From: Heliocidaris erythrogramma
Lineage: Eukaryota; Echinodermata; Echinoidea; Camarodonta; Echinometridae
NCBI GenBank assembly: GCA_025617745.1
Contig: CM046856.1
Span: forward strand, 48,922,873 to 48,986,872
Direction: 5' to 3'
DNA length: 64,000 nucleotides
Shown: positions 1 to 64,000 of the stretch, in pieces
How the letters are laid out: the number at the start of each line of letters is the position of its first letter
Position numbering within the stretch: position 1 is the first letter of the stretch
Made by a program: the position numbers and the translations under genes
The notes under the pieces: generated by a model
What the model saw: only the letters and a program-made list of their open reading frames with translations
Databases searched by the model: none
What the model was told of the DNA's origin: nothing

Positions 1-887
1 CTGTATTTTGAAATATCTTTTATTTATTATGAGAAGTGTAGCTGGCTTTGTTTTCATTTTGAAAGGTACAATTTGATTGTTTTTGCAAGCAATTATTATA
101 TAGCACAAGATGATTATTATTCCTAGATTATAGAATTTTTTATTCACTTGATTTCAGTTGTTTTCTCTTCCAAAATAATTGAGTCAAAACTAAAATAAGA
201 GGGTTTTTTTAAAGGCTTGTTCAGAAGTGGGAGCTGTGACTTTTTTGTCTGTTTGGAGCCAGAAGGGTGTTAACTCCTATACTTTAACACAGAGTTAACG
301 CCCTTCTGTCTCTCAGCAGACACATTCAACCTATTCTTAATCTTAAATGCTGTATCTTGAGTAATTAGCATCAAAGGAAATTCACAATATGTCTAGTTTT
401 ATGACTGTCGGGTCTTACGTAAAGTGTAAATTGTTGTCAGGAGTTGAAACGTAGGGTCATATACATGTATATGCGATATGCAAAATGTACAAAGCAATAG
501 CTGAGTCGTTCTGTAAGTTCAGATTCAGAATTGTATGGTACCTTTTTATACTGTAGAAAAATGACATTGGGGAATTTACTTTCAAATCTGTCTTTGATGA
601 TTATGTAGTTTTTTGTAGTAGTCTCCTCTCAAGTAGATGAAAAGTGGAATATTAAAGAAAATGAGAGGAGAAAATAGGATCTAAATTCTGTTGTGTGATA
701 CCAGACTTTGAGATGTATTCGTAAACCAATGCAAAGCTTGGGCATTTACAGAGTGGAGTGATGACACCGATTTTGAGGTTGTTTAAGAGCTTTAGCTGAA
801 AATTCCTCATAAATCATGGGGAAAATACCAAATATATGTAGCACGTATACATGTCTCTCTTGATACACATGGAACAGCGAACAGTAT
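1..887. other. AT-rich non-coding sequence
   Basis: Apart from a 75-bp hairpin copy near 245-322 I see no gene, RNA or transposon end. Open frames are short and lack coding character. Confidence 0.5.
245..322 (+). repeat. Dispersed ~75-bp hairpin repeat, copy 1
   Basis: The left arm is GGAGCCAGAAGGGTGTTAAC and the right arm GAGTTAACGCCCTTCTGTCT, nearly perfect inverted complements around a short AT-rich loop (ATACTTTAACACA). This is one of the best-preserved copies of a family found at least eleven times in the window. Confidence 0.8.
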
Positions 888-1202
888 GAGATGTTGTGGT
901 CCAGTGGATACGTCATCGGACTGTGGATCACATTGTTCATGATTCAAATCCCGCTGTGGCACTAATGTCCTTTGGCAAGACATTTATCTACATTTGCCAC
1001 TCTCCACCCAAGTGAAGTAAATGGGTACCCGGTAGGAAGAAATTCCTTGAATGCCTTAGCACCTACATGGCAGCCTGGCTAAAGCTGGGTAATAATATTT
1101 ATGATACTTTGTATAAAAAGTGCAGTAGAGTATATTTGTCTAATAGCTGCGCTATATAAACGGACATGTCCTTATTATCATTATGAGATCATTATCAACA
1201 AT
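888..1202 (+). mobile_element. tRNA-derived SINE (copy A)
   Basis: A degenerate tRNA-like head carries an A-box-like GTGGTCCAGTGG near 895 and a B-box-like GATTCAAATCC near 941. The body contains TTTGGCAAGACATT and GCCACTCTC, followed by GGGTACCCGGTAGGAAG, ending in an ATT-rich tail near 1171-1200. A second, less decayed copy lies in the opposite orientation at 48712-48993 and shares these body blocks. Confidence 0.75.
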
Positions 1203-2740
1203 TTTCATTTTCATTCCACTTTCCTACCAATGTTATACATGTGCTTGAATGTGGAAGAGAGAGACAAGTATCACCACAAACTGAGATGAACTTGAAATGT
1301 AGGTCATGAGGAAACAAGTTTACAGGGGTCAGCATGTAATGAAAGTCTCGGAACCAATTTCTTTCATAATATACTTCCATTTATGTATGTGACATTCATG
1401 TTTTGGATGGAAATATGATACGTTTGTCCATTTACATTCTTTTTATCATAAAATAAGCTAATATTCAACTTTTACTTTAGTCTGCAAATTTTGTAATATG
1501 GAAATTCTTTATTTGTTTGCTCTTTGGAACATTTTTGTGACAAATTGTCTGCAAATTGGGTTTGACCCAGCCCCCTCCCATTTTAAATGTTATTGCAATG
1601 CCACTGGTTATTGGCTGTTTAGTATCTTTAGTTTAATACAGCAGTAAAACCGGATAACAGTACTTGATTCAAGTCAAAACTAGCCCCGAGGCAGTGGAAT
1701 ACTGAAGATATGAAAATATGTAGGATGGGATTTCAAGAGATTTCCGCTCTGTAAGGTAATCCCTAAACATTCTGAAGTATGTCCAAGTTGACATTTTGAA
1801 GAGAAGTGTACTTGACTCTCTTCTATCACTTGGAGTTTAGACCTAGATACCACTCTGAGTTCACACATGCCGCATCAAATTTAGTAGCATATCAAATTAT
1901 CAATATTTCATACAGACTCTGTTTGGATGTTCACTGCAGGTTTCCATGGTAAGTGAATATCTATGATTGGAAGAATTTGGTGACTCCAACTAGTTGTGTT
2001 GGATCTTCAAAAGCATGTCTGTCCAAAAACACAAGCTCTGATCTGCCACCAATACCTTTTTTCTTTAGTCGTCAGGGGTTGATGTGTCATGTTGGAGCAG
2101 AAACATTTTAATCATAACCCTGGATACTTGCACTGAGATGTGAGCGTGATGATCATCATCTAATGATTGCAATCTCCTTCATCTGAACTTCAAGTGACAT
2201 ATTTCTTGCCTAAAACTTATTGGTCATAATTAGAAAAAAACATAATGTAGAGTTTCAACATCAAGATTGTGAAATACTGTTTATGTACTTTTGGAGGAAG
2301 ATACCTGCCTATAGGGTTCTTCAAAGAATGGAGGAAAGTTGATAGAGAAAACGAGAGTAAGAAAAAAATGAATAACAAGATGAAATGGAATGATGATAAT
2401 AATGATAATCAAGAGACAATTTATGTTTTACTTCAAAGGTTTATGCGATAATGAGGTGAAATGAAATTGAATTGAAATTTTTACAAAAAATGAGTTGTGA
2501 ATGTCCAGTTGCCTCCTAAAAAACTTTGAATTAACACAATAGTTTGTTCCACTCTGCCCCAAAATTGAATATATCCCAGTAACCTCATCTCTGATGAGCC
2601 TAGGTCTGCAAACCACAGGGGGTCATTAACACATTTATCACGTCCATGTTGTCCCTGTTCATATCCTGATTATTTCCTAATCTCATCAAGCTCCAGGGAT
2701 TGTTTACTGATGGGTAATTAATGTAACAGGTAGGTGTCTG
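1203..2740. other. Non-coding sequence, nothing recognised
   Basis: AT-rich DNA with only short, featureless open frames. No splice-flanked coding segment or inverted-repeat element was noted. Confidence 0.45.
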
Positions 2741-3600
2741 AGACCCCGTTTACAGTGCAGGGCCGGGCCGAGCCCGGCCTCGGCCCGGCCCTAATTGCGG
2801 TACTCGGCCCCTCAATTTCGTGCGTTTACAGTGCGGGTCTCGGGCCGGCCTAAATTATAACCTTTCATTATTTTGTCGTAGTGGCGCTCTGAATGTAAAC
2901 AAACGTTTATTTTGGTGGGTAGTTTGGTGGGTAAACGTAACAGTGTGGCGCGGGTTATTTGTACCGATATTTTTTTTTAGCTCGCATGCATACGACGAAC
3001 GATCGAACACCACAGCTGCTCGCTTAACTTATCGGATAATTTCATATTCTCTACGCAATTCTAATATCTTAATACGATCGAGAAGACAAGAGGATGGATA
3101 AGGAATCGTAGAATTCAAAGGTATAATCGTGACAGGAGGATTAGGAGAGAGCAATGTGAGGAGAATTGTCGCAGGAGGAATGGCCTGCTCTTTCGAACGA
3201 AACAGCACAATAGATGATCGATGATAATTGAATTAAAAACACTAGTATGTCGACTTTTATTTACACGGACAAACTTTGGAAATCTCAGCAGAAAAGACAA
3301 CAAAGCAGCTCAGGCCGTACAATGCATGCAACGCTCAAAGCAACCGCGGGATCATGACACATATCCAATGATGTCATGATCGCCGCACTTCCGGGATCGC
3401 ATTTGGTACCGCATTTGGCCCCGCGTGCGTTTACAGTGAAAGAAGGCCGGGCCGAGGCCGGGCCGAGCCCGGGCCGAGACTACCTCCAGAGGTGGTCCAA
3501 ATGCGCGGCCGCTTTTGGTACCGCATTTGGCCTTTTGAGCGTTTACAGTGAAGTTTAGGCCGGGCTCGGCCCGGCCTTACTCTCACTGTAAACGGGGTCT
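2741..3600. mobile_element. GC-rich inverted-repeat element with subterminal repeats
   Basis: The ends are exact 17-bp inverted complements: AGACCCCGTTTACAGTG at 2741-2757 and its complement at 3584-3600. Both ends continue into GGCCGGGCCGAGCCCGGCC blocks. The GCGTTTACAGTG core recurs internally near 2823, 3427 and 3540, and GGTACCGCATTTGGCC occurs twice on the right (near 3406 and 3518). It is far more GC-rich than its surroundings. The centre has short Arg-rich open frames but no recognisable transposase. I see no convincing target-site duplication, so the superfamily is unassigned. Confidence 0.8.
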
Positions 3601-3786
3601 AAGTATTACCTCCTGCCTACCTGGTGAGTGTTGTTAAAGGTACTGTAACATGTTTACAACTTTGTTTTCCAATTTGTTATAAAGGTATTCAAGATAATCA
3701 AGAAAACTTAAATTATGAGCAGAATAGTTTTATGAAAAATTACATTTTTGACAATTGCAGCAAATTGGTTCTGGCTTTATTCTGTC

Positions 3787-4050
3787 AAAGGTATAGAGTT
3801 AGGGTTGCAATCAGGGGAGTGTTTCATCAAGCGTTTTGTCAGTGATTTTTACTGACAAATTTGCTCTCAGCCAATCAGATGCAAGGATTTCAGTAGCTTA
3901 TAACAGTTGTCGGTAAAAATCACTGAGAGATTTAGGTTAGATCTTTGCTTTAGGTTAGGTTTAGGGTTTAGGTTAGATTTAGGGTTAGGCTTTGCCAGGG
4001 TTAGTAATAGAATTGGTCCAGGGTTGAAGTTTGACTTTGGTTAGTCCAGG
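3787..4050 (+). repeat. MITE fragment plus TTAGGG-like degenerate tract
   Basis: A truncated Harbinger-like MITE (about 3813-3927, starting GGGAGTGTTTCATCAAG, with the shared TTTGCTCTCAGCCAATCAGA core) runs into a tract rich in TTTAGGGTT/TTAGGTT words (about 3925-4015). A related tract at 6830-6985 has the same closing GGGTTGAA...TTGGTTAGTxCAGG words, so this looks like a dispersed repeat and not telomere-derived DNA. Confidence 0.6.
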
Positions 4051-5100
4051 AAATTGATGGAGCAACCGCAACATATGTTGTACAACCTTTTTAACAGTAG
4101 TTAGTTAATCCCACAAGCAGTCATAAGGGATCAGTCTGGCGCACAGCACTGTTCCTTATTTAGATGATAAAGAAGGACCTGATACCTGGCTGGAATTTAC
4201 CAAAAAGAAAAAGGGCCTTCTATCTTTGATACCGAGATTTTTGGTAAAAACAGACATTGTTCCTATCAAACCCTCCATCGACCTTCATTCCACCATCAAA
4301 TTTTGATATTAAAGATGTTTTCGTGCTGACATGATAACCTAGATGTTGAAGGACATTTTGATTACTTTCTCAATAAAGGATTGAAGGTTACAGATGGAAT
4401 CCTGGAGTTTTTTTCTTATCTTCCTTCCACACTCATGTCATTGGCCTTCAGTAAACATATTTTTATGTCACTGTCAGTAGAGAAAGTACCAATAAACATT
4501 TTGGAGACCATCGGTAAGAGGTAGTCTAACCTTGGAAATACAAGTAGTGCTCAGTTCAACTTCAAATTTTTACTGGTAAGGTTTGATGATAATTATTGCC
4601 ATGTTTGGAAAACAAATACATCAGAAGCAGTTCGTCCAGGGGCTCCGTAAACAATGTATGACTTTGTGGAAGACTGTTGCATTGTTAGAAGATTTCCGGT
4701 CCATAAAGACACAATTTCCCTAGATGATTCATTCATTGCAAGATTTGTTCCTTATTTTTTCAAGTATAGACTCTAAATGTTTAAGACGGAAAAGCTTGTT
4801 TAAAATGAATGTTAAGTCAGAGACGATTTTGAACATTGTTTTCCGGTTTCCAAAGGAAATAGGTGTACTTTTGTGATTCTTTCCAAGACCTTCATCGAGT
4901 AAAGAATAAGAGACCAGACAACAATGTGGTAATATTCTGACCAAAAACAAACAAAACCATTATCCTTCTTTCTGGGATAGACTTCCAGGCCAGACGATTG
5001 TTTATTTTGCTTCAATTTCTTAAATGTGGTTCATTACTTTCAATCCCTGGTGAACCTCCTGCACACTTTCACTCTCACTAGTCTTCACTTTTGGGTCAAA
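4051..5100. other. Non-coding sequence
   Basis: No supported gene or repeat boundary; AT-rich with short open frames on both strands. Confidence 0.4.
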
Positions 5101-5272
5101 TACTGTCACACCAGAAACTTTTGCGAATATTGTTACTGACAGCCACTTTTGCAGCAAGAAACTTTCTCGCATTACAATAATGTTATGTTGTTTCAATTGT
5201 GATTTTATTATTTCACGGCATGAAACTTTGGTGAATCTCGACCACTCACGAAAAATTTCTGGTATGACAGTA
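5101..5272. mobile_element. MITE with TACTGTxAxACCAGAAA ends, copy 1
   Basis: The left end TACTGTCACACCAGAAACTT is the imperfect complement of the right end AAATTTCTGGTATGACAGTA. The interior repeats words like GCAAGAAACTTTC. Related copies lie at about 11555-11667, 24092-24242, 26641-26845 and 30950-31116. TA at both tips would fit a TA-targeting (Tc1/mariner-like) origin, but that is inference. Confidence 0.65.
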
Positions 5273-6829
5273 CTGGACCTACTCTACATGTACGTAATAA
5301 TAGTGTCAGTTAGAGATGGTTCCATGACGTCCTACAAAGTTTCATTCAGAATCTTGAGAAGCCGTAGGAATCATACCTCTGGGAGTGTAGATGGTGCGCA
5401 CATTGTATGCAGAAATGAAACCGATGATCAGGGTATTAACCCATAGACTTCAGGAACCAGGTGGCTCATGTGTTAAGCCTATGAGACATAAAGAATTCAG
5501 TAGTCAACGGGTTAACCTGTAGGCAATGGGGTAATATCTGTAAAGCTCTGAGAGGTGTTATCTCATATTAAGCTGCTCCTGCAGTTGCTTGTATATAATT
5601 GCAATATATTCATATACTGAAGTGGACACTCGTACTACCCCCATTCTTTATTGAAGCGATCAGTCTCGAGCAACACTTTCAATTTTGTTCACATGATATT
5701 CTTTTTAAGACATGTTAGTCATTGAGGCACATAAGATGATGTCATTTATTACATTACAACGATTCTTCCCAAACATCAAATTACATGGAAGATTATGAGT
5801 AAAGATAGTTGCACATTCATCCTGAACCTGCATAACCAATAAGCATAATTCATTTCTTCTGATTTAAACACTCCCTGGTAAAAAGAATGAATCTTTTAAA
5901 AAATTGAATCAAGTTTGGAATACATGTACTACTATCAGCATTATTTTATTTTCCTCAAATTCGCAGTTGCATGATGTATGAGATGTATGAGGTGTATGAG
6001 ACTCTGGTAAGCCTTCAGTATGCCTTTTCTGGTATCTTTTTATCTTTTTTTTTGCGTATGACATTCATGATAAAGTCGAACTATATTTGTTCATATTTGT
6101 TCACATCTGTGTTCCTTGGTTATTCATTGGTGTGAAAACAACTATTCCCACCTTGGCAAGAAGGTTACCATTTGAATGTTTATTATTGGACCAAACAGAG
6201 AAAGTGGGAAGGAAAAGATGCTGTGAATTATTTGTTGATATTTCAGTACCTACTTTTGGAACCAGTAACTGATCTGAGACAGTCCCAGTTGGCGTAAAGC
6301 GGTAAATCTTGTTTCAATCCCATCAACGATTGGCTTTCATTTATCAGTTTTCGGCAGGAGCTTTCATTTTTCGCTCTTCTATTTAGAACTAAAGTGATCA
6401 CGGTGAAAGGGGTGATGTTATCTCTATATACAAAGACAGGAAGAAATGGTCTTTAATGTGATCTGCTTTACATCAGATAATATCTCATCATGTTTAAAAG
6501 TAGAAAATAGTCTACACCTTTGGTTTCTGAGCTGAGAATACTTCTTGCAGGGGCAGATCCAGGATTTTGTATAAAGGGAGGGGGCACAAATCTCAAAAAA
6601 ATTCTGATTGAGCAAAAAAATTTAAAAGTCATCAAAAGATCTTAATTACTAGTCACAAATGATTCATGTATCCACTGAATCACAGGTGACACGATACTAC
6701 ATTTATGTTTTTTGCAGTATCTAGGTGTATCATTTTCAGCGAGTCTAATGATATGTAGAAAGCAGAAGATATTCAAATGGTGATGACCGGACATTTGCTC
6801 TGGGGAAATATGCTCCACGATTTATTTTG
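5273..6829. other. Non-coding sequence with a short repeat fragment
   Basis: Near 5490-5520 the words GAATTCAGTAGTCAACGGGT are complementary to sequence near 25495-25515 (CCCGATGACTACTGAATT), marking a dispersed repeat in opposite orientations. Nothing else was recognised. Confidence 0.4.
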
Positions 6830-6985
6830 TCAAAGATTAGGGTTAGAGGTAGAGGTAGGGCTGTAATCGGGGTTTTAACGGTAGGTCAGGTTTAGGGTTA
6901 AGGTTAGAGTTAGGGTTAGGGTTGTGTAGGCCTTTAGGGTTTGGTCTAGGGTTGAAATTCGGAATTGGTTAGTGCAGGATGGCAA
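6830..6985 (+). repeat. TTAGGG-like degenerate repeat, second copy
   Basis: The tract is rich in TTAGGGTTAGAGG and GGTTTAGGGTTAAGG words and ends in GGGTTGAAATTCGG and TTGGTTAGTGCAGG, paralleling 3925-4050. A weaker third tract is at 48598-48670. Confidence 0.55.
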
Positions 6986-9900
6986 TTGCCACTGGAGTCT
7001 GGAGCATGTGACATAGTACTAGTCTACATAGTACCATTCAAACTGTAGAATGGCAGTGGGGTTGGTGTGAGTGCCTGGCCATTGCAGGGATGCTCCTATC
7101 ACTGTCAAGAAAGGAAATACTTTGCCTGGCTTGATGACTCGTTAGATAAACATGGTGGAGATGCAGGAATACCCTGATGACCCTACACACATAGCAAGCA
7201 TAGCTTCTCTCTCACTGCTAATGATAATAATGACCATGCACAGATAGCCCCTCAAGTCTAATTGCTGGTGTAGAATTACAACCTCTTATAAATAGGCCCA
7301 TAGGCCTACTTGTCATGATAATTGCTATTACTGTTCCTCATGAAGCTATAGGCCTTTGCTTTAGGTCCATGCTACACTATACGAGAGATAGTGTCATCTT
7401 ACATAGGTCTATCATGATGATGATGTACATTCTTTCAAAGTTTTTAAAACTCTTTCTTCATGGAACTTTATAGTTTGTGATTTGGGGGCCCTCATTTACA
7501 TGTGCAAAATAATTATCATCTTGCATGTGTGTGGTACTGGTAGGGGGAGGAAGCTGTACGGATGGAGAAATGGTTTTAAGTAGCATTAATTGTATCTTGG
7601 CCTACCAGATAGCTTACAGTGTACTGTCTTATTTGAAGGAGCTCCTTTTCAATTGTCGATCTGGGATTTCCTTGGTACAGTGTAAGAAAAATGTCAGATT
7701 ATCTTGTCAGACTTCTTTCAAGCTTCATAGAGGTAATTTGCCCTCAGATTTACTGTAGTCCAACAATTAACAAATTCTGATATTCCATGAGTCATAGCTA
7801 CATGTGATATCCTTTCCAGTAATAAATGGCTCTAAATTTGTAAAACCAAAAGGGGACCCAATTAATCTTCCAATCTTTATGGCCATTTGTCTTTTCATTC
7901 TCAGCTTTTAGATAAATTTGGTTTATAACAAAAAGATAAATGTCTCACCTGGTCACAGCTGATAAAAATCAAAGAAAATTTGAATAGTGTTGATGGATTT
8001 CCACAATAATTGTAATGCACTTGTCACTTGATAATGAATAAAAGATTTATTTGATTTTAAAGCATTCATCCAAGACCTTGTTTCTTTGATCATTGATTGT
8101 AAATTTGAGGCAATGTATTTCACAAAAGATTGAGGTCCATTGTACTTTCCCACAAATTAAATGTCATTTATTTATGGCATTTGATAATGACCAAATTCTT
8201 CCAGCACTGGCAAGAGGCCAGGAAATTCAGCTCAAAACCATGGGAATAAATACACATTGGGATGCAGCTTTTGTCAAGTGAGACATTTAAATTTTCCTAT
8301 TATTTGGCAGTTATCTTTTTCTTGGTCACCACCTTGACATCTGGGAATATTCACTTCTTTCCTTTTTTCTAACTTTTCTTCTTGAAGTTATGATACAAAA
8401 TGGATGATATATCTTTTGCAGATATCTCCCTTACCCTTCTCACACCCCAGTTCTCCTTTCCATCCCCTTCTCTTATATTATCTCCCATTTTATCCTGATA
8501 ATCTCATCCCCATCTCTCCCTACATTCTTCATCATGTATAGAATTTTCAATATTACCGAATAAAAGCATGCAATTAACAGATAATCATTTCTGTGTGGAT
8601 TGATAAATCCAAGGGCATTGCACTATTTACAAGGTCCATATACAGAAGCTTAGGCCTAGATGTGCAGTTGAGTTATAAGTCAAAACCTAAGAACATGCAG
8701 AAGTAGAGTTAAGATCTAAATCCTGCTCAAAGCATTTTTCAAAGCACACAGATACCCGTGCACGTCGCACTCTGGAGGGGGTACGAAAGGGGTGCATATA
8801 TGAGTCCCTCTCATACTAATCAATGTCACATCTTTCCCCCTTATGTCTTTTGTGCCCATATAAGTAGGTCATCAACATTCCCTGGGCTTTGGATCTAAAC
8901 ATCACCCCATGACCAGTGCATCCCAAAATCTTTGTAAGTCCCACTCACGCAAATTAGTGTTGGGACCTTGATGTTAACATGCAATTGTAGCATTTAATGA
9001 GTCTCACATCTGTGATGAAATGATAAATACCCTTGAAAAATAAACACTGGGAATAATGACCATGTCAACATTTCCTTCAAATTGTGGTTAGTGAGGAACT
9101 TTTGTGTGTCGATCATATACAAATACAAATAATCCATTTGAGTATGAAGAGGTCTTTTCAGGCAAGCAGGCATTAAATGGCTCATTTTACGCTAGAAGAT
9201 ATCACCATTTTCATTGTTGCTCCTTTATACAATTCTATTGTAAAAGATATTTATGAAAATGCATAAAGTAGATTACCACAATGCCAAGACACGCAAACGG
9301 CTTTAAAATCTGTGGTTTCTAAAGGTAGCATGGCACTGATTTATTTCACAAGTCATCAATTAGATTGTGTTCAATGTTTACCATGAACTGCACCCAGTAG
9401 TTCGCACTGGGAACTCCACTTTTTTGTTAAGGCTGTGTGAAACCACGAACTTCCATTTCCCCCATGCCTTTCTTACTTGATCCAAAGTATCAAAGAATAG
9501 ACATCTTGTGAAATCTCTGCAGGCGACAAAGGGGTTGTGTACTCTAATAAACTCTACTACAAACAAGCCCCATGTTGGTTTCTAAACCCACAATAACACC
9601 CGCCCAGACCCATCACCTCTAGGCTGGGCCCTTTAAAGGTAGGATTTAAACAGAAAAAAAAAATACTTGAAAAGTTGGAAGCAAAGTGTGAAGTAGCTCT
9701 GGACAGTTCAAGATGAGCTCTTGAAATCATAAACAGCTCTGGTAAATAAATGGGAAAACATAACGTTTCTGCTGTTAAAGATCAATTTGATGCAGGAAAA
9801 TCCTGAAGACCTCTCATGAACAAAATAGGAATTTTTGGCACTACTGTTTTAACGTATTTATTTGGTTTAACAAGTAGTACAGTTATTCATTCATATGAAG

Positions 9901-10290
9901 AAGAGTGTAGGAAACATCATCCCTGGAAGTTTCAAGAAAAATGGTCAAACAGGTAGAAAGAAAAAAAAAATCATTTTCAATAAGCATAATATAAAAATCT
10001 ATTCATACAATCACAGTAATATGAATGACTCTAACATCATAGATATAATCTTAGTTTTAGAAGAATTCCATACTATTGTTAGCAACTATATAATCTATCT
10101 GAATTTCCCATACCTTTGGGGCTAATTTTTCAACATGTATTTTTAAAAGTTGAACAGTACCTCGCAGTCTTTCATTTCAAACCATTCTCCAACCATGACA
10201 TTATGCAACTTTTAGCAGATCTGTGCAAAAGCATCACTAAATGCATACATGTACTTGTGTTCTATATTAAAAAAAGATTTATTGGAATTT
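6986..10290. other. Non-coding sequence, nothing recognised
   Basis: AT-rich, with open frames up to 77 codons that have no recognisable protein character and no paired splice sites. A pyrimidine-rich stretch runs at 8420-8530. Confidence 0.4.
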
Positions 10291-10291
10291 T

Positions 10292-10463
10292 GGGAAGAGT
10301 AGGCCTAAGTACATATTGCTCTAAATCCTAGATGTATTGTATTTGGTTATCTGTGGACTTTCTTTTGTGTATAAAAAAAAGGGTTGAATTTGTCTTTGTG
10401 AAGAGTAAGTATTGATTGCTATTAATCTTAAATGTGTATTGTATTTGGTTATCTGTGGAACAA
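10292..10463 (+). repeat. Two-copy tandem duplication, ~102-bp period
   Basis: TATTGTATTTGGTTATCTGT occurs at 10335 and again at 10437, each preceded by GAAGAGTA-GG/AG and ATTGCT-rich sequence. Confidence 0.7.
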
Positions 10464-10737
10464 AAGGACATTTCGACTTAACTTTCTACACTTGGTTGCT
10501 TTGCAAGCAAGACCATATTCAAGATTAGAGTGACTCTTCAGATAGACACTGTTTAATACAGCATGGGAGCTGTATCCATTTGAGGGGTCCATAAATGCCC
10601 CTATTATATGACTCCTAGCAGGTGGTATGAGGTGTGGGTGTGTGAGTCATTGGATGAAAGTGACCACTATACCACTCCCTGCCTCATTGGGTTGGGTGTA
10701 TAACGCAGTTTTGATGAGGGCAAAATATATACCCGGT

Positions 10738-11040
10738 AGGTGTATTTCCATTAGCCTGAACAACCGTGAGCTTGAGATAGATATTAGACCAAATTTGAAG
10801 TTCCCCTTCTCTGTTAGCTAGAGGGAAGTTGTCTCCACCTGCTTGAGGAATTAGCTCAAGCTTCAGAACATTATAGTCTTCCTGCATCTTCGCTGGAAAT
10901 TAGCCTGATAATTGGCCAAATTAATAGCAGGATAATTAGAGGAAAAGTCCTAGTTTTAATTCGGATACTAGCTCAAACTAATATCAAAACCACAACTCCT
11001 TGGAATAAGCCAGCTACTCTGGCTAATGAAAACGGACCTA
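10738..11040. mobile_element. TIR element with GGTGTATTTCCATTAGCC end, copy 1
   Basis: The left end GGTGTATTTCCATTAGCCTG is the imperfect complement of the right end CTGGCTAATGAAAACGGACC. The interior has AGCTTGAG and GAATTAGCTCAAGC blocks. A relative at about 59311-59805 shares the left end and the interior blocks in the same order, supporting a dispersed non-autonomous family. Confidence 0.65.
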
Positions 11041-11410
11041 TGTATGTAATGGTGGTATTACAATTCCCATGGGTGTATGATGAGCCCCTTTCAAGACTTG
11101 AGGAATGTTCCCTTTGGCTTTGACAATGTGAGCCCACAAGACATGACCGAAGCCCCTGCAAATAGTGCATCAGAGGATTCATCTAGAACTAGTTTAACCA
11201 GTGGCAGAAGGTTTTCGTGAAACCCCAATGAACAGCATATCATGTTTCAAAAGCACATTTTCATCTCTGGAGGATGATTGTAACATTCATCTTCAGCTCA
11301 TGTAACCAGTGGCAGATCAGGCAGTCGTAGATTGTGAGGGGAAAAGCATGGTTGCAACTTACTTGACCTCGTATCTGTATTTCGGCAACTGCTGTACAGT
11401 GTAAAACCAG

Positions 11411-11548
11411 GGAGGGCGTTTCATCAAGTGTCTTGTCAGTGATTTTTACCCACAAATTTGCTCTCAGCCAATCAGATGCAAGGATTTCAGTAGCTTATAA
11501 CGGTTATTGCAACTTGTCATTGTTGACAAGTTTTATGAAACAGGGGCC
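11411..11548. mobile_element. Harbinger-like MITE with CAG duplication
   Basis: The left end GGAGGGCGTTTCATCAAG and right end GACAAGTTTTATGAAACAGG enclose the family core TTTGCTCTCAGCCAATCAGA. CAG stands just outside both ends (11408-11410 and 11549-11551). Confidence 0.75.
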
Positions 11549-11667
11549 AGAAATGCTTTGGGAGTCCAAATTCATGAAAGTTTCTTGCCAGGAAATGCTT
11601 TGAAGTGCAATCCTAAATTTGTCCTATTTGTGAAAATGTAAGGTCACAAAAGTTTCTGGCTTTACAA
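11549..11667. mobile_element. Fragment of the CCAGAAA-ended MITE family
   Basis: The fragment opens with GCCAGAAATGCTT and ends with AAAGTTTCTGGCTTTAC, directly abutting the preceding Harbinger-like MITE. Confidence 0.45.
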
Positions 11668-13310
11668 GTGTCAGTCATAAAAAGTGTTGTGAAAGAGCAG
11701 ACTATAATTGCTAAGAATGAAATAGGATTACACCATATTGGAAAGAAAATACTTCAGATTTCAAAGTAATATTATGAATGTAGCAACTCCATCTGATTAA
11801 AAATGTTCTAAACCAAAGCCTTGTAATCTCCTTTACGAACAGAAAATCCAGAAGTGAGCACTTGTTCAAATTATGGATATACCTACTGCAGTATTATACT
11901 GAACTTGGTTATTAAACTTCGTTTTGAAGGCAGTCTCTCAGTAAATAGGAACATGAGTCTGATTGTTTTCTCAATACCGGTAGCCCTTCTCTCGAAACCA
12001 CCCCTCTAGGTGTTACCCCTTTCTTTACCCCTTTCATCATCTTGGGATATTTGGCCAAGTATCTACATGTACCTGTCAAGATTGGAGAATGTATGAGTCA
12101 TCTTAAAGTAAATGTTGATGGATGAAATATGACGGATAAACCCTTTCTAAATCGGTCCCACCTGAGGGCAGTTTAGACCCCCTGAACAATCGGGAGACTG
12201 TGGGCAGGATTTAGGAGCCAAGTTTAATGGTGGAAGGGGGTTATTTTTGACCACCTCCGCAGTATGTGGTCAGTGGAGAAGTGAGGAGGAATATAGACCA
12301 GAGAAAGGTGACAAGAGTGAAAGGCAGGAGATGAATGATGGAATAAATTTGAAGAAAGAAGGGGGAAAGGAGGAGGAAGGAGAAAAAAAACCATGCTCAG
12401 AAAGAGTGGCATGAAAAATGGAAAAAGAAAGAGGCCAACAGGTGAAAACAGACGCAGACAGACAAGCAGATGGAGGGAGAAAGAAGAGAACACCATGCAT
12501 AATATGCAAAGAAAAATATTCACAAAGGGAGAAACAATAGCATCTCAGCACAGAAAATAGAGAGAAAGAGAGGGAGAGAGAGAGAGAGAGAGAGAGATAG
12601 CAAGAGGGATAGAGATAAAAAAGGAGGGGGGGGGGGGGGTATAATAAGTGACATCAAAATGGTGATAGATTGCCCATGAAATATATTATGATTAGAAATG
12701 ATTCAACAGGTTGAGGGCAAACATTGATTCATAGGAAAGGAATGTTGTAGCATGAGATGATTTATGCAGATAGACATAGAAATAATGTCATGTTATGATG
12801 ATACTTGAAACTTACTTTCATATGTCAATAGCAAGTCTATCCTCAAACTTTTTCAAAGTCAAGTAACATTGGCGGTGCTGGACCACTTTCAAAGGGAGGG
12901 GTGTGTTCTCCCTGGGCTAAATATCCAGCTTCTCCAAGCCAAGAACATGAGCATTGCTAGACCATGTTGAAAGGTAGGGGCTCATTTTCAAGGCTCTTTT
13001 AAATTGCAGTATTGATATTGCAGTAATTTCAATTGCAAGGTTTCCCAACGTGGACAAAAATGGACAAGATACAAGACCAACTTGTTGTTGTGAACTTGAA
13101 ATCACAGCAAATCCATAAGCACCCTAGTGTCCCTTGAATTATTGTCAGTGACAAATATCAGTGTTGAAAATAGATGAAAGCATCTTTTAGGGGATAAAGG
13201 GTCAATTTTGATTAGATCTCTATGAGATCAATGTCATGTCCATATTCCTTTTTAAATGTTTCTATAGGCCTTATGGCTGAGTTATCTGATAATAAATTAG
13301 AACTGCTCCT
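11668..13310. other. Non-coding sequence with GA and poly-G tracts
   Basis: A purine-rich zone spans 12300-12640, with (GA)n at about 12572-12597 and G14 at 12626-12639. Reading frames across it (99 and 93 codons on the - strand) are low-complexity and not genes. Confidence 0.5.
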
Positions 13311-13790
13311 TCAAAATCCCATTAAAATACCTTTATAAAAATCATTCAAACACCGGCCTCTGTTTGTGGAGACAGATTGTTGATTGAAAATTTAATGAAA
13401 ATATGACAAATAGAATTGAGAATAATTTACTAATGACCAGTTTTTTTCACCTGACTTCACAGATTTTTCGACTGTGTTGTCCCAATGTTCCATAATCTCT
13501 TTATTATTTTTTTTACAAAGATTTGTGAGAATGATTCACTAACCAGCAGTTTTTCCACTTGGCTTCAGAGGGTTTTGGGCTGTTTTTCCCCAATGTTTCA
13601 TCAAAATCCCTTTAATTTGTTACAAAGACTTATGAGAATGATTTACCAATATTTCCCCTCGACTTCTCGGGTATATGCCTGCTTTGTACCACGTTCCTGT
13701 AATCTGTTTAATTTGTTATTGTCTTAAAATTATCCAAACATTGGCAGAAGTTTGTGATGAAGGATCAATATGGTAGAGTGATCAGTCTTT
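13310..13790 (+). repeat. Diverged tandem array, ~107-bp period, about three units
   Basis: GAGAATxATTxAC recurs at 13418, 13527 and 13633, each time followed by a CAGTTTTTxCACxTGxCTTC-like block. The flanks also echo each other (ATTCAAACACCGGC at about 13345 and ATCCAAACATTGGC at about 13731). Confidence 0.7.
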
Positions 13791-14989
13791 GATGTGGCTT
13801 TAACACTTAATTGATTTTAAATTCAACTTGAGTAATGACACATGACCTTATTTATGGACCATTAGTGTTGCCGCTCCGTCTGCCCATGAAATATATCATT
13901 TACCATGCCGATTCTAAAATAATTCATACACTCCAGTTGAGGGGGAAAATTGAGAATAGGTGGCGAAACAAAGAGATTATTGATGTAGCGATATGTCAGA
14001 AGTTGCCGGTTCTTTTGAGAACCATTTCTCAGCTTCACTTGGTACCCTTGTGTATACTCCATAATAATTCGACACCAAATCGGCAATTGCCATGGCTCAT
14101 TTGCGATGCTAAATGGGTGTCTTGTTCAGTATGGGGCCCTTAACATGTACCCCAAGGTCTGCAATTGTTACATTTCCCTCTCGAATTATCCTTTTCTAGC
14201 ACAGTTTGAAATGTTTTACAGAGACACAATAATGCTACACCCTGCCGACATCCAATTGGGGGCTTGGTGTGGATGACAATAGAATCCTGCATGACTAAAC
14301 ATACGCTTTGTTCACAATCCCGGGATGGGAAGAGGAAAATAATAGTGACATGAATTAGGGGTGATAAATCAAAGACGGCATTCGCCTTTGATAACCAACC
14401 CCCAAAACTTGATCAAAGTATCTGAATAGTTCACTAGCCCTAAGGGTAGCTTTTCATACCTTTTCATCTTTGAAAAGTTTTTGATGTCTGTGTGAAAAGA
14501 AGATCAATATTTACGAGTGTCTGTGAGCTGGGTAGTAATCAATCTTCGACTGTCTGGAATATAGGGTGACAAGGAGACTCTAGGGATTTACATTTAACTC
14601 CTTTGGTACCATATAATTTTGGTATAACATGCATTTTCCATAGATTCCTGCCAAAGTTATATCAGGCATAGTATCCAACAGGTTAATGTTATAGAAAGAA
14701 GAAGTTGAATGTCACTTCAAATTCCACTTTAAAAAGGAGCTAACGGTGCTCTACTTTAGCCTATGTTAGTTTTATACTGATATTATCTATATTGACTGTA
14801 TTTTAACTAATACAAGAGCCTACTGTATTCTGATGCTTGTAAAGAAGAACTGTACTTACACCAAGCCTAAAATGCATGTCATTTGACTGTCACAGAGCAT
14901 TTAATATATGTATGTATATATATGCAATGATATACTCCTGAGATATTGAATTGAATTTGTATATTTATTAGACTAAAACCATTTTGATT
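13791..14989. other. Non-coding sequence with an unassigned 102-codon open frame
   Basis: An open frame at 13835-14143 (+) starts MTHDLIYGPLVLPLRL. It has no recognised motif, no paired splice sites and no neighbours to support it. It is probably chance. Confidence 0.35.
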
Positions 14990-15180
14990 CAATTCAGTCC
15001 AGTATCTTGTGTTATTGCCCAGCTTTTTAGCAGTCCCCTTCGCGACCAACCTAATTTGTTTTTTCTATGTCTATTGTACACTGTAACCAATAATTGTAAG
15101 TTTCATTGATTTGCTATGTACGATGTCAACCTATGCATTTTATTTTGTTGGAAGTGGAAATAAATGAAATGAAATGAAAT
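14990..15180 (+). mobile_element. Probable 3' end of a truncated non-LTR retrotransposon (LINE)
   Basis: A short unique stretch ends in GGAAATAAATGAAATGAAAT, a pentameric (ATGAA)n tail of the kind that closes several LINE families (RTE, CR1 and relatives). No reverse-transcriptase frame is visible upstream, so only a heavily 5'-truncated copy would remain. The family is not determined. Confidence 0.4.
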
Positions 15181-16351
15181 ATTCCTCTACTTTTACATAA
15201 TCAGAATCAGAATCTACCGTTTAGATATTTCCAGATCACATTCATATATAGTTAACCTTGGGTTTTATTAAAGTACCTTTTACAGTTACACTCCATCCAA
15301 CTGGGTCTTGATCATCTTGAAGAAGAAAAAGGAATAGTATCGCAGGGGTGGATCCAATATTCTGTCAATCTCTGATAAGCAAAAAAAAAAACCCAACACA
15401 AACAAACAAAAATGTGTGTGTGTGTGTACTTATACCAGTGTACTGTTACAACATTCCTACTATTCCTCATAAGAAGTTATTTTTGTGGGTATCTGTTTGA
15501 CATTAGTAAAACATTTCCTGTCAAAACAAATCCACTCACCTTTATCTGTCAAGGTGAGAAAGATTTCCTTTGAAAGCTGAGATACTGCAACCAAAACAAA
15601 GTTCATAGCACTTTATTCCAACATGTTACCAATCTTGTTTTTTTCAGACATTAGTTGCTATGGAACAAGTTTCCTCTCATATCTTCTAAATTCACACCCA
15701 ACAAAAACACAAAAAATGTTTCTATCAAAGTTGTTAACATTACCAATAAATCACTAATGGTAAAGTACAATAGTCAAGGGCACAACATGTCGAACTGTAA
15801 AACATAAACTGTTCATGATTTTTGTAGGCAGTACATGTACAATAAGGTATTCTAATTCAATAGAAGCTTTTAAAATTTAAAAGACTTTTCATTTTTCCAA
15901 GGCAGTTAGAGCATCCATCAGTACAAGCGTTACTCTATGAGGATCATTCATCTTTCACCCCCCCCCCCCTTCTCTTAATATCTTATGCTCTCTCTTGTCG
16001 CAAGTATCATTCCTTGAAGAAATCTAATTTTCACATATTCCTTGAATTACAAAATAGGCCTCAGGCCAAAATATATCCACCAATTTTCATGTGTGATTCA
16101 TTCATATTTTAGCACATTCATCATCCTGTGCTCTTTCTTTTTATCTGAAGTAATTTACAAGGAAGATGATTCTCTCTCCCTCTCTCAAAATTGAATAACA
16201 ACTTCAGGGTGTTGAGAATGAGATCATGATGTTGTGTGTTTTTGAATCTCGATTAGATTGTCAAGACTTGCCGGCGGGGTTGATGTGTTTTCTCCTAATT
16301 TCTAGGTTACAAAAATAGTCTGTTGCTTGGTATTTAATATAAACCATATAT
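15181..16351. other. Non-coding sequence with microsatellites
   Basis: A10-12 and (GT)n tracts sit near 15380-15427 and C12 near 15959-15970. Nothing else was recognised. Confidence 0.4.
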
Positions 16352-16644
16352 GCTCCTTCCCTCCCTCCCTTCCTTATCTCTCTCTCTCTCTCTCTATCTC
16401 TCTCCCTCTTCATCTCCCTCTTAATCTCCCCCTCTCTCTTCCTCTCCATCTTCCTCTCTCTTCTTCCTCTCTCTTCTTCTATCTTCTGCTGCTCTCTCCC
16501 CTCTCTCTCCCCTCTCCCCCTCTCCCTTATCTCCCCCTCTCTCTTATCTCCCCCTGCTTCCCCCTGCTTCCCCTGATTCCCCCTCCTTCCCCCTCCTTCC
16601 CCCTCCCTCCCTTTCCCTCCCTTTCCCTCCCTTTCCCTCCCTTT
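16352..16644. repeat. Pyrimidine-rich (CT/CCT) low-complexity tract
   Basis: Almost 300 bases are nearly pure C/T, including (CT)n and repeated CCCTCCCTTT and CTCTCTTATCTCCCC units. Long open frames on both strands here (132 and 150 codons) are artefacts of the repeat. Confidence 0.9.
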
Positions 16645-19160
16645 TATAAGAAAGCTAATATTTTTTACCACACAGACAATAATTCCTTGCACAAAGATTG
16701 TTCTGTGTGGCAAATATACTGTTAGAGAATGTATGAGAACTTTTCCGAAGTTTAATAATGTTCATGATTTTGTTTGCTTTTGGCAAGTTGAGGAAAATTT
16801 TAATGGGGAAATATGAAAATTATTAATTCTATGATAGTTGGCATTATCATAAACATGACTCAACTCAGATGGACACGCAGTTGTAGAGGTCCTTCTTCGA
16901 GAAGACTTTACTTTCTACAAACATAATTTCCTGCATAACTATAGTACATGTATATGAAAGCAATGTGTGTGTGCGTGTGTGGCATTGTGCTCTCTCATGA
17001 TGTAAAAGTGTTATTTCACTGAGGGCAATTTGAAATATAAATATGTTATTTTTCTATCCATCACCTGTCACTCATAATCAAAATTTCGGGAAAATACAAG
17101 AAATCAGAAGTAATGGGGTAAATTCACATGTACCTTAACTTATTTACAGGTATTTCATGAATTTTCTTTATAATTTTACTCTTTGATGAAAACCAGACCT
17201 AAAGGATTGTTACCTTTTTAACAAAGAAATATACCAAAATATTGTCTAACAAGTATGTCACATGTTGTGCACTCCTTGAGTCACATAGAGTATTTAGGGG
17301 GCACAGCCAGTGCATGCCCCGCCCCCCTTCTTATAAAACCAGATTTGGCATGCCGTAAGTACATCCCCCCAAAATGCGCCCCCCCCTGCATTTCTTCCAA
17401 AAAGAAACCTGAAAGTTGCAATAACCATGCGTGGATGTTAAAGAATAATTATAAATTCAACAATATTAATTCAATTTGTCATTTTTTATTATAAAACCAT
17501 TATAAAAGTAGAATCATCATGATTCGGGGTTAGATTAAATACAAGGTATGCTTTTTTTAACCCTGTCAGGACCAAAGTCAACAACACTATGTACAAAGTG
17601 AATAGTATTTTAGTCTTGTGGTAACAAGAGGGTCAAGTTCTGGTAGGCAAAAGGTGTAGGACATAACCCTTTTCATGGTCATTGAAACCCCTACGGTGAT
17701 GTCCCGGGCCTCTTGACTATGGATTATCCCGGATAAACTCTCTTACAAATCACTACTAATTCATGTTGAGTCAGTCGGGTGTTAAACCGGTCCAGGCATT
17801 TCTAAGGGTTCCAGTAGCGCCAGACTGGAAGAATCACGAGCTGTGAAGCCTGGTGACAGGACCAGATTGAATTTGAATGGACAGGTTAAGGGTCCGGTAG
17901 CTGCGTTTCAACATGGACCTTTCAATTAAGGATTCCAAATAAAAACTTGTCACGAGTTTGATAGAAATGAGGTGTGAGGAAGTTAGTTGTGCTATTGAGT
18001 AATGTCATTTTAGCATAGTATTCTCATACTGAACACATATAGGATGATGATTTATCCAATTTTCATTGGCTAGCTTTCATGTAAGGACTTCATGATGGTA
18101 TTCAAATCATACTATTGATAATGGTAGCATGCAATTTCAAAATACATTTTTACACAACTAATGAGAAGGTCCCAAATCAAATTGAATTTCTTGTTCTTGT
18201 GAGTATGTACTTATAAACAATGAAATAACCAGGATCTGTTAGTGCATGTGATCAATAAGTTAAATTAGATATTTTTGATTGTTAGAAATATATGGAATTT
18301 GTGAAAATCTAAAGACCTCTCATTTAACACACTAAATAGGAATATTTTGTTTGGAATTTCCCCAAGTATGCACATTACTTTTTAGCATATAACTTCAGAG
18401 GAAACAGTTATCAAATATCTTGATTTATACCTCTATAAACGGTTTTGGTAAGCGAAAGAGGCTTGCCGTAGTCTGGATGTGGCAAACGCTCTTGTTCAAG
18501 GGTATCAGAATCTGTCACTCTCCAAGGCTAGCTACACATTACATGTGAGAATCTGTCAAAAACTTGTCATATTTCTTCAATTTGTGGTGTCAGATGTCGC
18601 ATTCCATAGCGAGGCAGGTGTCATAAGAGAGAGAGAGAGAGAGAGAGAGAGGGGGAGAAAGAGTGTGAAAAGCAGGCATGGGACAGGTGTAATGAGCTAG
18701 AACTAGTAAAGGTGAGTTAAAATACCTTGTCCGCTGAGAACCAGAAGGGCGTCAAAGAGAAGTTTGAGTACTGGTCATGCGATAATTATATTACCAAAGA
18801 AACGATCTAAACTTAGAAGTTACTGGGAATGGTCAAGAATAATTGTGTATTGTGAGGTTCTTTAAATCATCAAATGATATTAACGAGTTGCCTAGCTCAG
18901 TCTTTGCTGAAAGTTTAAAAAAAAGTGAAAATAAGCGCTGCACACAAATATGGATATATGGGACTACACACACATGTGGCATCAGAATATGGTGAAAAGT
19001 TTTAAACTAATTCTAGTCCTATTTGGATTATAACGACACTCCAAGAGCAATCCGTCTCATGTGACGTCACTAGTATGAGATTTTGTCCACTACTATGATA
19101 TTTTGTCCCCTATTATTATCAAAAATAGAGTGAGGAAGATCACAAGTTATATTTCGCCTT
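16645..19160. other. Non-coding sequence
   Basis: It contains a (GA)n tract at about 18625-18650 and a half-copy of the 75-bp hairpin at about 18729-18755 (GAGAACCAGAAGGGCGTCAA). No gene is supported. Confidence 0.45.
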
Positions 19161-19162
19161 CA

Positions 19163-19240
19163 TGAGAACTCAACCTTCTCTTTAACTCTTATCCTTTGAC
19201 ATAGAGTTACGGTAATGCCTTTTTGGCTCTCAGCAGCCAT
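19163..19240 (+). repeat. Dispersed hairpin repeat, degenerate copy
   Basis: The right arm GAGTTACGGTAATGCCTTTT continues into GGCTCTCAGCAG and is clear. The left arm is decayed. Confidence 0.5.
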
Positions 19241-21950
19241 TTCTTGGGTTCAATCAGAGATCAAATTGAGCCAGAAATAACTGATTTGGTAAATCATACC
19301 GTGGTTCAAGGTCGTGAATTTGATGTAGAATTTGTTCAGTCAGGAGTTTGGAGGGAAATTGTGTTTTACTCGAAGTTTAGGAAGGAGTAGAGAGAATGAA
19401 AGCTGGAGAAAGTCAGAAGAATGGAGGAATTGTGCAAGAAGGAGAAAGAAAGGAAGAGAGAGATGGAAAGAGAGAGCTTGCTTGAGCTTGATAAATAGGA
19501 CAAGATGCAAGAGCGAAAGAAATGCAAAAAAGAAAAAGAAGTTACATCTGCATGATGTAGACATAAAAATCAAGATTAGATTGGATACTTCATTGACATG
19601 AGAGGTCATAGGTCATTTGGCAGAGAGACAGTCAAATGCTACTAGAAGGTCTTCATCCATGTGAAAATAGTAAAAGATTCCCTTATCATGTACAGCCAGA
19701 AGAAGCTCTCTCTGATGTCCTTGCACCAATGTTATTCTTAACATTTTCTAAATTGCCCTTGAACATTTAAGGCCAAGTAAAATTGATTTTAGAGGTCAAT
19801 TTACACTATCTCATTTTTTTATACCATCACTCCAACACACTCTTCCATGTGCAATGATGCAGTGATTCCTTGTTACTTTTTCGTACCAACATTTTCAAGT
19901 CACCAAATAATTCTTTGATGCATATGGACTACAGGAAATTGTATATTTGTACTGCGGTCATTTAGTCACCCGTGATTAAAAATCCGATTTACAAATTGAC
20001 CATTCATTCATCCCACCTGTCGTGAGCAGGAAAAAAAAAATCACACATCTTCCTCACACATGTTGGGGCAAATTAATACTGAGAAATAAAGTTTTGTAGT
20101 CTAAAAAGTAAAAATATGTTAGGGCTGGAAGTTTATGATGGAAACTGGGCACTTCCATGAGTGGAATCATATTAGTTGCTAATTTCATTTTTTTTAATTT
20201 TTTTATTTGCATCAAGGCCATATACTGACTTTTTTTCTGTAGTACATGTATGTACTGTACCTTATTAATTTGTAGGCATATATATATATGTAGATATGGA
20301 TCTGAAATGTAAATGTATATAACATTAACTCTGAGGATATGATGTGTATTTTTAAAAATAGGATTGATGGAATTAAAATTTGTATTCTTTACGAGGAAAA
20401 CAGGTCAAAATGGTAAAGTGAATAGGCCTAGTCATAGATAGAAATTACAAAGAAGATTGTGAACAAAAGATATTTATTACTATTATTTCAATAAAGCCAG
20501 ATAACAAAGGGTATGATAGCTAGTCACTCAATGTGGCTCAGGGAAATTACTTTTATATCATGTTATGCGGAAATTTCCTTTGTGACCTTCAAATAAATAT
20601 GAAGCTCCGGCATGATATACGCTAGTCCATGTTGGTCAGGAAGTTTTGATTTTGTGAGTGTCAACCGTTACAAGGAAAGTTGCATGATGAAACCGTTGTT
20701 TTATAGGAAACACTTGATTAGGTAGGAAAGGGAATTGATATTTGGGGTTGGAATTCAACTTGCCTTGTGTCAGCTGGACTCTGTCTCGCCACAGGGGGCT
20801 CTTCAATTTGTAGGAGGGTTCCAATAATCATCTTTGGTGAATCACAGCTTCGCGTGCAAGAAGGAACTGTTATTAAGTACAATTCAAATTGGAGATTTGG
20901 CTGTGTAGATGAAGAAATACATTATGACAAATTCTTGTTTTTATTGCTTGTAAAGCTCTCAAAACAACAGAAAATCATAACAGTTCATGTGTAGTGATTA
21001 TGAAACAGAATGTAATTTAAAACCTTGGCTGTTAATCAAATCCATGATTATTTGTTTGGTTTTTGGTTGTTTTTTTTTTGTCAAGTACAAATATTTGTGA
21101 GCCAAATAAATTTGAAGTATGAACTTGTCAGAAATGTTTGCTGTTTGAAGTGAAATCATCACTAATGGATGAAACATAAGGTGGAAAAGAGAAGAAATGT
21201 TGAATGACAGTCTAGTGACATACCAGTACGCAATGATGCTGCACTGCCTCCTAGATCATAGCTAGATTTTTCAATCCAGCCCCCCCCCCCCAAAAAAAAG
21301 AAATTCTATTGAGTTAACATCCAGAGTTAAACTATATTTACCTGCATTTTTTGAATTAGATATTTCTTCCCTAACATGTATATGGCTACATCCTATCTTT
21401 GAGAGTCTTTTTCTCAGGGACTTGATATGATTGAGCTTTGATTTATTCCTCTCTTGTCATACACTGGATTTAATCCACCTATCAAACCACTCTTTATGAA
21501 AAGAATGATTTAAATGCGTAGTTTCTAAAAGTCTAGCTTTGATTTATTATTCCTACCACTAGTTATTACTGCACTTTAGGATTAAGCCCTATTCATCCAC
21601 GATTTCTAGAGCAGCATAGGGGTAATTTTAGGGGTGTAGGTGATCACTCCCCAAAATCAAGAGGCAGTTCTGACCTAAATGACCCCCCCGTCTTTGTTCA
21701 GTTGTCACTCTGTCTGCATTGAATGAGTTTGATTAAATGCGACTTTCTAAAGTGGGGTGTAATTGCAGCACTTCAAACTTACTTTTGAAGAGGGCACAAG
21801 TTGTCATTGATGGTTGTGGTAGGTGTATATTGTCAAGCTTTCTTCTATAACTCTTCTCGTTATTGAGGAGCACTAGACCAAGGGTGGTCTTCTTTAATCC
21901 CCAGTATAACTCTAAATTTTTGCAAATGGTGGCTGGTGGAGGATGCGCAT
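19241..21950. other. Non-coding sequence
   Basis: A purine-rich zone at 19380-19540 produces matched 89-codon frames on opposite strands, which are compositional. No gene or transposon end was seen. Confidence 0.45.
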
Positions 21951-21952
21951 AT

Positions 21953-22030
21953 TGTCTCTTTGGAGCCAGAAAGGCATTAACCCATACCCTTTAAACACAG
22001 AGTTAACGCCCTTCTGGCACGGAACAGATG
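21953..22030 (+). repeat. Dispersed hairpin repeat copy
   Basis: Arms GGAGCCAGAAAGGCATTAAC and GAGTTAACGCCCTTCTGGCA flank the loop CCCTTTAAACACA, closely matching the copy at 245. Confidence 0.8.
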
Positions 22031-22399
22031 ATATCTTGAACATGAACTTGTCAATGTACTGATAGACTAAACTAGGCATATATTAAAGTAAAGTTACCTG
22101 TATCACGGTTTGAAGATCTTCTTGTTGAAATATATATCGTACAGTATAGAAAAGTTGACTGAAGGGATAATCTGTTAAACATCTGGGCAGTGGAGGCAAA
22201 TACAATTAGACTGTAAAAGTATGACGATTTCAATTTAGATAATTTAGTTTTTAAAGCAATTCTTAAAAAAAAAATTGTTTAGGTCTTTTACTTACCGGTA
22301 TAGACGTTACATGTCCTTATTCTAAGAGAACAGTATTATACAGACACATATAAAAGAGAAATTGATATATGTACTTATGATTGAAATTGATTGAATTGA

Positions 22400-22480
22400 C
22401 TCTTCGTTTGTTTGGAGCCATAAGGGCATTAGATTACATTGACGTATATGAGTTATCACCCTTCTTGCTCTCAATAGATA
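22400..22480 (+). repeat. Dispersed hairpin repeat copy
   Basis: Arms GGAGCCATAAGGGCATTAGA and GTTATCACCCTTCTTGCTCT, with moderate divergence. Confidence 0.7.
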
Positions 22481-23115
22481 AATTATCGTTAAACAGGACT
22501 GACAAGAAGCCACAATCATGGACAAGCAAACATTTCCTCCTCATATGGAATTCCATTCTAATACCATGCAAGGCTTAGCCCTTGTCCTTGTTCAGGGATA
22601 ATTTGGGCCGATTACTCAATTTTTGATTACATACAAGTAATCACTTTGAATTCAGAGTCCTTCTGCCAAAGTTCTGGCCGTGATCTTTCCCAGGTATGTG
22701 TCTAGACTCTGGATAATGAGTTTGTAATGGCATTTCCTCATTGCATCGAATTCCGGCTCTTGGATAACATTAGCTTGATCCCCAACCAGATCTCTCCACA
22801 GCTGGCTCTGACAATTATTGTTAATTGGAAGTGATAATAACCGTATGCTTATATGAATGACTCATGAGTAGGGTGCAGCTATTATTGTATCTTTACCAGG
22901 TAGGAAAAAATGGGGGCAAAATATCTGCATTAGACAGAGGACATGAACATTTATGAAGAGTTTTTATGAAAGTTCATTACTCTATGTTTTCAAATACAGA
23001 GGTAGGGGATAATTGAGACACATACACTGATAGATACATTATGCAGATACATGCAGTCCTTCTAGCATGTCTAGGTTATATTGAAATACAGATATATATA
23101 TATTGGCAGAGACAA

Positions 23116-23190
23116 TTTCTGTTTAGAGCCAGATAGTTATTAACTCATGTTATTTAACACAGAGTTAATGTCCTTCTGACTTTAAGCAGA
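23116..23190 (+). repeat. Dispersed hairpin repeat copy
   Basis: Arms AGAGCCAGATAGTTATTAAC and GAGTTAATGTCCTTCTGACT around TTATTTAACACA. This is the third copy within 1.25 kb. Confidence 0.75.
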
Positions 23191-24705
23191 GGATATAAAC
23201 ATGTTTGTTCTTGTAGATCATATTGATGTCAGCTATGACTCTACATCTAACATAGATAACAAAATGTTCTAGACCGAATTAACTAAAATATGAACTGAAC
23301 TGTTATCTCTGAAAAATACTTCACAGTAGCACTATTATTAAAGTAAAACAAGATGTACTGCTGATAATAACAATTTCCTCTATATTTCTTGGCCCTCTGG
23401 GGCATGTTCACTTTAAGTGTCTCATGCCTTCAAATAATTGATAGTAAATATGATCACATGACCTTATCAACCCAATCAAAATCCCCCTCATACATGAGCC
23501 CACCTTGATACTAAAGAAAACAAATTTCAACTATCATCACTGGAAAAAAAGCATTTCCCACTCAAAGTATAGCCCTTCTAAGATTACTTCAGAAATAATA
23601 TTTTGGTGGATATGGTTTCCATATGTCAGCAGTGGAGGGGGGGGGGGGGGGGTTCATCTGGGAGTGGAGGGATGATATGTTAGCTGGCTGCCTACCAGGG
23701 TAGGAGAGTTATTCATGGAAGGAATATCACATCTGGTCTGACTTTAAAGGAATAAGTGCCTCCTCCTTTAGAGCCCATCACAAATATCTTAAGTTTCAAT
23801 TGCTGTGATATACAGGGCAAGAAGCAGGATAGTGTGTGTAATATAGTAAGTATCTTCTTTGGTTAACCACTTCCCTGGTTAACCGTCTGATACTAAGCAT
23901 AAGGATATATGCATTTTTTAAAATGTATTAAATTAAGATAAATGTGTGTAATGAAAAGTAAATCAATGGTATAATCCCTCCAGTTTTGATTGAAAAAGAA
24001 AATGAAACCATTTTTTAAAAATAAAAGCCTTTTACATACTTCACATGATAATAATAGTCTTACAAGATTCAAGTGTTAATTTTCTATAATTATACTTTAA
24101 ACCAGAAACTTTGGCATGCAAGAAAATTTTGTGAGTGGTCCAGGTTCCCCAAAGTTTGATACCCAAATAATGAAATCATCACATTACATCTTTGGAATTC
24201 ATCAAAGTTTCTTGCTGAGAATTCTTCTAATTTTTACAGTATTATTATTCTAGATTCTTTTTCTTTGTATGGGATTGGAGTTGATAATTCAATTAGAACT
24301 TATCCTTTCAAAGTGTTAAAGAGTAGAATGACTTTTCAACGCGGTGTTAAATAATCACTTTAAGTCTGTATCAATATGGAAGGTATACAGGCTGGATCTA
24401 AAGCCTGGAATGCCATGATGAGAGAGGTAGGGATGATAGATTGTCAACCTTATACCAGGACCAATATGAGAGAACCTCCTGGTCTCTCTACTAGTCTGGA
24501 TGAGAGGTCTGTCCAAGGTGAAGAGGTTTAGCCAACATTGTTACAGACACATACACTTTGCATGACATAAACATGAAGGCAGCTGCCTGGTGTTATGTGC
24601 TGTGTTTACAGTAGTGAATCTTATCAATGAACTATATGAAAATGAACCACGAAGGCCCGAGGCCCTTTGAGGCCGGCTTCATGTCTTTTGTCTTTAGTTA
24701 CGTTC
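23191..24705. other. Non-coding sequence with a MITE remnant
   Basis: G16 lies at 23637-23652. A CCAGAAA-ended MITE remnant spans about 24092-24242 (left TTTAAACCAGAAACTTTGGC, right AATTTTTACAGTATT). No gene was seen. Confidence 0.45.
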
Positions 24706-25122
24706 ACACGATGGGAGCTAAGTTTCGCTTGTAGTTTTAAAACTTTAGGTTAACTTGTAGTTATCTTGTAGTTTCAGACCTATGAATGGACTGTATAGTT
24801 TTGAAACTTTGTTTACTTGTAGTTCTAGAACCACAAGCGAGCTTGTGGTTAAGGCGAAACCACGAGCAATGGGTGGTCCACTTTGCTGTTCATGTTAAAC
24901 TTAAGGGTCATACCCTTCGCGCGAAATATTAACACAGGATCTGTATGTGTACTGTACACACAATCGGTAGTATCTACTTCCGGGTTAACCACGAAGATCA
25001 CTTGCCTTGTAGTGTCAGCTCCTTGTTTAGGGCTCGTGTGAACCCTCATTGTGGTTAGGGAGTCTTGGTTTTGTTAACTTAAAGTTTTGAAACCACAAGT
25101 CATAGTATGAATGTACCTTTTG
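24706..25122. mobile_element. Inverted-repeat element, GTTCACACGATGGGAGCTAA end
   Basis: The left part has GTTCACACGATGGGAGCTAA and a TTAAAACTTTAGGTTAAC stretch whose imperfect complement GTTAACTTAAAGTTTTGAAA lies near 25075-25094. A relative in opposite orientation lies at about 59085-59230, sharing the GTTCACACGxxGGGAGCTAA end and an AGCxACAAGCGAGCTTGTxG block. Confidence 0.6.
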
Positions 25123-26436
25123 TCTGCTTTTGATGTCATGCATGTAAACAAAGCTTAAGGCCTCTGTGTTTGGTCACCGAGTTTGGAAGTTAAAAGTGTG
25201 TGGGATAAATCATCTAAATCATTCAGAAGTCTTATACCATGTTGAGTATTGTGTGCATGAACATGCATGCATGCAGGATTGGAAGCCAAACCATGGATCT
25301 ACATCTACATTCTCAGAACACCCAATGACTTAAAGCTTATTGTGAATTTTAGTGATGGAACTGTATTTTGAGAGGAACTGTCTGAAAATAATTCTAAATA
25401 GTCTATCATGTAGTATTTTCAGTTTTTGTGAACAATGTAAAGAAAAGGCACTAGAAATCACATTTACTGAAACCATTGTTCCATTAACCCGATGACTACT
25501 GAATTTTGTAATTCCCATAGGTTTAATACAGGGATTACTCAGTTCCCATAGACAAAGGGTTAACACTTGAAATACGATCATGATAATTTCCAGCTTGGCA
25601 CAATACTCAGCTATAGTATCCTTTCCTTCTTATCAGTTTGCATTGATTTGATTTGCTTTCTTTGCAGTCTTCAACATTTAATGTTTGATTCGGTGAGGTT
25701 TTATTTTCCGTCATGACCAGTACGACAACTCAAGATCACCTTTAACATAGTGACTTTATACGTAGTCTACCAGAGCATAGTTCATTGTGAGAGAATGTGC
25801 TGAGGGGATGAAATAGGGTATGAATGAAAGCTCCATATAGTCCGGGGTCAGAAAGGGGGCATAGTGAGCACCCCAATAGGTGTCTGAACACCCCTCAATA
25901 GAATCATTACACCATGAAGGATCAATTTAATGCAATATTAAACCCTTTCAAGAAGTTCACATTCATCAGCTATTTTCAGGAATTCCGACCATCGCAGAGT
26001 TCAATCCTGCCCGCCAGTGCTTTGAACGATCCCCAAAATAGGTCATGCCGGGAACAAATTAGTACAAAACTCACAGAATTGTGTTAATAATGGTTTTATA
26101 AGGTGCTATACCATATCCATTTATATCAATTGGTGTTTTTTGTGGATTTTAAAAGACTGCAAGAATATTTGTTTTTGTGGTCGTTTATGAGGTGCTGAAA
26201 CGCTGGCTAATTTCACGCTTGGTTTGATGTTAGGCTTAGGAATCGGAAGTCGTCAGTTTTCAGCTTGCTTCAAAATGCAACCAACTGGCCGTCCGGAGGG
26301 AGTTTGTTTTATGGCATTGATGATGGAATATTAATACCTTTCTCCTCTTGGTATCTGATTGAAGTTCTGTTTCTCTTCCTCTAAATCTGTTTTGGCCAGC
26401 TGGCGTAGGAGTTCTCTTTCTGTTCTTTCTCCTATA
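25123..26436. other. Non-coding sequence
   Basis: The dispersed-repeat fragment at about 25490-25560 pairs with 5440-5530 in inverse orientation. No supported gene. Confidence 0.4.
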
Positions 26437-26437
26437 G

Positions 26438-26579
26438 GGTATACAGAGACCTATCGATCCAGACCTATTCCTACTTACAGAAAAAGGATAACCTGTTGGA
26501 TACTAAGAATGAGAAACTGGGGCTGGAGTTTTTGGAAAATGCACGTTATACCACAGTCAAATTGTACCGGACGGGTTAA
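26438..26579 (+). CDS. Unassigned exon-like open segment
   Basis: After a pyrimidine-rich TTTCTCCTATAG, the frame starting at 26439 stays open for 46 codons (VYRDLSIQTYSYLQKKDNLL, then a Lys/Glu/Leu-rich stretch with KNEKLGLEFLENARYTT) before a TAA at 26577. The composition is protein-like (charged, few Cys) and unlike surrounding chance frames. I recognise no family. It could be a terminal exon, a decayed retrocopy or chance. No linked exon was identified, and the phase does not tie it to the collagen gene. Confidence 0.2.
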
Positions 26580-26640
26580 ATGGTTTGAAAACTTGTAATT
26601 TTATGAAATTCATTTGAAGTTATTATACATGTACAAGGCC

Positions 26641-26845
26641 TACTAAAACCAGAAACTTTTGTTTACATGGAACATTTGCAAATTTTGTGAGTGGTTTGCA
26701 AAAGTTCATGCTGCAAAATCAATGAATCAAAAAGTAACAGAACACCGATTGTGTGCGATGCGCAAAAGTTTCTTGATGCAAAAATGGCAGCTGTTTATAC
26801 ATTTCCCCAAAATTTCATGTTGCAAAAGTTTCTAGTTTATCATTA
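26641..26845. mobile_element. CCAGAAA-ended MITE copy
   Basis: The left end is TACTAAAACCAGAAACTTTT and the right end AAAGTTTCTAGTTTATCATTA. The interior has several GCAAAAGTTTCTTGATGCAA-type words. Confidence 0.6.
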
Positions 26846-27005
26846 GTTCTGCTGAAAACATGGAACAGGGCATTATACATTTTTTCAAATGCATTGGATC
26901 AGCTCAGTTTGAGATATAAGGAACCCCCATGAAGAATGACATCATCCCTATGCTTTCCATGTTTACATTAATGCCTATCATGGGCATACCAACAGAGAAG
27001 TGATA

Positions 27006-28314
27006 CAGTCAAACCTGTCTTAGCGGCCACCTGTCTATAGCGGCCACCTGCTTATAGCGGCCACCAAAAAATCCCCCGCAGGAAATTACTGTGTTGTAGA
27101 CCCTGCATATAGCGGTCACCTGCCTAACGCGGCCAGCGGCCACCCATTATGTATCCCTCGGACAATATCTGACCGCGTATAGCGGCCACTAATATCGAGT
27201 TGAGCCGTAGCTTCATGCACAAAAAAGTAGTTTTTGCCATAGGCGCGATGTGTTTACCGAGTCCTAGCTCAGTCACACTCTCGCACAAACATCGTGAATA
27301 GATTCTACAATGGCCATGAAGATCTAATAGTTTCACCACATTGCCGACTGATTAGAGATTAAAAGTCTTTTTAGTAAGAATTAAGCACTAGTATTGTTCG
27401 TTTACGTAATCTTCGCACCATCCAGCTGCAATCCCCTGCACTTTAGTTGTATTGTTCTCCTAAGCTATCGCGGTCGGCATTGCATTGATATGATCGCCAT
27501 TGCGCAATAGCACAGGCTCGTTCACTTCAATATAATTTTGTATTTTTAAAAGATTTATAAAAAAAAAAATTAAAGCGTTAAAACTTTTGAAAAAAATAAT
27601 AAAGGAGTGATTTTTTTAGAAAGTGAAAATAATAAAATACTACCCAAGTATTATTTTTTTTAAAGATCAATAAGGACGATTTCATGTACGAGAGATTGTC
27701 CTGCTGAAAAACGGCGTGAAAACTCGACTCGGATCGTCCACCGGCGCGGCGGTCCAGGCCATTGTCGACGTTCGCACTTTCGACGAATGCAAGCGAGCAC
27801 CTTCTATCGCCTGTTCTCAAAAACAGTTAAAACTTCTTTTAAACCATTCAAAAGGCAAATATTTATTGAATGAAAATTGATTGCACGATTTTATTCAAAA
27901 GATAAACTTATTATTGTAATTTTTTGACAGGAAGCAAAAGCATGATTAGACATCGTTTTTAGACTATAAAAATCAAGAACAGCAGTCTACCGCGGGTGGT
28001 ACGTACGTGGTAATTTGAGGGAAAATTCATTTTACACAGATTACTCGTATATCTATTGTTTTTCTCATTTATTGACAACAAAGCATATTATTATAGCATT
28101 TATATATCATATGACATGTTTTACGTCAAATCTGTTGATCTATGGCTTGTTTTCCTAAGTGATATATATGGATGCATGTACACTAACTTTGTTACGTGTA
28201 CAGTGTATGTGCAAAAAAATAAAAATGGCCGCCGACCTGTCTATAGCGGCCACCTGTCTATAGCGGCCACTTTTTCCGTTTCCCTTCGGTGGCCGCTATA
28301 GACAGGTTTGACTG
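27006..28314. mobile_element. pogo/Tigger-like non-autonomous DNA transposon (1,309 bp)
   Basis: The left end CAGTCAAACCTGTCTTAGCG and the right-end complement CAGTCAAACCTGTCTATAGC are bounded by TA on both sides (27004-27005 and 28315-28316), the duplication of Tc1/mariner and pogo elements. The motif TAGCGGCCAC recurs about five times near the left end (27020-27190) and twice near the right, like an array of transposase-binding sites. The interior is longer than a typical MITE but shows no DDE transposase frame, so it is probably a deletion derivative mobilised in trans. Confidence 0.85.
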
Positions 28315-28321
28315 TAAATTC

Positions 28322-28396
28322 ATCTGTTGAGAGTCCAAAGGGTATTATCTCTGTGTATTTGTATACAAGTTAATGCCCTTCTGGCTCTCAACAGAG
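28322..28396 (-). repeat. Dispersed hairpin repeat copy, reverse orientation
   Basis: The arms are TTGAGAGTCCAAAGGGTATT and AGTTAATGCCCTTCTGGCTC. The loop contains CTCTGTGTATTTG, the complement of the usual loop, so this copy is inverted relative to copy 1. It lies eight bases outside the pogo-like element. Confidence 0.75.
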
Positions 28397-29833
28397 ACTG
28401 TTTCAACAGAGTGTATCACCCCGAAGCATCCCATGATCCTCTCTGTCTTTTCTCTGTGTCGTCATCTGCGAGAGGAGACTGACACCCCGTCCCCATCAGC
28501 AAGCCTTGGTGTGTATATTGTAGCTGTCATGTCGTGTAAATACTGGATAGTAATACCATGGCAAAATGTAAATAAGCATGGACCACACACAAGCTTGGTT
28601 TCATAATGAAGAGAAAAGATCCTGGAAGGGTGACTGGATAAGTTCATCTAACTTTTGATTGTTCAAATAAAAATGTAAAGTCCAGAAGAATAGCCTGATT
28701 GAACAAGGATATACAGGGAACCCTTGTCGAGTACCTCATGACGATTGAAGGGATACGGAATAGCTGACTTAACTGGTTAGACCAGAGATCCAAGCAATGT
28801 TGGGTTTGAAACCAAGTAGATCATTTGAGCAGAGAAGTATCCATCAGTGTGCTAGTCCTTTGGATAGGATGTAGAACATAAGTCCACAGGTTGCTATCTA
28901 TAATTTTGATGCATTCTCGGCACCCATAATGAAATAGAAACCACACCTATTGTATGAGCTTTGTTGCTTGCAATGGAAGTCACAGAAGTACCCATATGGT
29001 TATCATTGAGAACATACAATAGAAATTTAGGTGTACAAATAGTATGAAAATATTCTGTAATGTTAACCAAGGATATTAACAATTTCTAATGGAAGAGGAA
29101 GAATAGGTGAGAGTAACTATTATTCTCTCACAGTAGCAGTAACATACATGTAGATCTATATCCACTTTGTTTTCATGAAGTCTACGTGATATTCTAAGCA
29201 TTTTTATCCACATTTTCTTGTAATGAACATACTAATGTTAAACTGGCAAGGTTAGTACGTAAAGGTAAGAATTGATCAGATCCACATCTTGATGAAATTT
29301 ATCTTTGAATAACTGGGCATATTTGCAGAGGACAGTGCAGAGAACTCTTTGCCTTTCACCATAGAAAAGAATGAATAGAAAACTTATTAGGTGGGATGTG
29401 CTAAGCTACTTGTTGTTAATTCTGAATTTTTGTTGAATGATTCTTGTAATAAAAAGTAACACCTTGTAAGATTAAAACCCAGAAATTTCAGTAAGTAGGT
29501 TAATCTTTATTTTACAAGCAGGGAGGTGTTTTCAAGATTTCTCCAGGCAATATCCTAATCTCATCTGAAAGCGGATAAGAGTGGGTGTATATATAGGAAA
29601 CTGTTTTGGTGGGCAGAGAATAATACGGGGGCAAAAATTACAAATGACGATTGATTTGGAGCGAGTTGTAGATATAAATCAGTGCACCGGAGAGGTTTCT
29701 GTAATCTTTTCTTTGTTGTTAGGGATTACAGCTTGAAATTGGGAGTGGTGATTGTGAATTGGAATTTTTTATATAGGGTAATCATGAGATATTGATAATA
29801 GTATCATGTGGGCATGCAATACTTATAAAAAGA
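28397..29833. other. Non-coding sequence
   Basis: No supported gene or repeat boundary was seen. Confidence 0.4.
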
Positions 29834-29908
29834 AAGAGAGCCATAAGGGCATTCGGGCATATATAATAATTCAACATAGGGTTAATGCCCTTCTAGTTCT
29901 TCATGGAC
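29834..29908 (+). repeat. Dispersed hairpin repeat copy heading a half-copy array
   Basis: Arms AGAGCCATAAGGGCATTCGG and GGGTTAATGCCCTTCTAGTT. Confidence 0.7.
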
Positions 29909-30192
29909 AATATTTCAGCAGGGCATCTTCAGTTTGCTAACCTCAATCATTGAACATAAGTTTAATAATGCCTTTCAGGCTTGCAAGAGACGTTATGTTT
30001 GGCAGGACATAAAACATAGTCAACATGCTTACTTTATGACATGCATTAATGCAGAGTTAATGCCCTTCTAGCTCTAAGCAGACATTATGTTTGTCAAGAC
30101 ATCTTCATCATGCTAATATTAATTAATGCCCTTCTGGCATTCAACAGATGATAAGTTTGGCAGGACAATTTTCATCTGCTAACATTAATGAT
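29881..30192 (+). repeat. Tandem array of hairpin right arms
   Basis: Four successive units start with xTTAATGCCCTTCTxGC-like arms at about 29881, 29960, 30056 and 30122. Each is followed by a diverged spacer with GACATTATGTTTGxCAxGAC and ATCTTCATCxTGCTAA words. The spacing varies from 66 to 96 bp. Confidence 0.7.
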
Positions 30193-30480
30193 TTGGCGGA
30201 TGCTTGTATTATTGATGATGAATCAGCATCGAAGTAAGAAAATTAAAATGAAGAGGAAATATGATTGAAAGCAGAAGGCCTTTACTGAAGATGACATGTT
30301 GCTTCTAATGTTGCACAATGATGATGAACAGTTTCCTGTCTCCTGTCTGTGATAGACTATTTCTGTCTTCCCCTGATTCTTCTTTCTCATTTCACTCTTT
30401 GACCTCTTTGTTTATCTCTGTCCTTTTTCACCTTTTCCGGACCTCCTGTTTCCTCATTATGTCACTTCTATTATGTTACA
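30193..30480. other. Non-coding sequence
   Basis: Nothing recognised before the CT-rich tract. Confidence 0.35.
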
Positions 30481-30760
30481 TATATCTTACTCTCTCCCTG
30501 TCTCTCTTTCTCTGTTTCTCTGTCTCTCCCTCTCTCTGTCTCTCTGTCTCTCTGTCTCTCCTCTCTGTCTCTCTGTCTCTCCTCCCTGTCTCTCTGTCTC
30601 TCTCTTTCCCCTCTCTCCCTCCCTCCCTCTCTTTGTATCTTTCCCTCCCTCTCTCTGTATCTTGTCTCTGTCAGTCTCCCTCCCTATCTCCACCTCTATC
30701 TCCACCTCTATCTCCCTCCCTATCTCCACCTCTATCTCCACCTCTATCTCATTCTCGCTC
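30481..30760. repeat. Pyrimidine-rich (CTCTGT/CTCC) minisatellite tract
   Basis: Repeated CTCTGTCTCTCTGTCTCTC units are followed by CTATCTCCACCTCTATCTCC units. Open frames of 132-156 codons across it are compositional. Confidence 0.9.
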
Positions 30761-30949
30761 TCTTATGCTTTCTCTATCTATCTGTTAAACCTACCTATAT
30801 TATTTCCTATGATTTTGGCCCAGTCTGTATACATCACAGCACTTTCACTTGTGTCTTTCTCTACTCAATAATATTTCTCCTTTTTTTTGTATTTTCTTTT
30901 CCTCAGCTTTTTTCCCTCCTCCAAGCCTTCTTTCATTTGAAAACCAAAC

Positions 30950-31116
30950 TACTGTAAAACCAGACGCCTTTGCAAGATAAAACTGCTATAAATGCTTTGT
31001 GATAGTAATTTGTGCAGCAAGACACTTCCACATTGCAAAAAAACCCTCATTTCAGGCAAGAAACTTTAGCAAAACTGGACCACGTACGGAATTGGCAAGT
31101 TTCTGTTTCCACAGTA
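30950..31116. mobile_element. CCAGAAA-ended MITE copy
   Basis: The left end TACTGTAAAACCAGACGCCT is the imperfect complement of the right end GTTTCTGTTTCCACAGTA, with the familiar GCAAGAxACTT words inside. Confidence 0.65.
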
Positions 31117-33925
31117 TACAATGTACTCTCAATTGGTGACCTGTCACTACCTTGTTCATTACGATTCAAAACTTAATTTTACAATGTAAACTAACACTTT
31201 ATCTGCCAAAGCAATCAAGCACCCTTGTAAATTAGAATTTACAAAGGAAATAAAACAACAAGCTAACTGGACTCCATTTTGCCAGGCAGCCAGCCTCATT
31301 TGTCTCGTTTGTAGTTCCGCCTTTAAATGATCAGCAGTAGTACGTTGGTGTTAGTATGTGACATTTGTGGATCAGGGGTTGGTAGAAGGGTTAATTTAAT
31401 AATGACGACAGCCTCTTTTCACTTCAAACTACCGCATTTTCATCTTCCTACACAGATGATTGGGCGGGTTATTATAACTATGCGGTATTGAGTGATATCT
31501 AGATTATGAACATGCCAAAGCTGATTCCAGAAGTAAACATATCAAAATAGACCAAATTATTATCGATGAAGGCACAATAAACCAGATCTTAAAGAGAGTT
31601 AGAAAAGTCACGAACAGAATATAGAAGATGATTGAAAAATGTAATCTTTGTTGTAACAATAATTTCTTTAACTTTGATATTTGAAGCCTTATCATTAATG
31701 TGAATGATGGAAATGTTGAACAAAAAATAATTTCCTACTTTCTGTGCGATTTCGAATGGAGGGGTGTATAATCATGAAAATTTTTATGGTGACTTTAATA
31801 CTGGCGTGTACTGTTTAGTTTTTGCAACATAAATTATTTATGTAATTTCACATATCTGATTGTCAAAGATCATCCCTTCCCCAATATTAGATTCATTGAT
31901 AATATCTAGAAAATTGTAAACATGCTCTTTATAATTCCATGTCATTATCAGTCAATGCTATTATCTTTGAAACAAAAATAGACTTTGGTAATAGAATGAA
32001 TAAATAGCAACAGGTTTATTCCTTGTTTTAAGACCAGGGAGGTCCCTTCTAAAACTTCTTTCCTCCCACTCGTTCTGCACTTAAGGGACTTTAACAGTTT
32101 GCTTTGGGGAACAGTTCAGTTTTAAAGCCAAAATAGAGTACCAGTAGAGTTTATATCCAACATCGTCTAACATAGGTCTACTATTACATGTATTTACTGT
32201 GCACTAAAAATATGATTTTTCAATATCTTTGATATTTTTAAATACTTCCAATTCAGATCGAGAGATGCCTGATAGTCGCAGTCATTAGTAGCATTATTAT
32301 CCCAGATTACAGTTTTTCAACAAACTATATTTCCATAATGATGTTGAGGAATGCATTATTTTGAAGGTGAATAAATACTTCATATCAAAATACCAGTGCA
32401 TAGGCTTACATGTAAGATCAACAGACATATCTCATTGAGCTACCTGTTTTGTTATGTTAGAAAATTGATAACTTTTGGAATACATCACTTTATTCATAAT
32501 TTTTATATAACCTCTGATATTGTCATGAAGATTAAAGGCAGACCAGAAAGTATACCTTCATTTGTCAGTTCACTGCAGCAAACCAAAAATTTTCAGCAGT
32601 TATGACTGTCCAAACTCCAACCCCCACCATTTTACCTAACGATTTTGTTGTCAAGGGAAATTTGTCAGACAGTCTGAAGATAGTAGTAAAAGGTCAGGGG
32701 GGTGATCCGGTCCTCAAATATGACATTTGGCTCTCCGTATTTGAGTTTCTAGTCTTATCTCGTATAATTGCATTTATTACTTTGTCAAAAGAGAGAGAGA
32801 GAGAGAGGTGAAGTGTTTATTTCAACATTTGCAGAGTACATGTGCAAATTTGCTCAAGATTATGTGAGGTGTGGATAAGTGGGCTCTTGTAGATCAATGA
32901 CAAGTAGTGAAGTGGAAGATTTGGTAGGCAGATCGAGTGCAATTCAAGATTTTGTAGTTTGATCAGCAGGATGCGTTAGTATCATGACCTTTCATGACCT
33001 CTAAGTGAATGGGATAATATTTTCAGACTACATGTATCTATATTTCAAAATTGCAAGGAGTTATAAATATATCTGTGAAAGTGAAATGGTATATCTGTGT
33101 GAGCATCATCTCTAATTGCTTGAGAGGATCATGTGGTTTCAGTGCCGCAAGTTGGGTTTTATTCCAAGTATTTTTCAAACATTTTTTCAAGCATTGCTGC
33201 TTAGTTGGATGTAGTTACAATGTAGTATACATAGGATGGGAACTTTACTTGAAAGTAGGCCTACATGTGTTTGTTGAGGAATATTTTTTTGTTGGTTGAT
33301 GCTGATTCACTGCTTTCCGGGTTGTTTCTCTGCAGTGTACACACTGATCAGTTTACACAATACAGTGTACATGTATTACTTTATTTAGGATTTGGATGAA
33401 GAAGTATTGATAAGTATTCTTTATTAAGTATAAGTATTACAGTATGAATAAGTATCTACCCAATGACATGTCCTTTGATACCTACATGAAAGACATTTCT
33501 CTTGCTGGAGGAATTTAAAATATGATTGATAATTGCTAGATTTCACTGAATCTTATCAGAAGTTTAGATCTAAGGATTCTCAAGTTAGACCTTTTCAAAA
33601 GTTTTCATTTTTTCAGTGTTTTTGAAGGAATATTATATTTGATAAATGACCTTCAAAAATATTGCAATATGACAATTTTTAGCTCCCAAAGGTTATAAAC
33701 TTTGCATCAATAAATACGGCTGTAGTGTGCAAGATTTATAGTGTCAGTTTTCTCATTTATCTCTCACACTATGAGATTGCTTTATGTTGTAAGCTTCTTC
33801 ATTTTTCATCGCTTTTGACCTTTTCTGTTCTTTAATCTCACCTTAATCCCTTTTTGATCCTTTTTGATCCTTGGGATTAATGAACAGTAGGATGGCAGAA
33901 CTAAGCACACCTGTGGTTGGTGCCA
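31117..33925. other. Non-coding sequence
   Basis: AT-rich with a (GA)n tract at about 32791-32808. No gene is supported. Confidence 0.4.
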
Positions 33926-33926
33926 G

Positions 33927-34052
33927 GATATCTGAGTCGCTAGCATTGTAACCAGAGGGGTGTGGATTAACCCCCCTTTTGATCCAACTTTGGCTATCTG
34001 ACTGGCAGTGTCACCAGAGGGGTGCAGATTGACCCCCTTTTGATCCAACTTA
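33927..34052 (+). repeat. Two-unit tandem repeat, ~64-bp period
   Basis: ACCAGAGGGGTG followed by GATTxACCCCC and TTTTGATCCAACTT occurs twice in direct succession. Confidence 0.75.
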
Positions 34053-35135
34053 GCGAGGGCAGCATGCTCTAAATGTTATAAATGGAGAGCTAATCCTCTT
34101 AGTATCATACCATGGGTAGCTAATCCCATGCATTTATATGAATTCTATAAATATAAATGACTTGATGAGATCATATATACTGACATGCCCTTCCTTACAT
34201 ATTATCAGTTTACTCATCAATAGAATATGGTTATGACCCAGTAACTGTGGTAAAAGGAGTTTGATTTGTTCTGTGTTTTACTATTTTAAGTCGGTTTCAT
34301 TGTCATTTCTGCCCTCTTTAGAATTTTCTTCTCACATTGAGCAAGCCACAACTTATTCTTCTACTGTAAAGAAGTTAAAATCCTCAAAGTTGTGAAAATA
34401 TGATTTCTGATGGTGGGTCTGTGTATTAAAAAATATATTTATTAAAAAAAAAACAAGGATGTTAAAAAAATGGTATTGGGGAAAAAATTGATCGTCCTCC
34501 ACAGCCTGTATCATGAACAAAATTTGATTATGATGAAATATAAAACTCACAGTTGGCTTTTGATGGACATGTGATAGATGATTGATGTATTCTCTTTTTT
34601 ACATGTAACTTTGAGGTTAAACATGTCTTATCTTTCTGGCTGTTCACTTCACAGTACAATAGTGAGAAAAATTTGACTAATCAAAGTGATGATAAGCTCT
34701 GAAGGAAATATAGATTGTTTTCTTATTGTAATGATTAAGTTTTCCCCATAGATAGTAGATTGCAATTCACTACATGATTAGTGGACATATATTATGTCAT
34801 AAAATATAGGGAGGAGTTGGGGGGGGGGGATAATGTACAAAACATACGGTAACGTAAACCAAAACTAGATGAACTATTATAACATCTGTTACAAAATGTC
34901 AGATGCTAAAAACACTGCCACCTACTCTATGGCAAAGCCAGGTCAGATTAATTAACCAAATTATGAATGAGATTGTCATATCAGTGATGTGGTTAATACA
35001 TTGACCTCTATCTCACCCAGCTGCAAAGGTCAAAGATCGGTCACTGAACCATACAACAATGCTCACCCAGTGTGTTGATATCTTGCCTAGATAGCACATA
35101 TCATTTTGTGGTTATTCAGTGTGGCCCTGCATTTT
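34053..35135. other. Non-coding sequence
   Basis: Poly-A and poly-G tracts only (for example G11 near 34819). No gene was seen. Confidence 0.4.
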
Positions 35136-35139
35136 GACA

Positions 35140-35228
35140 GTTGAGCACCAGAAGGACTTAAACTATTTAAACTCTGTGTTAAAGTCTATATGAATTTGAT
35201 AATGCCCTTGTGGCTCTTATAGTAGAGG
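35140..35228 (-). repeat. Dispersed hairpin repeat copy, reverse orientation
   Basis: Arms GAGCACCAGAAGGACTTAAA and ATAATGCCCTTGTGGCTCTT, with the inverted loop word AACTCTGTGTTAAAG. A further half-arm (TAATGACCCTTCTGGCTC) lies near 35609. Confidence 0.65.
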
Positions 35229-35833
35229 ACTTGTCCTTTGTTCTTTCCAGCATATATTTTGTCATATGTGTTATGAGTTATGTTACCCATAAATAAGGGT
35301 CCACACACCATTTATTTTATGTAGCCGTGCCATATCAAGGAACCAATTGTGAAAAAAATGTATGCATAATATTGAAGATACAATTAAAAGAAGGAAGACA
35401 AATTTTCCTTTCTAAAACATTCAAATACAATATCAAAATTGTGGCAACCAATGTGGAAGGGCTAAAAGCAGTGGACAGTGCATTTAGAGGTGACACACTG
35501 CCTCTAGGCTCTGGTAAAGAACAGAATTTATAAGTCAGGCATTTTTAAAAAAATTGACAAATGTAATCACAAATGATTGAAGAGGTTCTACATGACTTTC
35601 AAGTCCAGTAATGACCCTTCTGGCTCAAGTTTCAAGCTCATGTCTGAGCTGGGGCCTCAAGAGGATTAGGAGGAAATCTTAGCTCTTTGATTCTATCAAC
35701 AAACCAACACCACCTCCATTCCTAGAAGGCCTGCATCCAGATGACCTTTCACCCCAGGCCATAGTGTTTAGTGTCAACTTGGGTCAGGGAGTCATTGACT
35801 GTTTGATTGAGAAGGATGAGGGTAGGGGGCTTA

Positions 35834-36126
35834 AAGGGATACTCAACCACAGATTGTGGACGTTTTTATGCCGTGAGAGGGCACCGTGATCGTTACCTGA
35901 TCATGCCGTTGCCCCGCGGGGCGCAACTTCGGACAGACTGTTCGCGGCGCAACATGTACGCTCCGCCTGAGCTCAAACTCTTATGCGAGATTCGATCGGC
36001 TTCGTGCAGTCCGAAATGTACTCCCAGTAGTCCGACGGATGCATTCGATGCACAGACTTTGTGTATGAGTGAATGGGGCTTACGCAATCCTGACTTTCCT
36101 CACGGCTGCCCTGGTGGCGTATCCCT
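35834..36126. mobile_element. piggyBac-like MITE with TTAA target sites (293 bp)
   Basis: Ends AGGGATAC and GTATCCCT are perfect 8-bp inverted repeats with TTAA immediately outside both (35830-35833 and 36127-36130). The interior is unusually GC-rich for this window. A 107-codon + strand frame crossing it lacks any recognised domain. Confidence 0.75.
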
Positions 36127-36130
36127 TTAA

Positions 36131-36612
36131 CATAGACAGAAGCCCTGTTAGGACTCTCAGCGACAATGCCAGAGATTGGTTGAATCATTCAGGCTTTAGG
36201 ATTTCAAGATTTGCCTCTATATCCACATTGTCATGTTATCAAGCATAAAAAGGGATGAAGAGATCATCTTGTAATATTGAATAAGTGACTGAGATACAGT
36301 AATCCTCTTTTACTATAAATCTGTATGCCGAGTACCTATCAATGTTCCATGACTGAAGTCTCAATGCTTGTTCCATCTGTAAGTGTGAACAAATATAAGA
36401 TTTTGGTAGTCCAACTTATATTTCCTTGAGTTAATTATTGTGAGACGTAGAAGCTTTCCCAACACACAGAGTAATAATTTCAAGCAGAGCCTTGCTCATA
36501 GTATAAAGAAAACACATTTCACATAGAATTTTTAATGATATGACAAGCTCAGTCTAATTTTTCAATTTTTAGGCCTATGTGATAATCTGGGCATTTCATA
36601 ATTTTGAAGAGT
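36131..36612. other. Non-coding sequence
   Basis: Nothing recognised. Confidence 0.35.
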
Positions 36613-36613
36613 T

Positions 36614-36890
36614 TGAAGTATGAATAGGGTCTGAGGGGAGGACCCAAGGGGAGCTATATCTCCACACTATTTTGTTTTTTGGTCCATAAGTCAAGTTCCA
36701 AGTGTAAATGGGATCTGAGGAAAGAAACTAAAGGGACCAGTATCTCCAACCTATGTTGATGCTTCAGTCCTTTGAGACTGTTCACTTTTTCTTGGGATGT
36801 AGTAAAGTGTGAACGGGATGAGAGGAAAAAACTACCCAAAGGGACCTATATTTCCACACCATACCAATACTTGGTCCATTGATACTGTCA
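36614..36890 (+). repeat. Three-unit diverged tandem repeat
   Basis: AAGTxTxAAxxGGxTxTGAGG recurs at about 36614, 36699 and 36802, each time followed by a GGGAxC..ATxTCCAxAC block and a GGTCCATxxxxxT-like block. Spacing is 85-103 bp. Confidence 0.7.
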
Positions 36891-37201
36891 AATTGTGGTT
36901 GTGATATGTTTGTTGTGGCTGATTAAAATGTCAGAAGGGATAATGGATGGACTTTTAGAAACACACTGGACATGACCCTTGACCTTAGGTGTATGGGTCA
37001 GACTTTGGAATGTGGAATTGATGATGATGCTCAGAGAAAATAGCAGGAAACTGTCATAATTCAAAAGATTTGTAATATTTTTTTGTAACAAAGAAAATTA
37101 TAAAAGAATAAAAGTGATTTAGACCAAAGGAAAAGAGAATTGATATGATGATTTTATTCATTGAGGAACTTGTGAGTTTCTAACAGAAACTCACCAGTTA
37201 T
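36891..37201. other. Non-coding sequence
   Basis: Nothing recognised. Confidence 0.35.
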
Positions 37202-37249
37202 TGTATCCCCCGGCAGTATGCCGGAGGATACTTTGGATTCAGCAGCGTT

Positions 37250-37283
<34 letters not shown>

Positions 37284-38753
37284 GTCACATTCTTGTGTGC
37301 GCTCTAGCGGTCACATTTCTCGACGAATTTCTTTCAGACTTCCTGTGGACGTGTATCTTGGTAAAATCTGGACCCCTATAGTTTCTGGTGATGCTGCCCC
37401 CAGTGTTCCGTCTTTTATAGGGTAAAAAGCCATATTTTTGGGGATAGTTTGTGTGCGCTCTAGCGGTCACATTTCTCAACGGATTTTGTTCAAATTTTGT
37501 ACGAAGGTGTCTCTTGGTAAAATCTGGAACCCTATAGATTTTGGTGATGCTGCCCCCAGTGTTCCGTCTTTTATAGGGTCAAAGGTCATATTTTGATAGA
37601 TGTCTTGTGTGTACTCTTGTGTGCGCTCTGGGGGTCACATTTCTGAACGGATTTCGTTCAAATTTTGCATGAAGGTGTCTCTTGGTGTAATTTAAAAACC
37701 TATAGTGTTTGGTGATGCTGCCACCAGTGTTCCGTCTTTTATAGGGTCAAAGGTCATACTTCAGGGCATGGCGTGAGTGCACTCTGCAGGCCACATTTCT
37801 CAACGGATTTTGTTCAAATTTTGTATGGAGATGTATCTTGGTATAATCTACACATGTTTAATTTTTGGTGATGCTGCCCTCATTGTTCCGTCCTTTATAG
37901 GGTCAAAGGTCATTTTTCCATTTCTTGCACTCTTACTTCTGCATTTCTTGACGGATTTCGTTCAAATTTTGCATGAAGGTGTCCCTTGGTGTAATCTAAA
38001 AATCTGTACTTTTTGGTGATGCTGCCACCAGTGTCCCGTCTTTTATAGGGTCAAAGGTCATACTTCAAGGGATGGCGTGAGTTCACTCTGCAGGCCACAT
38101 TTCTTTATGGATTTCTTTCAAATTTTGTATGGACATGTATCTTGATATAATCTACACATCTTTACTGTTTGCTGATGCTGCCCTCATTGTTCCGTCCTTT
38201 ATAGGGTCAAAGCTCATTTGTCCCTTTTGTGCACTCTTACTTCTGCATTTCGTGACGGATTTCATTCAAATTTTGTATGGAGATGTATCTTGGTATAATC
38301 TACACATATTTAATTTTTGGTTATGCTGCCCTCATTGTTCCGTCCTTTATATAGGGTCAAAGGTCATTTTTCCATTTCTTGCACTCTTACTTCTGCATTT
38401 CTTGACGGATTTCGTTCAAATTTTGCATGAAGGTGTCTCTTGGTGTAATCTAAAAACCTATAGTTTTTGGTGATGCTGCCACCAGTGTTCCATCTTTTAT
38501 AGGGTCAAAGGTCATACTTCAGGGCATGGCGTGAGTGCACTCTGCAGGCCACATTTCTTGATGGATTTCTTTCAAATTTTGTATGGAGATGTATCTTGGT
38601 ATATCTCTCAACACATTTCTTTCAAATTTTATATGAAGATGTGTCTTAGTGAAACCTACACATCTAATTTCTACACCATCCTTTTGTTTGAGGGAGGGGA
38701 TGGGGGAGGGTCTTTGTCCCTCCTTCAAATTGCTGCCAGTGCCGGGGGATACA
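37202..38753. mobile_element. Inverted-end element filled with ~150-bp satellite units
   Basis: The ends TGTATCCCCCGGCA (37202-37215) and TGCCGGGGGATACA (38740-38753) are perfect 14-bp inverted complements. The left end also folds on itself (CGGCAGTATGCCG), followed by (CGC)n at 37251-37284. Inside are about nine tandem units of 148-168 bp, each with CACATTTCT/GCATTTC, then GGATTTCxTTCAAATTTTG, then GGTGATGCTGCC, then TTTATAGGGTCAAAGGTCA. The landmark recurs at about 37320, 37476, 37644, 37800, 37948, 38104, 38252, 38402 and 38558. Open frames here (80-114 codons) are translations of the repeat. Confidence 0.85.
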
Positions 38754-38868
38754 TTTAGCATTTCGCGGCCCCAGCAATGCACATTTCTAGTTTATATAGA
38801 TTATACTTAAAGGTAATCATGTGTTTAATGAAGGAAAATAAATTCTCACAAAATCAAGCAATACTTAA

Positions 38869-39340
38869 CCCTAATCCCTTTGGGGGGGGGGGCCTTTATG
38901 GCCCCCCTGTAGTTTTTTTCGCTGTGCTTCTAGACCGTTTGGAATTTCATGTTCAAACTTCAGGACTTTTTTTCTCAAGTCTCACGCATATTTTGATGTA
39001 TAATTCACCCCGGTTGGACATGTAGAACTGATTTTAGAGGTCGATAATTGCTTGACCGTCACAAAAAAACTGCAATTTTTGTACAGGTTTCTATGTAATT
39101 CATATATCCATTGCCAGAGCTGTTATAATTGATATGATGAATTAGAATTTGGATTATTTCTTTGTTATTAGTTTATTTCATATACTTTTAAAAAAATCTT
39201 ATTCTACTTGATATGTTTTACGTCTGTGCCAATTTTCAAGTCAATCGGTCTATTCGTTGCCGAGATCTGAGGGGGGGGGGCCAAAAAGGCCCCACCCCCC
39301 AATCGACTCAAGTCCTCCAAATAACCCAATGGGATTAGGG
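38869..39340. mobile_element. piggyBac-like MITE with TTAA target sites (472 bp)
   Basis: CCCTAATCCC at the left and GGGATTAGGG at the right are perfect inverted ends, each flanked by TTAA (38865-38868 and 39341-39344). CCCT-type tips with TTAA duplication are characteristic of the piggyBac superfamily. G-rich and complementary C-rich blocks lie just inside (for example GGGGGGGCCTTTATGGCC). No transposase frame. Confidence 0.82.
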
Positions 39341-39344
39341 TTAA

Positions 39345-39745
39345 ATCATATATTCAAGATCAAAATAAAATCATATGTGAGAAGTGAGCACAGAAATATT
39401 TAAGGATATTGAACTATAGCTCAGACCATTCGCAAAACATGAGGTCTCATGTTGAAATGTGAATTGTGCTTTTCAGTGAATGTGGATTCCCATCAAAGTT
39501 TCTTTCATTGGTTCATATTTTGCTGGTTCGAAGAATTGCATTAGGCCGGTTTCCCCTCGAAATGCAATCCCATTACCATATCTCCAGATTAGCTTCGGAT
39601 ATTTAATTGAATTGTGTATGCTGGAATAAAATATTCTGTGACTTATACACTACAAGGTGAAATATATTGCATGCAGAAATAATCTTCTTTTGTAAAAATC
39701 TCTGTTCTTCTTGCCCTAACCAGCATATTTTCTTTTATCTTTCAG
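39345..39745 (+). other. Sequence immediately upstream of the TSPN exon (intron end)
   Basis: AT-rich intron sequence ending in a TTTTCTTTTATCTTTCAG acceptor. The upstream exon that supplies one base of the first codon was not found in the window. Confidence 0.6.
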
Positions 39746-40299
39746 ATTTGATAAGTCTAGATGTACTTCAAGTCATTGGACATCCCCTCCCTGCTGGAGT
39801 GACTTTCACAGAGGGTCTGACTGGGGCTGCTTTTAAATTTGAAGGAGACTCCAATGCCGGCCGCCATGCTGAGCTCATCCTGCCCACAGAGTTCTCCACC
39901 AACTTTCCAGAGTTCTCCATCCTGATGCTGCTGCGCCCCTACAGCGGTAGCAGGGGTACCGTCTTTGGCGTCACGGACACCTCCCAACGGACAATCATCC
40001 TCAGCGTGAACATTACGAGCATCTCAGTAGTAGAGATGCGGATAAGCTTGATGCTAACAGACGTAGACTATACCAGTGATTCGATAGAGGTAGCGGCTTT
40101 TGTCGTGCCTTCCTTTATGAACCAGTGGACGCAACTGGCGTTGAGCGTCAGAGACAACCAGGTCACCCTGTTCCTGGACTGTCAGGAAATTGGTACGCAG
40201 TCTTTCGATAAACATCCAGGATGGCACATCAGAATACCTCAGATGGCTCCCCTTTTCATTGGACATCTAGGAATAGTTGGAGAACGGGTGCAATATTAT
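39746..40299 (+). CDS. COL18A1-like: Multiplexin-type (XV/XVIII-like) collagen, exon encoding the TSPN/laminin-G-like domain
   Basis: The exon starts after a pyrimidine-rich acceptor (TCTTTCAG) and ends at a GTAAGC donor. It enters in phase 1 (one base of the first codon comes from an upstream exon) and leaves in phase 0, giving 185 codons. The reading begins DLISLDVLQVIGHPLP. Conserved-looking landmarks of a thrombospondin-N domain follow: FSILMLLRP (about residues 57-65), VFGVTD (73-78), QWTQLALSV (127-135) and LFLDCQEI (142-149), whose Cys146 should pair with the Cys in the next exon. There is one N-glycosylation sequon, NIT (89-91). From memory, vertebrate types XV/XVIII have near-identical landmarks (QWTHLALSV, VDCEEF) with the same spacing. 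The domain lies at the N-terminus of secreted basement-membrane collagens. A TSPN domain alone could also belong to another collagen with an N-terminal TSPN domain; the Ser-Gly exons downstream favour XV/XVIII. The ATG inside the intron at 39667 is not a real start. Confidence 0.9.
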
Positions 40300-40307
40300 G
40301 TAAGCAG

Positions 40308-40630
40308 GGGGGGTGTTTCATAAAGTTGTTCGTAAAGTTACGCATGACTTTACAAACAACTTGAATATGAAGTGCCAGATAGGATGCCCAAAGTATTTCC
40401 TGATGTTTTGACAAAGTGTGACTGTATTTTCAATAACCTCAATCAAATTATGGCAAAATATATACTTTGCATTAAAAAGGTTTGTTATAATAAGAATGTT
40501 AATCGACTTCTGCACAGTTCAACTTTAGTTGATGCAGTTAATAAGGATTGAGCATCCCATTTGGCTTGCCATATTTAAGTCATTCGTAAAGTCATGCGCA
40601 ACTTCACGAACAGCTTTATGAAACACCCCC
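40308..40630. mobile_element. Harbinger-like MITE inserted at the TSPN-exon splice donor
   Basis: The left GGGTGTTTCATAAAGTTGTT and the complement of the right end GGGTGTTTCATAAAGCTGTT continue as near-identical inverted arms of about 45 bp. CAG flanks both sides (40305-40307 and 40631-40633), fitting a 3-bp duplication. The left duplication overlaps the donor GTAAGC at 40300-40305, which remains intact. Confidence 0.82.
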
Positions 40631-40717
40631 CAGTTCTTGTAGTTTGTTTATGGGCAAGTCTAAGTTATAAATTTGTCCCATACGTTGCCGACCGCATCTA
40701 AGATTTTAGCATATCTG

Positions 40718-40824
40718 GGCCCCCGTTTCATAAAACTATTATCAATAGCAAATTTATCATAGAGAGTGAATTTATCATAGAAATGAGGCAGTTGCTTTGA
40801 TAACAAGTTTCATGAAACAGGGCC
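40718..40824. mobile_element. Harbinger-like MITE with CTG duplication (107 bp)
   Basis: Ends GGCCCCCGTTTCATAAAAC and GTTTCATGAAACAGGGCC are bounded by CTG at 40715-40717 and 40825-40827. Internal words TTATCATAGA and TTGATAACAAG are shared with other copies. Confidence 0.8.
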
Positions 40825-41616
40825 CTGATGACCATATCAATCTGAAAACCCTCCCAGAGCTTGGATCATACAAAATGTCAAGAACAATGATACTCTTATG
40901 TCAATTATTGCAATTCCATAATATGTGATAACGAATGGGACATACCTTGGCCTTGCCTTTATCTAAATAATTGTTTTTTCTTGTGCCCAGAAGAAAGGCA
41001 CAAATGGATACAAAGCTAGTGGATGTACATTTGTAGAGATACCTAATCTGAAGTTTTGAACTTTCTTTGAATCCAGTTAAAAAACACATTTCAGTCAGTA
41101 CATCATCTTAATTGTCAACCGATAGGTTATTACTTCTCTATATTATTTCTTTATCCTTTCATTACAGAACTGTAATATTAAACAAAAATGGACAAAAAAC
41201 TTTTGTTCATGACTTTTTGCTGGACACACAATGAATTAGGAAGCCATTTTGAAAATATGCAGCAGCCCTTGGACAGAGAATTTTTTTCTTGCGGATCATC
41301 TTCAACAACTTATTTTATTAATTGGAACTAAACAAAAGTGAAAACGGAAGGATAGAAAATATATTAACTTGTTAAAAATTAATCCCTATACGTGTAATTT
41401 TATTTAAAACCATTCCAGATTTTAGTGTAACTTTACAATCTTGTATGCCATTACCTTCTTTTCCTGTTCAAAGTAGCCCTCATTAAAATCCATCATATCA
41501 GTTAAACATCAAACCACTTCATCTTTAATTGTCAGGTTTTTGTTTGAAAAAGAGAGTAAAGAATGCTATCTAGGTATTACTTTATTAATTTACTGTATTT
41601 CTGTTTGTATTTTAAG

Positions 41617-41685
41617 GGGGATATCCAGCAGATTTTTATCACTAACAGTGCAGACTCGGCTGAAGAACATTGTCCAATCGGTGAA
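41617..41685 (+). CDS. COL18A1-like: Multiplexin-type collagen, exon 2: end of TSPN domain with second cysteine
   Basis: A 69-nt exon (23 codons) lies between a TTGTATTTTAAG acceptor and a consensus GTAAGT donor, in phase 0 at both ends, so it joins the preceding exon without a frame change. It reads GDIQQIFITN, then SADSAEEHCPIGE. This matches the last beta-strand of TSPN domains, where a short IQxL-type strand is followed by a conserved Cys about a dozen residues later; here the Cys is residue 19. It is too short to stand out as an open reading frame. It is recognised from the splice signals, the phase and the domain logic. Confidence 0.88.
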
Positions 41686-43172
41686 GTAAGTAAAATTATA
41701 GTTACTCCTCCCCTGCAAGGGAGGGCTCCTGTTATGATATAATATGCATGAAATATAATTTCAAGGAAGCAGAACCTCTTTGCAATATGTATTTTTAGGT
41801 ATATTATAGTGAAGTAATTTAGGCTATCACTATTTATTATTCACATATAAATCGAGGAAAATAGTGAAAGTAAAAAAGGGGCAGTCTGGTAAAAAATATA
41901 AAATTGTTGGCACTCATAAATTAGTATTAATAAATTACGAGATTGGGAAGGAAGATTTGAATAAGTGTTTTCTTTCTCTGAAAGATCTTTGAAACCTTTA
42001 AAACAAACTAAAACAAATCTAAACTGTACTTCATTCTTTGTTTTCTGTTCCTCTGCTATAACTTTAAGGGCAACATCTCATTCTACTTATAATACTAGCC
42101 TAACTTGTATTTCACTGATTTTCAACATATCATATCCCAAATTAGTTTTCTTGATTCTTAATAGAAACCCTGTTTACCCCCTACTTTCCCATTAATAATA
42201 TAGCAAGTTGACAATTTACCATTTATCCCACTTAATTGCCAATCAGGATTTCCTTTTGAAGTAAAACTCATGAAGGTTTTTATGTATAATTTTTTACATC
42301 TTAGCTGACTATTATAATACATTCTTTGTGAGTGAGGAAAAAATAGATACATGTACGCATATTGCCTTGAAAATTTGAGAGATGTTGAACTAAAAAGAGG
42401 TAATAAACCAAAAAAAAAATGGTAGTGCTTACTTCAATAGGTTACTTTATCTGAGAAAAAGCAAAGAGAATTTTGAAAAGCATCCTTTACAAGAATGACT
42501 GCAGTCTTATTTATTTCTGACATGCTTTGCTCTTGCATGAATCATGCAAATATTATATATTATGATTGGTGCAGCTATTTACCACTTTTGTTTCATGCAT
42601 GTTTATTTTCAAAGTTAAGTTTTATGCAGTGAAATATTATACTGATCCAAAGCTAGCAAGCACAACAGAGCAATGTGAATATAGCACATTTGACAGAAAG
42701 GCATTACACTGCACAGCTATATCACCTGATAGTAGAGAGAGAGAAAGTGCATATTAAATCTCATGTATGTATCTATCGATTGCACAATTTGGTTGATTTT
42801 GTGGCTAAAAAATATAGCATTGCTATCCATATGAAGTATGAAAAACACTAATTTTTAATAGTCTATTACTCTGCTATTGTGAATGACAAGCTCTTAAAGT
42901 GACTAGAAGAGAAATTAATCCATATTGAAATAGTATCAAATAAAAATATCATTTATTGCAATTCAATTAGTTTTATGAAGAAACACTATTAAAAGCTCTC
43001 CATTGTTTTAATTTGCTTTTATTTTCATTTGCATACATTAACCATGTTTTATTGCCTCTTTATTTTCTATCACTGAAGCCTGATTTCAATATTTATCTTG
43101 ATATGATTTTAACCATTGGCCATTCGTGCATCCCATTGCTTTTCACTGCTTCCTTCTCACTTATGCGTCCAG
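41686..43172 (+). other. Intron 2 (1,487 bp)
   Basis: A GT-AG intron in phase 0. It is AT-rich, and no transposon with clear ends or coding fragment was seen. Confidence 0.7.
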
Positions 43173-43232
43173 ACATCGGGAAGCGGTTCTATGGCACTTA
43201 GACAAAGTGCCGGAGAGGATTGGGCCTTCGTA
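43173..43232 (+). CDS. COL18A1-like: Probable multiplexin-type collagen exon 3: Ser-Gly linker
   Basis: A 60-nt candidate exon (20 codons, phase 0 on both sides) has a strong pyrimidine tract and CAG acceptor (TTATGCGTCCAG) and a consensus GTAAGT donor. It reads TSGSGSMALRQSAGEDWAFV. The SGSG core followed by acidic residues is the kind of site to which glycosaminoglycan chains are added in multiplexin non-collagenous regions. The length is a multiple of three, and the phase agrees with the neighbouring exons. I recognise no domain beyond the Ser-Gly site. It could be alternatively spliced, since dropping it keeps the frame. Confidence 0.72.
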
Positions 43233-44930
43233 GTAAGTTTTAATTCATTCATTTGTCAACCCTTGCACCCCATTTTTAATCAGAAATCGGGTCGAAAGGT
43301 ACCTTTTTTTGTGTTGGATGTGCGGTAACAGTCGTGGGCTTTTAGTCAGGTAAATGTTGTCAATCGTTGCGCCTTTTTCCGATCGAGAATTGGGATTAAA
43401 GTCCAATGTCCTGTGCCTTGGATGTCTGTAATATTGTCACACACTTGTCCTTATCGTAATGAAGGTGAATCGTATCCGTGTATATTCAATGTTATAGTTT
43501 GGACGTAATTGACATCTGGTAATTGACAAAAAAGTTTGTGGGTGAATTAAGAGATGCATTAGTTGTAAGCATAAATGGTGGTGGTGTTGCAAGTTGCAGC
43601 AGGAGTAAAAGCAGCAGAAACTGTAGTAACAGAACCCTTTAACAATATCTGAACTTAATGTGTGCATTGTAAAAGGCCCTTGCTTTTAATATTAGGAGGA
43701 ATGCAGTAGAGAAAAATTGTAGTAATGATAATAATGATAATAGCCTCATCACTATTATATACTGTTCTCCCTGAGGGCCCTGCAGTCATAGTACTAGTAT
43801 GAAATATAAAACTGTACTTATTGAAGACAATTTTCAAAACATCTTTAGTGTATAAATGCAGTAGCATAGTTTAAAGCTGCATGAGAGAAGAATTCAAAGT
43901 AAAGCTCGGAAATGTGTGTTGTAGTTGCAGAACATCATGGACATTCATATGAACTAATGATAGCCATCTGCTCCCATCAAAAGTCTCATAATTGCCAATC
44001 ATATTTCCTCAAATGGCACTACAGTTAACTAAACAGAATGTGCTTCCCGATTACATAAAATAATTGTAAAGTCTGGTAAAATTTTAACATTTGCATTGTA
44101 TGAATCTTGTAGCACATGTAGAGCTTTTCAGTTAAGATGAGGGGGGGGGAAGAGGAAAGAAAAAATGCAAGAAGACAGATGAAGACAAATATATAAATAA
44201 AACTTGAATTCTAGAAAAGTTTTTACAGAATTAGGAGAGAAAGTGCCAAAAAAAGAAATAACTGGAAATGCATTTGTTATTAAACTCGACAGTGGGCTTG
44301 TACCAGAGCAAAATTTTGAATATCTTTCACCCTAACATCATATATCTGTACGATCTGCGTGATCTTTTGTGACACTGATTTACCTGTAAGCAAGCTTCAG
44401 GTAGAGATTGCACATAAAAATGCTAGATATTGTGTAGTAGCCGTTGCTTAATTATGCAGGTTGAGCAATTTATTTGTCACAAGACATTAGCTTTAGTTTA
44501 GCCCATAAGCTTATTTGTTCAACAAATTTTAAAGATAACATGCAATTATTAAACTAACCAATCAGCTAACTACTCGCTGCTGAAACATGCAAGCTTACTA
44601 CTAACTAATACTGTCATATTCTGTGTATCCTATGTATTTTCTAACAAGTTGCCATGTGCTTCACTTTTATCACTTCGTATAGGATGCACTTTGCACTGGG
44701 TTAAAGATGCATGTAAATGTGAAAGCATTTTAGATCGTAACTATTATTCTCATATTTTATGTATTTGGGCAAGTCTGAGGTATTTTGTCATTTGCTGTCC
44801 CATATGTTACAAAGAATATGGAAACTGAACAACAAGTGACTCCAAAAGTGTCATCATTTTTACTCGATTTTTGGTCTGCTCTAAGGTCTAGTAGGGCTAT
44901 TGTCTTGATATGATCATCTGGGCCTTGTGT

Positions 44931-45061
44931 CATAAGCTTGTTATCAGTAACAGCTGCCACATTTCTGTGACAAATTTGCTCTCAGCCAATCAGATGCAAG
45001 GATTTCAGTAGCTTATAACAGTTATTACAACTCTTTATTGATAACAAGTTTTATGAAACAT
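44931..45061. mobile_element. Harbinger-like MITE, right end decayed
   Basis: It begins after CTG with GGCCTTGTGTCATAAGCTTG, has the core TTTGCTCTCAGCCAATCAGA and ends ACAAGTTTTATGAAACA. Confidence 0.7.
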
Positions 45062-45390
45062 ATACTACAATCGAAGATGCAGTCGGTAATGTACTTGACA
45101 AAATACCGTGGACGTGCCCAATTGCTAATAATTCGCAATGCTTCAATCACTTTATCACGTTTTAGAGATTGCACACTGCACTGTTTAAAAGATGCATGTT
45201 AATGTAATGCTTGTTTTATGTCGGTATTCCCATTGAAAAATATATGTATTTTATATCAATTTGATCATTTATATGTATTTTTGTGCCCTATGACAAGATA
45301 GTGACCTATTTCTGAGGTCAGATTTGTTTGTTATGAGCAGTTGGTCATTGAGTGGTCATCTTATTAATATCTTGTGTCCACTTATTATAT

Positions 45391-45461
45391 TGTGTGCTGA
45401 GACCAGTACATTAACTCATGTCACTTTACATGGAGTAATGACCTCCTAGCTCTCAAAAGAT
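45391..45461 (+). repeat. Dispersed hairpin repeat, diverged copy
   Basis: Arms CTGAGACCAGTACATTAACT and GGAGTAATGACCTCCTAGCT. A left half-arm lies near 45562 (AGCCAGAGGGGTGTAAACTC). Confidence 0.55.
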
Positions 45462-45610
45462 GCCTGTAATGTAGGATATTCTCAAAGCTAAGTTCTTTAT
45501 GTGACATCAAACCAAGTTCTGTGATAACTCCTTGATCAGACTGTCTGCTCATGCATGTAGCCAGAGGGGTGTAAACTCATAATAATGCTTGAACAGAAAC
45601 AGAGATTTAA

Positions 45611-45905
45611 AGGGAAATCCGACCTTAATAGCAAGTTGATGTGCAAGAAAGAGGAAAAATCAGAGAAGCAGATAATGGTGAAAGTTTGAATGAAATCGAA
45701 CAAGCAATAAGAAAGTTATGAATTTTTGAAAGTTGTAATCACTATACATATGGGAATTTCAAATTGGCCGAATAGGTAATGTCACTGTGATGTAGCTGTG
45801 GACAACTCCCTCATTCACTCAAAATGACTAAAATGTCACTTTTTTCAAAATGTATTACTCAGTAGGATCTTTTTCTTTCATGAGGACCTACAACAATATG
45901 CTATC
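45611..45905 (+). mobile_element. Truncated TTAA-flanked MITE
   Basis: AGGGAAATCCGACC follows TTAA (45607-45610), resembling the tip AGGGATAC of the 35834 element, with AGAAGCAGATAATGGTGAAA inside. No matching right end was seen, so the copy appears truncated and the right limit is approximate. Confidence 0.45.
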
Positions 45906-45930
45906 TCCAATAAGTTTGTATCAAATTGTC

Positions 45931-46014
45931 TTCTCCTGCAGAGCCAGAGGGGTGTTAACTAGTGATTTAATAACAGAAATGGAAAGATAATGAACTTCTA
46001 GCTCTCAACAGACA
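45931..46014 (+). repeat. Dispersed hairpin repeat copy
   Basis: Arms AGAGCCAGAGGGGTGTTAAC and ATAATGAACTTCTAGCTCTC. Confidence 0.65.
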
Positions 46015-46462
46015 AAATTTAGTCAAAGCTATAATACTGCATGTTTCTAGAGCAATTATTAGCATTTCCTGCAGGGCTGTCGGTCACCGATTGGTCATCG
46101 TATGTATTCTTCTGCTGCATCCACAACATTTCCTAGAAGCTTGTAACCTTGGATACCCTCAAAAATAGCCTTTTTAACCTCATTCAAATTACGTGAATAT
46201 TGAGTTGCCCTTCCTCAGCAGTGTAACATGCATTTGGCACCTGTTCATGGTCTAGTATTTAGGCCCCGGTCACACTGTAAAACTGATCCTAAACTGATCC
46301 TAAACCGATCGATAATAAAAAAAACCCTTGGCGTTTTAGTGTAATGTAGGTTTACTGTTGATTTTTATGTCAGTGTTTTATCAGTGTTGTTAGTCTTTTT
46401 TTTGAGTGGTTTTGAGTTGATTTCAAATGTTGTTAGGCTCTGGTCTTTCGAGAATGTTCAGA

Positions 46463-46717
46463 GGATGTTACATATACAATTACATTTTGGAGGAGGGTGG
46501 TGGGGAAGCCTAATTATCAGGGGAGCATTTCATCACATGTCTTGTCAGTGATTTTTACTGACAAATTTGCTCTCAGCCAGTCAGATGCAAGGATTTCAGT
46601 AGCTTATAACAGTTGTCTGTAAAAATCACTGACAAGACACGTGATGAAATACCCCCCTGATAATTAGGCCTCCCTCACCACCCTCCTCCAAAATGTTATT
46701 GTATATATGTAACATCC
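46463..46717. repeat. 255-bp palindrome centred on a Harbinger-like MITE
   Basis: The left arm GGATGTTACATATACAATTA continues through TTTTGGAGGAGGGTGGTGGG and TAATTATCAGGGG to the MITE end. The right arm is its near-perfect complement, ending TATATGTAACATCC. The MITE (46521-46656, core TTTGCTCTCAGCCAGTCAGA) forms the middle. The palindrome therefore extends about 55 bp beyond the MITE on each side. Confidence 0.82.
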
Positions 46718-47229
46718 TTGATGAAACACTCCCCAAGACTTGCTTGTAGATCAGCTAGAGACAATTCAGGTCAATGCAGTAAAGTGGAATTTGATAACCT
46801 TTTTGTTTGGTCTTGTCCATGTGACTTGGGTATCAGGAAAGCTTGAGATACCATGCCATTCCGTTTGCGTGTTAAACTTAATGAGGTATGACTAAGAGGG
46901 TAAGGAGAAGAATGAAGCTGCTATTACTAGCAGGTTCATCTGCACTTTCTGTCATTCATGAAACGAGGACAAATAATCGTGACTTTGATCAAAATATTAC
47001 AATTTCATGTTCTGGAACACATTTATTTATGGCTTTTTTTTTTCTTCTAAAAATGACATAAAAATTTGGAAATGGGAGTGAGGAAAGAAAAAAACTTGAC
47101 TCGCTGCCACCTGTGACTATTCTGAATCACAATGTAGATGATCTTTTTAGAATTAGATGATACAGCAGAATGGGTGAAATTCTTCATTGTTTTTATTCCT
47201 TTTTTGTCCTCAAACAGCTAAGTAATTTT

Positions 47230-47302
47230 TTCTGCTGGAAGCAAGAAAGGCGTTAACTCTTAGCATTTACATTAAAGTCCTTCTAGTTCTCAACATATAA
47301 TG
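47230..47302 (+). repeat. Dispersed hairpin repeat copy
   Basis: Arms GGAAGCAAGAAAGGCGTTAA and TTAAAGTCCTTCTAGTTCTC. Confidence 0.65.
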
Positions 47303-47401
47303 CAGTTGTTGGTTTATTCTCAAATGCAGCTATGGTCTAATAGTTACTCACACGCAGTTGGATTTCTAAATTATAAGGATGTTATTAAGAATTAATTTAT
47401 A

Positions 47402-47768
47402 CCCCTTTCAAACCATGCATTTACCCTGGGAAGTGCCCTGCGTAAGTTCAGAGTTACGCGGGGAAAGGTTTGGTTTGAAAAGGACAATGGAAAAGTTACC
47501 CGCGTAAAGCCGAAGAACTTCTCCACGTAACTTGTCCACCTACCGAGGTGGAGAACTTACACGGGGAAAGAGATTGGGAAAGCGGTTGGTGAAATAAGTC
47601 AGCGATCAATTATCACTTCCGGCCGGTCACATTATGATCCTGTGTTGTCGCATCGACTTTCATTAACCCCGCACGAAAACACAAACACGGTAAAGTAAGG
47701 AATTCTTGCTCGTAAAATTTGAAGTTTTTCACCTGGGAAGTTCAGCGGGGGAAACTGGTTTGAAAGGG
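47402..47768. mobile_element. DNA transposon remnant with CCCTTTCAAACCA ends (367 bp)
   Basis: CCCCTTTCAAACCA at the left matches the complement of TGGTTTGAAAGGG at the right, and TTATA abuts both ends (47397-47401 and 47769-47773), suggesting a 4-5 bp duplication. The interior repeats GGGGAAAG and GAACTTACACGGGG words. No transposase frame; superfamily uncertain. Confidence 0.72.
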
Positions 47769-48330
47769 TTATAAGTTGCAATAACACACAGAGTTTATAT
47801 CAGAACGTCAGTTTTGTCTTCCCAGATAGACAAGGACATGGTATGTAATTGAAAGCTTGTATTGTGTATGAAACTGAGTGTTTCAGAGAGGGGTTATATG
47901 TTACATACACTTCATAATGGTGATAATTTGAAAGTACAAAATCTAAAAAGGTACCAAATTTGAGGGAAAAAAATATCCTTATTAGAAGGAAAATGAGAAG
48001 GAGTAGCAATACTAAAAGAGCTACAATTGTAGTTTATACTTAGTAGATTTTAAGCAGAGGGATAAACAATAAATATGAAAGAAAATAAGAGTAAAAGTAA
48101 TGACTGAACAAACAATTATAGAAATTTATGGGTAGGATTAGAAAAAACACATGAGTTTGATGCAGAGAATGTGTGTTTTTATTTGTGTATGGAGTACGAC
48201 CAATAAATCTTCGCATACACCACTGAGACGAGGACATCTAACAATGTGTAAGCCTTTCAAACCTCCATAATCACAGTTATCTCTTAGAAACTTTCAAAGC
48301 GGATTAGGGAGGTGATTGGTAGCTGTAAAT

Positions 48331-48480
48331 GGCAATTACTGGTAAGTGGTGGTATATGAAAAGACACAAATAAGTTTTTCTTAAAAGTCAGTCAACTAGT
48401 GTCATTTGAAACTTAAACTCTATAATTTAATGTTGGTATAAAAGGCAATTACATGTAAGTGGTGGCATAAAAAACACAAA
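48331..48480 (+). repeat. Two-unit direct repeat, ~113-bp spacing
   Basis: GGCAATTACxxGTAAGTGGT recurs at 48331 and 48444, followed each time by GGxATAxxAAAxACACAAA. Confidence 0.65.
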
Positions 48481-48711
48481 AGAGTTTGTCTCAAAACAGC
48501 AAATCATGTGATCCATTCTTTTGGCATGTCTGCTAGATAGAGGGTGATCTGACATTTATTTCTTTGGGGACAATTAAATTGCTCTGGGCTTTATTTCATC
48601 AAAGATTTAGGGTTGCAATTTGGTTTTAAATCAGGTTTAGGGTTGGGATCAAGTTAGGTTAAGTGTTGGGTCTCGAGTCGCAGGAGCATGGCACCTGTAC
48701 CATAAAGCTGC

Positions 48712-48993
48712 TAATAATAATGATAATATTGGGTATTTTTATAGCACTCATATCCACCACGTATAAAGGTGCTCAAGGCGCTCCAATATTACCCCGGCTC
48801 TAGCTAGGCTACCGAATTCGTTGCTCACAGCATTCAAGGAATTCCTTCCCACCGGTACCCATTTAACACCTGGGTTGAGAGTGGCAAATGTAGATTAATG
48901 TCTTGCCAAAGAGGACTAGTGCTGTGCCGGGGTTCGAACCCACGACCTTTGCATCTCCAGTCAAGTGTTTAAACCACTCGACTACGACACCTG
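48712..48993 (-). mobile_element. tRNA-derived SINE (copy B), nearly full length
   Basis: Read on the - strand, it starts with GTGTCGTAGTCGAGTGGTTT (A-box region), then GTGGGTTCGAACCCCGG (a canonical B box). The body shares TTTGGCAAGACATT and TTTGCCACTCTC with copy A, and the tail is (ATT)n at 48712-48730. It lies antisense within collagen intron 3. A 75-codon - strand frame over it is the usual SINE read-through and not a gene. Confidence 0.85.
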
Positions 48994-51900
48994 AACAACC
49001 AACTGAACAAAGTCCATGTTTTATCAAATCACGTGGATTCAGTACCCGCAAGGTTGTTTTTGTCCATGTTTTTGTCAAGGTTATTATCAAAGGGGTGTTT
49101 GTCGGGACCTTGATGATGGATGCCTAAACTTCACAGGTAGCACACCTCACACATCAGTGTCAAATGTTGAAAGAAAAGAATGCCATTGTCAGTGATGGCA
49201 GTGGTTGTAGAGATAACCTAGAGTGATTCATCTAGCGGTTGTTCTCATCGAAATTGCATTTGTTACACCAAGGTTGTTTTCAAAGTTTGATAGCATTGGA
49301 GGAGGCATGCAGGGATGGAAATAAATCGGATGCTTTTAGCTCATGGATGTTGAGAGACAAAAAAGTAGTAGATTAATGTAAGGGGGAGAAAAAGAATTAT
49401 ATTTCATTTGAAAAGAGGCTTTTTCCATGAAAAACAGATTGTATAGGGCCTAGTGACAGGTGTAAGAGTCAAGTAATGATATGCCAGAGGTTTTTATGAA
49501 GATATTTTCCAATAAAGATTTTTTTTGGTGGGGGGGGGGGGGGGTTTGGAGGAAAAATTAGAGAAAGAAATTCAATTTTTTGTGGCAAATACATTTCTGT
49601 TCAAGTTGGAAGCAATGGATTAGGGTTTTTAATTGAGGGTCACTGTGAGTTGATTATACTTGTAAATCTTTAGCAAAGCTAGTGTGATGTGTTTCACAGC
49701 TGAAAAATAAATTGATCATATTATATGACAGATGATATTTAACATGTAGCAAGTATGAAAATCAACAGCTAAGCTCTTATTGATATCTAGTGAAGTTGTC
49801 AAAACTTACGGTTGCAAATCCAAAATGATTGACCGCTTCTCTATGGTTTGCATAGGTTTAAGACAGATGAAATGCTAATACAAAACAAGAATACTTCCGC
49901 TAAGGGTTACATAGGTCAGTCATGAATGTGGCTCTGTTTTGTTGAACGATTTACCACATGAAGTGGGGTTTTTTGTGGGGATATGATATAAACTGATATT
50001 CTGTCTGATATATGCTGTCTCAGTCTACATGTACACTCATATCAACTTGATTCCAATGCAAGCAGAACAATTAAGCAATGGGATAGTGAAAACTGTAGGA
50101 AAGTCTGATGAAAAATGTATGTAAAAGTTATTCATTTTTGAAATTTTTAAGATCCTTCAGCAAAATTTGCAGCTTTTATTTCCTGTGCGAACTACTCTGC
50201 ATTTGTTTTGTGCAAAGGATTTGATTGATTTCCATTTTTCACCAAAGAAAATGTGTTCTCAGTCCTATATGCCCCAAATATATCATTGGGACACAGTTCC
50301 TTGCAGGTCCTCCTGAATACTCCTTCGTCAAAACTCAATAATTTTTACAACTTTGAATGGTTTCCCTTTCCCTACAAAACAAATGGACGAGTTCTCAGAG
50401 AGGAATCACAGAGTTGCAAAAATTGTGTTCGGATTGATCTTCAAAATTCAAAACTTCAAAGTTTCAAACCCTTGTCCCGAATTTCACTGACCTGGTGTTT
50501 CTTTGATTTCTGCATTTATTCTTATCTCCACGATGTTAGGCTGCAGTTTGTATATGTCTTCAGAAAACAGTCATTGATGCAAATCTTTTTATTTCATAGT
50601 GATAATAATCATGGAGAAGTTTATGAAACTGCACAAACTGCAAAAACTGATCTGACAATTAAAGCATCAAACCCTATTTGATGAGAGTGCAATAGCCTGT
50701 ACAAACACTGCACAATGAATGTAGTAGTGATGAGTTATGGAGCCGAGGTTACAGCTGGTCATATGCTATCCCACCAGACAAAATGACTCCAGGATGTCAA
50801 AAACATCTGAGTTAAAAAACAAATAAATGTTTTAGGGGCCTGGTTGTACCAGTGAATGGACATCATTTGAGTGTTTTGATTAGTAATTGAAGAAATGACC
50901 ACACAACAAAACAAACGTCAGTGAATTTTGTTATAAGTTTTCGGTCAGCAATTAATTTTCAGTGTTTTTTACAACAAGTCATATAAAATCATTATTACCT
51001 CTCATATAAAGATATAGATATTGATGTGTTTCTTGGTGTTAAAAGACTATTTAAAAAGTAGGTCTGAGGTGACACACAAAATAACTGGAAGGCAAAAATA
51101 TGATTCATCAACTTTTCTATTTGATGATTTTAACATATGTTTGCTGCCAGGCATTTCACAGTTTGGGATCGTAATAGTTTGTCCAGATTGTGCTGAAAGA
51201 TGAATCGTTAAGGGTACTACTTAGAATTTTTGAACGTCGACTCATATGCGTTAATTGTGCATACATGTATTTGTATTGTTTGAACCCAATTAACATTAAA
51301 AGTTTCATTTTCCATCTAAGTTTGTCTGATCCAGGTTATAATAGGGCTATGAACTGATTCAAGGGAATCTTGAGTTCTGGGAAAGGTGAAAAATAATTTG
51401 TGAGCTAGCTTTCTCGTTCCTTTTATGAGTTGGAAGAACATCATAGTAGAAAAATCCCCTGGAAAGGATTGCTCTTCAATTGCTCTTATATTTGAAATAT
51501 AACTAGAAATAGCTGAAATGTTCGGGCCGAACATTCATGCCACTTGTGTGTGTGTGTAGTCCCATATACCCATTTCTGTGTGCAGTACCTGTGCTTTTCA
51601 GCGATATTGGGTCAATTTTCTTATCTGTTTGGATGATTCCAAAACAACACAGTATGAAACAATTCTTATGTAGACATGGTCAACCTTTCCCAATTCCTTT
51701 GAAACACTTTCTTTAAAATATAATTGCATGACAAGAACTCTACTTTATCTTTAATTTTAGTCATCAGATATACTTAAATCTTTGATCTGGTGGTAACGTA
51801 TCGGACATAATACTTGGACTTGCCTTATCGCTTATTGTGTGTAAAGAGATTTCTTGTTTTCTGCTTTCCTTTGGCAAATGAATGTAGAACAGTGGTGTAG

Positions 51901-52160
51901 ATGGGGGGGGGGGGGTACTTGCCCTTGAATGAAGAAAAAAGTGGAATAAAGAGAGAGAGAGAGAGAGAGAAGGGAAGAGGGGGAAATGGAACATGAAAAG
52001 AAGATGACAGAACCCCCTCCCACACCCGCCCCCCCTAATTGATGACCTTGTTTATTCGCATTTCATCTGACGACCCCTCCCCCATGATGCCAGTGCCCCC
52101 TCCATGTTTGAATTTTCGCTGCCCCACTAATCTAGCATATGCAGCGTACTTACCATAGTT
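48994..52160. other. Intronic sequence with low-complexity tracts
   Basis: It contains G15 (49530-49544), G13 (51903-51915) and (GA)10 (51951-51970). An open frame at 50253-50681 (142 codons, +) is long for this base composition but has no recognised motif. Confidence 0.4.
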
Positions 52161-52162
52161 AA

Positions 52163-52588
52163 AGACCTCAGCCTGACCGAATTTTGAAATATACCCTTTA
52201 TTCATCCACGGGGAGCTATATATTTTCTGAACAAATTGAAACCAACTTCATGAGATTCCGTTTCCTGTGGAATGAGTAACAGCGTCCCGAATGTTGAGCC
52301 CCGGTGGTTTGGGCCCCGTCTCTGAGGAACGCTACTTTGCGGGGGGGTGAAAATTTGATGACGACATATCGTGTAGACGCACTCGGAGCTGTATACATGA
52401 CATGTCGTCACACGTCTAGCGACCCCCTGCAGTGTTACGCCATAGGGAGGGGGCGGACCAAAAAAATTATCTTTTTTATTTTTTATGGATAAACGGAGAC
52501 GAAAATTTATGAATAACCAGGGTAATTATATTCTTTGTTTACTAAGCTTTACGTCAATATATGGTTGTTTTGGGTCAGGCTGAGGTCT
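52163..52588. mobile_element. piggyBac-like element with TTAA target sites (426 bp)
   Basis: AGACCTCAGCCTGACC at the left and GGTCAGGCTGAGGTCT at the right are perfect 16-bp inverted ends, each bordered by TTAA (52159-52162 and 52589-52592). There is no transposase. Confidence 0.83.
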
Positions 52589-53053
52589 TTAATTAAAATT
52601 TATTATGGTAAATGGGATGAATATTTCACTCATTGTCTCTTCGTTCTTTGTTATCCTGCTGCCTGCATACAAATTCCTTACAAAAGGGTATCCTGATCGT
52701 ATATATGGATCCATTGTTAGTACCAGGGAGTTCTCCCTGATGGTACTTGCCGCCGTGGAATACTCAGTACAGTGGAATGCGGTTGCTACCAGTCTCTGGT
52801 ACAACCATCACCCTACTATTAGGCATACTCCTCGCAATTAATTACCCCATTAAGTCATGAGAGAAAAACATCTGGAGCTGTGATGGGGTATGGCTCCTGC
52901 ACCCTTCCTACTGGTAGATGATGAATTGGTGTCGTAGATTGAACTTGGCAGACCTCTGTGGTTTGATCAACAAGATTCAAAGGGACCAAACTGGTCCTGA
53001 TTGGGACATACTGGAGACTCCAAACAACACTTGTTAGTCATACCAAGCTTCTG

Positions 53054-53195
53054 GGCCCCATTTTATAAAATTTGTTATCAATAACAAATTACAATTATTG
53101 TTATAAGCTACTGAAATCCTTGAATCTGATTGGCTGAGAGTAAATTTGTCATAGAAAATGGGGCAGTTGTTATTGATGTTTTATGAAACAGTGTG
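53054..53195. mobile_element. Harbinger-like MITE with CTG duplication, inverse orientation
   Basis: GGCCCCATTTTATAAAATTT and TGATGTTTTATGAAACAG ends are bounded by CTG at 53051-53053 and 53196-53198. The core reads as the complement (TCTGATTGGCTGAGAG) of that in the other copies. Confidence 0.78.
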
Positions 53196-55050
53196 CTGGA
53201 GATATAAAAAGCAGAATGATGCTCACATATACATAAAGGCCTTGCTATGAATTTTAAGGCAAAAGTGCTTATTCTGAAGCCTTTTCATATGTTGCAAAGA
53301 GATTAGGACTAACCTTTACACTCCCACCAAATTATCACAAAATTTCATGAGGCAATCTTTTGTAATTATGGTTTATTTTGCTTGTGTTTATCTTGATATA
53401 AATAGTGTACAGTATCAAAATTCACAATTCACAATTCAAAAATTTGTTGACCTTTTGAATTTCAAGAAGAAACACATTCTTATCTCACTCCAGAAGTAAT
53501 GTGAACAGTTAGGACCACAGCACTGTAAATGTAAGATGGGACTGGATGATTCATTGAGAGGGTTACATAAAGACTTTTAATTACCTAAAGTTAAAGGTGG
53601 TGTCATTAATTTGAGAATTTATAAACAGCAAATGATATGCCCAGTAGCAAGATGATCATGATGCGATATGTATCTTGAAAACCTCCATCTTAATTAAAAA
53701 AGAATCGTTTAATGAATGGATTTTTCCATGGCTGTATATGTGACATGTGCTACTTAAATATATGGATAATGATTGTTGTCTTTGTGATATCAAGTTTCCT
53801 TGGGATGTTTTTCTCGATTAAGGGGTTGATGTTTTCCTTTAATTCCAATGCGGGAGGTTTGTTTTCCAAGTCGTATCATCCTACATCTCGTGTCCTGACC
53901 CTTTTGATTAATGAGTGATCTTTGTTGAGGCTTGTATTAAACTGTCATGGTATAACCTGTCATAAATGCCTTGTATATGTTTGGGCATCTATATAGGCCC
54001 CTGCTATAGCGCTAAATCGGAAACACAAACAATCATTTAAAGGTGCTGTATAATAATTTTGAAAATCTTCTTTGGAGGATGATGTGTCCATAAATCTATT
54101 TGAAAATGTTTGAAAAAATATTAGAAGTTCTATGTGGTGAAAGAGAAATCCCCCTTCTTTTGTTGATATTTGGTCACTTTAGCAAATGAACTAGAGCTTG
54201 CCTTAAAGTTATCTATTTATATTTGAGCAATATTTCACTTGATATTTATTATTATTATTATCATTTAGCTCTCTTAAACGATTTGAATTGATTTCAATTG
54301 TATTTTGATTATTAGTTAATACATAAAAGAAAGTAATATTAACAATTCCATTGTATTAGACTTGGCCAGAATGGAACATTAGATCTATTAAAAAATACTT
54401 TCTAAAAAAAGGATTTGAATGTAAGAAAGAAAGAAGCCTCAAGCAAAGTATCGATGAATGCAAAACAAAATGCTTAATTTCTAGAGGCAGATCGCCTAAG
54501 AGGTTCAGCCTATTGCTGCCTGCATTGACCCTGCATCAAATGGTAGGTGGAAATGAAATAATGTGTTTATTTGAATTCACCTGGAATTTTTCAGTCATTT
54601 TATTTATTCATTTTGACCATGAAATGTTTCGAAGCGTAACCTTTCAAATGTCCAGTCATATGGGTTTGGGGATATGTCCGTGACCTTATGCATTATCACT
54701 GATAAAAAATGATCCAATTATTTCATTTCCTTTGCCTCTTATTTTTTAATTTTGTCATCATATCATCCTAATCTCTGAAAGGAGGAAATTAGAATTGACA
54801 ATGGAAATCAATCGCAAGTCATTTCAGGAGCTTTAACTTCTTGCCAATGAGTTACAGAAATAAAGCACAACTGATATTGGTGTCATCTGCTGAATTATGT
54901 GGTACAGTTAAAATGTACCTCCTACAAATACAATGACTACTACTGACAGGTTAATACACATACCACTTAAAGCTGTTTGTATTGAGTATTGTAGTTTAAG
55001 GTTTCCCATGATATTTCCCCTGTAACACTCAGCTAGGGCTGTTTCTGTGG

Positions 55051-55088
<38 letters not shown>

Positions 55089-55360
55089 ATGATTTGATCT
55101 GATTTGAATTTCAGGGCAAAACCTGCTTTGTGCCAACAATACATACCATGGGTGATTTTGAATGCTAGCCTGAAAGCATGAACTGAAATAGATCACTTTG
55201 GACAGCCTTATAATAGTTAAGGAAGTTATTGCACAATATGAAATTAAGATTTTGGTCAGAATCCTTTTAGTCACAACCTGAATATGTCATATCAGATTAC
55301 CTTCCAAACCATTTATTTGATATCTACCTTGTATGACATATCAAGAAAAGTATCAATTTG
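53196..55360. other. Intronic sequence
   Basis: (TA)15 at about 55053-55082. No other structure recognised. Confidence 0.4.
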
Positions 55361-55440
55361 CCTGCTGATCGAGAGCGAGAAGTGTGTTAACCCATATTAG
55401 TTTATACAGAACTTACACCCTTCTGATTCTCACCAGATGA
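55361..55440 (+). repeat. Dispersed hairpin repeat copy
   Basis: Arms CGAGAGCGAGAAGTGTGTTA and ACTTACACCCTTCTGATTCT. Confidence 0.6.
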
Positions 55441-55658
55441 GCTGCCTTTGGATTTCACTGAAACCTTTCCCCATATATCAGTCGATTATTAGAATTTTTT
55501 GAATGATTCATTATTATAAAATTATACCCCCTAAAGTTCTGACATTCCATTTTTAGCAAGGAATTTCCAACTGTGCAATTGATCAATGAAACATGTTCAG
55601 TTTTTAATTTCAGGAAGGTATGAAAATGATTTGACAGATGTCAAAATGATTGATGTCT

Positions 55659-55660
<2 letters not shown>

Positions 55661-55691
<31 letters not shown>

Positions 55692-55709
55692 GTGGGGGGG
55701 GGGGGGGGG
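55661..55709. repeat. T30 followed by G-rich homopolymer tract
   Basis: Thirty T are followed by GGT and 16 G. Such a run is prone to assembly length error. Confidence 0.9.
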
Positions 55710-58464
55710 AATTTCAGCCTTGACATTGCTAACCATGCAATATTTTTAGATGTGTAAATGCAATTGAACCAGGTGACAACTTGAAATGTCAAATATATCG
55801 CATACTTTCCCCTTTGTATTTCTTCCCCAATTCAGTTATGTTTGTTTAGAAAAATAAGTATAAGACTATTTCAAAAAGTTGTTTTGAGGGAAAATAGTAT
55901 TTCTGAAATATCACTGCTATTGCTTTTTGGAAGATAATGGAGTTTCTATGGCCAGTATATTTGTTTTACATCTCTTTAAAAAAAATAATATATGAATAAT
56001 GACTATTAAAAAAAATACAAAATGAAAAAGTTCATCTAGATGCTGGTTGTGCAAAGGTAGGTTGGTCAAGTTCAGACATATATAGATAAGTATCATATTT
56101 AGGACAGGACCATTAATATCCAATTACTGTGAAAGTGACTTACTTGCCTCCTTCAGGTCCCCTAGTCTATAACCACAGACACTGTATCGCTGATGGATAA
56201 ATCTGAACCTCGTGCTGAATGGAATAGAAGATTTCCTTATGTCCATAGCCAAGCTTGCGATTTTGTTCCCTACATTTGTTGAAATATATTAATGAGTTGA
56301 TGGACTGTTTCTGTAAAGTGATTAAAAAATATGTAAAGATGTTTCTTGGCTTTTTAAATGAAGCCTGGGACTAAGTCATGAGACTATGAGACAGTTGACC
56401 ATTGACACTGACTCCCTGTGAAGATCATCGCTAGAGATCAAGTGAAGAAATTCATTCAGTCTAGTTGTAATAGCAGTAGTGCTAGCCTAGATCATTGACT
56501 TGGTGTGACTCCCCCTCCCCCTCCCCCCCCCCCCCCACCACCACAACAACCATTCAAAATTTTTCTTTGCGAATCTCAAATTGGCAACTTTTTCAACCCA
56601 ATTTGATCAAAGGGAAAAAAAATACAGATTTCTTTTGGGGGGATCACTTTTCTTTTTTCATTTTACATAACACTTGTCAGCTAATTCGAAAATGTGATTT
56701 CGATGCTCACCCCTCCACGTTTGAAATGTTCTCGCTACATGTATTTAGTCTCCCAAGTAGAGGTCCCACCATTACACATCTATATTGATTTATATATCTA
56801 GCTTTCTAGATTTCAATGAAATGCAAGACATGACTCATTGGAGCTTAATGCAGAACTGAGCAAACATTAAACTTAATGAAAAAATGTGAAACCATCCACC
56901 AATTCTTTCAAATAGATAATGCATTCTCCTTTTCTACATGTAAAAGAAATCACAAATCTTTAAAAGCGATGACTAATTCAGGGCTTTTATTATTATATTT
57001 GTACTATCTTGTCTCTCCGTAGTTATTAAGTTTCTACTTTGATGCTCCATTTATCATCTATTGAAACTGCAAACTAGTAAATCTTTCCCACCCCCAATCC
57101 ACCCCCTGTGATCTTTGTCTCCCCTTCTGACTCCATGTGTTTGTCATAAGCAATCTCCATTGAAACTTTGTTGCATTTATTGTAAACTATCTGTCAGAGT
57201 TACATATTTCTGTCTATTCTATTTATGTTCAGTCATTTGTATCAGCGTCTCTTTGTCAGATACATGTATCTCTTCTTTCATTTCTCACAGTAATGTATTT
57301 GTTGAAGCTTTATTTTTAACCGATGTCTCGATTTATTTGTCATGTCATAGTTGTTATCTCCAGCTTATGGCATCGGTATTCGTCAACTAAACAAAATGTC
57401 AAGGAAAATATGTTTTTCAGATTCCGTAGCTCAGTGAAACGGTGCTTCTTGCATTCATATGGAGTCCAATTTTATCAGCTTTCGAATTGATTTTGATTTT
57501 ATATTTCATGTTCTTTATGCAGAGAATCTTCCTTATGAATGGTGTTTACTACAATTTTAGATGAAAATCATTGTTGTTGAGCCACTTTGTACATCCTATT
57601 TATGTGCAGTTATCTTCAGCTGATAGCATGTGTGACTTCTGTATTTAAGTTTGATCCCTAAAATTGTTTCAAGTTCATGTTGAACACTTCGTATTTATGT
57701 GTTCAACAATTTGATTCCTCAAAGACTTGATTTCTTTCTCTCCAATTTGGCCCTGTCATTAATGAAATAATTGGTGATTCATATCCAAACAACCCTCCCA
57801 TTTAAAATTAAATGAATTTGGTGCCAGTGTCCCAGTTCACATTTACTATCTGTGTCATTCTCAATTCTTTTTCCTGTCACATGAGGCCTAATGTATGCAT
57901 TGGGGTAAAATCTCCATAGGGAGTATTTGTAATGATATTCAATATTAATTTTTGTGAATCACTGATGAAAGAAATCACCCACTTGTCATAGTTTGTTACT
58001 GCTTAGGTATGTCATACTCAGTAATGTGCCCTATATAATAAGCCAGATCCCAACAAATTACCACATCTTTTGAAAGCCTCATCTTCCTTCTCCCTTTTTC
58101 TCCATCATTACCATTGTTTCCTGTCTTCTTTTCTCTCTCTTTCTTCCTCTATCTTGCTATCTCTTCTCTTCTTCCTCCTCACTTCTTACATCTTGCATCC
58201 ACTCACCCCCCCCCTTCCTGGTCATCCTCAGTATTGTCCTTCTTCAGGATACCATTGAATAACATCTCTAAAAAGCCCTTGTTCTCTCTCTCTCTCTCTC
58301 TCTCTCTCTCCTGTTTCCTCTATAGAATCCCATATCTGTCTTATTATCTCTTTTCTCTTTTTCTCTCCTCTCTTCCTCTGTCTTCCACTCATCGTCCCAT
58401 CTCTCTCTATCCCACTCTCCCCCCATCCCTGTCTTTCACTATTTCCTAAATACAATTATAATAT
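55710..58464. other. Intronic sequence with C- and CT-rich tracts
   Basis: C-rich near 56510-56536; CT-rich 58080-58440 with (CT)n at about 58283-58311. No gene. Confidence 0.4.
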
Positions 58465-58528
58465 CTTTTGAGAGATATGAAAGGGCGTTAATTGAGCAAA
58501 ATCCCTTTTGGTTCTTGATCAGCAGATG
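58465..58528 (+). repeat. Dispersed hairpin repeat, degenerate copy
   Basis: Left GAGATATGAAAGGGCGTTAA and right ATCCCTTTTGGTTCTTGATC. Confidence 0.45.
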
Positions 58529-59084
58529 CCTTTGTATTGTTCTTTTCATACATCCTTTTGCTTCCTCCGCTATCCTTCTCCTTTTCAATGTCTCCCTGCA
58601 TCTCTTTTCACATGATTTTCCTTGGCCTTTTTAAAATCATCCTAGCATCTCCACACAGTTCCTCATCCATGTTTTTAAAATGATATTTTCCTACATATCT
58701 TTTCTCACCTAGATGGATGCTATGTATTGTTTTCTTGCCTCTTCCTGTAAACATACCACCTAAGCTTATACCCTCTACCAATGATACCCTGCATACATAC
58801 CTCTCCCCACCTCATGAATTCCATGTTGCATACCTGTCTATCCCTACCTATCTTGATCCATGTAAGCTACGTTCATATATACGGGACTTGGGAATTAGAA
58901 ACTTTAAATTATCTAAACAAAAACGAGTGTCCACATGGGCCTGTATCAACGATGCTCCTTGTTCTGAGATTACAAGTCGGGCGATCATCGTTTAACATGG
59001 ACAGAGAGGTCATCGTTTATAACAAGTTTGCTAAATTTTAAGTTTATTCTTTCCATATAACGTCCATGACTACGACGGAGGACC

Positions 59085-59230
59085 CCCTGCTGCTCGTAGT
59101 TTCTGCGTTAACTACAAGCTCGCTTGTGGCTCTAGAATCTATGAGTCCGTTCATACGGCCTGAAATTACAAGATAATTTAAACTACAAGCGAAACTTAGT
59201 TTAGTTTAGCTCCCCTCGTGTGAACCTGAC
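59085..59230. mobile_element. Fragment related to the 24706-25122 element, inverted
   Basis: The end TTAGCTCCCCTCGTGTGAAC and the block CTACAAGCTCGCTTGTGGCT are complements of sequences at 24708 and 24828. Confidence 0.6.
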
Positions 59231-59310
59231 CTTGGATGTCATTCATTCCCCTTGATCCATCCCAAATCCACCCCTTCTGCCCAGTCCAGTCCTTTCACAG
59301 CTTCTCTGAG

Positions 59311-59805
59311 TGAAGGTGCATTTCCATTAGCCTGAACTAGCTTGAGCTTATGTCAATATTAGACCTGTCAGTGCTTCTTGCCAGAGAGAAGTTTGAGTGA
59401 GAACATGGACCTACATGGTTAGAAGTTCCCTGTCCTTATTACCCAAGTCAAGCAACACCTACTTGCTCAAGGAATTAACTCAAGCCTCAGAACATATCAT
59501 TGTCCAAGTGCATGCGTCTCACTAGCGGCGGCGTCCTCACTAACGGCGTCCTCCCTAGCGGCGTCCTCACTAGCGAATTCGCCTACTAATTGACTACATT
59601 TAATAGCTTTTACTATTTCATGAACAAGCAGTAATTTGCTGGGAATAATTAATAGCTTGAGGTAATGTCTCAAGTGCGATGGTGCAGTAAGTCTGCTATT
59701 TGCTCACTCACTGGGAATTAATTAGCTCAATCCAGTTGTGATTAGGTTAATTTCCTTTGGATCAGAATTAGCTGACTATTTTGCAAATGCAGGCTAGGGA
59801 AAACA
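59311..59805. mobile_element. TIR element, relative of 10738-11040
   Basis: GGTGCATTTCCATTAGCCTG, AGCTTGAGCTTATGTC and AAGGAATTAACTCAAGCCTC parallel the first copy. The right end (GCTAGGGAAAACAGGCCC) is decayed. Confidence 0.6.
59517..59580 (+). repeat. Short minisatellite (CTCACTAGCGGCGTC-like), about four units
   Basis: CTCACTAGCGGCGGCGTC, CTCACTAACGGCGTC, CTCCCTAGCGGCGTC and CTCACTAGCGAATTC lie in succession within the 59311 element, GC-rich against AT-rich flanks. Confidence 0.75.
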
Positions 59806-60726
59806 GGCCCCCTTTGATATCCCCTTGACATTGAAAACACACAATCCCTCCATGCTATGTCATTCATGGTGTTTCAACATTCCTCTGCTCTGGGAATGTG
59901 TCCCTTCTGTCTTCTCGTCGAAAGATGTGCTACCCATCACTCATCTCAACTTCTAAAGCATGGTATATTTTTGGAGAACCCTGTAACCGGTATCCATTCA
60001 TGTTTCGTTTATATCAGTATGAATAAAGGTCTTCAATGTAATTTTTTTAAAAGGTAGAGCCCCCCTCCCCCACCCCCGAAAAGAGTTGTTCAACATTACT
60101 TTTTAGATGATTATTTGAATTAAAAAAGAAGAAATATTTTACATTTTGTATAGGGGTTTGTAGACCAAATTTGCCAACAAGTTAGCCAAAAATTTTCCAA
60201 CAAGCAAATAGAAAAGGTCCCCAGATTTTGAAATTTGCTAATTAATTGTAAACACTTGTCAGATTTTAAGTTGTTACAGTCAGAGGTTTTGAAATTGTTT
60301 CCGACATATCAAACAAAAATGTTACATATTGTATGCAGTTCTTGAGATTTGCTGCAAGTCTCTATATTTTTACAAATTTGCTAGAAGATAACGTATAGGG
60401 GTATTACAACCCGCCCCCCATGACTTCCCTGATGATGTCCTCATTTTCTGTGACACTCATTCCAGTTTCCATCTTTTCCAGTCTTTGTATCCGAGTGGAT
60501 GGATCTATTTACTGACTTTTTATTCATTCTGCCATCTTCACATTCTACTCCAGTCCATTACATCTTCAATGGAACTCGTGTCATCGCCGGCACCAGTGTT
60601 ATGTGTTACTCTACTGTTTTATCCGATGCTGTCCGAAAAGCCATCAAATCCAGACTTGTTTCTCAGACAAATCCCGTCTTATTTCTTGAACCCAAACATT
60701 CCACCCTCCTGGAATCCTATTCCTAA
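59806..60726. other. Intronic sequence
   Basis: Overlapping + strand frames of 75 and 93 codons at 60485-60766 have no recognised motif or splice support. Confidence 0.35.
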
Positions 60727-60848
60727 TACCACAGTCACACTGCCAAATCGACTCCACACGGACTGATTCTTGGCCATTGGTGGCAATGTAATTTTTTGTT
60801 CGGTGTGTTGTCAGTCTGGTGTCGGTCGTGTTGGTGTGACTGTGGTAT
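60727..60848. mobile_element. Short MITE with TACCACAGTCACAC ends (~120 bp)
   Basis: TACCACAGTCACACTG at the left complements GTGTGACTGTGGTA at the right. A diverged relative of the tip may occur near 46263 (CCCCGGTCACACTG). Confidence 0.65.
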
Positions 60849-60867
60849 ATATACCTCTACCCTTCAC

Positions 60868-61284
60868 TACCTCTCTCTCTCTCTCGCTCTCTCTCTCTGG
60901 TTCCCTCTCTCTGGTTCCCTCTCTTGTTCTCTCTCTTGTTCTCTCTTCCTTGTTCACCCTCTTGTTCTCTCTTCCTTGTTCACCATATTAATCTCACTGT
61001 CTCTATTTCTCTATTCAACCCTTTTTTTTCCTACAGCCTCTCTCTCTCTTGATATATCGATCAGTAATGAGTCAATCATTGGATCATTTGATTGATTGAT
61101 TGATCAGTAAATGGATCAGTCAACCTGTCTTTCACTGTTCCTCACCCCTCTTCACCATTATCTCCTGTCTTTCTCAGTATGTCTCTGCGTCTCTCCTCTT
61201 TCCCACCCTCCCTATTACTCTGTCTCTGCTGCTTTTTCTTCCACTCTCTTCCACTCTCTTCCACTCTCTCAGTGTCTATCTGTC

Positions 61285-61324
<40 letters not shown>

Positions 61325-61345
61325 CCTCCCTCCTTCCCCTCCCTC
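60868..61345. repeat. CT-rich low-complexity and minisatellite zone
   Basis: (CT)n near 60870-60898; CTCTCTTGTTCTCTC-type units to about 60990; TTCCACTCTC repeats near 61240-61270; (CT)n with CCCT units 61280-61345. Open frames up to 159 codons here are compositional. Confidence 0.85.
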
Positions 61346-63058
61346 TACGTCTCCAGACAGCTCTGCTTTCATGCTGCCCACCTCACCATAAGTTTCCAAA
61401 TCCCTTCTCATCTCATTTTCGTTCACTAAAGCTATTTCGTCACCTGGAACAACTCTCCGTAAACCAGGCCAAGATCAAAAGATTTCTAGTTCCCTCAGTT
61501 TCTACTAGGTATATCCCTTCCAAGTTGTTCTGGAATTCAGTGAAGGACCATTCTTCTAAGCTCTATGTTGATCATACTTTTCTGGTTTAAAGTTCAGACT
61601 GTGCTCCAGAAACGGTGACATTAGCATTATCCAACTGCTTCTGTCGGGTGTCATAATAATAGATCACTTGATTTGAGATAGGTGACTGCCTCCCCCCACC
61701 CCCAAAATATACTGTGTGAGTTGGGATTCAAAACGTAAGATTTTCTTGTTGTTTGAATGAAATGACTGGTTATACATGTAGTAGCAACAGGGGCCATTTT
61801 ATTATTTGTATGTGATGATTCTCCTATATCCTTTTTTTTATAACAAATGTCAATGACTAATAGATTGTACCTTTGTTTTGAAAAACACAAAGGAACAAGT
61901 TATCTTTATGGAATACATGTTGAAAATTGTAGTCCAAAAGGGTACTGGAAGCAATATTACATGAATGGTGAGCATATGATATGGATACTATGGAATTCAG
62001 TTGATTTCAATCCTCCATTTATGAGGATATGTATGATTAATAACTACATTCAGTTTGGGTTTGTAAAAAAAAAAGAAGATTCCTTTAATATGTACAAAAA
62101 AATATTGACAGAAGTTGGAGTGTATGTTACATATTTCCTTACTCTCATGTTTTCAGCATGAATTTATCAAAGAGGAAGATTTCACCTGGTAGACCTTTCA
62201 GATTATTTTTTTCACAATATCAGCGTGATATTATCTGATATAATGTGACTGAACTCCTTGTGACCTGTTGTTTTGTTGTTTTCCTTATGGGTACTATTTT
62301 AAAGAATTCTTTTGAGATATTTGATATTTATGTCAGAAAGTTTCAAGCAAAATAATCTCTTTGTGTGTCTACCTGATAAAATTGCCTACTCTTAGCGTAC
62401 CACAGCACTTTTCTCTGTATTTGCAATAGCGAGGTTGAAAATGCTAAATGTTCACTATTGATGATTTTTAGACCTATCCAAACAGAATTCAGAACTACAT
62501 TTTTTTTTAAAGCTGTAAATCACTTTTACTCTATAATGTTTGTGGATTGTCATATTTTTGAATATATCATTATAGTGTGTGTCACTTTTGTCATATCAGT
62601 TTTCACGTGGGAAATTTTCTTGACTTTCCCTAATATGATGACAGTCATACATACATGTGCCTGTAGTTGGAATGATTTTTTTTTTTTGGGGGGGGGTGAT
62701 TTAGGTCCATTATACATGAACACATTATTTGTATTGTTCTAAATGTTTTGTCTTTTATGTAAATAATTATGTATTTCATTGTCTTTTTTATGTATTTCAA
62801 TGAGCACCAGAACGTTAATCCATTTCCCCCATTTATGTATATTGCAGTTACTTTCACCCATTGTGTAAATACAAACATTGTATTCATATTTTTTGTCTGT
62901 TTATTTAATTTTTTTATCTTGTTTGTTTTTTGTTTGTTTTTCTTTTTTGGGTCACTGTATTTTTTTCTTCATGTGTAAAAATGTATTTACAACTTCATGA
63001 GTACTCACATCATATTGCAGAAGTTCTATTTATTTCATCTCATATTAATTATTTCTTT

Positions 63059-63060
<2 letters not shown>
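61346..63060. other. Intronic sequence
   Basis: AT-rich, with T- and G-rich runs near 62670-62697. Nothing else recognised. Confidence 0.4.
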
Positions 63061-63089
<29 letters not shown>

Positions 63090-63092
63090 TTT
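63061..63092 (+). repeat. (CT)n within the polypyrimidine region upstream of exon 4
   Basis: A pure CT run about 30 bases upstream of the exon 4 acceptor. Its length is probably variable between individuals. Confidence 0.85.
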
Positions 63093-63122
63093 TATCTCTT
63101 TATCTCTTTGTCTTTACATCAG

Positions 63123-63221
63123 TTTTCAGGAAGTGGGGAGGAGCCTACAGAGATGCCTGACATGCCTATCACATACTTCACCCAGTATGACGCTGAGACT
63201 CCATCAACTCCAAAAGTACTG
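63123..63221 (+). CDS. COL18A1-like: Multiplexin-type collagen exon 4: acidic Ser-Gly linker
   Basis: A 99-nt exon (33 codons, phase 0 on both sides) follows a long CT-rich tract ending TTTACATCAG and precedes a GTAAGC donor. It begins FSGSGEEPTEMPDMP and continues through ITYFTQYDAETPSTPKVL. SGSG-E-E is a strong glycosaminoglycan-attachment context, and the Pro/Thr/Glu-rich remainder fits the low-complexity spacer between TSPN and the collagenous region of types XV/XVIII. A second AG seven bases downstream (63128-63129) would start the exon at 63130 and shift the frame relative to exon 3, so the upstream acceptor is preferred. No Gly-X-Y repeat is in the window. Confidence 0.83.
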
Positions 63222-63717
63222 GTAAGCTCGCATCCCCATCAACATCCTGTTGCCATGGTGATGATGAGAACCACAAGGTTTCAGAGAGGGTGAACGAGAG
63301 GGTAGATGATGACTGTGGTGGCTGTTTCCACAAAAAAAATTATTTGGTGATTCTGATAAGGATGTAACTATATACTGATAACTGGGGGTTAGGAATGGGG
63401 ATGAAACATCCGAAAGTAGCCCTTGAAGATGAGGAGGGTGTATCTGTGGTAACACTGAGATACCTTTGGGTTAAGAATTGGGATGGTGGTATCCAAAAAT
63501 TCCCTTCCATTGATGTTTTGATGTAACTTGGTATCTGAACGAACCTCATGAAGATGATTGTATTGGTGTATAAAATTGAATTTGTTAAGGTAGAAGAGTT
63601 ACCATGGAGATGACAAGGGTAAGAATGGAATTAAGAAGAGGATGATCTTGGAAATACATACTTGCAAGAGAAGGGACATGAGGTTATGAGAAGGTATTGG
63701 TAATAATAATGTACAGC
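63222..63717 (+). other. Start of intron 4
   Basis: Follows the GTAAGC donor. No further exon or named repeat was recognised. Confidence 0.55.
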
Positions 63718-63782
63718 AATATATTTAGATGAGATAAAGGGAGGAGAATATATCTCCTCCCTTTATCTCCTCTAAATATATT
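63718..63782. repeat. Near-perfect 65-bp palindrome
   Basis: AATATATTTAGATGAGATAA runs into AGGGAGGAGA, followed by the complement TCTCCTCCCTTTATCTCCTC and TAAATATATT. The arms are about 30 bp with almost no loop. Confidence 0.85.
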
Positions 63783-63809
63783 CATCTCCTATGAAGATAG
63801 GAGATGAGA

Positions 63810-64000
63810 AAGAGAGAGGGTGAGAGAGAGAGAGAGAGAGAATGACAGAGAGAATGACAGAGAGGTGAAGATGAGAGTATAAAAGTGAGAGCAAAAATGA
63901 GAAAATGGGAAAGACAGAGAGAAAGAAGAAAGAGAAAGGGAGTGATGCAAAGAGAATGATTGAGAGCGAGAGAGAGAGAGAATGACAGAGGTGCAGACGA
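63810..64000. repeat. GA-rich tract with AATGACAGAGAG units
   Basis: (GA)n alternates with GAATGACAGAGA units to the end of the window. Confidence 0.85.

What the first reader, a model, noticed from the sequence alone, without database searches (positions are those of the whole stretch)
39746..63221. Four in-frame exons of a multiplexin (XV/XVIII-like) collagen
The splice signals, phases (0/0/0 after the TSPN exon), paired Cys residues across two exons and two Ser-Gly linkers assemble into a coherent N-terminal proteoglycan-collagen. Three of the four exons are too short or repeat-adjacent for simple gene finders, so existing models may miss them, especially exon 3.
Basis: partly seen in the sequence, partly recalled or inferred. 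Interest (0 to 1): 0.7.

Follow-up and report, generated by a model that had tools for sequence, protein, structure and literature searches.

The report
Front exons of a multiplexin collagen
The window holds the front part of an ordinary animal basement-membrane collagen gene of the XV/XVIII (multiplexin) kind, whose collagen and endostatin parts lie just beyond the window; it is a correct find of a known kind of gene.

Summary
The finding holds up. The decisive part lies beyond the window on the same strand: 24 Gly-X-Y exons, a collagen trimerization domain (PF20010, 28.6 bits, cut-off 23.8) and endostatin (PF06482, 221 bits, cut-off 29.4). The genome's 3 endostatin matches all lie in this gene. 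Joined, 35 predicted exons read 1,556 residues without an internal stop. It is a multiplexin; XV or XVIII cannot be told. Exons 1 and 2 are firm, exon 4 strong. Exon 3 rests on content (Ser-Gly repeat, G+C); its splice signals are no better than chance. No RNA was available. One lead is new: a lone fibronectin type III exon, phase 1-1, 42 kb upstream (fn3 50.9 bits), would splice in frame onto the TSPN exon, giving an FN3-TSPN front end comparable with an FNIII-bearing CLE-1 isoform of C. elegans. Overall: known kind of gene, low surprise.

The parts
39746..40299 (+). Exon 1: most of the TSPN (laminin-G-like) domain, phase 1 in, phase 0 out, first Cys of the pair
   Evidence: AG/GT borders, open frame, Laminin_G_3 20.1 bits (below cut-off 27.6); predicted mostly beta, at low confidence
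41617..41685 (+). Exon 2: end of the TSPN region with the second Cys (GDIQQIFITNSADSAEEHCPIGE), phase 0-0
   Evidence: rank 10 of 33 plus-strand candidates by splice score
43173..43232 (+). Exon 3: 20-residue linker TSGSGSMALRQSAGEDWAFV, phase 0-0, possible glycosaminoglycan attachment site
   Evidence: (rank 6 of 33); splice score at decoy level, Ser-Gly content and G+C above decoys
63123..63221 (+). Exon 4: acidic/Pro linker FSGSGEEPTEMPDMPITYFTQYDAETPSTPKVL, phase 0-0, possible glycosaminoglycan attachment site
   Evidence: (rank 2 of 33); its 171-bp surroundings gave one match in the genome, itself (that search skips simple repeats)

Best explanation
The four exons are the N-terminal non-collagenous part (TSPN domain plus Ser-Gly and acidic linker) of the genome's only detected multiplexin gene, a collagen XV/XVIII orthologue. 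Shown here by sequence: the exon anatomy and one continuous predicted reading frame into an interrupted triple helix, a trimerization domain, a hinge and an endostatin domain. Inferred from knowledge of the family: three chains trimerize through the C-terminal domain and the protein is secreted into basement membranes; the Ser-Gly linkers carry glycosaminoglycan chains; the TSPN domain binds matrix or cell-surface partners; endostatin can be cut off at the hinge.
For: Exon borders and phases. 23 Gly-X-Y blocks of five or more triplets on the plus strand, all between 67.1 and 94.3 kb in window-extended coordinates, against 6 scattered blocks on the minus strand, in 184 kb. Chained collagen exons. 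PF20010 28.6 bits and PF06482 221 bits. Endostatin PDB hits: 4 distinct sequences, E 2.6e-50 to 9.7e-49, all collagen XV, XVIII or endostatin; the four endostatin Cys align with the XVIII chain 1bnl. 1,556-residue open model. All 3 endostatin matches in the genome lie in this gene. All 35 modelled exons are richer in G+C than their flanks. Echinoderms are reported to have one multiplexin with signal peptide, THBS domain, triple helices and endostatin (PMC10381214, passages seen); that this genome is an echinoderm's was not established.
Against: No RNA evidence. TSPN scores below the Pfam cut-off, and so does the Collagen model on the last collagen exon (PF01391 24.5 bits, cut-off 27.2). Fold searches with the low-confidence model were inconclusive. 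Several splice sites are weak: exon 3's signals are at decoy level, donors of exons 1 and 3 lie below all 21 collagen donors scored, and one downstream collagen exon (85822-85893) has acceptor score -0.6. The hinge, and small exons in the 19.9-kb intron 3, may be incomplete.
Confidence: 0.95

Rival explanations
1. Exons 1, 2 and 4 are real but exon 3 is a chance open stretch, or is used only in some transcripts.
For: Its splice score (12.1) equals the best minus-strand decoy, and candidate exons of 12.0 or more occur 6.76 times per simulated region.
Against: Ser-Gly repeat like exon 4's, absent from 100 of 100 simulations; G+C 0.53 against flank 0.34, reached by 4 of 70 decoys; 60 nt in phase 0-0, so it keeps the frame.
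Confidence: 0.2
2. The exons belong to another TSPN collagen (a FACIT such as IX, or a V/XI-type fibrillar collagen) and the endostatin exons to a neighbouring gene.
For: Weak sequence likeness of the TSPN region to collagen IX (E 0.65) and thrombospondin-1 (E 1.3); a Gly-X-Y frame alone does not tell collagen classes apart.
Against: The predicted frame and phases run unbroken from TSPN through collagen, trimerization and endostatin exons on one strand; the next modelled exon after the last Gly-X-Y exon is the trimerization domain.
Confidence: 0.03
3. Not exclusive of the best explanation: the gene also makes a longer N-terminus, with one FN3 domain exon at -2488..-2171 spliced onto the TSPN exon, and perhaps the signal exon at -66514..-66424.
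For: The FN3 exon is phase 1-1 with both splice sites (7.9 and 6.4) and fn3 50.9 bits (cut-off 25). The TSPN exon needs a phase-1 donor. A motif scan of 5,348 open stretches over 284 kb, both strands, gave 3 hits, of which only this one looks like FN3. A signal-exon candidate with a phase-1 donor exists. A CLE isoform of C. elegans has FNIII repeats (PMC7852327, passages seen).
Against: 42 kb away; it could belong to another gene. A matching phase has a one-in-three chance. Its PDB hits are to many proteins, Titin best. The signal exon was picked by judgement from 103 candidates, 60 of them shown. The passages seen of the echinoderm review describe multiplexins without FN3.
Confidence: 0.55

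Closest known systems
Collagen XV / XVIII (multiplexins), one orthologue in invertebrates such as cle-1 and Mp (PMC7852327, passages)
   Same: TSPN-like region with two Cys, Ser-Gly/acidic linker, interrupted triple helix, trimerization domain, endostatin domain; endostatin only in this gene by genome search
   Different: Cannot be called XV or XVIII (173.7 bits to an XVIII chain, 169.7 to XV). A Frizzled domain was not looked for.
C. elegans CLE-1 isoform with FNIII repeats
   Same: A fibronectin type III domain in a multiplexin, if the upstream exon is spliced in
   Different: One FN3 domain found here; splicing not shown; the worm isoform is known to me here only from passages of PMC7852327
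TSPN-bearing FACIT collagens such as collagen IX
   Same: TSPN-like region and interrupted Gly-X-Y; weak PDB hit to a collagen IX chain, E 0.65
   Different: FACITs have no endostatin (established knowledge); this gene does

Membership tests
Multiplexin (collagen XV/XVIII) | C-terminal endostatin domain | tested here: met
   PF06482 221 bits, cut-off 29.4; PDB hits from E 2.6e-50
Multiplexin (collagen XV/XVIII) | Collagen trimerization domain before the hinge | tested here: met
   PF20010 28.6 bits, cut-off 23.8
Multiplexin (collagen XV/XVIII) | Several triple-helical stretches with interruptions | tested here: met
   14 runs of three or more Gly-X-Y triplets between residues 443 and 1275 of the model; a fifteenth regex run at 309 lies in the TSPN region and is not collagen. 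The Pfam Collagen model on the last collagen exon alone stayed below its cut-off (24.5 against 27.2).
Multiplexin (collagen XV/XVIII) | N-terminal TSPN domain | tested here: inconclusive
   Laminin_G_3 20.1 bits, under the cut-off of 27.6; weak PDB hits incl. collagen IX and thrombospondin-1; low-confidence beta fold, inconclusive searches. Two Cys, one each in exons 1 and 2.
Multiplexin (collagen XV/XVIII) | Glycosaminoglycan chains on Ser-Gly sites | not testable with these tools
   SGSG present in exons 3 and 4; attachment needs biochemistry
Multiplexin (collagen XV/XVIII) | One transcript joining TSPN, collagen and endostatin exons | not testable with these tools
   Open frame and phases agree; no RNA data held
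[quoted passage not shown]
   Endostatin exons in the same predicted frame chain

The most novel reading that the evidence does not exclude
This multiplexin has a long form with a single fibronectin type III domain in front of TSPN, sharing the FN3-plus-multiplexin plan with the nematode CLE-1 isoform. That would mean the plan is old within animals and was lost or replaced in vertebrates.
Probability: 0.4. Interest if true: 0.4.

Novelty: new member of a known kind. Interest (0 to 1): 0.2.

Why it matters
It fixes the 5' part of a gene that automatic naming can mislabel: a review says that most echinoderm multiplexins it studied are listed in NCBI as collagen type I (PMC10381214, passage). The TSPN region and its Ser-Gly linkers are what would make the protein a matrix proteoglycan. 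The possible FN3 front end would bear on what the ancestral multiplexin looked like.

Tried and rejected
A splice matrix trained on this gene's collagen exons was dropped: collagen exons start with Gly, so it marked down other exons (exon 3 acceptor -1.0, exon 4 acceptor 0.6), and one training acceptor was misplaced. A general consensus written from memory replaced it.

A signal exon within the first 39.7 kb of the window: 1 candidate at the strict setting, a poor one. With the fetched 100 kb upstream and a looser setting there were 103 candidates, 60 shown, many of them nested starts. The -66.5-kb one, fifth by donor score, was chosen by judgement.

Whole-genome checks of exon 3, of TSPN relatives and of FN3 relatives did not complete. 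RNA genes in the window: none by ARAGORN (bacterial code) and none by Rfam at the gathering scores. Phylum and species were not determined. Papers: search listings; find passages of PMC10381214 and PMC7852327. No paper was read whole and no figure was seen. I saw no report of an FN3-bearing multiplexin in deuterostomes, but that rests only on these five listings and passages, not on an exhaustive search.

Full report
The observation. The four exons exist at the given coordinates with standard splice borders: 39746-40299, 41617-41685, 43173-43232 and 63123-63221. The first begins in phase 1 and each of the four ends in phase 0. One Cys lies in exon 1 and one in exon 2, and SGSG occurs in exons 3 and 4.

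How far above chance. A general splice consensus gave 33 open phase-0 candidates on the plus strand of 40300-67000 and 23 on the minus strand. Exon 4 ranks 2, exon 3 ranks 6 and exon 2 ranks 10 of 33. The strength of exon 3's signals (12.1) equals the best minus-strand decoy. In 100 second-order Markov simulations, candidates of 12.0 or more numbered 6.76 per region, against 5 on the real plus strand and 2 on the minus strand. So splice signals alone prove nothing for exon 3. Donors of exons 1 and 3 are weaker than all 21 collagen donors scored, and acceptors of exons 2 and 4 are weaker than 17 of 18 collagen acceptors. Content helps: SGSG in 0 of 100 simulations, and exon 3's G+C 0.53, reached by 4 of 70 decoys of 45-120 nt with score 12 or more. 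I put exon 3 at about 0.8, exon 4 at about 0.9, and exons 1 and 2 above 0.95; these are judgements.

What it is. The window lies at G000:C4:48922873-48986872 of a 1.06-Gb genome in 26 contigs. With 120 kb fetched downstream, the plus strand carries 23 Gly-X-Y blocks of five or more triplets, all between 67.1 and 94.3 kb; the minus strand has 6 scattered ones, two of them opposite plus-strand blocks. A phase-consistent chain of 25 pieces was found by dynamic programming. By hand I merged two pieces into one exon and lengthened the first, which gives 24 collagen exons. They are followed by a trimerization exon at 95222-95350 (PF20010, 28.6 bits), a hinge exon at 99701-99865, and three endostatin exons at 102027-102224, 102699-102817 and 103424-103634 (PF06482, 221 bits). 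The full model of 35 exons gives 1,556 residues with only the final stop, and all 35 exons are richer in G+C than their flanks. A whole-genome search for endostatin scored 4 candidates and kept 3 matches, all in this gene; two of them run over an exon border and so contain a stop. This is therefore the only multiplexin detected here. Endostatin scores are close for collagen XVIII (173.7 bits) and XV (169.7 bits), as expected of a single invertebrate orthologue of both.

TSPN membership is the softest feature. Pfam Laminin_G_3 reaches 20.1 bits against a cut-off of 27.6. The PDB sequence search gave 5 weak hits, E 0.27-1.7: NbA1, collagen IX, thrombospondin-1 twice and Nanobody 7F. The predicted structure is mostly beta but of low confidence, and its matches are weak and generic. 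Position, Cys pair and the rest of the gene make TSPN the natural reading.

How it works. By established knowledge of multiplexins, three chains register through the C-terminal trimerization domain and wind an interrupted, flexible helix. The protein sits in basement membranes, carries glycosaminoglycan chains on Ser-Gly sites, and can release endostatin at the hinge. None of these steps is shown here; only the parts are.

A lead beyond the finding. In 100 kb fetched upstream there is one fibronectin type III exon at -2488..-2171, phase 1-1, splice scores 7.9 and 6.4, fn3 50.9 bits against a cut-off of 25. A motif scan of 5,348 open stretches over 284 kb gave 3 hits, of which only this one looks like FN3; diverged FN3 domains could be missed. 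The TSPN exon needs a phase-1 donor, so the two would join in frame. A candidate signal exon (MQQASRWRSAALAVSWASVIGLLIIGTLSF) ends in a phase-1 donor at -66424. A review reports a CLE isoform of C. elegans with FNIII repeats (PMC7852327, passages). A review of echinoderm matrix describes multiplexins with signal peptide, THBS domain, triple helices and endostatin, and its passages on FN3 do not name multiplexins (PMC10381214, passages). Whether the FN3 exon belongs to this gene is unproven: it lies 42 kb away and a matching phase has a one-in-three chance.

Verdict. Known kind, new member. The FN3 front end is the one point worth a transcript check.

Noticed in passing
window -2488..-2171 (in L030), + strand: Lone fibronectin type III domain in one phase 1-1 exon, 42 kb upstream of the TSPN exon and in compatible phase.
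   Followed up: partly
window -66514..-66424 (in L024), + strand: Candidate signal-peptide exon ending in a phase-1 donor, preceded by an acceptor-like site.
   Followed up: partly
window -82978..-79139 (in L022-L023), + strand; also about -97 and -91 kb (L021-L022): Long reading frames with zinc-knuckle, reverse-transcriptase and integrase-like sequence by eye, a Ty3-like retroelement; further upstream, LINE-like frames of which parts look nearly identical in two places. Judged by eye only.
   Followed up: no
37292-38603: Tandem array of a roughly 150-bp unit (about 8 copies) just upstream of the TSPN exon; its open frames look exon-like to a simple scan.
   Followed up: no
40309-40630: Intron 1 carries a TTTCATAAAG...CTTTATGAAA inverted-repeat pair close to the donor, like a small dispersed mobile element (seen by eye).
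   Followed up: no
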